DNA of 64,000 nucleotides. It comes from Cristatella mucedo. Taxonomy: Eukaryota; Bryozoa; Phylactolaemata; Cristatellidae. The position numbers and the translations under genes were made by a program. Each line of letters opens with the position of its first letter. The stretch's first letter is position 1. The notes beneath the pieces were generated by a model. It was not told the DNA's origin, ran no database searches, and saw nothing but the letters and a program-made list of their open reading frames with translations. Shown here piece by piece: positions 1 to 64,000 of this stretch. The DNA lies in NCBI GenBank assembly GCA_009760855.2, contig WPIO01000173.1, positions 221,501-285,500 on the forward strand. Reading direction: 5' to 3'.

Positions 1-358
1 CGTTGTCTCTGCTGGCTCGGCCTTTGTCTCCTAAAAAACCTTTGGCAGTTGCTGCTGCTACTTCCGGTCGCTCTTGTGTTGCCTCATCAGTCCGACCAGG
101 ATTTAGCAAATCCGAAAGCAGCAGCAGCTCTTCATCGAACTCCATCTCCAGCCGCTTCTGTGCTGTCGCCACCACTTTCCTGGCACTCGGCACGTCCAAC
201 CACTGAAGCCTCTCCTCATCCTCAGGGCTCACAAACACCTTGACAAGTGTTGCACGCAGCTTGGCGTAGTCCTCTTGCACCGAGTCAGGAAGGGTTAAGC
301 AAAGGTTAATGCAGTGCCTGCCATTACCACAAATATGTACTTGTGCCACAAAGATGGA
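1..358 (-). pseudogene. Partial open frame at window edge, possibly Gag-like
   Basis: On the minus strand one frame is open from about 358 to the window edge (about 118 codons). It is rich in GC-ending codons, unlike the AT-rich sequence beside it. It contains a segment LPDSVQEDYAKLRATLVKVF followed by acidic helical sequence (EFDEELLLLSDLLNPG). The first segment resembles the region of LTR-retrotransposon Gag proteins where an acidic linker precedes a helical ALxxxF motif, but no zinc knuckle is in view because the frame runs off the edge. It could also be an exon of an unrelated cellular gene on the minus strand. Coding character is moderately supported; the Gag idea is an inference. Confidence 0.35.
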
Positions 359-464
359 TCAAAACCTTTTTCTTTTTTTGTATGGAAATCATGAGACCAG
401 TTGCCTGAGAAGTTCCGCAAGGACCCATCCTCAGTCACTTTATCTTCTAAATTCGTACTTAACC

Positions 465-880
465 TAAGGGAAAATATTCAAGGCATTCAGAATCGGCTGT
501 CAGTTTCAATCTGACGATGGCCAACTGTATCTGTCATATAAAAAATCAGAATGTACTTCAGAAACGGACAAACTGAATGCTTGCCCTGCAGTCATTCAAT
601 TCTGGACGTCGTAAATTTTAGTTCGACTAAACGGTGATAGAACAGAGCTGCGGCTCATAGCACACCCCAAACACAAGGCTGTACAAGAAGAATCTGCTGT
701 GATAATAGGCGATGCTGTTGTATGACTCACCCGGTGCTCGCATTTAGTCTGCATCCTGGACAGGTGCCTACATTTTAAAAACTTCCATGAGAAGAATGCT
801 TGGGCAGCTCGTCCGAACCCTATCCAAGAACAGGAACCGTCTTGAAGGTGGCTGGGCAGAAATTGAACTACCTTCACTTG
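465..880 (+). mobile_element. LINE B fragment, decayed RT region
   Basis: Matches the RT palm-to-thumb part of LINE B by eye: a degraded counterpart of the TQLYLSFKPSES stretch, then the ENFLKLN...TELLLIGHPK region, with frameshifts and stops. An old fragment without either end. Confidence 0.6.
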
Positions 881-960
881 ATGGCTTCTTAGATAGCGGA
901 TGAAGCAGCGGCTGTGGGTCCCAGCAGATGGCTTAGGTGCTCGGTCTCCACGAGCCAGGT

Positions 961-1540
961 GTTGCGTTTGAATAATGCATTGGATTTTTCTTTAATGCCT
1001 TAAGAAAAAAAATATTGCCGTCAAAGCTTATTTGCCACATTATGAATGATGTTTGCAAATCAATTTGCCTTTTTCAATACAACTATAATTATAGCTGTAA
1101 ATATGGCTTGAAAAACTCTTTAAGCAGGAATGTGAAGGTCATCTAATAAAAAAATAATCACCATGTGAAAGCTCCGTGCAACTGAATCTCAGTGTGTGAT
1201 ATGCTAGAGAGTTTTGCAATGCTGCATGAAAGCCTTAGAAGGTTCAGATAGGCAGAGTGTTACCAAGAGAACCCACCTCAGTCCGAAAATAGAAATGATT
1301 GGCGAAGTTAAATGAGGATAGCAGTCGATGATGACAGTAATAATAAAGTAGTAGCTCTCGAGATTTTGTGAAGGCCAAGCCACAGTTGGCTGCAGGGCAA
1401 TTTATTGCATAAGAGTTGTTGAAATGGGTTTCATGTCCAGGACCTGCCAAGAAAAAGTTTCGTCGTCTTAAAGTACACGAATCCATGAGCTAATTTATTC
1501 TCCGTAGATTAACTAATGGCAAACCAATTCGGAATCTGCT
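961..1540. other. No gene recognised
   Basis: AT-rich sequence with short unsupported open frames only. Just before it, 905-970 has a weak resemblance to the A-box head of SINE-1, too poor to annotate. Confidence 0.3.
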
Positions 1541-1544
1541 ACGG

Positions 1545-1785
1545 CAGTTTAGCAACGTACTAGAAGCCAAGCCAGGGCAGGCCTTGTCGGTCAGCCTTAG
1601 AACTTTACTCTGTAATAGTTCATCATCCCACAGCCCTAGTGGCTCAAACAGCTGAGGAGAAACAAAATATTGAATCTCGGGGATTCTTCCACGAGGCTTG
1701 CAGGCATACCCGTCACCGGCAACAGTTTTGCTGCGGCGTCTAGTAGCCCAGCCGCAATAGAACTCCAGAAATCATGGCCTAATAA
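1545..1785 (-). mobile_element. LINE B fragment, C-terminal region
   Basis: The minus strand matches the post-RT part of LINE B (compare 44900-45080): the block with CAGGCCTTG and GTCAGCCTTAGAACTTTACT is recognisable. Badly decayed. Confidence 0.5.
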
Positions 1786-2301
1786 TATTAATAATAATAA
1801 TAATAACAATTATTATTAATATAGAATTGATAAAGGGCCCTCAGAAACATCATTCTCATTCTTGTTGCTTTATATTTGCTGCACAGAAAAGGCTATCGGA
1901 TGGTGAGTGTATCGTTATTGATAACTAACATGAATAACATGGTTAGGGGTGACATGGGTAGGGTCAGCATGCAAATGTCGTTAATGGCAGTATGCAATGT
2001 CAGCTCACTTAAAGACATAAACGACGAATCACAGGTACTCACTAAACGCTTTCACGACATTGTGCGTTTTTAAATTCTTTTTAAATGTGGTCAGGTCGGG
2101 GGACTTCGTGAAGCAGGTCGTGAGTCAAGGGAGACAAGCTCGACGCTTTGGAAGCATACAAAATGAATGAGTGGTCTTCAAAGTATTTACAGTTTGTACG
2201 AGGCACAGGTAAACAGTTAGCTTCTGAAAAGCCGATGGTTTAATGCTACTCCTTGTTGGGAGTAGATCTGATAGACAGGTGGGAGCCAAAGAATGAAGGG
2301 G
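1786..2301 (-). mobile_element. LINE A 3' end, old copy
   Basis: Begins with an (AAT)n run, the reverse complement of the LINE A tail, then a degenerate 3' hairpin and the 3' UTR with the characteristic ACATGGTTAGGGGTGACATG block, ending in a decayed C-terminal coding part. It abuts another LINE A copy in the same orientation. Confidence 0.75.
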
Positions 2302-3060
2302 TGTAATAATAATAGTAATAATAATGGACTTGATAAAGCGCCCTCAGAGAACCTAATCTCTTTCTAGGCGCTTTAAATTTGCTGCAAAGTGAAATACAAT
2401 TGAATGGTAAGTAAAATCATGCTTGAAAAACAAACAAAATAAATAACATGGTTAGAGGTGACATGCACAGGGTCAACATGCAAATGTGGTTAGTGGTAGC
2501 ATGCACAGTGTCACCATGCATAAGCACGTGAAGGACCAATCATAGGGACCCACTAAATGCTGTCCTAAATAGGTGTGTTTTTAAGTTCCTTTTAAATGTG
2601 GTCAGGTCAGGGGATGTTCTGACGCAGGTCGGGAGGGAGTAAGAGAAAGCAACACAACCTTGAAGTCGATCCGTTGCTTTACTGGTCGCCAATGCAGGTC
2701 GGCGAGAAGTGGTGCGATGTGTCAACTGTGACGCTCATGGCAGACAAGCCTAGCTGCAGAGTTTTTCACCATCTGTAAGTGCCTGATCGCTCATGCCGGT
2801 AGGCCAGCAAGCCGTGAGTTACGGAAGTGAAGATGGGAGGTCGTAGATGCAAATGGACTAACTTAGACGTGGTATCCCTATCTAAACAAGCCCGAATTTT
2901 AGCTGTATTACATAGCTGAAAAAGGGCAGACTTGATTGCCGAGCTGCTCTGTGGTCGTCTAACAAAAGGTAATTTTGAACACGGCACCCACATTTCGTAG
3001 TGATTCAACAAGAGATCCCTCTCTAAAGTAACCTGGGAATCGCAAAACCTCAAGAACCTT
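2302..3060 (-). mobile_element. LINE A 3' part with internal deletion
   Basis: Starts with an (AAT)n tail and the intact hairpin arms GCGCCCTCAGAGAA / TCTTTCTAGGCGC, followed by 3' UTR, C-terminal coding sequence and part of the thumb region. A deletion near 2640 joins the SLPTCVRTSPDL region directly to the RLADLHW region. Confidence 0.8.
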
Positions 3061-3409
3061 GACATAGATGTTGTCCGTGCCAGAATCTCTGCTTAGCCTC
3101 TGCTGCTCAGTCCTCCCTCCGATCTGTCATTATTGGTAGATAACTACAGCACGAGACTAACCGGCAAGCTCGACCAGTTTTCACCTATGACTAAGTTTAC
3201 TGTGAGCCCTCGCCCAGTCGGCCCTACGGTTTACCACAGACATTATAGTAGCCAGGTCTACGAAGCGAAAGCTTGTAAAAACATGCGAAAGATTAGGAAT
3301 GACGGTTCATCAGATCGCCTCGGCAGATGAAGACTACTGTAAGTCGTACCAATCAATCCTAGTAAAAGCCAAGTCTTGCTTCCATAAAAATTGCAGACTC
3401 ACTCACTTG

Positions 3410-3780
3410 CATTTAGCTCGTATGCTCCCACAGCCTGGAACTCCCTCCCGACCTGCATCAGAACATCCCCTGACCTGACCACATTTAAAAGAAACTTAAA
3501 AACATACCTATTTAGGACAGCATTTAGTGGGTCCCTGTGATTCGTCCTCGATGTGCTTATGCGTGCTGACACTGTTCATGCTGCCACTAACCACATTTGC
3601 ATGCTGACCCAGTGCATGTAACCCCTAACCATGTTATTCATTTTGTTTGTTTTTCAAGCATGATTTTACTTACTATTCTATTGCGTATCACTTTGCAGCA
3701 AATATAAAGCGCCTAGAAAGAGATTAAGTTCTCTGAGGGCGCTTTATCAAGTGCAATATTATTATTATTATATTATTACT
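3410..3780 (+). mobile_element. LINE A 3' end, young-looking copy
   Basis: Nearly identical by eye to 40318-40673, from the SSYAPTAWNSLPTCIRTSPD coding region through the TGA stop, 3' UTR, hairpin and an ATT tail. The high similarity suggests a recent insertion or gene conversion. Confidence 0.85.
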
Positions 3781-3804
3781 TTCAGCTACATCACATTTCT
3801 TATA

Positions 3805-4546
3805 ATCGGGCTTGTTAAGATAAGGATAACACGTTAAGTGAGTCCATACATTCGTGACATTCCGTCTTGACTTCTGTAACTAACTAACTACTGGCCTACC
3901 GGCATGTGCGATTAGGCGATTACGGCTGGTGCAAAACTCTGCCGCTAGGTTTGTCTATCTTGGGCGTTGCAATTGCCTTATCACAACACTTCTCGCCGAC
4001 CTGTGCTGACTACCAGTGAAGCAAGAGACAGCCTTAGGTTTTGTTGCTCACTGTTAGTTCACTTTATTCTTCGGCTACAGCCTATTTCTCAGGTCTGCTC
4101 CCCAATCACGTGAAGCATAGTACCACTAGCTTTTCGGAATACAATAGTTTACCAGTACCTCGTACTTACCTAAAATACTTTAGAGACCGACCGTGCTTTC
4201 AGCTCGTATGCTCCCAATACCTGAAACTCACTCCCGAATTTTGTAAGATCGTCGCTTGACTTGACCACATTAAAAAATAACTTGAAAACGCACCTATTTA
4301 GGACAGCATTTAGTGGGCCACTGTGATTCGTCCTCTATGAAATTACGGGTGCTGACGCTGTGCATGATTCCACTAACCACATTCGCATGCTGAGCCTGAG
4401 CATTTCATCCCTAACTAGGTTTGCCATGTCGTTTATCAAGCACGATGTTACTCACCATTTAATTGCGTTTCCTATTGTCGCAAATGTAAAGCGCCTAGAA
4501 AGATATTTAGTTCTTAGAGAGCACTTAGTCAAGTGAGTTGTTATTA
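3805..4546 (+). mobile_element. LINE A 3' part, old copy
   Basis: Starts in the region coding IRACLDKDTTSKLVH and runs to an (AAT)-rich tail. Several substitutions and short deletions break the frame. Confidence 0.75.
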
Positions 4547-4745
4547 ATAATAATAATAATATTAATAATATTGCACTTGATAAAGCGCCCTCAGAGAACT
4601 TAATCTCTTTCTAGGCGCTTTACATTTGCTTATTATTATTGCTATGGTGGCAGAGCCGAATTGAGCGTTAGCCTTTTTAATTTTCGAATCACACTTGGTT
4701 TGCCCATAGCTAGGAAGTTAGTTTCATCATCATTCAATTTAGAGA
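4547..4745 (-). mobile_element. LINE A with large internal deletion
   Basis: Tail, hairpin and about 20 bases of 3' UTR are fused directly to the RT region matching LLVMGKPSVIQKLERLT on the minus strand. It is head-to-tail with the + copy just before it, so the two tails meet. Confidence 0.7.
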
Positions 4746-4894
4746 CCGTGACCTTACGTTAGATGTCCATAAGCTATGGAAATAGTTTCAGACTCGCGTT
4801 TGACGTCTTCTGGCTTGACGACATTGTAAAAGAAGCTTATGAAGCACTGTATGTAACGGGATTTGGTGGATCTTTTTCATCCGTCTTGAGTTCG

Positions 4895-5820
4895 CTGTTA
4901 CCTAATTTCACTGTGCCTACTTTCACAGTGCCTAGTTCCATTGTACCTGCTTTCGCTGTGCCTACCCTCACTGTGCCTACTTTCACTGTGCCTAATTTCA
5001 CAGTGCCTAGTTCCATTGTACCTGCTTTCGCTGTGCCTACCCTCACTGTGCCTACTTTCACTGTGCCTAATTTAACCGTGCCTACTTTCACTGTGCCCAC
5101 TTTCACTGTGCATACTTTCAGTGTGCCTACTTTCAATGTGCCTACTTTCACTGTGCCCACTTTCACTGTGGCTACTTTCACTGTGCCCACTTTCACTGAA
5201 CCCACTTTCACTGAACCCACTTTCACTGTGCCCACTTTCACTGTGCATACTTTCACTGTGCCCACTTTCACTGTGCATACTTTCACTGTGCCCACTTTCA
5301 CTGTGCCCACTTTCACTATGGCCACTTTTACTGTGCAAACTTTCACCGTGCCTACTTTCACTGTGCCCACTTTCACTGTGGCTACTTTCACTGTTCCCAC
5401 TTTCACTGAACCCACTTTTACTGTGCCCACTTTCACTGTGCGTACATTCACTGTGCCCACTTTCACTGTGGCCACTTTTACTGTGCCCACTTTCACTGTG
5501 CCTACTTTCTGTGTGCCTTCTTTAACTGTGCCCACTTTTTCCGTGACTGCTTTCACTGTGCCCACTTTCACCGAGCGTACTTTCACTGTGCCCACTTCCA
5601 CTGTGCCCATTTTCACTGTGGCCACTTTCACTATGCCTCCTTTCACTGTGCCCACTTTTGCTGTGACCACTTTCACTGTGCACACTTTAACAGTGCCTAC
5701 TTTTACTGTGCCTACTTTCACCATGCCCACTTGCACTGTGCCTACTTTCACCATGCCCACTTGCACTGTGCCTACTTTCACTGTGCCCACTTTCACTGTG
5801 CCTACTTTCACCGTACCTGC
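4895..5820. repeat. 15-bp minisatellite, about 61 copies
   Basis: Tandem array of a 15-base unit close to TTTCACTGTGCCTAC. Because 15 is a multiple of three and the unit has no stop codon in several frames on either strand, long open frames arise automatically: a 377-residue frame (4763-5896, + strand, pentapeptide VPTFT) and a 324-residue frame on the - strand (pentapeptide KVGTV). A 75-base higher-order unit is repeated near 4918-5067 and a 30-base one near 5716-5775. Nothing else supports a protein: the 5' and 3' ends of the frames match no known domain and the array sits between LINE fragments. Confidence 0.95.
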
Positions 5821-5944
5821 TTCTTTCGGACGATCAATCGGTAATGCTTTTTATTCCGCATCTGTAAATCGCCCACAAAGAGATGCATTTCATTGAGGAT
5901 GGTATATACGGGTATTTTTATTATAATTATTAATGCTGCTGTTT

Positions 5945-6170
5945 TCAAAAACCCGTTTGACCAACCCGAAGTTCTCTAGACAGTCCTGAAATTAGCCAAC
6001 TTTTCTGCTGCTAGGATGGTCACCGTCATCTTTGAAGTCTTTTTCGATATGTAACGACTTGTCACACATAAATATTTTCGTGAGGCTCTCCGAAAACACC
6101 TATAGAATAGCTTTAAAAACCGGAGTGAGAGGAATAGTGCATTTTGTAAGTCTTTATAGCAAGGAGCAGC
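5945..6170 (-). mobile_element. LINE B endonuclease-region fragment
   Basis: Matches 46994-47170, the part of LINE B coding the end of the endonuclease domain. The minus strand shows the same order of motifs, including the block around GTCACACATAAATATTTT. Decayed. Confidence 0.6.
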
Positions 6171-6299
6171 GTACCAATGGCACACAGCTTGCTAGCTGTC
6201 ATGCAAGCAGCCAGTTATCTAGGTCTGTTTGGCGCGGACATGAACACAATTCCATCAGTTCTGAATGATTTCAGCAGATTTAAAAAAGTCTTTGAATAG

Positions 6300-6435
6300 T
6301 TACAGAAGATCCTCAAATAATATCACCACGGCTAGCAACCGCAATTAAGGGTCGTCAACAGCCGGATTTAAACTTGCAACTTTGAGACTAATGTCGTGAA
6401 GAGCAACCGCCTTACTTAGAAATTGAGCCTCAATT
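6300..6435 (-). mobile_element. SINE-2, diverged copy
   Basis: Aligns with the copy at 18081-18265. The block GTCGTGAAGAGCAACCGCC, covering the region between the B and A boxes, is conserved, while the B-box itself is damaged. Confidence 0.5.
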
Positions 6436-6990
6436 CGTGTTCTCATCAAGTACTATACAGTTCTACTCTTGGTTATGCATATGATCGACTTACTGGAATC
6501 TACTGCAAGATCCATATTACCAAAAGAGGCGAAGTTCACGTCTCCTGACACCAAGTGCTGCTAGCATTTCTTCCCGTTGCAGAATCCTTATTTGTAAATC
6601 AAATACGGAAACCGATAGAGCCAAGACCTGCTTAAAGCCTATAGCCAATCGAGAATACATACCTACCAGCCAGAAGAGCCTGCAAGTGCATTTATACAGA
6701 GCCAAAGAAAACAATTTACTCTTCAAGTAAATTTGTAAGGATAGAATGTGATTGCAGTCAAACATCTAGGCATATACTTTGTGTTTTTACCTTTAGAAAG
6801 GGCATGAGTCTAATGACTCATGTCACAATGAGATGCATCTACGGCTCCAAAGATGAGTCATCCACTCATCGCTCTGTCATACACTCTTCTTCGCACACTC
6901 AATTGTTCGCGATATTCTGTTTGTGAAATTACGAAAACTTCACCGAGGAGCTGACGAATGAGTAACTCTAGCCAAAGATTACTCTACACA
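6436..6990. other. No gene recognised
   Basis: No LINE or SINE signature is clear and no open frame resembles a protein. A few bases near 6990-7008 match LINE B by eye but are too short to call. Confidence 0.3.
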
Positions 6991-7009
6991 GGTCAGCCTT
7001 AGAACATTT

Positions 7010-7840
7010 TAATAATAGTGATAATAATACACTTGATAAAGCCCTCTCAGAGAGCCGAATCGCTCTCTAGGCGCTTTACATTTGCTGCAAAGGGAGACGC
7101 AATTGAATGATGAGCAATATCATGCTTAATGAACAACGTGAGTAACATGGTTAGTGGTGACATGCACAGGGTCAGCATGCACATATGGTTAGAGGCAGCA
7201 TGCACAGTGTCAGCACCCATAAGCACATGAAGGACGAACCACAAGGTCCTACTAAATGCTGTCCTAAATGGATGTGTTTTTAAGTTCTTTTTTATGTAGT
7301 CTGGTCAGGGGATGTTGTGAAGCAGGTCGAGAGGGAGTTCCCGGCTTTGGGAGCATACGAGCTAAATGCACGGTCCGTCTCTAAAGACTTTTAGGTTAGT
7401 ACGAGGTATTGGTAAACTATTGTATTCCGTAAAGCGGGTGGTACGACGCTTGGCATGTTTGGGGAGTAGATCTGAGAGATAGCCTGGAGCCAAAGAACGA
7501 AGTGACCTAAAAGTGAGCAACAAAACCTTGAAGTCAAACCCTCGCTTGACTGGTGGTCAGTGCAGGTCGGCGAGAAGTGGTGTGATAAAGCAATTCCAAC
7601 ACTTTGCCCTATCACACCTAATGTTATGAAGCTGAAAGTGGGCAGATTTGACTGAGGAGCTGATGTGGTCATCTAACGGGAGGTCACTTTTAAACTTGAC
7701 ATGTAGATTTCTCGCTGATTTAACAGGAGAAATGCTGGCAGCAATTCAGCAGTAACTGGTGATATGCTGGAATAGTCAATTTTGAAAGTCCAAACTTTGA
7801 AGCGACAAATTGTGGGCCCTTTTACTAGCAGCTGAATAGA
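7010..7840 (-). mobile_element. LINE A 3' part
   Basis: (AAT)-rich tail, hairpin, 3' UTR, C-terminal coding region and thumb region on the minus strand, ending near the sequence matching VESARNLGV and the SISLDD part. About 800 bases, decayed, 5' truncated. Confidence 0.8.
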
Positions 7841-8050
7841 AGCTGGTTTGGTCCAGAGGTGATGGTGCTCGCCTCTACTAATGTCAGGCTGAGGTCATGG
7901 GCTCGAGCTACGAGGCATATGTGAAGTGCCTAAATAGAGATCAAGTTCTCTTGGGGCGATATACAAATGAATTAAATATAATATAATAATATTATATCAT
8001 AATATCTAATAATATCATAATAATACAATTTAATATTATATATTATTAAT
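7841..8050 (+). mobile_element. SINE-1 copy
   Basis: tRNA-like head (GGTTTGGTCCAGAGGTGATG, A-box region; damaged B-box GGGCTCGAGCT), then the LINE A-like tail AAATAGAGATCAAGTTCTCT and a long AT-rich end. Confidence 0.75.
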
Positions 8051-9226
8051 GTAAAATTGCTCACACAGGCACTGCAGCTAAACTTTTCGGGCACAACTCA
8101 TTTAACTTTAAAAACTCACTGGACTAGGAAGAGTACTAAATGATTCATGTGTGAATCAACACTACTGCTTACTTTGCATGATGCTTCATCCTAATCACAT
8201 TTTTTTCAGTCGCGCCTAAAGATTTGGGTAAGAAAAGTCAAATGTAGTAGCAAGTAGGATGGAAATCATGTGAAACAATTCCAACAAAGTAGGTCACGAG
8301 TAAACAACTCGAGGTTGATCGAATCAGAATGATTGAAAAACGTACCCCTAAGTTTAATCAAGTATCGACATTAGTCGGTTTTAAAAGTTCCATTATATTT
8401 AAAATCTATTTCAGACCTTCGATTATGTCTTTGCTAGTTTTCCTGAATTTATGTGAGTACACTTGCCAGAGTATGTCATATATCGAAAAGGCAACTTTCG
8501 CAGAGCACTGTTTTCACATCGATTTGAATGCGAAGGCGTCAAGTGAATTATTATGAATTCGGGTATATTTTGGTTGATCTTTACGGGCGACTGAGATCTA
8601 TTGCAGTGCAATTTGTCAGAACACGAGCTCGTAACGTTTGTACTTTTGAATATTTATTATATTTAATTGTCGAATGCAAAGTTAGTTGATGCGTTATGCA
8701 GCCGAGTTTTGGTGTGTTGAAGTAACTCAAAAGTATGCTTTGGTTTAGTACGGCAAACTTGAGTGATGCCAAGTATTTGCAGCTTCTTTGCTCGCGAGTC
8801 TTCTAGCAATTGGTCTTAAAATATGACGAGTACATTAAAACAGTGGTATCGTTAAATATTTCAGCTTCGATTAATCAATGTATGGGGACAGGGCAGACAA
8901 TTGTCTATGCAGATTTCACAGCTGATATGTTGGGAGAGCCGATTGTTGGCGTTAAGATTTCAAGTTCTGAATCAGGCATGGTTTACCCTAAACTATTAAG
9001 TCAATTTCATCATCGTTCTATTTTAAAAAGTTTTACACCCTCCGTGGATGTTTAAGTCTTCAAAACAGCCGGAGAGGGATTCGGAAGACTTTTGAATTGC
9101 TCGTGGGCTTGAATGGATGAAAGCTACGATAACAGTGAATAGATTATAAATAGTGAAATTGCACCTGAGCTGTAATATTTTGATCGTGAAAGATTCCTGA
9201 TTTGTATGAATATTTTTATCCCAAAG
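8051..9226. other. Unassigned AT-rich stretch
   Basis: No repeat family or domain recognised. An 81-codon frame at 8810-9055 has no recognisable motif. The stretch lies just upstream of a coiled-coil exon and may be intron of gene 1. Confidence 0.3.
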
Positions 9227-9343
9227 AGCAACTGGCCTGCCGAATAAAAGAGCTTGAAAAAGCGTTGAAGAAACAGGGAGGCGAGAAGGAGCAGCTGGAA
9301 AAGCATCTGGATGAAAAAGAGAAGCTTTTAGATCTACTACAAG
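9227..9343 (+). CDS. Gene 1 internal exon, coiled coil
   Basis: Internal exon of a putative TRIM-type gene. It is preceded by a pyrimidine-rich tract and AG (TATTTTTATCCCAAAG) and followed by a GTTAGC donor. Its frame encodes about 38 residues of strongly charged heptad-like sequence (RIKELEKALKKQGGEKEQLE, then KHLDEKEKLLDLLQ), a coiled coil. The exon is 117 bases long and leaves the codon after base 1, the same phase as the two downstream exons. An alternative acceptor at 9190 would add an IPDLYEYFYPKE segment in phase 0. No RING-B-box exon was seen between 1 and 9226, so the 5' part of the gene is either upstream of the window or unrecognised. Linkage to the later exons is inferred from phase and order. 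Confidence 0.55.
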
Positions 9344-9640
9344 GTTAGCTCACTGTTTGTGGCTTTTTTTAAGCATCCGATGGCTACTTGTGCTTGAGTT
9401 GTGTCTCGGCAGCTGACCGATTCCTCACATCGCTTGGTCAGTTGAAGTTGATTGTTGCACGAGTGCTCACGAACTCTACTTGCTATGATGCATCTATTTT
9501 TCAATGCTTCTTTTTTAGTGCTCGGAAAGAGCCTAGAGACAATTCAGTTCTCCTTAGTTGATATTTGTTGATGCCGCATTACTGTGACAACTATTTATTT
9601 TCTAGTTGGACTCCCTGCAGCTATTCCACCTTCACAGAGC
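9344..9640 (+). other. Intron sequence of gene 1
   Basis: AT-rich, with no feature seen before the LINE A insertion that follows. Confidence 0.3.
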
Positions 9641-9654
9641 AGCTTGAATTCTCG

Positions 9655-9952
9655 CGAGGAACCTAAAAACACACCTATTTAGGACAGCATTTAGCGGGTC
9701 TCTGTGATTCGTCCTTGATGTGCTTATGCGTGCTGACACTGTGCATGCTGACACTAACCACATTTGCATGCTGACCCTGTGCTTGTCACCCCTAACCATA
9801 TTATTCATTTCGTTTGTTTTTTTCAAGCATGATTTTACTTACCATTCAATTGCATTTCACTTTACAGCAAATGTAAAGCGCCTAGAGAGAGATTAAGTTC
9901 TCTGAGGGCGCTTTATCAAGTGAATTATTATTATTATTATTATTAACAAAGC
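9655..9952 (+). mobile_element. LINE A 3' end
   Basis: Starts in the coding region for NLKTHLFRTAFSG, then stop, 3' UTR, hairpin and an (ATT)n tail. Fairly well preserved. Confidence 0.85.
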
Positions 9953-10269
9953 ATCATTCAGTTTGACTAGCTTGCGGATTCGACGAATTATGGCAACCCA
10001 CCTAAATCCAATTTAATTAGGCTAAAGTCGTTCAAACATTGACGTCGCTGAGCTCAAATTCCGGGCTGATATTGTAGTAAGCGATTGATTCATAACAATC
10101 CACCCATATTCATGTTACTATGAGCACCAGCACTTCTGCAAATGACCTTTAACACCAGAATCCTGTACACAGCGGTTCACTTTAGCTTCCTTTAAATCCA
10201 CAGCAAAGCTGTTACACAAAGCTCCAAAAAGTTTAGACAATCTAAGTAAGGTTAATTTAAAATGTACTC
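9953..10269. other. Unassigned spacer before satellite
   Basis: No gene seen. Its last part may already belong to the degraded satellite that follows. Confidence 0.3.
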
Positions 10270-12370
10270 TGAGAATTTTGCCTGGTGGACTACAATGGCC
10301 ACGTCGCATGCAGCAATCCAACTCAATCCTCGGAAATTGCTGCAATCTCCTGCTGAGAGACCAGAAGTCGTGTGCTAGAATCTTCAACTACGATTGCACA
10401 CCGCTCTACTCTTCAATTATAGTGTACTCGCATAATTTCACTGTTACTTCCTTGTATATTCTGCAGCAATACATTGCAATTGACTGCAACGGCCCGGGCC
10501 AGTACGTCAATCCATCATAACCAGCCTCAAACGACCTGAATGCGTACACTTTAAGCTCTAATACAGATTGCGAGTTGCTTCAATGATTGGTAATTGTGCA
10601 ATCGTACAAGGTCACTGTAAGTTGCTCCATTATTTAGTTCTTGTTTAATCGCATCACTTTCTGTAAAAATTCCTTAAACCACTCGGCAGCAATGCAATGC
10701 GATTGACGGCAAGGGCCCGGACCAATACGGGGATTTACCACCAACCTGATGCAAAAAGTCCTGCCATCTGATCTGGCAGTGCTCCGATTGTGAATGGATA
10801 TTGGAATGTGCTCTGGTAAAAGTCAACTGCATCACTTTAAGCGAATGAGCTCGTACAATATCGAGCACTGCATGACAATCTACGCAATGGTCAGCTTGAA
10901 GCAGGAAATCGCTACAATACGTAGCGAACTAACCTCAATTTAGCTGCCCTTGTGCCGTTTGCCACTGTATTTCACATTAAATATGTTCTAAAAGCAAACC
11001 TTCGAAGTTTCTAGCCATTTTGCACGATAATTGCCAATAATTCACGGCAATAAACTGCAACGGCAGAGGCCTATACCAAAATCCATGGAAAATCGACGAG
11101 GAATTGGGTGCACCATGCTAGAATTCTCATTACACATAACATCTCACTGGTCGCGTTCTGCCTGCTGCGACCGTTTAATCTTTAGCAATTCATGGCAATT
11201 GAGGGGAATGACCCAGGAAAATAAGGAAATCCATTATGATCCATCACAAATCGCAGGAAAGTGACTGGGCCGATGTCAAGTTTTCCTCATGCACCACAGC
11301 GAACTGTGTTTAAAGTGCAATCGCACCTTTTTAACCGATGGCGTACATACAATCGCCAGCAATGACTAATAGTAATAACAATAATGCACTTGATAAAGCT
11401 CTCTCATTGAACTCAATCTCTGTCTAGGCGCTTTACATGGCAATCGAAAGCAATGGCAGGGCCCATATGCCAACTTTCGCCGAATTGATTATAAATGAAC
11501 AGCACGGAGCATCAGCTGTCCTTACATCAAACATTCCGCTGCCTATAGATTGAACTGTGACATTTTTAAAATGCTTTGCTCGTTAACTTTGAGCTGTGCC
11601 CGGCGATCCACAGGAAAGTTATAGTACTGTAAGAAATAGCACCCGTCTCTGAAAAATTCCCCAAAATCGGCTACTTAACGCTCCAATTTTGCACGTATAT
11701 TAAAAAGCACCCTTCAAAGTGCAACCACATAGTTTTATACTACTTTTGCTTCCAAAATCTCGGGCAATGAATGGAAATCTATGGCAATGGCTTGGCTTAA
11801 AGCAGCAAGCAATCAATAATAGTCAGTGGCAAACCAACCGCCTATTGGCCGTGCAAAGTTCTGATTGTCGTTGCAGGTAGTATTTCACAGAGTTCAAAAG
11901 TAAACGGTGGAGTGTGTAGGCTATGTTTGCCCATTCATTGTCAACTATGCGGGCAATTGATATCTTGGTCATGGCCAACACAGAAAATCGCAGAAAAATT
12001 GGCAAGAGTAGCTTTGGGGAACTTACAACTCTTCTTTCACGAAACAAGTCTAACTGGTGCTCTCACCTAATTTGCAGCCACTGTTCTCGTTCAATTGATG
12101 TGAATGTTCAGCAATGGCCAGAAATGGCCATGGGAAATTAGCTAATCCATAACGGTCCGTTACAAGTGGGCCAAAACTAGCTAAGAGAAGCTCTAGACTT
12201 CTCAGGCGTATTGCAGTTCACTGTATTAGGAGTGCAACAACATCCATTTGAAAATCTGAGAACATACGATCTGTGGCAATGCTCAGTAATCGACGGCCAT
12301 GGCCTGCCTTCTACCACTATCCATATATCCACAGTTTACAATTGTAGTTATCATACCACATAACGTTCAC
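10270..12370. repeat. Degenerate satellite, period about 170 bp
   Basis: A core close to GGCAATTGACGGCAATGGCC, followed by a purine-poor segment and an AATCCAT block, recurs near 10293, 10473, 10690, 10872, 11040, 11190, 11455, 11600, 11770, 11935, 12100 and 12285. After removing a 75-base LINE insert the spacing is about 150-215 bases. Second landmarks recur between cores, for example GTGCTAGAATCTTC near 10370 and ATGCTAGAATTCTC near 11116. The monomers are heavily diverged, so this is an old tandem array rather than an active satellite. No coding frame was seen. Confidence 0.6.
11368..11443 (-). mobile_element. Very short LINE A 3' tip
   Basis: Only the tail and 3' hairpin are present (GCACTTGATAAAGC and CTAGGCGCTTTACAT), inserted inside the degenerate satellite. 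An extreme 5' truncation. Confidence 0.8.
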
Positions 12371-12539
12371 TGTGCATGCACATACTGCCTCTTTTTCCGC
12401 TCAATCTTGGACAATTCTTGGTTAGCGATAGCATCGACAAATGTGCCTGTGATGCAGTGAGCTGTTCCAAAGACAACGCCAGGAACAAATATAAAATTGC
12501 CGTGACACTCTGCAAGTAAATGCTTTTGTGTTAAGGTCT
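12371..12539. other. Spacer, nothing recognised
   Basis: No motif recognised between the satellite and a LINE A fragment. Confidence 0.3.
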
Positions 12540-12925
12540 ACAGCCTTCTGGTAAAGCGAGGTTTCAGTGTCTTTGATAGGAACGGCAGAAGGGAGACTGG
12601 AAGGAAGTTGCAGAAGTTGTCTTGGTCTAGCTTGGCTTTTCTGAGTAGTTGTTTGACTACAACCTTCTGTGAGATATGCTGATACTTAACGTGAGGCTAA
12701 TAACGTAATAATATTGTCAGCTATGCATGTCAGCAGAAAATCAATACAATCGTAGAAACGGGTAAGTGGAGATAGGATCCAAAGGTCTAGTTGTCTTCTT
12801 TGATTGGAATATGAACTTCAGGACGACGTTACTAATGGCCACCTTGAATGTAATCACTAAGGTGCTGCAAGGAATTGAAGAAAAAACCAGGACCTGCTGT
12901 GCTAAGTTCATTACGAAACCGCCCT
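12540..12925 (-). mobile_element. LINE A fragment, pre-RT region
   Basis: The minus strand matches the segment upstream of the RT core (the LLKK...NYRPVSLLPFLSK-like region and the part before it); compare 14790-15100 and 20740-20890. Stops throughout. Confidence 0.5.
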
Positions 12926-13029
12926 CATTCGAATCCCCTTCAAGTTCGAGTTTCAACTTACTTTTTCAAATATAAACAGTTAGAACTAAGTTTACAAGTC
13001 GTCGTAGTAGTAGCAGTAATAGAAGTCCA

Positions 13030-13245
13030 TTTACTTTAAGCAACCTTAAGTAGCTTAAAGTTTGAGCTTGCTAGTCTGGAACTGCACGGATCAATTGGCC
13101 GTGCATGTGTAACATTCCGTCTCGAATTGTCTAACTCACTGCTTGCTGGTCTACTGGCTAGAAATTTATTGTACTTGCAATTGGTGCGTAACTTTGCAGC
13201 AAGGCTTCTCAGTCGTGGCTTCGCAGTTGCAAAATCATACGAATT
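13030..13245 (+). mobile_element. LINE A thumb-region fragment
   Basis: Matches the stretch coding TSRLDFCNSLLTGL...QLVQNSAARL in decayed form (TGTCTAACTCACTGCTTGCTGG is diagnostic). Confidence 0.6.
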
Positions 13246-13279
13246 CCCCGTAAGAGGAAGTGGCATAGTGCTTATGGTA

Positions 13280-13765
13280 GTGGGGAGTAGATCTGACAGG
13301 TATACTGAAGTAAAAAAATAAAGGAACCTAAAAGTGAGTGACAGAAAGTCAAAGTAGATATTCGACTAGGAGACAGTGCAGATCAACGGGAGGTTGTTCG
13401 ACGTGGCAACTTGTATGTGCTTATCAGACAGCCAAAGCTGCAGAGTTCAGCACCAAGTGCAAGCGAGTGATAGGATGCCATAAACGGGTGTTATGTCTAA
13501 AATGCTGATACAGATTTATATCTAGTTACCGTGTCAAAGCAAGTTAGATTTTAGCAATTTGATGCAGCTGAAAGTACACATGTGTGGAGCAGATTTACTC
13601 ATCAAATAAAAGGCGTCATTCCATGGAACAGGTAAACTTTGTGAGTATTCAATAGCAAATATACAGGCAGATCCAATCGCGGGCATCAGCCTAAGTTAAA
13701 AATCACACTCGGTTTGCCCATTACAAGTAGGCTTTTGTATAATCATTCAATTTAGGAAAGCTTGC
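13280..13765 (-). mobile_element. LINE A fragment
   Basis: Minus-strand match running from the APAYLSDLLPHQ region back through the VMGKPS region (GGTTTGCCCATTACAAGTAG near 13710). It converges on the + fragment just before it, giving an inverted pair. Confidence 0.65.
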
Positions 13766-13839
13766 TACTTTAAATATGCGGTTGTCATCAATACAAACAG
13801 TAAAAGAGTTGGAAGGATTCGGAGTGCTTGAGGCTACGA

Positions 13840-14325
13840 AGCTATCAATTCTTTGGCTCCAGCCTATCTTTCAGATCTACTCCCTCACCAGGCGTACCAC
13901 CCACTTTTTTGAATCCAACAGTTTACCAAGACCTCGTACACACCTCAAATCCTTTGGAGACCATGCATTGAGTTTGATTGCTTACAAAGCCTGGAACTCT
14001 CTCCCAACTTGCGTCAGAACATCGCCTGACTTGACTAAATTTAAAAATATCTTACAAACACATATATGTAGGACAGCATTTAGTTAGTCCCTGTGCTTTG
14101 TCCTTCCTGTGCTTATGCGTGCTGACACTTTGCATGCTGCCACTAACCCCAGTTGTATGCTGATCCTGTGCATGTCGCCCCTAACCATGTTATTTATGGT
14201 GTTTATCAAGCATGACATTACTCACCATTCAATTGCATTTCCCTTTTGCGGCAAATGTAAAACACCTAAAAAAAGATCGAGTTCTCTGGGAGCGCTTCAA
14301 AAAGTGCATTATTATTATTACTGTT
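13840..14325 (+). mobile_element. LINE A 3' part
   Basis: Covers LWLQPIFQIYS-type sequence through RTSPDLTKF, stop, 3' UTR, a damaged hairpin and a short ATT tail. Confidence 0.8.
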
Positions 14326-14559
14326 ATCAAAAGGGAAGGCACAACTGAATGTCGTCAGCATTGGAATGAGAGCCTAGATTTAGCTTGGCAATCACATCGG
14401 CCAGAGGGACAGTATAAACTGTTAAATGAATCTGGCCGAAGCGTAAGGCCTGAGTTACCCCGTTCTAAAGTTGCTCATTGGATGATATTTGTTCATTCAC
14501 ATCATTAGTCTGGAGTCTCCCATCTAGATTAGACCTGAAAAGTTGCAGTGTGGTGCTAG
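14326..14559. other. Unassigned spacer
   Basis: No domain or repeat recognised. Confidence 0.3.
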
Positions 14560-15354
14560 TGATACCTAGAGGAGAGGTGAGGCGATCAAGAAGGACTTAG
14601 TCGTCTGTATATTATTAGCAGCTGCCAAAAGATCGTGATAAACAAACAAAAATTCTCTATTTAAGTCTGTATTCCTAAGTAGTTCATTAAAAAGTGGAAG
14701 CAATACTGATTCTGTGGAGTGATTATCTTTTAAACAAGATTGGAACTTACTGACTAGGTTTGAAGCTTTAATATATGAGTTCGGCTAGTCCGCCACGACT
14801 TGTTCCAGTATTTTTGATATGATTTGTAAAAGGAAGGCTGGGCGGAAATTGTTGAAGTTCTCATAGTCCACATTCTTTTGTTGAGTATTATCCTGACTGC
14901 AGCCTTTTCGGAAGTTGCTGGGACACGAATTGAGACTAAATATATATTTATAATGTTAGTTATGTATTTCAGAAGCACATATATGCATATTACAAGGAGA
15001 TAGTTGAATCGGGCATAGAGGAAAAGTTGTCTTCTTTGATTAAGATGTACATTTCAGGATGAAGCCACGATGGGCCTATTTGAACGTGAAGATTGCGGAG
15101 CTGCAGAAATTGAGGGAGCGGATTCCAGGGTAGATGCTGCAGGGTAGATGCTGACCATAGGGATTGACGCCCCGATCTTGTCTGTCATGTCGAAAAATAA
15201 GTTAGAGAAGCAATTAATTGGATCATTTAAGGATATATATGTCAGGAGCTAATTTTGGATTCCTTAAGTTTATGTTGGATGGTAGACACACGAGATTTTG
15301 GATTAGCATCTAAGACTCAACAATGTCCTTAGAGAAGCTAGAATTCACCTTAGC
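14560..15354 (-). mobile_element. LINE A RT N-terminal region
   Basis: The minus strand contains the counterpart of NHSTESALL (AGTGATTATCTTTT and flanks) and the segments upstream of it. 5' region of ORF2, decayed. May belong to the same insertion as the next copy, separated by a deletion. Confidence 0.55.
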
Positions 15355-15735
15355 TAGTAATAGTATTAGTAATAATGCAATAATGCACTTGATAAAGTGC
15401 CCTCTGAGAACTCAATATCTCTCTTCGTGCTTTACATTTGCTGCAAAGGGAAAAGCAATTGAATGGTGAGTAATATCATGCTTATAATACAAACAAAATG
15501 AGCATCATGGCTAGGGTGGCATGCACAGGTCAGCATGCAAATCTGGTTAGTGATAGCATTCACAGTGTCAGAGCGCATAAGCACACGAAGGACGAGTCAC
15601 AGGGACTCACTAAAGCTGTCCTAAATAGATGTATTTTTAAGTTCTTTTTAAATAAGGTCAAGTCAGGAGATGTTCTGACGAAGGTCGGGAGGGAGCTCTG
15701 GGCTTAGGGAGCATACGTACTAAGCTAGAATACGT
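15355..15735 (-). mobile_element. LINE A 3' end
   Basis: AAT-rich tail, damaged hairpin, 3' UTR and C-terminal coding part on the minus strand. Confidence 0.8.
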
Positions 15736-15827
15736 TTGGTTATGATTCACAGGAGTCTTCTCATGCCTGTCTTTGGAAAGTCGCGCCTGATCTTTGACAT
15801 AGTTTTCAAGCATAGGCTTCGCCGATA

Positions 15828-16339
15828 TACCATATTTCCGCATAAATAAAATGTGTCTTATACAAAGTTTTCCATACCCCTCGACCATGGTGCGTTGTAT
15901 ATATGGGTGTGTCTTATGTAAAATATGGTTTACATAAATAATTGAAAACCAGCTTCTTATATATGGGTACGACTTAAAGTTAGGTATGCCTTATAATCGC
16001 AAAAATACGGTATGCCAGGAACTCAACCCATCCACTATTATCCCGGCGGCAGGTAAGAATAAAGAATAATCGTTACGATTCTGCTTCAGAAAATCCTTTA
16101 ATCTTAATTAAAAATGGTAATGATACCATGTTTACATTCTGCAGGTGATGAAACATCAGACACATGTTTACTTTTAATAATAGAAAAGAAACGACTGGAT
16201 ATAAGTGGCTCTGTGAGGCAGATGGCTAGGCCGCGTGCGTCTTATGCAATTTCTTTTTTAAATAAATCCTCACGTCCCGTGCCTTATATACGGGTGGGTA
16301 TTGAAATTAGGTGCGTCGTATATGCAGGAAAATATGGTA
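15828..16339. mobile_element. Inverted-repeat DNA element(s), MITE-like
   Basis: The left end CCATATTTCCGCATAA at 15830 is mirrored by two right ends: one ending at 16010 (reads CCGTATTTTTGCGATTATAA on the minus strand) and one ending at 16337 (reads CCATATTTTCCTGCATATA). Each is bordered by TA, as expected of a TA target duplication. Subterminal GTGTCTTATA / GCGTCGTATA motifs recur. This fits a non-autonomous element of the TA-duplicating superfamilies (Tc1/mariner/pogo-like by target site), possibly one copy of 181 bases inside or beside a longer one of 508 bases. No transposase frame is visible. Confidence 0.6.
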
Positions 16340-16355
16340 GTTATCTAACTGTAGT

Positions 16356-16503
16356 TGCAGAGCTGGTTTTTTCCAGCGGATAAGGGCCCCGACCAAGGTC
16401 TGGCTGAGGTCACAGGCTCAAGACCCGAGGAATATGTGAGGCGCCTGAATAGAAATTAAGTTCTCTTGGTGCGCTATACAAGTAAATTATATATTTTATA
16501 TAC
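16356..16503 (+). mobile_element. SINE-1 copy
   Basis: Damaged tRNA-like head (CGACCAAGGTCTGGCTGAGG, B-box region GGCTCAAGACC), tail AGAAATTAAGTTCTCTTGG and an AT-rich end. Confidence 0.75.
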
Positions 16504-16509
16504 TGTTGA

Positions 16510-17450
16510 AGGTAGACCGTGGATTTTCAGGGCCAGGGCTCAAGTTGGCTTAGTCTGAGCTACAAACTCGTTGGGTATGTTAAGTAATGTCGTGTCATAG
16601 CAGTGTGCTAATGATGACATTTCAGGAAAGGATTGAACAGCATAGGTGAAGCAAATGTCTCTCATGGTCATCACCAATGTCAAGGTTATTGCGATTTTGA
16701 GAATCACATGTATTTTTAAATTAATTTGAGGGCCGACATTGCTGAGTGAATAAGGTTTGCATGTAGTTAGACGAGCAGACGTTGTTGGGGATAATAGGTA
16801 ATTAATAATTGGTTATAATAAGGTAGCCTGCAGTTTTCGGAGAAGATTTGGTCGAGTGAGTGACTCTTGATGTGAATAGGGCAATGCGAATGGGTACAAG
16901 AGCCAAGGAGTCAGCCAGGGTATGAAATTCGGTGCTAAAAGTTTCACATAAGTAATTAAAATGAACGTTAAAATTACACACAATGAGTAAGGATCAATTT
17001 CTTGCACGCAAAATAGAAGTGATATCGGAAAAATTTCTGACAAAGAGCGTTTGGTGGTTGGGTGTGGTAAACTGCAGCGACTATCAGTAGCTTGTTTTTG
17101 GGTGAACTCTAAACAATAAATTCGTAAGACTGCTTTGAAGGAACTCTAAAGGACTTGAAATTGGACAATGAGCGTTTTACAAAGCAATTCAACCTACAAC
17201 TTGTTTGACTGATTTAGAGGTGTGAAAGTAGGATAAGACCGTCAGGATTTTGTCGGCTATGATATGTTGGATTTTAGCAAAGTTATGGTCAAGGCGAGTA
17301 GGCCAACGCTTTTTTCATGAATAAAAGTTGCATATTATATGAGTTTATTGAACATTTAGAAAACATACCAAGGGCATCAAGGAGATTCTTAAAGTTGGTC
17401 GGTCGAAGTTACAGCATGAATGACGAGAAGTCTAATACAACTGTAAGGTG
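16510..17450 (-). mobile_element. LINE A endonuclease region, old
   Basis: The minus strand resembles 53700-54330 (for example the ACATAAGTAATTAAAATGAA block against the endonuclease GDLN...FDY region). Strongly decayed and assigned by local matches only. Confidence 0.4.
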
Positions 17451-17783
17451 TACGATCTTTTGATTTCCGTTTAAGTGCAATTCTCGCGGTTATACTTCTA
17501 TGGCTGTGTAGTCACAGATGAAAACAGTGCATATTTTCAAAGACATGGCAGCAAGATTGATCACCAGTCTTTAACAGTAACAGAATGCCCATTCAAAACT
17601 CGAGCCTGAGATAAACCTTACCCTTCCTAAACTCTTAATCCAAGTCCAACAATAACTGCGGATTCTTCGAGTGGTGTAGTGAGCATTCTTTATTTTGAAT
17701 CGATCATTCGTTTCATGATTTAGATCTTTGCTTTGGATCTTCATGTCGTCTATATATGGTGCTTAAACATTTTTTTCATCTAG
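17451..17783 (+). other. Intron of gene 1, no feature seen
   Basis: AT-rich. Ends in a strong polypyrimidine tract, TTTTTTCATCTAG, immediately before the exon. Confidence 0.4.
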
Positions 17784-17930
17784 GTTTCGCAGAACTGAAG
17801 TCAGAAGACACGAGCAATCAGGATGCCATTCAAAAGCCAGCAGCTGGTGTCGAGAAACGGCTGAAGTTATTGCAGGAGCTGCGAAAGAAGGTGCGAGATG
17901 AGGAAGGCAGGCTCGCCATTAAATTGCAAA
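17784..17930 (+). CDS. Gene 1 internal exon, paralogous coiled-coil module
   Basis: Internal exon of 147 bases with a clear acceptor (TTTTTTCATCTAG) and donor (AAA/GTATGTAC). Both borders are in phase 1, so the exon is symmetric. It encodes about 49 residues: a variable start (FAELKSEDTSNQD) and a helical basic-acidic block (EKRLKLLQELRKKVRDEEGR). The exon at 62964-63104 encodes the same module: NQD, ERRLQLLQELQKKLRHEEGR and the same phase. Conservation of the protein between two otherwise unlike loci is strong evidence that both are real exons. The module probably extends the coiled coil that would oligomerise a TRIM-like protein; that role is inferred from position after RING/B-box in gene 2. 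Confidence 0.75.
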
Positions 17931-18080
17931 GTATGTACAGGTGAATCCTTGGAGCGCACGTTTCATATTTTGTTTCTGGTCTCTAGAATTGGATTGAACT
18001 CTGCATTGATCTCGTCGATATTTCTACATGTGACGTCCGTAACAAACCCTTGCACTGTATGCACTTGAACTTAGCTATCC

Positions 18081-18265
18081 ACTGAAAAGAAAATTCCAGC
18101 TGATTAAACAGCCTCTTTTTGTATAGTGGCAGAAGAGCCTTTACGGCTATTACCACTGCTTGCAGTGGCGATAAAGAATTCCCCACTGCAGGAATCGAAC
18201 CCACGACCTCGGGACCAAAGTCGTGAAAGCAACCGCCTTACCCAGTGTGCAATCACGGTTCACCA
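18081..18265 (-). mobile_element. SINE-2 copy, best preserved
   Basis: On the minus strand: A-box-like CACTGGGTAAGGCGG, B-box GGTTCGATTCC preceded by GAGGTCGTG, then a hairpin-rich body (CTGCAAGCAGTGG) and a TTAATCAGCTGGAATTTTC end. Typical tRNA-derived SINE architecture; the 3' part is unlike LINE A. Lies in the intron of gene 1. Confidence 0.75.
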
Positions 18266-18509
18266 CAGGGCAATTTATTTGATTACTTCTTACTTACGGC
18301 CACTGTTCACATCTATGCTAAGTTCTGTCTAGAATATTTTAAACTTCCAGGATGGATTTATAGACGGGCTCTAGAAAAGGTACCCGAATCGCCATTGAGC
18401 TTCGCGGCTACTCATCAGACTAGAGAGTTGCTCAGAAAAATGCACCATAAGACGACTAAACCTCCATCACGGAGCAATAGAACTCATTGCTACACAATCC
18501 ATTACTTAA
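18266..18509. other. Unassigned spacer
   Basis: An open frame of 147 codons crosses it (18245-18688) but mixes spacer and SINE sequence, so it is not believed. Confidence 0.3.
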
Positions 18510-18690
18510 GATGCCCTGCTGTGGCTCAGGGCTTAGGGCGTTTGCCTTGCATGACTAAGGTCATGGTGAACGCATTCCCATTCGACGTCCGAGATCGTGA
18601 TCACGAACCCTTCGGCATATGTGTGAAGCATGACGAGAGATTTAGTACTCTTCCGGTTAAAGAGGTGTATTATATATTATCTTTTTAAAG
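18510..18690 (+). mobile_element. SINE-1-related copy, diverged
   Basis: Head GTGGCTCAGGGCTTAGGGCG resembles a tRNA A-box region. The tail GAAGCATGACGAGAGATTTA is a damaged version of the SINE-1 tail and is followed by ATTATATATTATC. Confidence 0.55.
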
Positions 18691-19078
18691 CTCATGAAAT
18701 ACAAAGTATCATGTGGAATACGTGATGCAAAGCCGGTCAAGTATGATGCTTACACATGAAGGAACGTACCATATCTAACTATTTGATCCGTGGTTATTAT
18801 CCTGCACTGATTCATGCTAATGTTTTACTCAAATCACTTGGGAGCCCAAAAGAAATTAAGACACAAATTCTGATAAGATGAGTAGGGCAGGCTATTCAAG
18901 GACTCAAATGGGAGCATATTAAAATACATTTTGGATTGCAGATTATTATGAGGTCAGAGAATGTATAGGACTTTTAGGGTTGACATCTCAGTTTTATTTT
19001 ACCCCTCACAGTTTATCGATGTGAAATAATTAAAGGCAGCAGGATTTAGTATTGGACTGAATTACTAGCTCTATTAAG
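18691..19078. other. No gene recognised
   Basis: AT-rich intronic sequence with no repeat signature I can name. Confidence 0.3.
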
Positions 19079-20885
19079 CTATAATATTAATAGAACTACT
19101 AACAACTCGTTTGATACAAATCCCTCAGACAAATCAGTCTCTTTCTCAGGGCTTTACGTGTCCTCCAAATAAAACACGATCCATTGGTTGGTGGCAGCAT
19201 GCTCAATAACCACAACAATAACATGGTTTGGGGTGATATTCACACTGTCGGTTTGCAAGAATGGTTAGTTGCAGCATGCACCGTTTCAGCAGGCGGAAGC
19301 ACATACAGATTGCATCATGGCGACCCGACTAGATGCTATGATAACTAGTTGCTTTTTAATTTTTGCCTTGCTGATTTGGTCTAGTGGTTAAGGTGCTCGC
19401 CCCGACCAAGGTCTGACTGAAGTCGTGGGTTCGAGCCCCGAGGCATATGTGAAGCGCCTAAATAGAGATTAAGTTCTCTTGGGGCGCTATATAAATGAAT
19501 TATATATTATGTAATTATATATTTTTCTTAAACGTGGTCAATTGAGGGGTTGGTGTTACACGAGTTGGCGTTAGTTTCAGGTTTTAAGATCATGAGAACT
19601 TAAAAAGGCGCGGTCTCCAAAGGATTTCAGTTTGTACGAGGTATAAAAAAACTTTTGGATTCCAACGAGCGGATGGTACGATGCTGGGCCTCGTGAGGGA
19701 GTAGATTTGAGAGATAGGCTGGAGCCAAAGAATAAGGTGACCTAAAACTGAGCGACAAAACTTTAAATTCGATACGTTGCTTGACTGGTAGCCAGTGCAG
19801 GTCGGCGAGAAGTCGTGTGATGTGGCAACTGCGACGCTCACGACAGACAAGTTCAAGTGAGAGTTTTGCGCCAACTGTAAGCCCCTGATTGCAAAGGCCG
19901 GTAGACCGAGAAGTGAGCTACACAAGTCCAGACGGGATGTCGCAAATGCACGGACTAACTTAAATGTGGTATCTCTCACTAAATAAAATCCGAATTTTAA
20001 CTAAATTTTGTAGATGAAAGAAGGCAGACAGGATTGTATAGCTGATGTGGTCGTCTGACGAAAAATACTCTGAAACTTTAAACTTGGATTGTGTGCATAT
20101 TAAACTAAGGATATCCTGGCAGAACCGATTTTGAGCATTAGCCTTTCCAATTTCTAAAGAACGCTTGGTTTAGGGTTTAGGTGCTAGTAATTTTGTTCAA
20201 TAATCATCCAGTCTAAGAAAATTTGCTGCCATCAAATTGCTAATGTCATCAGCACCTAAATCAAGTGAGTTAACAGAATTCAACATGATAGACGGCTGGA
20301 AGGGATCAAAGCAAAAACGCAACTTACATCCACATAGAAGTTGACCCCAAAATTGTGTTTGGAAATCATACCGTAAAAAAAGGTAGCAAGAAATGTAGCA
20401 AGCATGGACTTCTGAGGTACCACATATTTCAGAGGTACCTCAGATTAGCTCTGTCCAATGAAAACGCCACTCTGGGGTTTCCAACTGAGTTAGGAATTTA
20501 ATTATTGCAGTGCAATGCCAGTTATGCCTTGGCGAGATGAGAGGCGCTTAAGATGGACTTGGTAATCGACTGCATGAAAAGCTGCCGAAAGATCGAGAAA
20601 ATCAAGCAGAGATAGTTTACCTATGTCATCCCTAAATAGGTCGCTGTACACCCAAAGCAATGCTGACTTTGTGGAGCGATTAACGCTGAAACCAGACTTG
20701 AAATTAGTAGAAATGCTTTAAGTTTAAATGAATGAGTTCAGCTGGTCTTCAACTACTTGTATCGATGTCTTTGATAATAACTTAACAGGGGAGACTGGTC
20801 TTAGATTATTAAGTTCTCTTGATCTAGTGCTGCTTTCTTGGGTTGCGGCCCTTCTAAGACCTTTCTGCTCTCACATGCCTTGAAC
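19079..20885 (-). mobile_element. Long LINE A copy interrupted by SINE-1
   Basis: Minus-strand copy from the tail (decayed) through the 3' UTR, thumb (AASRLDLCSSLL-like, in the frame at 19590-19979) and RT core to the pre-RT region near 20880. A SINE-1 has inserted at 19365-19522. Many stops. Confidence 0.75.
19365..19522 (+). mobile_element. SINE-1, best-preserved copy, nested in LINE A
   Basis: tRNA-like head with near-perfect promoter boxes: TGGTCTAGTGGTTAAGGTGC (A-box, as in Glu/Gly-type tRNAs) and GGTTCGAGCCC (B-box). The tail GTGAAGCGCCTAAATAGAGA, TTAAGTTCTCTTGGGGCGCT then matches the 3' hairpin of LINE A almost base for base, followed by ATAT-rich sequence. It splits the 3' region of a LINE A copy of opposite orientation. 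The body is not a functional tRNA: there is no acceptor stem closing the head. Confidence 0.9.
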
Positions 20886-22215
20886 TAATGACATATTTAT
20901 GCTCATGGCGGACCAGCTGAACTCGTATATCGAAACCTCACACCTTGCTAGCAAGTTCCATTCTGGCTCAAGAGGTAATCACTACTCTGAGTCGGCATTG
21001 CTTCGGGTATGCAACGACCTACTTAGGAATGCAGACATGGGTAGAGTGTCTCTGCTTGTTTTGCTCGATCTTTTGGCAGCTTCTGATAAAATTGATCACA
21101 GCCTTCTTCTGGAGCGCCTCTCATCTCGCCTGCGCATCACTGGAACTGCTTTGCAATGGTTCAGGTCCTATCTAAGTTTTAGACACAAGAGTAGTGACGT
21201 GAATGGACGAAGATCAACATAGGTACCTCTAAAATATGGGGAACCTCAGGCTCCGCGATAGGTCCGGTTTGTTCCCGGTTTATGCTCTTCGTCTTGCTGA
21301 TGTGATTGCCAAGCACAATCTAGGCTTTCACTTCTATGCGGATGACACTCAGTTGTACCTTCGCTTTGATCCCTTTTAGCCTTCGAGCACCTCAACTTCT
21401 CTTAACTTACTTGCTGCGTGTATTGATTTTTCTAAAACTAAACGATGATACAACTAACATACTAGCTATGGGCAAACGCAGCGTTATTCACAAATTGGGA
21501 TGGCTAAAGCTTAAATTGGCTTTGCCAGCATATCTGCTGTTGAATCAGCCCGATATCTAGGTGTCGTGTTCCAAAGCTACCTCTTGTTAGACGACCACAT
21601 CAGCTTCACAGTCAAATCTGCCAATTTTCACCTTCATAACATTGCTAAAATTTGAGCTTGTTTGGAAAAGGATACCTCGTCCAAGTTAGTCCATGCAGTC
21701 GTGACATCCCGTCTTTTAGGTCCCTTCATTCTTTGGCTCCAGCCTATCCCTAAGATCTACTCCACCACGAGGCCAAGCATCAAACCATCAGCTTTTCGGA
21801 ATCCACCAGTCTACCAATACCTGGTACAAACTTCAAATCCTTTGGAGACCGTGCATTTAGCTCGTATGCTCCCAAAGCCTGGAACTCCCTCCCGACTTGC
21901 GTCAGAACATCCCCTGACTTGACCACATTTAAAAAGAACTTAAAAACACACCTATTTAGGACAGCATTTAATGGATCCCCGTGATTCGTCCTTCATGTGC
22001 TTATGGGTGCTGACACTGTGCATGCTGCAGCTAACTACATTTGCATGCTGACCCTGTGCATGCCACCCCTAACCATGTTATTCATGTTGTTTAATTATCA
22101 AGCATGATATTACTCATCATTTAATTGCATTTCATTTGGCTGCAAGTGTAGAGCGCCCAGAGAGAGATTGAGTTCTCTAAGGGTGCTTTATCAAGTGCAA
22201 TAATATTATTATTAT
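20886..22215 (+). mobile_element. LINE A copy, RT to 3' end
   Basis: Starts in the pre-RT region (ADQLNSYIETSHLASKF) and shows a damaged motif A (LDLLAASDKIDH), motif C (FYADDTQLY, in another frame) and the ENFLKLN region. A deletion of about 180 bases near 21715 joins TSRL to RSLHS. It ends with 3' UTR, hairpin and ATT tail. Head-to-head with the previous copy. Confidence 0.85.
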
Positions 22216-22234
22216 GTTAGTTATGCATGGAAGC

Positions 22235-22400
22235 AACATATCTATGAATCGCAGAAGCATGACCGATAGCTTCGGGTCTAAAGATCTACTTGCAATTTTT
22301 AATTCGGATATAGACTTCATGGTGAGGTTACCAGTGCAGACTTTCAATTTCTAACTTTTTACCTCTACGTTCTGCAACACCTAAAATACTTTGGAGACAA
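22235..22400 (-). mobile_element. LINE A pre-RT fragment
   Basis: Short minus-strand match to the region at 14930-15060 and 12720-12860 (GTTAGTTATGCATGGAAGC, AGACTTCATGGTGAGG). Confidence 0.45.
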
Positions 22401-22669
22401 TTCCTTCATTTCGCATGCTCCTATTCATATGATGACAAAAACCTCATATGTTACCTCCATTCCACGCAGCACCTTAATTTTAATTATTAATTAGTTCACT
22501 AGTGACCTGTTTATGACTTTCGAGTCCTTATCAAAGAAGGCGACTAGTCCCTGGGACCCTATTCACACTGTCCTGCTGCAACGATGCATTAATCAGCTAC
22601 TGCCACGATTAACATAATTAACATGTCATAAGCCTAAGGTAATGTCCCAGCTAATGTCAAAAAAGATAT
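22401..22669. other. Unassigned spacer
   Basis: No feature recognised. Confidence 0.3.
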
Positions 22670-25047
22670 AATCAGGCAGGTACTCAAGAAAGCCATTCTG
22701 GACCACAGATAACTTGAGCGACTACCGCCCATTCACCCTTCACCCTATAAAGACACTGGAACGAGTCGTGGCAGAGCTCTTATATTGAAACTTAAAACCT
22801 TGCTAGTTAGTTTCAGTCTGGTTTCAGAGCTAATCACTCCACAGAGTCAGCATTGCTTCGGATGTACAACGACCTCCTTATGAATACGGACATTGGTAGA
22901 GTATCTCTGCTTGTTTTGCTCGATCTTTCGGCAGTGCTTGATACTATCGATCGCCGAGTTCTTCGTGAACGCCTCTTGCATAATGCCTGTTCATTACTGG
23001 CACTGCATTTCAATGGTTCAAATCTTATCTATGTGGGGACTACAAAGCATCGACGTGAATGAACAAAGACCATCAGAAAACCTCTGAAATGTGGGGCACC
23101 TTAGGTCAATGTACAGACAATTGAACTTGTGACTAGTCGCCCTACAACAATTGGCCTGTACCAACCGGCCAATACGAAAATTGATTTAAATGACAACTAC
23201 TCTTTAACAGTAGCCCTAAGATTACAAATTGACAATACAAATAAAACTGATGCAGGTCTGTTTTATTTGATCAAATTAGGTTTTATATTTATTATATGTG
23301 TTAGTATAAATAAATATCATTGATACTTTGTAAAGTTAATAATTGTTTTAAATAATAAAATTTAAAATCATGGCGTCAGTGATTTAGTACGGAATTTCCG
23401 AGAGTGAAAATACAAGCAAAGACGAGCAAAAATACGAGCAGAGATACTGCGTCTTGCCAAAAATGTTCGACGGGCTGTTAAAGGTTACGGTCGTACGGAT
23501 ATTCTAATTTTTTTCCGTGCCATTGCATGTTTGTCGCATAGTTAGTAAAGAAGCTACAGTACCATTAAGATCAATTTATCTAAAACGTAATGAAAATTGT
23601 TTGAATTTTTAAAGGGAAAAAATGTTGTACTAATAATCCTGCTGCATAAATGTAAAAATTCAGACAGTCACGAATTCATTCTTAATTGTTTGAAGATATT
23701 GTGTAAATTAAAATTTGTATACTATTCCTATATATTGAAAATATACATCAATTGCCTTATAGGCCAGTTAGTACAAGGCAGTTGTCATAGGTCTAATAGT
23801 CGCACACCAGGTGGTATATAGATCTATTGTCATATAGGCCGGTTGGTACAGGCCAATTTTCGTAGGGTGAGTAGTCTTAGATTCAATAGTTATCAAACCG
23901 CAGGTCTCTGTGCTTGGTACGGTCCCTTTCAGAGTTCATAATCTTCTTCCAATTAATATGAAGACGATAACTAGGTGTGTCTATGCTTTGATCCCTCCCA
24001 GTCCTCATGTAGGTCGAATTGTCTCACTCCCTTGCCGCATGTATAGATGAAATCTGCACATGGATGACAAATTACTTTTTTTAATTGAATGATGGCAAAA
24101 TTGACGGATTTATTATTGGCAAACCAAGTGTGATTCAGAAATTGAAAAGGCCAACGCTAAAAATGTACTCTGCCACTAAATTCCTGTTGCATACGCACGA
24201 AATCTAGGTATCATGTCCCAAAGAGACCACCCGTTAGATGACAACATCGGCTCCACAATCAAGTCTGGATACTTTCAGCTATGTAGCATTTCGCAAATTT
24301 GGCGTGCTTAGACAAGGATACCACATTCAGGTTGGTCCATGCATTTGTGACATCCCGTCTTGATTTCTGTAAGTCACTGCTTGCTGGTCTACCGACCTAT
24401 GCAATAACAAGCTCACAGGTGGTGCACAACTCTGCAGTTATTTGTCTGTCGTAAGCGTCGCAGTTGACACATCACAACACTTCTCGCCGACCTCGACTGG
24501 CTACCAGTCAAGCAACGTAGCGACTTGAATTTTTTGTCGATCACTATTAGGTCCCTTAATTTTTTTACTCGAGCCTACCTATCAGGTTTACTTTCCCACC
24601 CGGGGAAGCTTCGTACCAGAAGGTTTTTGGATTGAAATGTTTACATATACCTTGCACGAATCTCATATCCCTTGGAGATCATGCCTTTAGCTCGTTTGTT
24701 CTCATCGCTCAGAGCTCAGTCCCGACTTGCATTAAAACACTTAGTAACTTGAATCACATTTAAAAAGAAATTAGAAACGCACGCACTTATCACACCATGT
24801 AGTGGGTCTTTGTGATTTGTCCTTCCTGGGCTTATGCATGCTGACACTATACATGCTGCCACTAACCACATTTGTCTTTTGGCTATGTATCACGTACCAC
24901 TAACTACGTTACTCTTGTTGCTTATTGAACTCGTTACCACAAGCCGTTCGATCGTGTTTCCTTTTCAGGAAATATGAAGTGCCTAGAAAAAGATTAAGTT
25001 CTCTGATAGTGCTTTGGAATGTATGTTATTATTATTATTATTATTTT
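22670..25047 (+). mobile_element. LINE A copy split by a DNA element
   Basis: The first part, 22670-23108, covers the pre-RT region, QSGFRANHSTESALL and motif A (LLDLSAVLDTIDR), up to the coding of motif B (the PQG turn). The second part resumes at about 23891 at exactly the next LINE position (the SVLGPVL codons) and continues through thumb, C-terminus, 3' UTR, a damaged hairpin and an (ATT)n tail at 25020-25044. The 782 bases between are a separate insertion. Confidence 0.85.
23109..23890. mobile_element. Inverted-repeat DNA element nested in LINE A
   Basis: The left end GACTAGTCGCCCTACAACAA, TTGGCCTGTACCAACCGGCC is mirrored at the right end (minus strand GACTACTCACCCTACGAAAA, TTGGCCTGTACCAACCGGCC). 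Inverted repeats of roughly 50 bases with an AATTGAAC/ATTGAATC outer part are visible. A subterminal copy of the GGCC...GTACA...GGCA motif lies at about 23760. AGGT at both junctions may be the target duplication. The interior is AT-rich, with only short frames (64 and 74 codons), so the element is non-autonomous. I cannot assign a superfamily. Confidence 0.7.
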
Positions 25048-25114
25048 GCGTGGCTGCATACTAGAATGTGCAGGCGATAGTTAATGAACATCAAATCTTA
25101 AGTGTGAGAAATTG

Positions 25115-25215
25115 ACATGCATTCTACCACTAACCCTGACATATGTAAAGTGCCTAGAGAAAGATTGAGTTCTCTGATGGCGCTTTATCAAGGCATTATT
25201 ATCATTATTATTATT
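25115..25215 (+). mobile_element. LINE A 3' tip
   Basis: End of the 3' UTR, hairpin (AAGTGCCTAGAGAAAGATTG, GAGTTCTCTGATGGCGC) and ATT tail. Ends about 40 bases before the terminal exon of gene 1, so it lies within the intron's 3' end. Confidence 0.8.
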
Positions 25216-25257
25216 CTGTTTGCATCGCTCTTTTGCTACCTGTGTTAACAAACCCAG

Positions 25258-26177
25258 GGTCCATTGCAGCAGAGAAGCAGCCACTGGCCTTCAGCCCTAC
25301 CTCGGAAGGCTTCCGTACGATTGTCCAATGCTGGGAGATGTCGGTGACATCAGAAGGTCATCTGCTACTGGCTGCCTTGCGGCACGGCCTGAAGGAGTGC
25401 AGTGAGAGTGGCACTGAGCTGAGCAGCTGGAGACCTGCAAGGCAGAGCGACAGAGGTGACGATGCAGTCATTTCAGTGCAGTCGCTGGACGACGGCCGAG
25501 CAGTTGTAGGCTTGTGGCACTCACGGCTCGTAGTGCTTCTCAGACAGAGCTATGTCGCTGCAGGCGTGTGGCTTGAGGAAAGACTGGTGGCTGTGCTGCA
25601 GTCACCTCCCAGAAAGCTGTCTGTGCTTGGCGACCGGCTTGCTGTGGCTGAAGGAAGTTTGACTAAGGACAAAGGCTTGATGCCCGGCCCAGGGCTGCAG
25701 CACCTGCAGCTGAGCACAGGGCTGCTGCTGTACAGCAGGATCTACGAGTATAACATCTGGAGTGTGGCTCTCACTGCTGCTGCTGTGGTAACAACAAGCT
25801 GCAGCCGTGTGAAGCTGAAAGGTACCCGCGAGCTGTACGTCGTGGACAGCCACAGCTACCGAGGTGGCCGATGCTTGAGGCACGAGGTTAGCTGTGACGA
25901 GGAAGTGTGGGGCATCTTTGCTGCAGGTGACAATCTGTATGTGGCTATAGCAGGGCTTCAGAAAGACATCGGCTGCAATTGCGTGAGTGCTCTCAGTGCA
26001 AAGACTGGACAGCTGCTTCAGCAAGTCATTTCTTACAGCAGTCAAGGACCACGCCTCAATGCTTACCTGTCAGTGAGCCAAGGACTGAAGACCGTTATAG
26101 CAGTGCTCAGCAAAGTGGAGGAGGAAAACTACTGGGGCAAGGTGACCGTGTACTCCGCATTACCAGGCTGCAGCTGA
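25258..26177 (+). CDS. Gene 1 terminal exon, propeller-like C-terminal domain
   Basis: Terminal exon: acceptor after TGTGTTAACAAACCCAG, open for about 306 residues, TGA at 26175-26177. It enters in phase 1, matching the donor at 17930. The protein is a series of short hydrophobic strands separated by turns (for example VISVQSLDDGRAVVGLW, RKLSVLGDRLAVAEG, VWGIFAAGDNLYVAIAG, LNAYLSVSQGLKTVIAVL), with strand-turn units every 40-50 residues. This resembles the beta-propellers that follow RING-B-box-coiled-coil modules in many invertebrate TRIM-like proteins. No NHL motif is clear, so the fold is an inference from pattern. GC content is visibly higher than in the surrounding introns and codons are mostly GC-ending, which supports coding. 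A GA microsatellite begins at the stop codon. On its own it would lack a start, so it cannot be a complete gene. Confidence 0.75.
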
Positions 26178-26213
26178 GAGAGAGAGCTAGCCAGCGAGAG
26201 AGAGAGAGCTAGC

Positions 26214-26263
<50 letters not shown>

Positions 26264-26264
26264 A
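26178..26264. repeat. GA microsatellite in 3' UTR
   Basis: Starts one base after the stop of gene 1. Two copies of an interrupted unit (GAGAGAGCTAGCCAGC) precede a purer (GA)n run. Confidence 0.9.
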
Positions 26265-26364
26265 GCCTTTGGGGGCGGCTGCTGCGGATCTGGAGAGACA
26301 GCTACCTAACACCCCTGCTACCCGGCTTCTTTCGACTGTGTCAAGTGTTTATGTACTTGCACAC

Positions 26365-26682
26365 TTACCTTGAAACAAGTGAATACGTAATCCACGATTT
26401 CTCTAGTTGATTGGCCTTCAGCCTTCTATGAGTACGATTCACTGTAGCCAGTTGCAGCAGCTGTGGCAAGGAGAAGCAGCCAGTGTTTGATGAATTAAAG
26501 GTCCAGCGATCGAGTTGCTGCTTTTCCGGAAGAAGCAAAGATAAACCAGGCCGGTTGAAGTCAATGCAGCCGGAGCAATGCCAAAGCTCGTTCGAGCTAC
26601 TAAGCTGACATAGTTGCGTTGGGATACTGATGTTGTCTAATCGCGTCCATGCATTGGCTTCGAATGGCCTTTTCAAGTTCAT
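26365..26682 (-). CDS. Unassigned minus-strand open frame, 105 codons
   Basis: Frame with ATG and TAG, preceded by an in-frame TAA. The sequence has non-repetitive protein-like composition (PTQLCQLSSSNELWHCSGC, then PGLSLLLPEKQQLDRW). It matches none of the LINE frames. Its strand-like, Trp-containing composition is reminiscent of a propeller fragment, so a decayed third paralogue in reverse orientation is possible. Equally it may be chance. Low certainty. Confidence 0.25.
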   Translation of the reverse strand: MNLKRPFEANAWTRLDNISIPTQLCQLSSSNELWHCSGCIDFNRPGLSLLLPEKQQLDRWTFNSSNTGCFSLPQLLQLATVNRTHRRLKANQLEKSWITYSLVSR

Positions 26683-26704
26683 CCGAGTGTGTTAAGTACG
26701 GCCA

Positions 26705-27850
26705 CTGACCGTTCTTTGGCTGCAAGACCTCTGGCAAAAGTGATTAAGGCCCATGGAATAGGATATAACTTCTATGCTGACAATACTCAGTTGTATTTGT
26801 CATTTAAACCGTCGGAATCTGCTGCAGCAACTGAGAAACTGAATCCTTGCCTTGCCGATATTCGATCCTGGATGTCGGAAAACTTCCTGAAATTAAATGA
26901 CGATAAAACCGAACTGCTTCTCATAGGACACCCTAAGCGTGTGGCTGGATTAAACGGCTTTGCTGTTCTAATAAGTGATGCTATTGTGCGACCTTCACCA
27001 CGTGCTCGTAATCTAGGTGTCGTGTTCGACAGCTGCCTCAATTTCAAAAGCTTCATTTAGAAGACTGCCTCTACAGCTAGCCATCACATCCGATCCTTAT
27101 CCAAGATTAGAAGCTGTCTCCCACAGTGGCTTGTAAAAAATTTAACTAGCTCTTTAGTTTTGTCTCGGCTTGATTATTGTAATTCCCTTTTGGCTGGGCT
27201 ACCAAAGAAAGCTATTATGCCACTTCAGCTGACCATGAATATGGATGCAAGGCTGGTCTTCAAGTCCCAGCGGTTTGAGCACGTGTCTCCTTTGCTGAAA
27301 GAGCTAGAAGGGTTGCCGGTTGAGCAAAGGATACAGAGCAAAGTTCTTATGCTGACCCACAAGGCCCGACACGGCTTGGCTCCTTCATACCTAGCTGAAC
27401 TGCTGCATCAGTTTCAGCCTGTTCGCGCCCTCAGGTCCTGTGTGGACAATGAATTAGCTGTGCCTTTCCTCTGCTTAAAGACAGTTGGCTACAGAAGCTT
27501 TAGCTCTGCAGGTCCTAGACTGTGGAACTCGCTTCCACAATTCTTACTCAACGAAATCTACTCTGCAACTGCCGACTATGGCACATCTTTTTCAGCGGTC
27601 CTGAACTGCTACTTCTATGCTACTCACTACCTCAGCTGCTCTCCTGACTCTGCTATGCTTCCCACTTTCTCTTTTTTGCGTGAGACGAAGTCTGTTGGCA
27701 ACCGAATGCGTACCGAAAGCCGCTTAGGCTGTGAGTGCGCTATACAAAACTCTCCTGCGTACCACCCACATGGTCTTTATGACTTTGTGGAGTTACTGAC
27801 GGAGATACATTACATTGCGTTACATTTCATTACATTACATTACAAAACGG
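26705..27850 (+). mobile_element. LINE B, RT C-terminal half to 3' end
   Basis: Starts in the region PLAKVIKAHGIGYNFYAD and includes the catalytic box as YADNTQLY (second Asp of the usual YADD lost), then ENFLKLNDDKTELLLIGHPK and the post-RT region in a 236-codon frame at 27160-27870 (LDYCNSLLAGLPKKA; AGPRLWNSLPQFLLN). An in-frame TAG at 27058 breaks the protein. It ends with GGAGATACATTACATT and an (ACATT)n-like tail. Confidence 0.9.
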
Positions 27851-28430
27851 CGCTTGAAAAAACCTGCTAAGCTATGCATCGGTCACACACGCTGAAATAC
27901 CTCTCTTCCATGCTACTGTCCATAGCTAGCGGAAATCTTTCTGGGATAAGAAAGTGTGCCAATGCCCTGAATCTGGAAAAGATCTCCTTGAGCTTAAGTA
28001 CGCCGACTCGACCAGAGAGTCAAAGTGCTCCTTCCATGAAAATTCGAGTGGGAACGGCCCCCACAAATTACCAGCTGCCATCACTAGAGTGATAGTAGAC
28101 GTACCAATGTTTATATCTTTTTGTCGGTATTTCAAATATTAGGTTTATGCTAGGCTCGCTCAAAGCTATCTGTCAGTTGTATCATCTTTCAAATTTAAAT
28201 AAGTTATACCGATAACATTAAATAGTCTCCTCCTTCGCCAGGGATTCACATTGGCACCCTCATATTGTCGTAGCACAGCAAAGGCATCGACGGTTCCAAC
28301 TTTTCTAAGCACTTTAATGGTTTTTTTAGTACCGTTTTTTCATAGACACTTAATAATTCTACCCTGGAAGAGCGAGCGCAGAATGAAGTGAGTCTTGGGG
28401 GAGGACGTGTGGCTGGTCTTGCTACATGTA
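27851..28430. other. Unassigned stretch
   Basis: No repeat or domain recognised. Short frames at 27874-28142 have no support. Confidence 0.3.
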
Positions 28431-28439
28431 TTGATGACA

Positions 28440-28595
28440 TCAGCACATAATGTAATGTAATGTCTCGCCTTCTGCTACTAGACAAAGTCATAAAGACCAC
28501 GTGGGTGCTACGCAGGAGTGTTTTGTATAGCCCACTCACAGCCTAAGCTTCTTTCGGTAAGCATTCGGTAGCCAGCAGACTTTAAGGTTCTGCCT
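28440..28595 (-). mobile_element. LINE B 3' tip
   Basis: Starts with the AATGTAATGTAATG tail on the minus strand, then the 3' UTR block GACAAAGTCATAAAGACCAC. A further degraded piece may extend to about 28700. Confidence 0.75.
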
Positions 28596-28774
28596 GCTGG
28601 CATGCTTAGCTTGTGAGTGGGCTTTTCAAAATTCTCCTGCTTTATACCCACGAAATCTCTGTGGCATTGTGGATTTACAGACGGAGATACACCAACTGAC
28701 TTCTGATCACAAGGGAAAGTGAGAGCTATTAACAGAAACAAGCAGAAGAGAGCATGAGAATGATAGAGAGAGAA

Positions 28775-28794
28775 CGAAAGAAAGTGTAAGTGAC

Positions 28795-28860
<66 letters not shown>

Positions 28861-28866
28861 TGGGAA
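28775..28866. repeat. AG microsatellite
   Basis: (AG)n, pure from about 28799 to 28848. Produces artefactual Ser-Leu frames on the other strand. Confidence 0.95.
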
Positions 28867-29595
28867 ACGTAAATAAAGGCAGCGATAGATAGTGGTAGCA
28901 AGACTAAGACCTTGCGAAAGAGAAAGAAAGACGTGATTGTAAGGATACAGCATATCTAGTCGAAAATTAACCAGAATTAAAGCAGGACCCTGGCGTGAAA
29001 ATCTAGGGTAGGCCTAAAAAGCAACACGATACTTTTAGTAGTTCGTATCGTGCATCTGAATGCACAGAATATTAGTCAGTTAAATGAATAAAGACTGTTC
29101 CGACAAACCTATCTAAAAAATTTTATTAGCTTATGCATTTGCATACCTTTCTACTGGTTTTTATTTGGCTGTTTCGGCACCAGTCTGATGCACTGGCACT
29201 TGATTCCTCAGAAGTTTACTTTCGAGAAACCACAAAGTGGAATCGAATGCTATTTATAGCCGGCAATGGAGAAGTATGAGAGTTGCAGGGACATCGTCTT
29301 GCAATTGAGGCAGAGGCAGGATTCACTCACTCGCGTCAGGACTGTGGCTAGCGTCCTGCTTGCAGGAGCTAATTATGTCAAATTTGCAACCTGCTTACAT
29401 CGAGCCGGCAGGGTGTAGCGTTTTACTGACCTGTTCAAATGGGATTTGATTTGCAGCCAAACCAAATGATGGTTGGACCAGTGGGTAAATCACGTTGATC
29501 ACCCCTCAGAGTGATATCCTTGACCCGTCAGAATGACAACTCTCATGCTTCTCCAGAATGACATCCTCCCTTTCAAAGAAGCTGTATTGCATAGA
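28867..29595. other. Unassigned stretch
   Basis: No gene recognised. A CAGAGTGATATCC / CAGAATGACATCC motif recurs three times between 29500 and 29570. Confidence 0.3.
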
Positions 29596-29599
29596 AGTA

Positions 29600-30275
29600 A
29601 ATGTCTAGGTTATTCTTGGAAATAATATCGGCAAGTGGAAGATTGTCAAATTTGAAAAGAACCAGACCAAGCACGAGTCTCAGAGGTATCGTGCAGTTCA
29701 GTAGTTTCTAGAACGGTCTGTCTCAGTCCACATCCGTAGTATGCAGTCTCGAAGAGAGATAGGTATTAAACAATTGCAGTATCAGTTCGGTTTCATCTAT
29801 GATTAGAGATGCTCGAGGACTTGATGATCAGTAATATCAGTAGCTCTCGTAAGATCGAATGAAATAGGCGTAGAGAATCTTCATAGTCTTTATTCCTAAC
29901 AAGGTCCTTATACTCGTGAAGCAATCGTGAGTCCGAGGTGCAACAGGCTCTAAAAACAGGACTACGAATTGCTTGATAGCTCTGAAGTTTCAAAATATGA
30001 GTTCAGCTGGCTTACCACGACTCTCGTGTCTTTAATAGAATGACTGCGGAATTTGCTCAGGTAATCTTGTACGATTGCTTCTTTTTGAGTAGTGGCCTAA
30101 CTACAGCCTCTTTCAAGGCTTAGGTACGTGGCCTGAGCCTAATCAGATATTTATGATATGATTTTTGCAAAGCAAGAGCAGGCCTGCCCATCCCAGCCGC
30201 AGAACAATGGGAATATTATCTGGATGACTGTTTGTCGTCTTTGATCGACACATGAGCTTCAGGATCAAGGCAATG
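29600..30275 (-). mobile_element. Diverged LINE A-like pre-RT to RT region
   Basis: The minus strand keeps the order of the LINE A segment around the ELL..ATDITDHQVL (motif A) and LLKK...A.VRPLL regions (TTTTGAGTAGTGGCCTAAC at about 30088). Old or a related subfamily. Confidence 0.5.
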
Positions 30276-30282
30276 ACAAATA

Positions 30283-30540
30283 CTCTCCTGCTGCCAACTG
30301 TGGCTCATCATTTTCAGCGGTCCTGAGCTGCTACTTCCATGAGACTCGCTACCTCAACTGCTCTCATGACTCTGCTATGCTTCCCACTTTCTCTTTGTTG
30401 CGTGAGACGAAGTCTGCTGTCTACCGAATGCGTACCGAAAGCTGCTTAGGCTGTTAGTGCGCTATACAAAACTCTCCTGCGTAACACCCACATGGTCTTT
30501 ATGACTTGGTGGAGTTACAGACGGAGATACATTACATATA
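30283..30540 (+). mobile_element. LINE B 3' end
   Basis: Matches 27585-27825 closely: CAGCGGTCCTGAGCTGCTAC, CTGACTCTGC-type block and GGAGATACATTACAT. Confidence 0.85.
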
Positions 30541-31050
30541 TGTGACCCTGACATAAATTCCAACTCAGAAAGCATAGAAAAGGTTCGCTTAGATGAGGCT
30601 AAAGAGCTTGTACAAACTATTTACATTTACAAGATCGACATCATTCACATTCGTGATTGGCAACAATCACTTCATAAACTCATAAACAGCATGTAGTCGA
30701 GCGAAATCATAAATAATTAATTGACAGAACTCAGTTTTTTTGCGTGAGGAGTTCAGCTCTATAATTTCAATTTACAGCATCCACACGAGATTCAGTCAAT
30801 CGCAAGCATTTACTCGATTGGCTTTATTCATGGGAGCGTGGTCATGAGCTTTATTGTCAGAACTCAGCGGATCGGTAGCATTAAATTGGCAGAATGACTT
30901 TTCGTGCTAGGCAGAATTTACTTGATCCGCTGTATCTATGCAACAGGTAGCCTTCAAAGGATCCATGTTATGAACCCAACCGATTTACCTAACTTCGTTT
31001 TGTCCCCAGTAGCCCTGGCTATTACAGAGAGTGGCTAAACGCTAACGATG
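30541..31050. other. Unassigned stretch
   Basis: No feature recognised. Confidence 0.3.
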
Positions 31051-31447
31051 TGCAGAGACCTAACCTGTGATCCGTGTCCACGTAAATCTTCACTAGTTTC
31101 AGTGAAGATTGTGCCCTCCCATAATGCCAAGATTTTGAGACTCGGCACTAACAAAAATCTGCAAGGACAGTGAAGAGAGACTCAAAATTAGCAAAGGCAC
31201 TAAGAATGTGAGTGATAGGCTATTGATCTGTACGGCGGGTGATTACTGTCGTACTCACTAACTGTGCTTGTGTGAGCTCACGCCCAAATCCGGGACTCGC
31301 CAACAGAGTGTAGCTCTGGGGGAGCGATTGAAGTTAAAGACGCCAGACAATGTCAATGCCTAATATGCTAGCTCGGTTGTTTATGTCGTAAGTTCATCGC
31401 GTTCAAAATCGTACTCTATATTGATCTGCTGCTATGCCTCGATGTCA
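31051..31447. repeat. Direct repeat, left copy (LTR-like)
   Basis: Begins TGCAGAGACCT and ends ATGTCA. Matches 31981-32379 along its whole length at roughly 80 percent by eye (397 against 399 bases). Conserved blocks include TCAAAATTAGCAAAG and GATATGCTAGCTC-like segments. Confidence 0.75.
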
Positions 31448-31980
31448 AATGACACAGCCACTGCTACATTAGAATGTCATAATCAACGAAGCCGCAGATA
31501 CGATTAAGTTACAGTCACTTTATGAAGTGAAGCAGCTGCAACTGTATGAAAGGGCTTGCCTTGCAATAACTAAAAAGTTTAAGAAACTCGGACAAATGTC
31601 TTACTGAAGAGATAACATCAAACGATATGTATCTGATTCTTGCTTTCTCTAACGAACGGCATGTCGAAAACTGATGTTCTAAAGATTTCAAAGTGCAATC
31701 AGCCAGGGAAAACCCAAATGACCTGGATTATGGCCCCTGTTGGAGAAAACTTACGTTGCTAGCAGGCTAATGTTAATAACGTGGATAGATCATATAATGT
31801 ATATACATTTACAACCCTAATGTAAAAGTTTCAGTTACCAGTCTTAATTAGTGCCGCCTACCTTCTTCATACATACCTTAGGCACAACCAGTGAGTAAAT
31901 ATTTCGCTGACATTCAAGGTAGACCGGCTGGTAAAACTCTAAAGAAAACTGAATAAAAATAATATATCTGCAAATCAACC
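31448..31980. other. Interior between the direct repeats
   Basis: 533 bases without a convincing frame, primer-binding site or polypurine tract. If the pair is an LTR pair, this would be a non-coding interior. Confidence 0.4.
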
Positions 31981-32379
31981 TGCAGAGACCTAGAAAGTGA
32001 TCCTTGTCCACGTAAATCCTCACAAGTTTGAGCAGAGTTAGTACCCTCGAAAAACGCCAAGCTTTTGAGACTCAGCACTAATGAATATCTGCAAGGGCAG
32101 TGAATAGCGACTCAAAATTAGCAAAGCTGCTAATATTGTGTGTGATATGATACATATCTGTGTGGCGGTTGATTACCATCGTACTCACTAACCGTGCTTG
32201 AGTGAGCTCACGCCAAACTCTGGGACTCACTCACAGAGTGTCGCTCTAGGAGAGCGACCGAAGACAAAGACTCATGAAAAAGTCAATGCCTGATATGCTA
32301 GCTCTGTTATTTATGTCATACGTTAATCGTGTTTAAAATCGAACTCTATGTTGGTTCGCTGATATGCCTCGGCATGTCA
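31981..32379. repeat. Direct repeat, right copy (LTR-like)
   Basis: Second copy of the 31051-31447 repeat, with the same TG start and CA end. The bases flanking the pair (ACGATG and TTCCTA) do not match, so no target duplication is visible. Confidence 0.75.
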
Positions 32380-32609
32380 TTCCTATTGCACGAATTTTGA
32401 CCTGCTTCAGTGCCTAAATTATTTCTTTGTGTGCCCCTTGTTCACTTAAAGCGAGTACAGTATTTCCTTGTTCGTAGTATCAAGGTATTTAGATGATAAT
32501 AATGGGTAATCATGGCTAACCCAATGGTATTTCCACGGGCATTGAACTAGCCAAATTTTTAATTTAGCTTGCTATATGAAGGCAATGCGTAAAGCAACAT
32601 TTGAAAGTC

Positions 32610-32822
32610 CGTCCTAATAATAATAATATTATATTAACACACACGTGATAACGTGCCCTCCAAGAACTCAATCTCTTTCTAGGCGCTTTACATGTGCTGC
32701 AAAGGAAGCACGATCAAACGATGAGTGGTATCGCGATTTGTAAAGCATTAATAACATGGTTAGGGGTGACAGGCACAGGTCAGCCTGCAAGTGCGGTTAG
32801 TGGCAATTGCATAAGTGCGGCC
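32610..32822 (-). mobile_element. LINE A 3' end
   Basis: AAT-like tail, hairpin (CTTTCTAGGCGCTTTACAT) and 3' UTR with ACATGGTTAGGGGTGACA. Confidence 0.8.
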
Positions 32823-33399
32823 ATCTTTCCATGTAAAATAATGCTAACCTATACACCTTCGTAAGTAATAACTCTTTAATTGGTGGTATAGAGGCGCCTA
32901 GATGTAATATCAGAGACCTTTAGAGCTAGAGTTATGGTTCGCCATATCAAGCTTCAGGTGCGTCGGGGCGGTGTGACTGCTGATTGGCAGCAGAGCCAGG
33001 CCAACGTGTGAACAAGTCGAAAGTCTTCTTTTTTCATAACCGCAGTCTACGATACCATGTGCGAGCGTTAAATTATTTAGTTCCAACATGCCGCACTGGT
33101 TTAGCCCAGTAACCTATTTTTTGGCCAAGCTAGGTCCGGTCACCTTCACCTTCAGCGAACTTGTAGTAATTGCCGGGAACAAAGCTACTCCGTTCGTAGG
33201 AACTGGCGACGGACTCGATGAGCCGGCTTGGACTAAAGAAGATTTCATCTGGGCATGCCCACTATTCAAGGCCCGACGTACGGAGTACGGTCAATGAAGC
33301 CCATGTAGCCGCTTCGGCGATAAATAAACTACGGCGCCAGCACAAAATCTAGGTGGTGGCAACTTAGGGGTGCAACGTCATCGCACGTAAGCCACGTTG

Positions 33400-33400
<1 letters not shown>
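32823..33400. other. Unassigned stretch
   Basis: A 69-codon frame at 33088-33297 has no recognisable motif; it may be a relic of a retroelement Pol or a chance frame. Confidence 0.3.

Positions 33401-33463
<63 letters not shown>
33401..33463. repeat. GA microsatellite
   Basis: (GA)n, about 29 units. Confidence 0.95.
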
Positions 33464-34425
33464 AGGTTTGCAGCATCATTTGTATGGCACTTTCCGTATA
33501 AGAGCGCCCACTAACCGTAGCTATGTAGCAGACGAAGGCTGACCACCGAATGGACCGACTTGAGTAGCATACACATTTCTTGCTGTGGCTTGGCCATGGA
33601 GAGCGGACCGCCACCAGACATTTGGTGACATCTAGCAAGGAGAGGAGTGGAGACCAATGCGATCGCACCTACGTGAGCGACCGGCTCCGACCAAGCTATG
33701 ACCAAACTTGCCACTTCAGCGGGCTAGCTAGTGCCTCGGGGAGAGACGACGTTGTGGATTTTTTCTTCGAAAGTTGCAGGCAGAAGGTTTTTTCAAGTGC
33801 GCCATTTTAAGGACCCAATGGACACGTCGCGATGTTACTTTAACGTTGAACGATTTTGCATCGAACTTGAGCATGAGCGAGCTCTGGGGCTACGTTAGTT
33901 GAGAGGGCAGATTCGAGGTCGGATGTTTCAGCTGTAGACAGGCCTCTAGCACGCGCCAGCCAGCTGCTCAATTTAATGGGCGGCGCAGAAGAACTCATCG
34001 GCAGAAAACACCCTTGCCCATCGTTAGAAAGCCAGTGGGAGCAGCAGCAAGGTGAGACGTGAAGAGCTTAAAGCGAGCTGGGATGGTATAGGACTCTGAA
34101 ATAGGCTGTGGTATTTCGGCCTGTAGCCTCGGTTTGCTATCCAAAGTATGGAAGCGGCTGATTGATGTCGGCCAGTCTGTTAACCTCGGGCGCAACCGTG
34201 TACACAAAGAATGGTCTGGAGAGTTTTCGGCATTGAAGCTAGACTGAGTCGCTCATCCGATAGTCAAATGACTGTAGTAATTAATTACCGGAACGGCCCA
34301 TGGTGCCGGGCCAATTACCACGAAGCTCTCGTCCCACCGTCCCGGATAGTATTTTTAGAGTAGGGTGACGCTCGCTCAGCACCAACGCCTTCGTGTCGCA
34401 TACACTGGGATATATCATTAAAAAC
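33464..34425. other. Unassigned stretch
   Basis: Higher GC than neighbours, with only short overlapping frames and no domain recognised. Confidence 0.3.
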
Positions 34426-34560
34426 CTATCATGTATTGTATAGACTCGTAAGAAAATTTAATCTTAATTCAAATGCCTCACATATGCCTCTAGGCTCTAT
34501 CCCTGCGACCTCAGCCAGACTTTGATAAATGCCAGCAGCTTAAGCACCGACAGACTTGTT
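34426..34560 (-). mobile_element. SINE-1 copy, diverged
   Basis: On the minus strand: TGCTTAAGCTGCTGG (A-box region), AGTCTGGCTGAGGTCGCAGG, AGGCATATGTGAGGCATTTG and a degraded LINE-like tail. Confidence 0.65.
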
Positions 34561-35017
34561 TTCTCCTGGAACGAGACAGGCTGTGCATGCCACGAAACAC
34601 CAGAGCAAGCGGAAGGAGAATTCGGCTGTCACCACCGAACACGGTCGTTTAGCACCGGTCGATCTTATCATGCGTTTGTGCATTTGTGTGCATGCGCGTG
34701 GCACCGGCGTAGGGATTTGACACTGCGAGATGGAATTAGTCCGATGCAGTGAAACGAGTGATCGCCATCGTGCTCGAAGCGGCCCTTAGTGTTCCTGCCT
34801 TTTCTGAAAGTGACGATGAAGCACGATTCTTACGGTGAAGAATCTTAGTCCGGGGAGTTAAAGTCGTTGCGAACGTGTTAGCAGTTCCAAGTTTTACGGT
34901 TAGGGTTTCGGTGCCGGTTCTTCGGGCCCTCCATCTATTTCAGTTTCACCCCGGAATGCAAGTACCCTCAGTACCCTCAAAGGGCCACTCGTGGAGCCGC
35001 TAGCGAATCCTGAACCA
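34561..35017. other. Unassigned stretch
   Basis: No gene recognised. Confidence 0.3.
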
Positions 35018-36065
35018 GTGTGCTAGTAGGCTGGCTCACAGCTAAGCCAATCGCGAGACGAGGATTCTTTCTTCGCTCAGCCTTGTATTGCCCTCTGCTC
35101 CCACCCATTGAGGAACTCTCTCTGCTTGGTTTGGATCGCTGTTCAGCTACTTCTCTGACTGGTACCGCGTTTATATTTCAGAAAGACTTATTTTCTTGTG
35201 AGTTCCTTTATTGCGAAATGTCTGGGGATTCTATTCGGTAGCATTGATTGTGAGTTTACCAAGGACGCTCTCATTCGTCGGCTGGCCGTAGTGTACAATC
35301 GTTCAGGCTAGAGGTACCGGCCGGTCCAGGTATTTAGGTCAGTACTGCCGTGGTTAAATTTTTTAGCTTGAAGAGCTCATCACGAGCGCTCGCAGCTGGT
35401 GTCCTAAACTCCAAAACGGATAGCATGCGAGAGCAAGCGAATAACACGTTATCATAACGGCACTATCCACTATCCGGATGCTAGCTGCTCCCTCTCCCGT
35501 GGACAAGTGGACGATGCAGAAAGTAGTTCGCTGAAAGTAGTTCTCGGCGAGTCATGTGGCTTACACGACCACGCTTCACTAGTTGCAATTAAATCAAGCT
35601 TTTGTTAGCTGATACCGCTCGACTGCACTGCCCGACGAGCAAGAGAGCAGCTCGCCCGTCGGCCAGGGGGAGTGGGTCGAGCCTGGCAGGAGCAGGGCAA
35701 CAGCACTTAGTGGGTCCCTGTGATTCGTCCTTCATATGCTTATGCATGCTGACCCTGTGCAGGTCACCCCTAACCATGTTATTAATTTTGTTTGCTTTTT
35801 AAGCATGATATTACTCACCATTCAATTGCATTTCCCTTTGCAGCAAATCTAAAGCGCCTAGAGAGAGATTGAGTTCTCGGAGGGCACTTTATCAAGTACA
35901 TTAATAATATTATTGTTACTATTATTGTGGGCGCTGCCCGAGCAGCAAGACTACCAGCTCTGGGGTAGGCGACGAGGTGCTTTCCCGAATCTAAGGTGCT
36001 TGCCCTTATTTTAGGGACCCGATTAATTTTAAAGGTGCATTCTTTTATGGTGCCACTACCCGGTG
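35018..36065 (+). repeat. Repeat R, copy 1 (about 0.83 kb unit)
   Basis: Unit from GTGCTAGTAGGCTGGCTCAC to TTATGGTGCCACTA, interrupted by a LINE A insertion at 35703-35930. It shares long blocks with the array at 38960-43300: CATTCGTCGGCTGGCCGTAG, CAGGTATTTAGGTCAGTACT, CTCGCCCGTCGGCCAGGGGG and CAAGACTACC...GAGGTGCTTTCC. No coding frame; function unknown. Confidence 0.8.
35703..35930 (+). mobile_element. LINE A 3' end inside repeat R
   Basis: Starts in the codons for FSGSL, then stop, 3' UTR, hairpin and a short ATT tail. Sits between the AGGGGGAGTGG block and the GCAAGACTACC block of repeat R. Confidence 0.85.
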
Positions 36066-36231
36066 CGAAACCATCGTTCTCCAAGGTCAGATTTACTAAT
36101 GGAGCCACAGAAACCACACCTATTGCTATTATATTTAGATCGGAATAAATTGGATAGGTCAGTTTATTTAAAAATCATAGTATAACCTATAACGCCCAAC
36201 AGCTCATCGAGTGTTTATAAGGTAATATCTA

Positions 36232-36785
36232 CACTGGCTACCAGTCAAGCGACGGATCAACTCTAAAATTGGGTCACTCACTTTTAGGTCACTTCATTCT
36301 TTGGCTCCCGCCTATCTCTCAGATCTACTCCCCCACCAGGCCAAGCATCGTACCACCCGCTTTTCGGAATCCAACAGTTTACCACTACCTCATACAAACC
36401 TGAAATCCTTTGGATACCGTGCATTTAGTTCGTGTGCTCCCAAAGCTTGGAACTCCCTCCCGACTTTCGTCAGAACATCCCCTGACGTGACCTCATTTAA
36501 CGAGAAAAAAAACACCTATTTATGACCGCATTTAGTGGGTCCCTGTGATTCGTCATTGATGTGCTTACGCGTGCCGACACTGTGCATGCTGCCACTAAAC
36601 ACATTTGTATGCTGACCCTGAGCGTGTCACCCCTAACCACATTATTCATGTTGTTTATCAAGCGTGATATTACTCAGAATTCAATCGCGTTTCCTTTTGC
36701 AGCAAATGTAAAGTACCTAAAAAGAGATTGAGTTCTCTGAGAGCGCTTTATCAAGTGAATTAATATTAGTATTACTATCATTACT
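36232..36785 (+). mobile_element. LINE A 3' part
   Basis: Starts at the WLPVKRRI region (CACTGGCTACCAGTCAAGCG) and runs through APAYLSDLLPHQAKHRTTRF, stop, 3' UTR, hairpin and an ATT-like tail. Confidence 0.85.
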
Positions 36786-36902
36786 ATTTCGTAGCTTATC
36801 TTACCTCTAACCTAAGCGGTCCAGTGAGATGCTGGCCTCTTGAAAGCACCATTGTAAGAAGTGTCAGAAATTATTGTTTGACGTTCCCCGTTGTAATTAC
36901 AG

Positions 36903-37002
36903 TAACATGGCCAGTCATGACCTAGTTTTGAGAGTGCATGACCTTATGTTGGAGGCGATTGTTAGCCAGCGGCGTAAAGGAAATAAAGGATTAGCTTATC
37001 AG
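36903..37002 (+). CDS. Candidate exon, 32 codons
   Basis: Bounded by an acceptor-like TTGTAATTACAG and a donor-like CAG/GTAGGC. Inside, an ATG at 36907 opens MASHDLVLRVHDLMLEAIVS and QRRKGNKGLAYQ to the donor in phase 0. Could be a first coding exon of an unknown gene. Only splice-like borders support it, and no homologue is recognised. Confidence 0.2.
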
Positions 37003-37309
37003 GTAGGCATATTTGAAAGGCTGCATAAGTTGTCAATCGGCTATAATAACATCATCTAGCTGCCATAAAGGGTCAATATTTGTAGGGCTCAAACCAACGA
37101 TACGTGTCTTCAAGTACGAACGCCCTACTCCTGGGCCTACACTTAGAACACAACGATGCTGGTGCTACAAACATGTAGCACCTCAGCAGCCGTGAAATAT
37201 CGACACCTCCACTTAAACGATGTCGACTTTTCAATAAGTTATTCCTAAGTTATTTATAGATTCGCTCCAAGATTGTACTGCTTGCGGCTCGCTGAGTCAC
37301 GTTTGTTAC
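37003..37309. other. Unassigned stretch
   Basis: No feature recognised. Confidence 0.3.
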
Positions 37310-38685
37310 ATGTCACTACCCGAAGCACTTGTCTCAATCTTGCTTCGCGACGAACATGATGGAATCTATCGCTTCAATTTCTGGGGGAAAATAAAAGCGT
37401 ACATTACGTGAACCGGCTTACTTTGAAACGCAGGTTCCCGGAACTAGCTGAAGGAAACATAGTATGAGCCAGTTTTGTGCACAAAAGCACTCACGTAAAA
37501 GACACACCTTGAAAAATTAGAAATAAGAAAAATAGAAATTAGAATGAGAGAGAAATCGGAAAGAATTAGAAGGAAAAATTTAAGAAAAATAGAAAGAAAA
37601 GAGCCAAACACCTCAGCCCAGCTAGAGCTTTTCAAAGACATTGCAGATTAAACGCTTGCTAGATATTTTTGTACCAATGACTCAGATTGGCATAGGACCC
37701 ACAAAGTCCTACTTAAAATCCTTTTTCTAGTCATTATCTCTTTCTTGGCGCGGCTGTCCGCGATTCAATCTTCAGTCAGCTTATCGCAAATGCTGCGTAG
37801 CATGTGCGGCGACGGATGTCAGTAAGGAAAAGTAAATCCTAGCTCATTAAACAGCCTCTTTTTATTGCGACAGAAGAGACTTTACGGCTATCACCACCGC
37901 TTCAAGTGGCGATAAATATTCGCCCAAGGCAGGAATTGAACCCACCACCTCGGGACCGAGGTCATGAAAGCAAACACTTTACCTAGTGTGCCATCAAGGC
38001 TCACCAAATGTCTCAATGCTAGTGCTTGGCGCCAGCGAGTTTTATATTTATTGTCAGTGAGATTTATTCTGACCTTCGGCTTCGCTGGCTAAATTACTGC
38101 TTTAATTTATGGGGAGAATAAATGAGTACACTACGTGAACGGGCTTACTTGTAACCACAGATTCTCGGAACTAGCTCAAGGAAAACTACTGCGCCCCACA
38201 TTCGTACACAAACGCACACGTAAACGACACACCTAGAAAAATTATAAAGAATTAAAAATTGGAAAACTTGAAATCAGAGTTAGAAAGCAAAATAAAAAGA
38301 AAGCAAAGAACATATAAATTGGAAAACTTGAAATAAGAATTAGAAAGAAAAATAGAAAAAGAAAGAAAAGAGCAAACACCTCTGCACAGCCCCGAGCTTT
38401 CCAAAGAAATTGGAGATTGAAAATTTGCTAGATATTTCTATAGCAATGATTATCATTGACATAGCACCCACAAAGACCCACTTAAAATCCTCTTTCTAGT
38501 CCTTATTCATTCCCTCTATCGCGGCTTTCTGAATTCGATCTGCCGTCAGCTTATCGCACCTGCTGTGTAGCGCCTGCAGCGACGCAATGCTACTGGTTGG
38601 CGCCGACGAGTTTCATTTTCAGTGTCAGCGAGACTTGTTTTCACCTTCGGCTTCGCTGGCGCAATTACTGCCTCAGGTGCCCTGT
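37310..38685. repeat. Tandem duplication, unit about 0.57 kb
   Basis: Two-plus units in direct tandem. A CTTCGGCTTCGCTGGC landmark lies at 38074 and 38646, with a degraded counterpart near 37340. Other paired blocks are TAGAAAGAAAAGAGC-type A-rich segments (37590 and 38360), ACTTAAAATCCT (37710 and 38480) and TCAGCTTATCGCA (37777 and 38546). The first unit is lengthened by a SINE-2 insertion. Confidence 0.75.
37821..38007 (-). mobile_element. SINE-2 copy with target duplication
   Basis: Matches 18081-18265 on the minus strand, including a B-box-like GGTTCAATTCC and GACCTCGGTCCCGAGG-type region. ATGTC on both sides (37816-37820 and 38008-38012), and comparison with the unoccupied site in the next tandem unit confirms the borders. 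Confidence 0.8.
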
Positions 38686-38689
38686 GGTT

Positions 38690-38940
38690 CACTTGAGCCA
38701 GAGGCGAAGCCACGGCTGGAGCGCCGGGTCTGGGGTGGACGGAGCCAGATCCCCCGTGTCGTGCAGCCTGACGGAGAAGCCTGGCGTGTACTGCCGCCTG
38801 ACCAAGCACCAAGAGTCCGGTAGCCGCCCGACCGACCGACCGACAGGTTTTCCGACTCGGCTCCATCCTACCAGGGGGAAGGGTGACAGCTGCCCATTCC
38901 TGCTAACCCCTGGCTTCGCCTCTGCTTGAGGCGACCAGTC
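38690..38940. other. GC-rich island
   Basis: GC-rich stretch with a CCGACCGACCGACCG run. Open frames on both strands look incidental. Lies between two tandem-repeat families. Confidence 0.4.
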
Positions 38941-39182
38941 CTCTCATAGGTATTATCTCAAAAGTTAGCAAGCACAAACTTTGCGTCTGATAAGGATGCA
39001 TTCATTCGTCGGGTGGCTGTATTATCCAATCGTTCAGGCTATAGATACCAGAGGATCCGGGTATTTAGGTCAGTACTGTGGCTGTTAATGTTTTCAGCTT
39101 GAAAAGCTGACCGCAAGTGCTCGCAGCAGGTGTCTGAGACTCCAAAACGCATATCCTGCAAGAGCAAGCGAATAGCAAGTCA

Positions 39183-40442
39183 CACCTTGCTAGTAAGTTC
39201 CAGTCTGGCTTTAGAGCTAATCACTCCACAGAGTCAGCATTGCTTCGGGTATACAACGACCTACTTAGGAATGCAGACATGGTTAGAGTGTCTCTTCTTG
39301 TTTTGCTCGATCTTTCGGCAGCTTTTGATACCATCGATCACAAAGTACTTCTAGAGCGCCTCTCATCTCGCCTGGGCATCACTGGCACTGCTCTGCAGTG
39401 GTTCAGGTCCTATCTCAGTGGGAGACTCCAGAGTGTTGACGTGAATGGACAAAGATCATCTGAAGTACCTCTAAAATATGGAGTACCTCAGGGCTCTGTG
39501 CTAGGTCCGGTCCTTTTCACCGTTTATACTCTCCCTCTCGCTGATGTGATTGCCAAGCACAATCTAGGCTTTCACTTCTATGCGGATGACACTCAGTTGT
39601 ACCTTTGCTTTGATCCCTCCCAGCCTTCGAGCACCTCAAATTCTCTCAACTCACTTGCTGCGTGCATTGATGACATCCGATCATGGATGGCAGCAAATTT
39701 TCTAAAACTTAACGATGATGAAACTAACTTACTAGTTATGGGCAAACCTAGTGTTATTCAGAAATTGGAAAGGCTGACTTTCAAAATTGGCTCTGCCAGC
39801 ATATCTCCAGTTGCATCAGCTCGAAATCTAGGTGTCATATTCCAAAGCGACCTCTCGTTAGACGACCACATCAGCTCCACAGTCAAATCAGCCTATTTTC
39901 AGCTTCGTAACATTGCTAAAATTAGGGCTTGTTTAGATAAGGATACCACGTCCAAGTTGGTCCATGCATTCGTGACATCTCGTCTCGACTTCTGCAACTC
40001 ACTGCTTACTGGCCTACGAGCATGCGCGATCAGGCGATTGCAGCTGGTGCAAAACTCTGCAGCTAGGCTTGTCTGTCGTGAGCGTCGCCGTTGCCACATT
40101 ACTCCACGTCTCGCCGACCTGCACTGGTTACCAGTCAAGCAACGGATTGACTTCAAGGTTTTGTCGCTCACTTTTAGGTCTCTTCATTCTATGGCTCCAG
40201 CCTATCTTTCAGATATACTACCCCATCAGGCAAAGCATCGTACCACTCGCTTTTCGGAATCCAACAGTCTAGAAATACCTCGTACAAACCTTAAATCCTT
40301 TGGAGACCGTGCATTTAGCTCGTATGCTCCCACAGCCTGGAACTCCCTCCCGACCTGCATCAGAACATCCCCTGACCTGACCACATTTAAAAGAAACTTA
40401 AAAACATACCTATTTAGGACAGCATTTAGTGGGTCCTTGTGA
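39183..40442 (+). CDS. LINE A ORF2 fragment, reverse transcriptase
   Basis: RNA-dependent DNA polymerase that would copy the element RNA at a nicked target. The frame is open from the insertion border to TGA at 40440-40442. Counting from Leu at 39240 as residue 1: motif A LLDLSAAFDTIDH (Asp24, Asp30), motif B GVPQGSVLGP (81-90), catalytic box FYADDTQLY (Tyr114-Asp117), then NFLKLNDDETNLLVMGK, LGVIFQSDLSLDDH and a thumb/C-terminal region ending FSGSL. The endonuclease and N-terminal RT parts are missing because of 5' truncation, and no native ATG begins the frame. The piece cannot be autonomous, but the lack of stops over 400 codons shows it inserted recently. Confidence 0.9.
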   Translation, partial: HLASKFQSGFRANHSTESALLRVYNDLLRNADMVRVSLLVLLDLSAAFDTIDHKVLLERLSSRLGITGTALQWFRSYLSGRLQSVDVNGQRSSEVPLKYGVPQGSVLGPVLFTVYTLPLADVIAKHNLGFHFYADDTQLYLCFDPSQPSSTSNSLNSLAACIDDIRSWMAANFLKLNDDETNLLVMGKPSVIQKLERLTFKIGSASISPVASARNLGVIFQSDLSLDDHISSTVKSAYFQLRNIAKIRACLDKDTTSKLVHAFVTSRLDFCNSLLTGLRACAIRRLQLVQNSAARLVCRERRRCHITPRLADLHWLPVKQRIDFKVLSLTFRSLHSMAPAYLSDILPHQAKHRTTRFSESNSLEIPRTNLKSFGDRAFSSYAPTAWNSLPTCIRTSPDLTTFKRNLKTYLFRTAFSGSL

Positions 40443-40673
40443 TTCGTCCTCGATGTGCTTATGCGTGCTGACACTGTTCATGCTGCCACTAACCACATTT
40501 GGATGCTGACCCAGTGCATGTAACCCCTAACCATGTTATTCATTTTGTTTGTTTTTCAAGCATGATTTTACTTACTATTCTATTGCGTATCACTTTGCAG
40601 CAAATGTAAAGCGCCTAGAAAGAGATTAAGTTCTCTGAGGGCGCTTTATCAAGTGCAATATTATTATTATTAT
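39183..40673 (+). mobile_element. LINE A, youngest and longest intact RT copy
   Basis: A 5'-truncated insertion of about 1.49 kb flanked by AAGTCA on both sides (39177-39182 and 40674-40679), a 6-base target duplication in repeat R. It contains one uninterrupted frame, 3' UTR, the GCGCC...GGCGC hairpin and an ATT tail. Family: L2/CR1-like LINE, judged by RT motifs, C-terminal region and short-repeat tail. Confidence 0.95.
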
Positions 40674-41502
40674 AAGTCATCAGAACGACGCTGTCTGCTT
40701 TTCGGACGCTATAAACTCGCTCTCAGGTGGACAAGTGGACAACGCAGGAGGAGAGTAGTTCGCCGCTAGGCTAGCGGGTCATACGACCACAGTTCACCCG
40801 TTGCAATTAAATCAAGCGTTAGTTAGCTGATCCTGCACGACTACACTGCCTAACGAGCAGGAGATCAGCTCGCCCGTCGGCCAGGGGGAGTGGCTCAAGC
40901 CTGGCTGGAGCAGGACAAAATTGTGTACTAGCCGTGCTGCAAGACTACCGGCTCTGGGCAGGCAACAAGGTGCTTTCCTGCACCTAAGGTGCTTTCCCTT
41001 TTTTTTTAGAGACCAATCAATTTCAAAATTGCCTCATCTTATGGTGCCACTAACCAATACTAAAGTAGTGTGCTTGTAGGCTGGCTCACCACTAAGCCGA
41101 TCGTGATACGAAGATTCATTCATCGCTCCGCCCCCTACTGCCCTTAGCTTCCACCCTCAGGGGAACTCCCTCGGCCTAGTTAGGCTCTCCGTTCACCTCC
41201 ATCTACAGCTGGTATCGCGTTGATATTTCCGCACGACTAACTATCGGGTGAGTTCCTTCGTTGCAAAATGTGCAGGGATTCTATTCCGTCGCGTTGATTG
41301 TGTGTCTGCCAAGGATGCATTCATTCGTCGGCCGGCTGTGTTGTCCAACCGTTCGGGCTATAGGTACCTGAGGATCCAGGTATCTAGGTCAGTACTGCTG
41401 TAGGTAACGTTTTCAGCTTGAAGAGCTCATCGCGAGCTATCGCAGCTCACCCGTCGGCCAGGGGGAGTGGTGTGAGTCTGGCTGGAGGAGGGCAACATTG
41501 TG

Positions 41503-42358
41503 GGTAATAATAATAATAATATTGCACTTGATAAAGCGCCCTCAGAGAACTTAATCTCTTTCTAGGCGCTTTACATTTGCTGCAAAGTGATACGCAATAG
41601 AATAGTAAGTAAAATCATGCTTGAAAAACAAACAAAATGAATAGCATGGTTAGGGGTTACATGCACTGGGTCAGCATGCAAATTTGGTTAGTGGCAGCAT
41701 GAACAGTGTCAGCACGCATAAGCACATCGAGGACGAATCACAAGGACCCACTAAATGCTGTCCTAAATAGGTATGTTTTTAAGTTTCTTTTAAATGTGGT
41801 CAGGTCAGGGGATGTTCTGATGCAGGTCGGGAGGGAGTTCCAGGCTGTGGGAGCATACGAGCTAAATGCACGGTCTCCAAAGGATTTAAGGTTTGTACGA
41901 GGTATTTCTAGACTGTTGGATTCCGAAAAGCGAGTGGTACGATGCTTTGCCTGATGGGGTAGTAAATCTGAAAGGTAGGCTGGAGCCATAGAATGAAGAG
42001 ACCTAAAAGTGAGCGACAAAACCTTGAAGTCAATCCGTTGCTTGACTGGTAACCAGTGCAGGTCGGCGAGACGTGGAGTAATGTGGCAACGGCGACGCTC
42101 ACGACAGACAAGCCTAGCTGCAGAGTTTTGCACCAGCTGCAATCGCCTGATCGCACATGCTGGTAGGCCAGTAAGCAGTGAGTTGCAGAAGTCGAGACGA
42201 GATGTCACGAATGCATGGACCAACTTGGACGTGGTATCCTTATCTAAACAAGCCCTAATTTTAGCAATGTTATGAAGCTGAAAATAGGCTGATTTGACTG
42301 TGGAGCTGATGTGGTCGTCTAACGAGAGGTCACTTTGGAATATGACACCTAGATTTCG
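41503..42358 (-). mobile_element. LINE A, young copy in inverted orientation
   Basis: Starts with the tail, hairpin and 3' UTR and ends in the codons for ARNLGVIFQSDLSLDDH. The coding part is intact (C-terminal residues as in 39183-40442, with only a couple of differences such as Pro for Arg and Leu for Ile). The open frame runs on through the 5' border into repeat R (41738-42415), so the apparent start MGKHLVACPRAG is flanking sequence. Confidence 0.95.
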
Positions 42359-42915
42359 AGCTAGCCGTGCTGCAAGACTACCGGCTCTGGGGCAGGCGAC
42401 GAGGTGCTTTCCCACACTTAAGGTGCTTTCCCTTTTTTTTTTTTAGAGCCCCGATTAGTTTCAAAGGTGCCTCATCTTATGGTGCCACTAACCAATACTA
42501 TAGCAGTGTGCTTCGATGCTGGCTCACAGCTGAGCCAATCGCGATACACAGATTATTCTATCGCTCCCCCCCCCGTAATGCCCGCAGCTCCCGCCCGGAG
42601 CTCGCTCAGTTCGGTTAGGCTCGCTGTTCAATTGCATTTGCAGCTGGTATAGAGTTTATATTTCCGCATAACTAATTTCCGGATGAGTTCCTTCGATGCG
42701 AAATGTGCAGGGACTCTATTCGGTCGCGTTGATTGTGTGGCTGCCAAGGATGCTATTATTAGTCCGCTGGCCGTAGTGTCGTGGCGGTTCAGGCCAGCTG
42801 TACCCGGAGCTCCAGGTATTTAGGTTACTGCTGTAGTGGTTTACGTTTCCAGTTTGAAAAGCTGAACGCGAGCGCTCGGCTTGCTCCTGATGTCTGAGTC
42901 TCCAAAACGGATAGC

Positions 42916-43261
42916 TTCCCAAAGCCTGGAACTCACGCCCGACTTGTGTGACATCGTTCCCTGCCTTGACCATGTCCAAATAGAACTTTAGAACGCACAT
43001 ATTTATAAGAGCATTTAGTGGGTCCCTGTAATTCGTATTAATGTGCTTATGCGTGCAGACATTGTCTACACTGCAACTAACCACATATGCACGCTGACCC
43101 TGTGCTGTCACCCCTAACCGTGTTATTCGTGTTGTCCATTAAGCATGATATCCACTCACCATTCAATCGCGTTTCCCGTGTGAACAATTTAAAAGCGCCT
43201 AGAAAGAGCTTGAGTTATGAGAGGGCGCTTTATCTAGTGTATTATTATTGTTATTATTTTT
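42916..43261 (+). mobile_element. LINE A 3' end in repeat R with target duplication
   Basis: Starts at the AWNSRPTC region and ends in an ATT-like tail. ATAGC at 42911-42915 and 43262-43266 is the target duplication; repeat R copy 1 shows the empty site. More diverged than its two neighbours, so an older insertion. Confidence 0.85.
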
Positions 43262-43300
43262 ATAGCGCGAGAGAGCAAGCCAAAACAAGTTATCAGAAGT

Positions 43301-44460
43301 TATAAAAGAACGTGTATTTAATCAGTTGCAACAGTGCTGTCGTGCTACCATCAGCCCTTTAGTGCTATAGTAGTACAGACTTAGAGGTAATTGCTTTCAC
43401 TGAGACTACTCCTTGGTGCATCACACTCACGGTGGTACCGATTGGAATCTGTGCTCTTTATCAGGCTTCCGATCGATTGACCATTTGAGATACGGTCCGC
43501 AAAGTGTATCCTCCAAATTTTACGAATTTTGTCAGAGAGTGGCCAGAGGTAGCTACACTAAAACAGGGACGGCTATGTGAATCGAGTCCATCTAGTCTTG
43601 CAGTGCTGACAAGGCCATTGTCCGTTATGGATGAGTCTCCGTGTGCTCTCCACAGTGCCCGTTCGCATTCCGTGTGCTCCACCTCTACCTGATATCTCTG
43701 CATGCTGTTTATCTCAACAGGATGTCTCAATTGCGTTCGCAAGTAAATAAATAAATAGTTCGTTTACACACACATTAGGATATCTTAATCTTTTTTTAAG
43801 GAGCTAGGGCAATCGAATCAGAGAGTGAACGTGAAAGTTATTGGAAAAAAAATAGTATGACCTTTGACCTGCAAGGCTTGCGGCTAATCTTTACCTGTTG
43901 GCAAAAATGACCATTGATATTTGTTAAAGCTGTTATTTTTATGAGCGCAATTAGGTTTATGAGGCTTCGATATGACTGAATTCTAAATAAATGTGGGAGG
44001 TGATTCACAGCTAAGAGCAATGACTGAACCACTAGGGGTCTCGGAGTTCTCTTCTGTTTCGGAGCCGCAGAATCTTAAACTCTGCCGGGCATCTCACGTT
44101 CCAGAGCTGCCGTGGGAAAGCCGCTAAGGCCACCGCTTTTGTGAGAGCAAAAAACTGAAATTCAGTTATTGCCTTTGACTGAGCCTCATCTCGTCTTCTG
44201 CTTAATACGTTATATTAGGTGCTGGCCTAACTGTTATCGCTGTGTGTGAGTAACGGCCTGCCGGTATGCAATTCCAGGAGGCACTGAGCACGAGCCAGTG
44301 TAAACCTGTAGACGAACCTGCTAAAAGTCACCTGTCGAAGCAGCCACAGTATTGTAATTGCGAGACTGCAGTCCAGGTGGCACGATCGTAACGCCCCAAC
44401 GCTGGCAGCTGCTGCTTTTAGGGAAGGGGAGGCCGAGGACGTCGACGCTCAATTGTGACG
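43301..44460. other. Unassigned stretch
   Basis: No gene recognised. A (TAAA)-like run at 43741-43757 follows two overlapping frames (+ 62 and - 93 codons) that match nothing known to me. Confidence 0.3.
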
Positions 44461-44535
44461 TTAAGTAATGTTATGTAATGTAATGTAATGTATCTCCGTC
44501 AGTAACTCCACAAAGTCATAAAGGCCATGTGGTTG

Positions 44536-45236
44536 TTACGCAGGAGAGTTTTGTATAGCACACTCACAACCTAAGCGGCTTTCGGTAAGCATTCGGTTGC
44601 CAAGAGACTTCGTCTCACGTAACGAATAAAAAGTGGGAAGCATAGCAGAGTTAGGAGAGCAGTTGAGGTAGTGAGTAGCATAGAAGTAGCACTTCAGGAC
44701 CGCTGAAAAAGATGTGCCATAGTCGGCAGTTGCAGAGTAGATGTCGTTGCGTAAGAATTGTGGAAGCGAGTTCCACGATCTAGGACCTGCAGAGATAAAG
44801 CTTCTGTCGCCAATTGTCTTTAAGCAGAGAAATGGCACAGCTAAATTATTGTCCACACAAGACCTGAGGGCGCCAACAGGCTGAAACTGATGAAGCAGTT
44901 CAGCTAGGTATGAAGGAGCCAAGCCGTGGCAGGCCTTGTGGGTCAGTGTAAGAACTTTGCTCTGTATCCTTTGCTCAACCGGCAACCATTCTAGCTCTTT
45001 CAGCAAAGGAGACACGTACTCAAACCACTGGGACTTGAAGACCAGCCTTGCAGCCATATTAATAGTCTGCTGTAGTGACATAATAGCTTTCTTTGGTAGC
45101 CCAGCCAAAAGGGAATACAATAATCAAGCCGAGACAAAACTAAAGAGCTAGTTAAATTTTTTACAAGCCACTGTGGGAGACAGCTTCTAATCTTGGAACG
45201 AGATCGGATGTGATGGCTAGCTGTAGAGGCAGTCTT
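44536..45236 (-). pseudogene. LINE B post-RT region
   Basis: C-terminal part of ORF2. The frame at 44536-45120 (194 residues) includes FKSQWFEYVSPLLKELEWLP, VEQRIQSKVLTLTHKA and SAGPRSWNSLPQFLRND and stops at 44536. It is separated from the RT frame by a stop at 45237 and a frameshift near 45120. The same region occurs in the copy at 26705-27850. Confidence 0.85.
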
Positions 45237-46223
45237 CTAAATGAAGCTTTTGAAATTGAGGCAGCTGTCGAACATGACACCCAGATTACGAGCACGTGGT
45301 GAAGGTCGCACAATAGCAACACCTATTAGAACTGCAAAGCCTTTTAATCCAGCCACACGCTTAGGGTGTCCTATGAGAAGCAGTTCGGTTTTATGGTCAT
45401 TTAATTTCAGGAAGTTTTCCGACATCCAGGATCGAATATCGGTAAGGCAAGCATTCAGTTTCTCAGTTACTGCAGCAGATTCCGACGGTTTAAATGACAA
45501 ATACAACTGAGTATCGTCAGCATAGAAGTAGTATTCTATTCCATGGGCCTTAATCACTTTTCCTAGAGGTTGCGTATAAATGAAGAACAGCAAGGGACCA
45601 AGTACAGACCCTTGAGGGACTCCACAGGTGACCCTTCTCATGTCTGAGACCTGACCCCCACACGACACGGATTGAACACGATCAGACAAGTATGATTTAA
45701 ACCACGCCAGTGCTTTGTCTGCCAGACCGATCGTTGTTCTCAATCTTTCAAGCAGAACTTCGTGATCAATGGTGTCGAAGGCAGCAGGCAGATCTAGTAG
45801 AGCTAAGGCAGTGACATTCCCGTTGTCATTGCCACGTAGAATGTCATTGTTAACACGGAGGAGAGCAGTTTCAGTTGAGTGCTGCCTCTTGAAACCTGAT
45901 TGAAATGTTTCTGACATTCCATTATTTTCAATATGTTCAACTTGCTGCTTAGCAACCATTTTTTCAAGAATCTTTGATAAGAACGAGAGAAGGGAAACTT
46001 GACGATAGTTTGCTAGGACCTCTGTGTCTAATCCAGGCTTTTTAAGAATAGGTCTAACGATTGCCGATTTGAAGGACTTGGGGACAACCCCTTTTCCCAA
46101 AGAAGCATTAAAAATCTTGGTTATGGCAGGGCTAAGTTGGTCTGCAAGTGAAGACCACAGAGATGAAGGTATAGGGTCTTCAGGAGACGAGCTCTTTTTG
46201 CTAGACCTTATTAAGGCAGCCAC
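45237..46223 (-). pseudogene. LINE B reverse transcriptase domain
   Basis: 328-residue frame with pre-RT ANYRQVSLLSFLSKILEKMV, FQSGFKRQHSTETALLRV, motif A LLDLPAAFDTIDH, motif B GVPQGSVLGPLLF, catalytic YADDTQLY and ENFLKLNDHKTELLLIGHPK. All catalytic Asp residues are present. The frame begins after a frameshift near 46215, where the upstream frame continues in another register, and ends in a stop at 45237 inside the LNFKSFI region where related copies are also interrupted. Confidence 0.9.
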
Positions 46224-46735
46224 ATCACTGGCAGAAACTTCGGAGAACCTTTTAAAAAGGTCACAGGTTGAGGAACGGCGATTGCTTTGGTCGGAGGGGG
46301 CTTAATAGAGGCACGAATGTGCACAATTTTTTCAGTAAAGAAGGCTGAAAACTTTTCGGCTGAGCCCTTAATATCTGGGGAGTCAGACCTGACAGCATTG
46401 GTCAGTAAATTTTTTACTGTCTTATAAATCTGTTTAGTGTCCGACTGGCAGGAATTCAGTTTTCTAATGAAAAAAGAAGCCCTAGCTTTTTTAAGCTTGT
46501 GGGTGTAAACTCGAAGGAAGTCTTTAAAATTGACTGGGTCTACCTCAGACCCCGATTTCTTGAAACGACGTTCCAGCCTGTGCTTAACACGGCGCATCTT
46601 AAGGAGTTTTTTTGTAAATTGAAAGCAATCTCGACGACTTTGAACACGGATGGAGCGAACGGGAGCATGCTTGTCAAGAGCGCTCCTGAGTGTCATGTTC
46701 ATCGCATCAGTGAGGGTATCGAGGCTGCCGGTCAA
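46211..46735 (-). pseudogene. LINE B linker between endonuclease and RT
   Basis: 174-residue helical, basic frame (KKLLKMRRVKHRLERRFKKS; KKARASFFIRKLNSCQSDTK; AEKFSAFFTEKI), typical of the connector ahead of the RT in CR1/L2 LINEs. It overlaps the RT frame by a few codons in a different register, which marks the frameshift. Confidence 0.85.
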
Positions 46736-47662
46736 GTCTCAATGCAGATCAAGAAGGCCTGCATCACAAACAGATTTAAAAAAGTTTTCTAAGTCAATGC
46801 TTTGCAAGGTACGTCGTTTGGCAAATTCGACATTACCCTGCACGTACGAGGGAGCAGGAACAGTAAACGAGACCGAACAATGATCTTAAAGGGTCACTGG
46901 GCACACCACAAAGTCAGTGGGGTGGACATCCTTAGTGATCACGAGATCTAGAATGTGCCCACCGACGTGGGTGCAATGATTAACGTGTTGGGCCAAACCA
47001 AGATTCTCCAGACAGTCAAGAAATGAGCGGACCTAGCTGTAGCTAGGGTTGTCAACGTGAATATTGAAGTCTCCTACAATCAGTAGCGGCCTGTCACACA
47101 CAAATATTTTAGCGAGGAACTCTGAAAACTCCTCTATAAACAAGTTTAGACAGCCAGAAGGAGGCCGGTACATCACAACAGTGAGAGGCATTGTCTTTGA
47201 TGAAGACCTCATAGCAACCGATTCAAACGATGACCCATGCGAGAAACTGCACATTTTATAGCCAAACGATTCGCAAACAACAATTGCAACCCAGCCACCA
47301 ACCTTATCAGAACGCATGAACTGATAGAATGAGATCCCGGGTGGGGTGGTCTCGGAAATACAGCTACTGGAACACGGCGTCATCCAGGTTTCGGTAAGCA
47401 GAAATGCATCTAGCTTCTCCTGGACCACCTGATCGCGGATAAGTAACCCCTTGGTTTTTAGCGAGCGGACAGGCGATTCGCTCATATTTCGCAGCTTTGC
47501 GGTTGCATATGGCGGCTGGGCGGGCACGAGTGCGGTCATCGAAGGGGACCTTGTCGGCCGCGCCTGCCATGAGGACTGCGCCGCCTTACATCGGACTAAA
47601 CTCCACCTTAATAAGTAAATAATAATAATTGTAATAGTAAGTATAATTGATAATAATGACAC
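46736..47662 (-). pseudogene. LINE B apurinic-type endonuclease domain, broken
   Basis: Endonuclease/exonuclease/phosphatase-fold domain that would nick the target. The main frame (47033-47662) has LDAFLLTETWM (catalytic Glu), a GGWVAIVV segment, VVMYRPPSGC and IVGDFNIHVDN (Asp and Asn of the active site). A TAG at 47033 interrupts it. In the same register further on is the SDH-type motif, where a TAA (46886-46888 on the + strand) directly precedes Asp-His. The N-terminal run of isoleucines in the frame comes from AT-rich flanking sequence, not from the element. Confidence 0.85.
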
Positions 47663-47825
47663 CTTTATTGTAGCTCCACAGAGAACTCAAGCACTTCCAT
47701 AATCCGCCATACTACATAGGCAAATACGGTGCATAATATGCAAGACATTGTTTGTGCTATTTCCATCACGATGCTGTTTTAGTGCAGAATGAGGAGTGCT
47801 GCTTTGTTATCTTTGGCGCATGGCT
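47591..47825. other. AT-rich spacer
   Basis: Begins with an AAT-rich run that may be a remnant LINE A tail. Nothing else recognised. Confidence 0.3.
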
Positions 47826-48014
47826 CAGCACCTCAACTGCTCTCCTGACTCTGCTATGATTCAAACTTTCTCTTTGTTGCATGAGACCACTTTGTTGGCT
47901 ACCGAATGCATACCGAAAGCCGCTTAGACTGTGAGCGTGCTATAAAAAAAACTCTCATGCATAACACCCACACAGTCGTTATGGCTTTTTGGAGTTACGG
48001 ACTGACATACGTTG
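47826..48014 (+). mobile_element. LINE B 3' end
   Basis: CACCTCAACTGCTCTCCTGA, GAAAGCCGCTTAGACTGTGA and the GTTATGGCTTTTTGGAGTTA block. The tail has decayed. Confidence 0.8.
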
Positions 48015-48204
48015 CGAGCTTCAGATTTTTGGAAAAATGCACACACTGTGCAACTACGCAAAATCTTGAGCCTGGTGCGGTCGCCGGCTGTAGCAATTCT
48101 AGCTAGTGAATTCGCACGATTCCATTGTTGACAAGTGTTAATGAATCGGCGGCCCGACGGGTAGCTCAAATCTAGTCTGCTCTAATACGAATGCTTTACT
48201 GTCC

Positions 48205-48770
48205 ACTCTTTCCAGACTGCCAACTCACTGCTTGCTGGTCTACCAGCATGTGCAATCAGGCGCTTACAGCTGGTGCAAATCTCTGCAAATCTCTGCTTGT
48301 CTGTTGTGAGCATCGCAGTTTCCACATCACACCAATTCTCACCGACCTGCACTGGCTGCTAGTCAAGCAGTGCATCGACTTCAAGATTTATTCGCTCACT
48401 TTCAGGTCCCTTTATTCTTTGGCTCCAGCCTACCTATCAAATCATCTGCCCCACTGGGCTAAGCACCGTACGGCTCGCTTTTCGAAATCTAACAGTTTAC
48501 CAATACCTCGTACAAACCTCAAATCCTTTGGGGACCGTGCCGTTAGTTCGTATACTCCCAAAACTTGGAACTCATTCCTGACTTGTGTCCGGACATCCCC
48601 TAACTTGACCACTTAAAAAAAAACTTAAACTGTACCTATTTATCACAACTTTTAGTGGATCCCTGTGATTAGACCTTTATGTGCTTACATGTGCTGACAC
48701 TGTGCATGCAGCAAATAAACATGCTTGCATGTTGACCCTGTGCATGTCACCCCTTACTTTGAGTAACTGC
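48205..48770 (+). mobile_element. LINE A 3' part lacking the tail
   Basis: Starts at NSLLAGLPACAIRRLQL-like sequence and runs to the 3' UTR (GTGACCCCTTAC-type block). Truncated before the hairpin. Includes a local duplication of GCAAATCTCT near 48280. Confidence 0.8.
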
Positions 48771-49099
48771 GGTTTTATTTCGAATAAAAGACAATGTTTA
48801 AACTTAACTTACTAGACTGCATGCAGTTAGGTTTTTTCTCACACTAAAGCCTCTGGTACCACATATGGCAGATTTGAATAATTGAATTGTGACATATCTC
48901 CAAGTTTCATGTTGAAGGCTATGCAACTGAGGTTTCAATTCGTCATCACAGAACGGCTGTATGCTTTAGCCCAGGTAGTTTAAGGGCAGTGATTAAGCTT
49001 CTTTTCAACCATAGCCTGTGGAAACGGCAAGCTGTATGACATGGAGTAGTCGAGGAAGTATGCTGCAAATGGAATTACCTATCTGGATATCGCTTCTCG
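48771..49099. other. Unassigned stretch
   Basis: No feature recognised. Confidence 0.3.
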
Positions 49100-50450
49100 G
49101 TATAAGCAAAAGCTTGTGTAGTCGTCTAGCCCAAGGTCAATTTTGAACAGAACGCTTTGATTTATTGTAAAAACAACATATATGCTGGCAGCTCCGATGT
49201 CAAGGGTCAAGCTTTCCACGTTTCCTGTGTCGCTTGGTTAGCTCATAGCTAACTAGGAGAGTAGTTTTATCATTATGTAATCTCAAAGCCTGTACATCAT
49301 TAGTCCCTCTGGTCCCACGAACATCATTGGTCCATCGGGTGACCTTTGACACTTCACATTAATTTTCTAGAGTCTCCCACTGCAACAGAGCTAAGACTAC
49401 TGTAGTGCAGTACTCGTGCTGTCCGGTAGAGAGACTAGGGGTGCTCGGGAACGGTTCGGTGAACGATAGTATCCAAATCAGCCAAACGATCGCTCACAAA
49501 AAGTAGAGAGTTGCCTCTGTCTGCATCCCTAAAAAATTGTTATGGACCTACAACAATAGTGACTCGATTAGTTTCAATCGGATTGACTAGATCTAAAACC
49601 AGACTCCAAGTTACTAGCTAGAATCGCAGTTTCCGTGTAAGAGTTCAGCTTGTCGGCACCAACACGTTTCCCTCTTTTAAATAGGAACTGTGGAAGAGAG
49701 ACTGGGTTGAAGCAGCTAAGGTTTTCTTGGTAATGTGCTGCTTTAGTAGTTGGTGGGTTAATTTCAGCCTTTTGGAAAGTGGCAGTAACGTATCCTGAGG
49801 TAGAGGTCAAATTTCTAATGGTTTAAGGTTTAAATATAATATGTGGCCGATTGTGTGTGCCTGCCTTGATATGATTAAAATGAAGCACGTCAGCAGCGAG
49901 ATAAGTCAAGGACGAGTCACTCAGTGATGTAACTTTGCTGAAGGCATTAGATTATTTATCCATATCAGAATTGCAGTTAAAAACCAGGAATGATTGATTT
50001 ATTGCATGAAGATTCATAATAATATTAGATTAATCTGCGATAAAGGAAGAGTAGGCACCTTCGGGCTATAGAAATTATGTCAGCTCACTAAAAGATTGAA
50101 TAGCAACGAGAGATTAAAAAGAGTTCTCTTCGAGGAAATTGCAAACATTTTGAAATTGAGGGAGACATGAGCGAATATGGCCACGTCAACAAGGTTCGAT
50201 TTGTGGCAGGAGTGAAAACGTAAACGTCTGCAGCTGTTTTACCGGTTATGGTCGGGCGACTAATCGATTTCACAAAGTTCTCGTTCAAGTAAAAAATTTC
50301 ATAAGTGGGGAAGATGTTTGAATTAATTACGGCTCGTATTGTAGGGGAGTTCTGGCAATATAGCTAGCACTCAGAGGCATTCATTAAGATGGACTGCACG
50401 GGTTGTAGTCGGCCTGATGACCACTAAGTTAGAGGGATTAACTGCAGCAC
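49100..50450 (-). mobile_element. LINE A, RT to pre-RT region, old
   Basis: On the minus strand the 78-codon frame at 49574-49810 keeps the pre-RT order (TATFQKAEINPPTTKAAHYQ, NPVSLPQFLFKRG, ADKLNSYTETAILASN). The downstream RT part is decayed, and the region to 50450 is the linker before the RT. Confidence 0.6.
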
Positions 50451-51130
50451 TTATAGAAAATCTTGCAGCACAGCAAGGGGCGATGCCTGGAATATCAAAC
50501 ATTCTTTCTGCTCCCGGCCGAGCTGGTTTCAACAGCTGTGGCAGCCGTGGCTCAGCAGTTTTTGGTTAATAATAGATTCATGGAAAATGATAACATATCG
50601 TTCACTCTGTTATTGCCATTAAAGACAACATGTTCATTTCAACTAAACCTCAGAAAGTTTAAAGGCTTCACAATTCAAAAACATATCTTCACTAGTTTAT
50701 TATTATAAGGTTATTTAAAAAGCATTAAATCGGTATATGGGAAGGTGGTTTCATCTGCCTGTGGTGTCGAATCATTATTGTTAAATACTGCCTCGAAAAA
50801 ACAATAAGATGCAAGAAAAAATATCACGATACATTCGTATAGCAACTGAACGTAATTTAATTCTCTTACAGTTAGCTTTCATCAAATGTAGTGAAACGGC
50901 AAGTTTTAAAAGGCATTGACACCACAGTCAGTGTGATTCCTGCTAGAACAAGCTTCCAGTATGCTAAATAAGTCACCGAGCCAATGTAATTTGGTCTTGG
51001 TAAGTTTGCAACAAATTCTGACGAAAGCTAACGTGCATTTTAAGGAGCCTTACTTACGTGAAGTATCAGTATATTTTGTCAGCCTTAGTCAAACAAAAAT
51101 TGAGTGATGTCACATTCTTAAAATGTAATT
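50451..51130. other. Unassigned AT-rich stretch
   Basis: The frame at 50463-50708 (81 codons) has no recognisable motif. Confidence 0.3.
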
Positions 51131-51132
51131 GC

Positions 51133-51290
51133 ACTGAGCTCGTTTGGTCCACTGGTTAAGGTGCTCGCCCCGTCTAAGGTTCAGCAGATGTCGCGGGATC
51201 GAGCACCATGCATAAGTCAAGTACCTGAATGGGGATACATTTCTTTTAGGGCACTATACAAACTAATTATATATTGTATATTGTTTTTAG
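51133..51290 (+). mobile_element. SINE-1 copy
   Basis: Head GTTTGGTCCACTGGTTAAGG with A-box, B-box-like GGGATCGAGCACC, degraded LINE-like tail (AGTACCTGAATGGGGATACA) and ATTATATATTGTATATT. Confidence 0.8.
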
Positions 51291-51820
51291 TATTTTATCA
51301 CACGTATTTAATTAGCTGGGAGCATGACCACAAGTATTCGAAACTGCATGTGGTTCAATACCTGTTACCCATACTCTAAAATTCTTGGTGTCGAGACACT
51401 GCTGGACTGCACGGGATGGTGGAAGGGTTGCTGGCAGTTTAACTGGAGAATAATGGCAGATATAGTAAAACAATTAACAAAGCGTTCATATAGCAGCCTT
51501 AGAGAATCAGTTGAATTTTTAGGGACTAAACTAAGTGGCTAGCTGTTGCAACTGCTTATGATTCTTGTCTTTTTGCTACCTCTCGAGTTCTTCGTGGTTT
51601 TTGATCCGGTTTTCCAGTTAAAAATAAATAAAATAACATAAAAAGGTTAATACCTCTTAACGTTTACTAGATTAAGATATCGAAAGAAAGAAGCAGCTTA
51701 TTTTGTTTTTTTTAACCGCAATACGGTTATCAGAACGCGGCAATTATAAGATATGACCCTATGAACTTCGCAGTAGCGTTTAGCTTGTCAATGAAATTGA
51801 CATGGTCGGCACAATATTTT
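51291..51820. other. Unassigned AT-rich stretch
   Basis: Short frames only. Confidence 0.3.
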
Positions 51821-51823
51821 CGT

Positions 51824-51925
51824 AATGGTAGATATATATATATATATATATCTACCATTATATATACATTGCATATATACATTGCATATATACATTGCAT
51901 ATATATATATATATATATGCAATGT
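51824..51925. repeat. Two adjacent AT-cored palindromes and a 13-bp tandem
   Basis: First palindrome: TAATGGTAGA, a (TA)n core, TCTACCATTA (51824-51861). Then three tandem ATATACATTGCAT units. The last unit opens a second palindrome with arms ACATTGCA/TGCAATGT around another (TA)n core, ending near 51925. Both can form cruciforms or long hairpins. Confidence 0.9.
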
Positions 51926-52004
51926 ATTAATAAAAATAGTCACATACATTAAAAACAGGAAGCATAAAACCAAAAAATATATTTAAACGTGTCCTAGGAG
52001 AAGC

Positions 52005-52175
52005 AAATCTGAAAACAATATTGGCTGATTGAACAGTATCTTTTGCACAGTGGCATACTGACCTCACTGCTATCACCAACACTTGAACTTGGAAATACAG
52101 TATCGGCCCCTGCATGATTCGAACAAGCCACATCTGCCGTTGAGATCTAGCACATTAGCTAAATGACTCGAAAAA
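52005..52175 (-). mobile_element. SINE-2 copy, diverged
   Basis: Collinear with 18081-18265: GGCTGATTGAACAG, CACTGCTATCACCAACACTT and ATGATTCGAACAAGCCAC (damaged B-box on the minus strand). Confidence 0.6.
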
Positions 52176-53105
52176 AAATTAGCATGGGTGGCATTGTTGC
52201 CTTTGAGCCTAATGTATGCACAGTCTCTTTTTTGTACAGGAGGCGCTCTTAAATTGGTCAAGCAGCCCAGCAAAGCAACAAGCAAGCAGCCAAGTCAAGC
52301 AGCCAAGCAGTTTTGAGAATGCTACCCATGCACAATCTGATCTACCAGAAAAAACATACATTTATGGAAATCGTGTTATACTGATCGTTCGCATATTTGT
52401 TAAGATAGTATTGAGCAAAGAAGCATTAGTAAACATTTGAAACGGTTATGCACACCCTTAATACTGTAATCAATCGATTTATATCAGTTCAAAGGTTCGT
52501 ATGGAATCTCAATTCAAGATATATTTCAGGATCGCTGTCAATGATTAACCTGTAGTCCAAGCCCTGAATATCAGTAATTCAAAAGCGTTTAAAGACAGAT
52601 TAATTTAGATCATGGCTGGTTAAGCACGTAAAGCTCAAAAGATGAAGCACTTGCACAAAAAATTGATATGATATCTATATGCTAAATTAGCTAAGGCCCA
52701 TGCAATAATACACTTCTGAGAAAAATCCATAAAATATCTAGCATGATAGGCTAGAAGTTTGTTAAATGCTCTGCTAATAAGTTTTTGATTAGTACATTGA
52801 CTCAATGTCTACTTTTAAGTCATATAATCGTAGGAAATTAAATAATCCTCGTATACCCTTTATAATAAATAAACCGTGAATATCGTGGTAGTTATCCGGC
52901 TAATTTATCACGCCACCATTTCCATAACATTCCTCCCTCAGGTGGTTTTGTATGGCACCTTTTTGGACTTACACTACTTTTCCTGATGTTTTGGTAACCA
53001 TTTAAAATAACTGTTATTGAAATGAGTGACTTTTTTCTTTAACTCTCACCTACAAACACAAAACTATGCTGAAGAGTAGGTTCTAAATTTAATTGCATTT
53101 ACTAC
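52176..53105. other. Unassigned AT-rich stretch
   Basis: A short AAGCAGCCAAG tandem occurs near 52260-52310. No gene recognised. Confidence 0.3.
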
Positions 53106-53109
53106 TAAC

Positions 53110-53445
53110 GCACCTAGGCTAGTCTGTTGTGAGCGTTGCAGCTCGCACATCACACCACATCTCGAGGAGCTGCAATGGCTGCGAGTCAAGCAAAGCATCA
53201 ACTTCAAGGTTTTATCACTCAGTTTTTGGTCCCTTCATTCTTTTGCCCCAGCCTAAATATGAGATCTTCTGCCCCACCAAGATAAGAGTTGCACCACCCA
53301 CTTTTCGGAATGTGACTGCTTACCTATACCACGTACAAACTTCAAATTTTAGAGACCGTCCCTGTAGTTCGTTTGCGAAGTGCCTAGAAAGAGACTGCGT
53401 TTTCCGAGGGCACTTTATTAGGTGCATTAATATTATTATTAACAT
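53110..53445 (+). mobile_element. LINE A 3' part with deletions
   Basis: Starts at the LVC.ERCSSHITPHLEELQW-like region and keeps the PAYLSDLLPHQ counterpart. The last coding part and 3' UTR are deleted, so the sequence jumps to the hairpin (GAAGTGCCTAGAAAGAGACT) and an ATT tail. Confidence 0.75.
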
Positions 53446-53699
53446 TGCTATTATTAACTGCTTAGCTAGTCGGAGTCGGCATCACCACAGTCGAGTCCTC
53501 TGCTTTCAGAGGACTCAGGGGGCCATGAACATGCTACACCGGGAACGCGGAATACACATGGACGACAAATCTTGATCTTTTATGGGCTTTCTTAAGTGTG
53601 TGCGTAGTAGAAATAACCAGTTATTTGCCTGTATTACACTATAATACATCTGGGCTACGCCTCACAACAAGCTAGTTCCATGGTGCAAACCTATTAGAC

Positions 53700-54570
53700 A
53701 TGTTCGTAAGTGTTGTGTTGTAGCAATCTGCCAATTATGTGAGGTCGGGTTAAGGCGTGAGCAGCAAGGACGAAGAGGACATTTTACTTAGAAAACAATT
53801 AAAATTGGTGAGGTTTCGCGATTCTATGTGATTTTGGATGGAGAGAAGGGCACAGGCTGTTGATCGAACGAGATCGACTGGTGATCCAAAGAACAGGATT
53901 AATTATTAATAGAAACTGAAAGTATGCAGCTGCTAAATAATATCTGATCGAGAATGTTTTCCTTGCTGTGAGTGAAGTCATGCACTTGAGCCGCGAGAGA
54001 AAAAGAGTCAGTTAGCGAACGAAACTCAGCACATAAGGTGTGAGTAAAGTAATCAAAATTACCGTTCAAATCACCCATTTCGAAGAAAGATTTTTTTTGC
54101 ATACAGAATGGAAACGAGATAGATAAAATATTAGATAAGGGAGGACTTTGACCCCGGTTATTGAAAGACTACTGCAACCATTTTCGACTATCGCCACTCC
54201 TTCATTTTTAACACGGCGTATGGAACATCGAGAAACCCATCGAGTGGCGTCCGTTATAGTCGGACTCTCAGAATAGGCCACGCAGGTGTCTTTGAAAGCG
54301 AGCAAGTCTAGATCGCCGCCAATAACCATCTCAGGTTTGTAAGGGATTTTTTACACACTAGGAAAAAATTCAAAAACCAAGCACTAAGTTGGGCTTTGGG
54401 GTATTAGTAAGTCTAACGACCTCCAATTTTGAGGGATTCAAGTCAGTTCTTGAGGGATATCGGGAAGAGTGGCGTGTGACAATGGTTTTAATACTGATTA
54501 AATAAGCGAAGCCAGAGACTGCCTGACCGGCTCTGCCTGGGTGCTTGTTTAGAAAAAAACAATCCATAAA
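53700..54570 (-). mobile_element. LINE A endonuclease region
   Basis: The minus-strand frame at 53899-54102 shows FFEMGDLNGNFDYFTHTLCA, the GDxN active-site segment of an AP-type endonuclease, followed by FRSLTDSFSLAAQVHDFTHS. The frames at 54066-54329 and 54370-54576 cover the preceding part. This is the only place where the LINE A endonuclease is clearly readable. Interrupted by stops. Confidence 0.65.
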
Positions 54571-55445
54571 CCTCAACTACAGTAAGCATATCAAGCAAAA
54601 CAATAGGAAGACAGTAGCGTTATGGTAACAAGCGTGCATGATCTTATCTAATATATACGTCCGTAACAGTGGACTAGTCTAAGGCGAAACTGCTGCACAT
54701 GTTTGTAACAGCTGAACGGATCTTAGAGGGCCAAGTTGGAATCTGGAAGGTGCTTCAAGTAACTAGCATTATGCACAACAATTAGTAAGCACTGTCGTGA
54801 AAAAAAATAATATACACTTTAAATACCTCTTATAGGTTTTCGCATTCAACGTTTGTAAGAACTTAGGTTTTCGGAGGAGAGCTTTGCAACGGACGAGAAA
54901 CACTGTGAGTCCTGGTGTCGGGAGGCTGGAAATTATATAATGCATTGGCTTGACCACAGTGGTGTAGTTGAAGCAACGGTCTGCTGATCAGTGAGTCATA
55001 GAGCTTAGTGTGTGATGCTGTAAGCCTGTTAGTGATGTGGTGGTAAGGCATCAGCAAGTTGCAGCCACAATATTCAGATTACTGCTTCGTTTATTTCTAA
55101 TACGGCATCGTTGGTAATGCTGGGTGTAAAATATGGAGGGCAGTGTTATTATTAGCAGTGTATCGTTAGCTTCAGGTTATTGCACATAGCATGAGCTGAG
55201 CTGGTTTCTGGAGTTAGTTTTCGCTCACATGAACGCAGCAGTGCACGGCCCACGGCCGGGGGTGGCTTATTCGCTCAGTGCAATAGGCGTGACTTGACTG
55301 CCCTGTGTTTTTGCATTGGACCGGAATTTGCTGCTGCACTCTGCCAGCTCACTGGACGGGCTGGGCTTGAGTTTGAAACACTTCAGATTGCTCATAATCG
55401 GGATTTTGCGCCTCTCCTAACGAATAACGTAATCGATCGTGTGCC
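54571..55445. other. Unassigned stretch upstream of gene 2
   Basis: No gene recognised. The stretch may hold distal regulatory sequence of gene 2, but nothing specific is visible. Confidence 0.3.
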
Positions 55446-55590
55446 TCTGTCAGTGCTATAGCCAGTGCATGAGATGTTCGTCCCGACTAAGGTCCGGTCG
55501 AGGTCAAGGGCTCAATTGCCAAGGCAAATGTGAAGCCCATGATTAGAGAAAAAGTTCTCTTAAAGCACCATACAAATAGAAGATATTAGA
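55446..55590 (+). mobile_element. SINE-1 copy just upstream of gene 2
   Basis: CCGACTAAGGTCCGGTCGAG, GGCTCAATTGCC (damaged B-box), GATTAGAGAAAAAGTTCTCT. Lies about 0.5 kb before the ATG of gene 2. Confidence 0.7.
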
Positions 55591-55756
55591 GGTCCGGCTT
55601 GGACCTGGTCATCGACAACGGGACATAATGTGGAATATTTGATGGAAAGATGTTTTTTGATCTCAGCAAAACGCCCAGGTGGTATCGGCCTGGAACAAGG
55701 ATGATAAGTGCGAGGTCATGACCCGGTCTTTACAAACCGCTGGCTACCGGTAAGCA

Positions 55757-55926
55757 GTGGTTAGGGCCTTCTTGGTCGGTGTCCTGGGTAGCTGCTGGCC
55801 AGATAAGGAAGGGCATTGCGACGGCTGTAAGTCTCAGACGCCATTTCCAGGTAGCCGTGTGGTTCCTGTACCTGAACCAGCAGTCGCTTTTAGCCCCTGC
55901 CGCCCGGGCAGGGCCAGGCTCCTCCA
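55757..55926 (+). other. Candidate 5' exon of gene 2
   Basis: The sequence CTCCAG/GTAAGG at 55926/55927 is a near-consensus donor, and TGCACCTGTCATTTTCTTTTAG ends at 56073 as a strong acceptor. The putative intron is 147 bases, divisible by three and without a stop in this frame, so an open frame runs unbroken from 55757 into the gene 2 exon. The first exon may be 5' UTR, or may code an N-terminal extension ahead of MEQDPV. Because the RING should lie near the N-terminus, UTR is more likely. Confidence 0.4.
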
Positions 55927-56104
55927 GGTAAGGTACCATAATGTGGTCTATGGTCTACTATTTCGATATATACGTTGTGTAGTTATATTTATGCTTTTAT
56001 TTACTTATACAATACTGCATGGTCAGAAAGTGTTATCAGATTTGTTACCTTTGCACCTGTCATTTTCTTTTAGATATCCTAATACTGCATATTGTCTAAG
56101 AAGG

Positions 56105-57131
56105 ATGGAACAAGATCCCGTTCGTCACTGCTGCATTTGCCAAGAATTGCTCGACGATCCGATCTTGCTTATTTGTCTACACAATTGCTGCAAGAGCTGC
56201 ATGTTAAATAAAATCGCCCAATTAGATCAGAAGTGGATCACGTGCCCAGAATGTTTGACCACCGAGGATGTCGCTGTGGCTCAACCGAATCTATTCATAG
56301 CAACAAAGCCACTTTCTTCTGATGTGAAGTGCTATCCATGCGAGCTGAATGAACTTGATGAAACGGCTGAGTTCTACTGTGAAAACTGTCCTAAAACCTT
56401 TTGTGCTAGTTGCTCCAGAGATCACAAAGTGCACACCTTGGACCACGTCACCGAACCTATAGATCTGCATAATGCAAATCGAAGCTTTGCTGCTCAATGT
56501 CCAGAGCACAATAGGCAGCTGGAGTTTATGTGCTTAACTTGTACGAGGCTAAGGTGTGCCTACTGCATCAGGGCTGTGTGCCTCACTGAGAAGCACGATG
56601 TCAACTATGCAACTTGTGAAGCTGTTAGCAATAAGATGGCCCTCAAAAAACGAGACATATTTGAATATTTAAATCAAATAGAGGGCCTAACTGCTTCGCT
56701 CAACTCAGATAGTTGGAATGCGAAAGTAAGTAAAGCACGTGAAGCATGCAGGGAAACCCTCAAGAAGAACAAAAAAGCTGCTCTTGATGACCTGGATACA
56801 GTCTTTTCAGAAGCTGAGGAAGAGCTTGAAGATCTCAGCGACAAGCTTGAGGCTGAGGTTTTCTCCGAAGTAGAAGAAATTGATCGCATGAAAAAGGCCG
56901 CTAGATCGGCAATGGCTTACGGTCGGCTTGTGCTGAATTCAAACAATTATAAATGGTTGTTAGATCAGTCTGACCGGATTGCATCATGTCTTGGAAGGCA
57001 TAGCGAACGGCTCTTGGCGTCATCTAAGGTTCCTGCAATCACAGACCGCCTTGTCATACCTGAAAGCTATTTAGACGCCACCAGGAAAATGATGCTAAAG
57101 ACATTAATTGGTGCACCAGAGTTGCATTCCG
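56105..57131 (+). CDS. Gene 2: TRIM-type RING/B-box/coiled-coil protein, first coding exon
   Basis: Predicted RING E3 ubiquitin ligase of the tripartite-motif type. The start MEQDPVRHCC is chosen because the RING follows at once. RING residues 9-50: C9, C12, C24, H26, C29, C32, C47, C50, a complete C3HC4 set. B-box 1 residues 76-110: C76, C79, C92, C95, C100, C103, H107, H110. B-box 2 residues 132-164: C132, H135, C143, C146, C151, C154, then C159 and H164. From about 175 to 290 lies acidic-basic helical coiled coil (AALDDLDTVFSEAEEELEDL). The exon ends at TCC G/GTAAGT (57131), a consensus donor in phase 1, compatible with the exon at 62964. Reading on to the stop at 57185-57187 adds residues with no similarity and is probably intron. 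An acceptor at 56073 implies a separate upstream exon. The C-terminal sensor domain is outside the window; by analogy with gene 1 it may be propeller-like. Confidence 0.9.
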
Positions 57132-57199
57132 GTAAGTTATGCTCTGAAAGCCCACAACAGATTTTACCCTATCAAAAGAAAAGATAGTTTGTGGCATAT

Positions 57200-57690
57200 T
57201 CCATCAACCTGTATCCTGCCTTTTTTTGGTTCAAGCCTACATATTGAATAGACTGAGTGAGGCTAAGCATTGTACCACCCTCGTTTTGGAATCCAAGCGT
57301 TGACTATACCTTGCACAAACCTCTAATTCTTTCTAGTCCGAGCCTTTAGTTAAAAACCGTGAACTCACGACCGATTTGTGTCACGATATCCTCTGACTTG
57401 ACAACACTTAAGAAGAAACTAAAAACGCATCTTTTTACCACAACATTTACTGGGTGTCTGTTATTCTTTCTTTATGTGCTTATGCATGCTCAGACTGTGC
57501 TTGCTGCCACTAACCATATTTGCATTTTGAAACTGAGCATGATACCCCTAACCGTGTTATTCCTGTTGGCTATTGAGTATTCTACCACTTAACAATTCGT
57601 TGGTGCTTATTTTGCAGCCAATGTCAAATATCAAGTGTCAAATGTCTACCGTTAGAATGAGTTCGTCGAGAGCGTTTAAACTAATTTAGT
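57200..57690 (+). mobile_element. LINE A 3' part in gene 2 intron, old
   Basis: Collinear with the HSMAPAYLSD region through the 3' UTR; the hairpin has decayed and only a vestigial tail is left. Begins within 70 bases of the donor of gene 2. Confidence 0.7.
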
Positions 57691-57959
57691 ATTATTTTTT
57701 TATATACTATGATAACCTAATCCAACTTGGTATTTTTAATAGCACACTTTTAGTTACTTGGGTGCAGAATGGAAGTGTTCCTAGGTGAATGTAACTGCTT
57801 TTCTCGTGTTTTTCGCTGCTGGAGGCGAGAAAACCAAACTGACTGCACATTTGTAGCTGATGGAAATAGCTCTTGCACAAGTGAATCTGACTCGTGGAGT
57901 AGGATGTCCCTTTAAGCTCACGATACTATTTCTTACTTGAACGTTTGATAATAATGATC
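57691..57959. other. Intron spacer of gene 2
   Basis: No feature recognised. Confidence 0.3.
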
Positions 57960-59210
57960 GGTCTGGCAGACGAGACACTGGCTTGGTTTAAAGCATAATT
58001 GTCTGATCGTCTTTAATCCCTGTCGCTTGGGGTCAGGTCTCACCCACGAGACCGCTCACATGTGGAATTTCTCAGGGGTGTGTCCTCGGTCCATTGTTTT
58101 TCTCCATTTGTACTCAACCTAGCGGAAAAGAAATTAAGGATCGTGGAATAGGCTATCACGTTTAAACTGAAGATACTCAGCTATATTTATCATTCATACC
58201 ATCGGAATCTGCTGCAGCAATTGATAAACTGAATGCTTGCCTTGCCTACATTCGATGCTGGATGTCGGAAAATTTCTTGAAACTAAATGATGATAAAACC
58301 AAACTGCTGCTCATAGGAAACCCTATGCATGTGGCTGAATTAAAAGGTTTCGCTCTCCTAATGGGTGACGCTTTTGTGACACCATGACCAACTACTTGAA
58401 ATTAAGGTGCCGTTTTCGACAGCGGCTTAAAAATGTTAAAAGCTTCATTCAGAAGACTTCTTCTACAGTTTGCCGTCTCATCCGATCACTATCTAAAATA
58501 AGAAGCTGTCCCCTACGGTGGCTCGCAAAAATACTATACAACTACCTCCTTAGTTGGGTCTCGGCTTGGTTATTGTAGTTCCCTTTTGGCCGGGCTACAA
58601 AAAAAGCAACTAGGCGACTGCAGCTGGCTATGAATATGGTTGCAAGGATAGTTTTCAAGTCCCAGCGGTTTGACCACACGTCTCCTTTGCTAAAGAGCTA
58701 GGACGGCGTCCAGTTGATCAACGGATAGGCACAATTCTTAAGCTGACACACAAGGTCCGCCACGGGTTGGCTGTTAAATACGTAGCGGAACTGCTGCACC
58801 AGTTTCAGGCTCCTGGTGCCTTCAGGTCTTGAATGAGCAAGACATTAGCTGTTCCATTCCTCTGTTCAAAAACCATTATTGACAGAAGCTTTAGCTCTGC
58901 AGGCCCTAGGCGATGAATAACACTTTCACGATTCTTACGCAACGACATATACCATCCAACTGCCGACGATGGCACATCCGTCCCAGCTGTACTGAGCTGC
59001 TACCTCCATGCTACTCATTACCTCAACTGCTCTCCTTACTCAGCTATGCTTCCCCATTTATTTTTGTTGAGTGAGATGAAGCCCTGCCGGCTACAGAATG
59101 CGTACCGAAAGCCGCTTAGGCTGTGAGGGAGCTGTGTGGGACTATCATGTGTCACACACACATAATCTTTATGGCTTTGTGGAGATGTAGATAGTGATAT
59201 ATTTCAATAT
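57960..59210 (+). mobile_element. LINE B, RT to 3' end, old copy
   Basis: From the TLAWFKA.LSDRL region through the motif B counterpart, YADDTQLY counterpart (damaged) and ENFLKLNDDKTKLLLIG to the post-RT region and the 3' UTR block TATGGCTTTGTGGAG. Many stops and indels. Confidence 0.8.
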
Positions 59211-59604
59211 ATTACTACGCGTGATGAGTAAAGGCACCCGGCGAAATCCCTTTTGTTCACAGTAAGTCCTCCCAGACTGCTTCTCGCCGTGCTCTTTTTT
59301 CCGACCGTCTGCAAATAGTTTGCAAGAGGTTTGCATGCTGCTACATGTTTAAGCTTGCTATCACTATTTTTGCTTTCTACATCAAGTTAATTCTACTGAT
59401 GTGTAACCTCCTGAGCTCTAAACCTGAAGCGCTCGTGACGCACCTAGATTTACTCCTCTTAAGGGTCTACATAAATGAGGAATATTTACACAATTTTCAT
59501 TTTTCGATATTAAAAGCAAGTATTACTTACCGTTTAAAGTTTTGGATCGCTGCTCGAGCTTCACACTATAGTCTGCCTGCTTTCAAAGTCTGCCTGCTTT
59601 CAGC
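59211..59604. other. Intron spacer of gene 2
   Basis: An 88-codon frame at 59345-59611 has no recognisable motif. A short tandem (GTCTGCCTGCTTTC) occurs near 59571-59600. Confidence 0.3.
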
Positions 59605-60032
59605 GTTGTGAACAATGAGGCTTGCTTAAATAAGGACACTCAAGCAAAGTCAGTGCATGCATTGACGAAACGTTATCCCTTCCTGAGTTACTTTGCTTGC
59701 AGTTCTTCCAGTTTGTCCATCTCGAAGCCTGAAGTCAATTTTATCTTGCTGGCCTGCATTGGCTGCCGTAAATACCAGGCTGCCATAATTTGCCACCTCT
59801 GTCTGCAACACAGTGCGTTTCAGTCAAAGGATATATTGCTCTTGTAATAAAAAAGCTTCATTTCTATAGAAATTGACGAGCAGGCATACCCATCTTGATA
59901 CGGTTTCAGAATATGAATTATATAATTGACACTAAGCAGAGCGCTACTGCTTTGCAGTGAATTTAACGTGCTTACAAATAGATTGAGCTCTCTGAGGGTG
60001 CTATATCAAATTTATTATTGTAATTATTTTTG
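59605..60032 (+). mobile_element. LINE A, deletion-rich old copy
   Basis: AGGCTTGCTTAAATAAGGAC matches the RACLDKDTTSK region. The thumb part is scrambled, and the end keeps the hairpin (TTGAGCTCTCTGAGGGTGCT) and an ATT tail. Confidence 0.6.
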
Positions 60033-60124
60033 TTGAAATACAGTTTATCGTCTCGCATGTAGAGATGGTTAGCAACTGTTATAGACAATCGAAACATCTG
60101 AGAGTAGTACTGCGTCCTTTTTAG

Positions 60125-60540
60125 TTATCGAAGAATCAGTCTACTTCAAGGTGTTCGCATGCTCCTCAGTGGCCAATACCGGTACAGAAAGATCGATAAG
60201 TTAGTTCTCCACATCGTCAATTGAGCCCACGGTACTTTGTCAGCTACTATTTTCATGCTCTCGTATAAAATCATGAGCTCTGACATATTGAACCATATGT
60301 AGAGATTGGAGATGTTATCGTGTGGAATGTCAACTTCAGCTTTCACTGGTTCCACATGGGTCATATCGTCCTATCGTATACCTTCTTTATAAGACGTTGC
60401 TAGTTTCACTCGGTTGCCTTCGTCGGCGTACTTCGCAACAGCTTTTTTGGCACACTCAGCTATATTCTCAGCAGACGGTCATTTAGCTTCTACATTGAAG
60501 CTCGAGATATTATAGACATAGTGACACATAATAAGACCAT
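60125..60540 (-). pseudogene. Broken minus-strand coding relic, family unknown
   Basis: One minus-strand frame reads about 138 codons of protein-like sequence with only two in-frame stops: NIAECAKKAVAKYADEGNRV, KLATSYKEGI, stop, DDMTHVEPVKAEVDIPHDNI, SNLYIWFNMSELMILYESMK, then PWAQLTMWRTNLSIF to a stop at about 60146. It fits neither LINE A nor LINE B and shows no obvious splice sites. It could be a processed pseudogene or part of another transposon's protein. I do not recognise the family. Confidence 0.35.
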
Positions 60541-60821
60541 GGCCAGATATCTGCGTACAGTCCTCATAAATTGTCCGGCACTTTTTTTATAAACTTTTAC
60601 AAATTAACGGTTTTGGCTACTACTGCCGGACCGAATGGTGTTACTCATGGCTTGATTGACAAGCTCAGCTCCAATGCGTGAACAGCTGCAAAAGGTATCG
60701 GAGCAAGACAGTGACAAAGAGCATTCATTTATGTTGTAACAAATTCCATGTCCCTAGCATTGTGACACTTTTTTTGCCGAAAACGAGGTGGGAACGCTCT
60801 TACATGTGATTTACCACTACT
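60541..60821. other. Intron spacer of gene 2
   Basis: Could continue the preceding relic upstream, but with more stops. Nothing else recognised. Confidence 0.3.
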
Positions 60822-61428
60822 CTTAGCGTCGCAGTTGCCACATTACTCCACTTCTCGCCGACCTGCACTGGTTACCAGTCAAGCAACGGATTGACTTCAA
60901 GGTTTTGACGCTCACTTTTAGGTCTCTTCATTCTATGGCTCCAGCCTATCTTTCAGATATACTACCCCATCAGGCAAAGCATCGTACCACTCACTTTTCG
61001 GAATCCAACAGTCTAGAAATACCTCGTACAAACCTTAAATCCTTTGGAGACCGTGCATTTAGCTCGTATGCTCCCACAGCCTGGAACTCCCTCCCGACCT
61101 GCATCAGAACATCCCCTGACCTGACCACATTTAAAAGAAACTTAAAAACACATACCTGTTTAGGACAGCGTTTAGTGGGTCCTTGTGATTCGTCCTCGAT
61201 GTGCTTATGCGTGCTGACACTGTTCATGCTGCCACTAACCACATTTGGATGCTGACCCGGTGCACGTAACCCCTAACCATGTTATTCATTTTGTTTGTTT
61301 TTCAAGCATGATTTTACTTACTATTCTATTGCGTATCACTTTGCAGCAAATGTAAAGCGCCTAGAAAGAGATTAAGTTCTCTGAGGGCGCTTTATCAAGT
61401 GCAATATTATTATTATTATTATTACTCT
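60822..61428 (+). mobile_element. LINE A 3' part, young copy
   Basis: Almost identical by eye to 40078-40673, from the RRCHITPRLADLHWLP region to the hairpin and an (ATT)n tail. A few changes near the stop (a 2-base insertion in the LKTHT region) break the C-terminus. Confidence 0.9.
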
Positions 61429-61600
61429 TTAACGCCCCAGAACGCCTATGAGTTTAGCACAACCCCAGGCTTTCAGCAAAAGAACCGATTATTAAATTAT
61501 TCAGGCTTTTGTGAATTCTATATTGACGATAGATAGTTATTTTATTTAAGCATAAACATTTCTTGGAAATTCCAATCCAGCAACCACAAATTGAATGGTA
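61429..61600. other. Intron spacer of gene 2
   Basis: No feature recognised. Confidence 0.3.
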
Positions 61601-61835
61601 ATTTGCATGCTGACCCTGTGCATGTCACCCCTAACCATATTATTCATTTCGGTTATTTTTTTCAAGCATGATTTTACTTACCAATCAATGGCATTTCACT
61701 TTACAGCAAATGTAAAGCGCCTAGAGAGAGATTTAGTTCTCTGAGGGCGCTTTATCAAGTGAATTATTATTATTATTATTATTAATACTCTTTCTACAGC
61801 ACATGTAAAGTGACAAGAAAGAGATTAAGTTTCAT
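61601..61835 (+). mobile_element. LINE A 3' end plus a second short tip
   Basis: 3' UTR, perfect hairpin and (ATT)n tail to about 61790, close to the copy at 9655-9952. A tiny further piece (ACATGTAAAGTGACAAGAAA) follows. Confidence 0.8.
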
Positions 61836-62099
61836 GACAGAAGTCTGAGTATTTTTTCGACTCTTCTTTGATTTTAGGTGTCTTCGATGTCGACCTTTTT
61901 AGGAAAAAATATATGGGTGGGCAGGTCTAGGCCTAACAATTCCTCGCATTCTCTAGCACTATGAATGTAGACTGGCAGTACAATCTTTCACAATATTAGA
62001 AAGTCACATTTGTCGTTCAAATGAAACTGACACTGCTGAGAAAACTAAATTGCTAAACTCTCTAGGAGGTATGCTAAAATTCAATTTGATTGTTACTGA

Positions 62100-62442
62100 C
62101 TGTTGGCGACAGAAGCTTTAGTTCTGCTGGTCCTAGACTGTGGAGATCGCTTCCATAATTCTTATGCAATCACAACTGCTCTCCTACTGCCGACTGTGGC
62201 TCATCTTTTTCAGCGGTCCTGAACTGCTACTTCTATGCTCCTCGCTACCTCAACTGCTCTCCTGACTCTGCTATCTGTCCCACATTCTCTATATTGCGTA
62301 AGATGAAGTCTGTTGGCTACTGAATGCCTACCGGAAGCCGCTTAGGCTGTGAGTGAGCTATATAAAACTCTCCTGTGTAACACCCACACGGTCTGTATGA
62401 CTTTGTGTAGTTACAGACGGAGATACATTACATTACATTATT
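62100..62442 (+). mobile_element. LINE B 3' end
   Basis: GACAGAAGCTTTAGTTCTGC, CGGTCCTGAACTGCTACTTC and GGAGATACATTACATTACAT tail. A stretch near 62165-62190 is rearranged. Confidence 0.85.
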
Positions 62443-62963
62443 TGCGGTTAAAGCAGATAGGCCCAAGCTGGTAAAGATACTGAGCACGCTACTTACACGA
62501 ACCATACTCACTGCGGCAGTCGGTAATATTAAGTATAGCAGAGGGTAACCTACAAAATCCTCAGCATACGTGTAGCCAGAATATTTTTTTTTTATTCAAT
62601 CATGTCCCATTGGCTTTGAAAGAAGTCTAACATAGTTTAGCTATGAGATTTTCTGATTTCAGTGGAAGTTCAATTCCATGATTTAGTTTCCACTGACCCC
62701 AATATGCATACCACAACTTTGTTTAGTTCCGAATATGTGGCAGTACTGCGTAGCTGCAGTCTGTAACCGCACCAGACTGTCCAGTCATTTTGAAAACCAG
62801 AATTGAACCTTACCTGACCTATTCTCGCAATGGCAGAGCAAAGGCAACTAGAGATGGTACTTTCTTTTATCGTTCTGATTATCCGTTTCATGATTGTTGC
62901 CTGAGTTGCTGCTGATTTTGCTATTGTCCCTGATTTGCATCTAAACAGTTTTTTTGGGTTTAG
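62443..62963 (+). other. Intron of gene 2, 3' end
   Basis: No repeat recognised. Ends in CAGTTTTTTTGGGTTTAG, a strong acceptor. Confidence 0.4.
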
Positions 62964-63104
62964 CTAAACTGACGCCAGAATGCGACGGCAATCAGGATGT
63001 CACACATATTCAGCTGACTGGTTACGAGAGACGACTGCAATTACTGCAAGAGCTACAAAAGAAGCTGCGACATGAGGAAGGAAGGATTAATGTCGAGATT
63101 CAAA
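62964..63104 (+). CDS. Gene 2 internal exon, paralogous coiled-coil module
   Basis: 141-base symmetric phase-1 exon with acceptor GGGTTTAG and donor CAAA/GTATTT. It encodes AKLTPECDGNQD followed by ERRLQLLQELQKKLRHEEGR and NVEIQ. It is homologous to the 17784-17930 exon of gene 1: same NQD start of conservation, same LQLLQEL..KK.R.EEGR block, same final Gln and phase, and two codons shorter. It joins in frame to the phase-1 donor at 57131 of the RING/B-box exon. It probably lengthens the coiled coil before a C-terminal domain that lies past base 64000. Confidence 0.75.
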
Positions 63105-63764
63105 GTATTTACGATTAAATCATTTTAGCTCACGTTTCAGATTTTGTTTCTAATTGCTCTTACTGGATGCAAACCTGGTGCTAGCTACAAGGTCCCTTCT
63201 TATGTTTCTTCTCGCTTAATCAGTTGAAAAATAGTTGCACTGTTTCCAGTTGAATCCAGCTAAGGGCGATGCTTTGAGAGGATTTATTTCATCATGTATT
63301 ACTAACTTCTATTTTTTGTATCTGTAATAGGCTTATTTAAGAATCCTCTATGACTCCCAACAGTCTTTTAGGTGAGTAGTAGAAGAGATACTACATGGCT
63401 AAACAGCATTTAGGATACTCGTTAGACTAATAATAAGATCAGAAGAATTCTCTCAAATAAATTTTTTTTGTTACAATTATTGTAATTTATTTAAAATATA
63501 AATCATTAAAATTATTAGTAAATCCCCATTCTGGTGTGGTACACTGGCTGCAAGAACATCAATGACGCAGGGTTTCCTTGTTTTGCTAAGGTGATTCGTC
63601 CTAGCCTTGGAAACATGAAGGTCAAGGGACATTACTTTTATGAACGTGGTGGTAAGCTTAAGCCCAGCTGGGTCTGCGATAAGCCTGAATTGAGATTAAA
63701 TTGAGATTCTTCTTAGAGTCCTTAGCATATAAATTACGTGTCGATTTTGATTATTGTCGATGCG
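63105..63764 (+). other. Intron of gene 2
   Basis: AT-rich, no gene recognised. GTTTCAGATTTTGTTTCT just after the exon resembles the sequence after the gene 1 exon (17955-17980), so intron homology extends past the donor. Confidence 0.4.
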
Positions 63765-64000
63765 ATTTGCCTTAGCTTTGATCCCTCCCAGCCTTCTAGC
63801 ACCTCAAATTCTCTAAACTCACTTGCTGCATGCATTGATGACATCCGCACATGGATGGCAGCAAATTTTCTAAAACTGAACTATGACAAAACTAACTCAC
63901 TAGTTATGGGTAAACCCAGTGTGATTAACAATTTGGAAAGGCTGTCTCTCAAAATTAGCTCTGCCAGCTTATATCCTGTAGAATCAGCTCGAAATCTAGG
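63765..64000 (+). mobile_element. LINE A RT fragment running off the edge
   Basis: Encodes the region FDPSQPSSTSNSLNSLAACI, DDIRTWMAANFLKLN and LVMGKPSVI to SARNLG without a stop, up to the last base. Similar to 39610-39835, with modest divergence. Confidence 0.9.

Follow-up and report, generated by a model that had tools for sequence, protein, structure and literature searches.

Our analysis suggests that the window, the whole stretch of 64,000 bases that was analysed (GC content 43%, zero ambiguous bases), carries parts of two TRIM-like E3 ubiquitin ligase genes that lie head to tail and stem from an old duplication. We assign this reading a probability of about 0.6. The two loci, the upstream locus A and the downstream locus B, are found on the same strand in tandem order, and most likely an invertebrate family of TRIM-like ligase genes has expanded here in tandem in the ordinary way. 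In TRIM proteins, the RING domain recruits an E2 enzyme, the B-boxes and the coiled coil mediate dimerization and the C-terminal domain selects the substrate. The proteins encoded here would presumably work in this way. Both genes might have shared an ancestral layout in which a RING/B-box/coiled-coil exon is followed by one or several short coiled-coil exons and by a C-terminal domain exon, so that the window would show the front of one gene (locus B) and the back of the other (locus A). That the exons join into two genes we infer from their order, strand and phase; phase 1 was found at all eight exon boundaries examined, phase having partly guided the choice of the boundaries.

The two-gene reading is supported by the homology of one exon and of the introns on both its sides, by the RING and B-box matches, by the TRIM chains of the PDB that resemble the locus B exon, and by common strand and phase, together with the heptad pattern and the stronger constraint that the latter half of the shared exon shows. 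It is weakened by the absence from the window of a RING exon for locus A and of a C-terminal exon for locus B, by a candidate exon of locus A that lacks a counterpart in locus B, by B-box scores below the cut-off and by a weak splice donor in locus B, and further by a non-significant heptad pattern in the RING exon, weak coding constraint and the lack of relatives in viral, prokaryotic and phage collections. The sequence-only reading had proposed two tandem TRIM-like paralogues, which is likely but half shown: the duplicated phase-1 exon, the same strand, the tandem order and the RING and B-boxes of locus B speak for it, whereas the RING of locus A was not found within the window and a C-terminal exon of locus B would have to lie beyond it. 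Since this RING might sit upstream of the window, locus A was not filed as a TRIM gene.

The two loci are linked by a symmetric phase 1-1 exon on the plus strand, located at 17784-17930 in locus A (147 bp) and at 62964-63104 in locus B (141 bp). Both copies have AG/GT borders and the same open frame, and each begins with two bases of a codon and ends with one; in locus A, the acceptor may be at 17784 or alternatively at 17793, both of which give phase 1. The encoded module of about 46 residues is identical at 22 of 46 positions between the copies, and the pair was recovered by tblastn with an E-value of 3.9e-11. Its protein alignment score of 107 was not reached by any of 2000 shuffles, the highest of which scored 50. 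The claim that both exons encode the same module with the same splice phases was thereby borne out. A convincing third copy was not found in the window by tblastn (next best E 0.80), and when five exon products were compared with the window in the same way, only self-matches and the shared-exon pair appeared below E 0.5.

Homology between the loci extends beyond this exon. Directly 3' of both donors, 47 bp of intron are 78.7% identical and form part of a longer collinear block, in agreement with the earlier impression that the intron sequence there is related. The block can be aligned between 17275-18730 in locus A and 62458-63765 in locus B, both on the plus strand, with firm parts at 17417-18077 and 62617-63262 and weaker outer parts. 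For the firm part, a gapped alignment scored 1069, and the highest score among 100 shuffles was 533.5. In this alignment the 5' intron is 72.5% identical (284 positions), the 3' intron 73.4% (169 positions) and the exon 81.8% (137 positions), the latter with 20 gap columns and to be compared with 67% in the ungapped codon alignment. When the downstream region was tiled, four of 55 tiles, all in 62617-63262, matched 17417-18077 with scores of 360-600, where shuffled sequence gave 249 at most. A related block of about 650 bp is thus firmly indicated by the alignments, and over this length collinear homology including introns is present in the same orientation, as in tandem duplicates. For the outer parts, the 5' piece (17275-17553 versus 62458-62745) is identical at 175 of 250 positions and was matched by one of 200 dinucleotide shuffles, while the 3' piece (18267-18730 versus 63279-63765), which starts beyond an insertion carried by the locus A copy, is identical at 288 of 412 positions and was matched by one of 200 and none of 200 shuffles in two framings. 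With looser gap scoring, the alignments further 5' and 3' did not exceed shuffles (205.5 versus a mean of 211, and 399 versus a mean of 380), and the outer tiles, with scores of 233 and 246, remained at the shuffled maximum. Therefore, an extent of 1.3 kb is held as probable only.

The insertion in locus A corresponds to a repeat at 18084-18265 (no strand assigned), which we read from its sequence as SINE-like and which is 82.4% identical to 37827-38006 over 182 positions. It is missing from the locus B side of the alignment, where 63262 is followed directly by 63279. If the 1.3 kb extent is right, 182 additional bp in locus A are what a repeat inserted later than the duplication would leave. 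Where they can be aligned, the introns have diverged by about 0.33-0.34 substitutions per site, which is a low estimate. We consider the duplication of the block to be old, with repeats having probably rewritten much of the introns since then. Homology that is longer than the exon points to an old segmental duplication and not to the move of a lone exon. The idea that phase-1 exons were shuffled between copies is unsupported, because the introns on both sides were duplicated along with the exon, so that shuffling is unneeded and a segmental or gene duplication fits.

A duplication restricted to the block is an alternative to the two-gene reading: only the shared-exon block would have been copied between genes, which then would not be full paralogues, and the upstream gene might be RING-less. 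Beyond the block, no homology was found except for repeats, and the RING exon, the C-terminal exon and the candidate exon at 9227-9343 are each single-copy in the window. Searches by tblastn with the locus B RING exon yielded no second RING/B-box copy in the window and hence no locus A RING exon, and those with the C-terminal exon yielded no second copy and no locus B counterpart. However, repeat intervals at 62098-62445 and 63770-63999 flank the locus B block exactly where the tests of the outer block ended, and its limits may be due to later insertions; moreover, the introns are so diverged that they are hard to align further. We regard such a partial duplication as unlikely.

It could also be argued that the block is an unrecognised repeat with an open frame by chance. 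As much as 47% of the window resembles another part of the window at E 1e-6 or better, and the test on amino acids gave weak constraint on the exon: 22 identical residues were observed where 18.8 are expected without constraint (P 0.11). Our exon scan is a weak guide in this respect, as it was trained on two exons only (647 codons) with splice weights set from general knowledge. On the plus strand it returned 10 candidates with scores of at least 5.8, five of them inside the training exons, and on the minus strand, which served as control, seven, two of which exceed the 11.4 of 17784-17930; the top minus-strand scores were 21.1 in a tandem array at 4.9-5.8 kb and 12.9 antisense to the C-terminal exon. 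On the other hand, there are just two copies of the block in 64 kb, both on the same strand, and 17784-17930 is the best plus-strand candidate outside the training set. We consider a chance frame in a repeat very improbable.

Overall, coding constraint on the shared exon is weak. Of its 46 codons, 17 differ between the copies at the first position, 12 at the second and 16 at the third, with dN 0.375 and dS 0.64 for the entire exon. Codons 19-46 have dN 0.26 and dS 0.86, whereas in codons 1-18 dN exceeds dS (0.60 versus 0.38). A heptad pattern is present in the second half of both copies (P 0.043 in locus A and 0.0195 in locus B). When unconstrained copies of the locus A exon were simulated, 85% acquired a stop codon; of the two real copies, neither has one. 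We read this as a probably real exon with a conserved helical half and a first half that drifts fast.

The exon that gives locus B its TRIM-like character is located at 56105-57131 on the plus strand and encodes, from an ATG, a C3HC4-type RING with its cysteines and histidine at residues 9-50, two B-boxes and a helical region, before it ends in phase 1 at the donor CCG/GTAAGT. Scanned alone, the RING segment matched PF13445 (E 1.1e-5, 25.7 bits, cut-off 25.2) and PF00097 (E 9.3e-5, 22.7 bits, cut-off 21), while the B-box segments matched PF00643 with E 9.3e-5 (23.0 bits) and E 9.1e-4 (19.8 bits), both under the cut-off of 24.1 bits. In a Pfam scan of the whole exon, the B-box (E 8.1e-5) and the RING (PF13445, E 2.5e-4) were each below cut-off. 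The three best PDB chains found by phmmer were TRIM3, TRIM5 and TRIM2, with E-values from 6.4e-5 (TRIM3) to 4.9e-4. Heptad power in the helical region was non-significant (P 0.119), and the region after the B-boxes appeared helical in a single-sequence AlphaFold2 model of low confidence, which with a mean pLDDT of 34.9 is unusable. No relatives of the exon were confirmed in viral, bacterial, archaeal and phage collections, which says little about animals. With its N-terminal RING, we classify it as a putative exon of a TRIM-type ubiquitin ligase.

Several observations would also be compatible with an early end of the downstream gene, be it a complete protein of 360 residues, a protein terminating in the second shared exon or a decaying copy. 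The frame of the RING exon stays open past 57131 up to a stop at 57187, where the 360-residue protein would end. Both shared exons run into a stop four codons beyond their donor, with SMYR* in locus A and SIYD* in locus B, and a reading as terminal exon is therefore also possible. In addition, the locus B donor AAA/GTATTT lacks a G at +5 and scores -1.57, so that decay of this copy is possible, and the exon scan misses it owing to the donor cut-off, with a coding score of 2.0 versus 8.1 for the locus A copy. In contrast, the donor at 57131 is strong (phase 1, score 4.57), and both copies of the shared exon have stayed open where most simulated copies did not. We consider an early end rather improbable.

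For locus A, a putative terminal exon was found at 25258-26177 on the plus strand, an open frame of 305 residues with an acceptor in phase 1 and a TGA stop at 26175-26177. The exons with the RING/B-box half at one locus and the C-terminal half at the other thus exist as they had been described. However, a novel sensor domain, as was suggested for the C-terminal half, is unsupported, and so is a role in immune sensing. The exon has no match in Pfam up to E 5 or in NCBIfam up to E 1, and the PDB gave only two porin chains at E 0.08 and no TRIM or NHL chain up to E 10. Likewise, neither Pfam nor the PDB gave an NHL repeat signature within these limits. Relatives were not confirmed in viral, bacterial and archaeal collections, which has little bearing on animals. 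A six-bladed beta-propeller was considered and left unproven. The single-sequence AlphaFold2 model is unusable (mean pLDDT 34.9), and none of its 535 Foldseek matches had an E-value of 0.001 or better; many of the best 50 of the 535 are presumably beta-propellers, with TM about 0.2, which we treated as no evidence. Among 200 shuffles, 8 did as well as the prefix-suffix self-alignment; autocorrelation gave P 0.28 and 0.35, and six segments cut by eye were better than shuffles (7 of 300), yet cutting the protein at random did as well (247 of 500). If the exon encodes a new domain, it would provide a new substrate-binding fold for the TRIM family, and this unclassified exon is the part most worth following.

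Among known systems, PMC3503706 describes TRIM (RBCC) Subfamily C, comprising TRIM2, TRIM3, TRIM32, TRIM45, TRIM56 and TRIM71, which the predicted genes resemble in the RING, two B-boxes and helical region of locus B, in a probably separate C-terminal domain and in TRIM3 as the best PDB chain. They differ in that the scores are weak and neither an NHL nor a filamin match was reported for the C-terminal exon. Compared with the class 1-1 module exons known from modular proteins of metazoans (PMC8001218), the shared exon likewise has phase-1 introns on both sides, but its flanking introns were duplicated too and no move between unrelated genes is evident; its module is probably helical, whereas the most-used modules are mainly beta according to that paper. 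Rapid tandem expansions of TRIM genes in animals are already described, and the Discussion of PMC3503706 proposes that they may be linked to responses to external attack; our finding is modest in this regard. Among the papers listed from open-licence PMC text, no comparable TRIM pair from an early animal was found. The divergence of tandem TRIM-like copies can be followed in a pair whose duplicated intron-exon block is still alignable. Doubtful, in our opinion, is the broader idea of a lineage-specific animal TRIM subfamily with a RING/B-box exon, skippable phase-1 coiled-coil exons and a C-terminal domain not yet in Pfam, the copies of which vary in the number of coiled-coil exons.

A weak candidate for a heptad-rich phase 1-1 exon of locus A lies at 9227-9343 on the plus strand (heptad power P 0.003). 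Its exon score of 5.9 is within the range of the minus-strand controls and near noise. Between 57131 and 62964 in locus B, four unique gaps between repeats gave no counterpart above shuffles, and the repeat-covered parts gave none by tblastn alone. The window contains no tRNA according to ARAGORN and no Rfam family at gathering thresholds. Its apparently large introns and its RING/B-box coding sequence mark it as eukaryotic, most likely from an animal. LINE-type elements are present, with RVT_1 matches at 39138-40439 (E 2.9e-22) and on the minus strand at 45237-46301 (E 5.3e-33), and with an Exo_endo_phos endonuclease match under its own cut-off (E 0.0014) at 47033-47686, minus strand. The collinear match of 16527-17234 with 53649-54347 had suggested that locus A might have lost a RING exon by deletion. 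This was set aside, because tblastx related 16961-17047 to the LINE endonuclease stretch at 47057-47143 (E 9e-5) and 16530-16711 resembles 3031-3215; the collinear match is probably an old LINE remnant.

Between the two tandem plus-strand loci, which are probably TRIM-like, lies a candidate exon (33899-34051) with phase-1 boundaries on both sides and a strong donor, for which no Pfam match was obtained. At the end of the putative C-terminal exon of the upstream locus (25258-26177, plus strand), a GA-rich microsatellite occupies positions 26176-26262, and its start falls within the stop codon of that exon (TGA, 26175-26177).

Closer to the start of the window, a tandem array of 922 bp (4901-5822) with periods of 30, 60 and 75 bp leaves several frames open, one of which is a plus-strand frame of 377 residues with (FTVP)-like repeats. 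An open frame of 119 residues on the minus strand (2-358), which is without a Pfam match up to E 1, continues beyond the window edge. On the minus strand, positions 45237-47686 hold a long copy of a LINE that includes both a reverse transcriptase and an endonuclease portion. Fragments related to it, several of them with ATT-rich tails, are numerous throughout the window.
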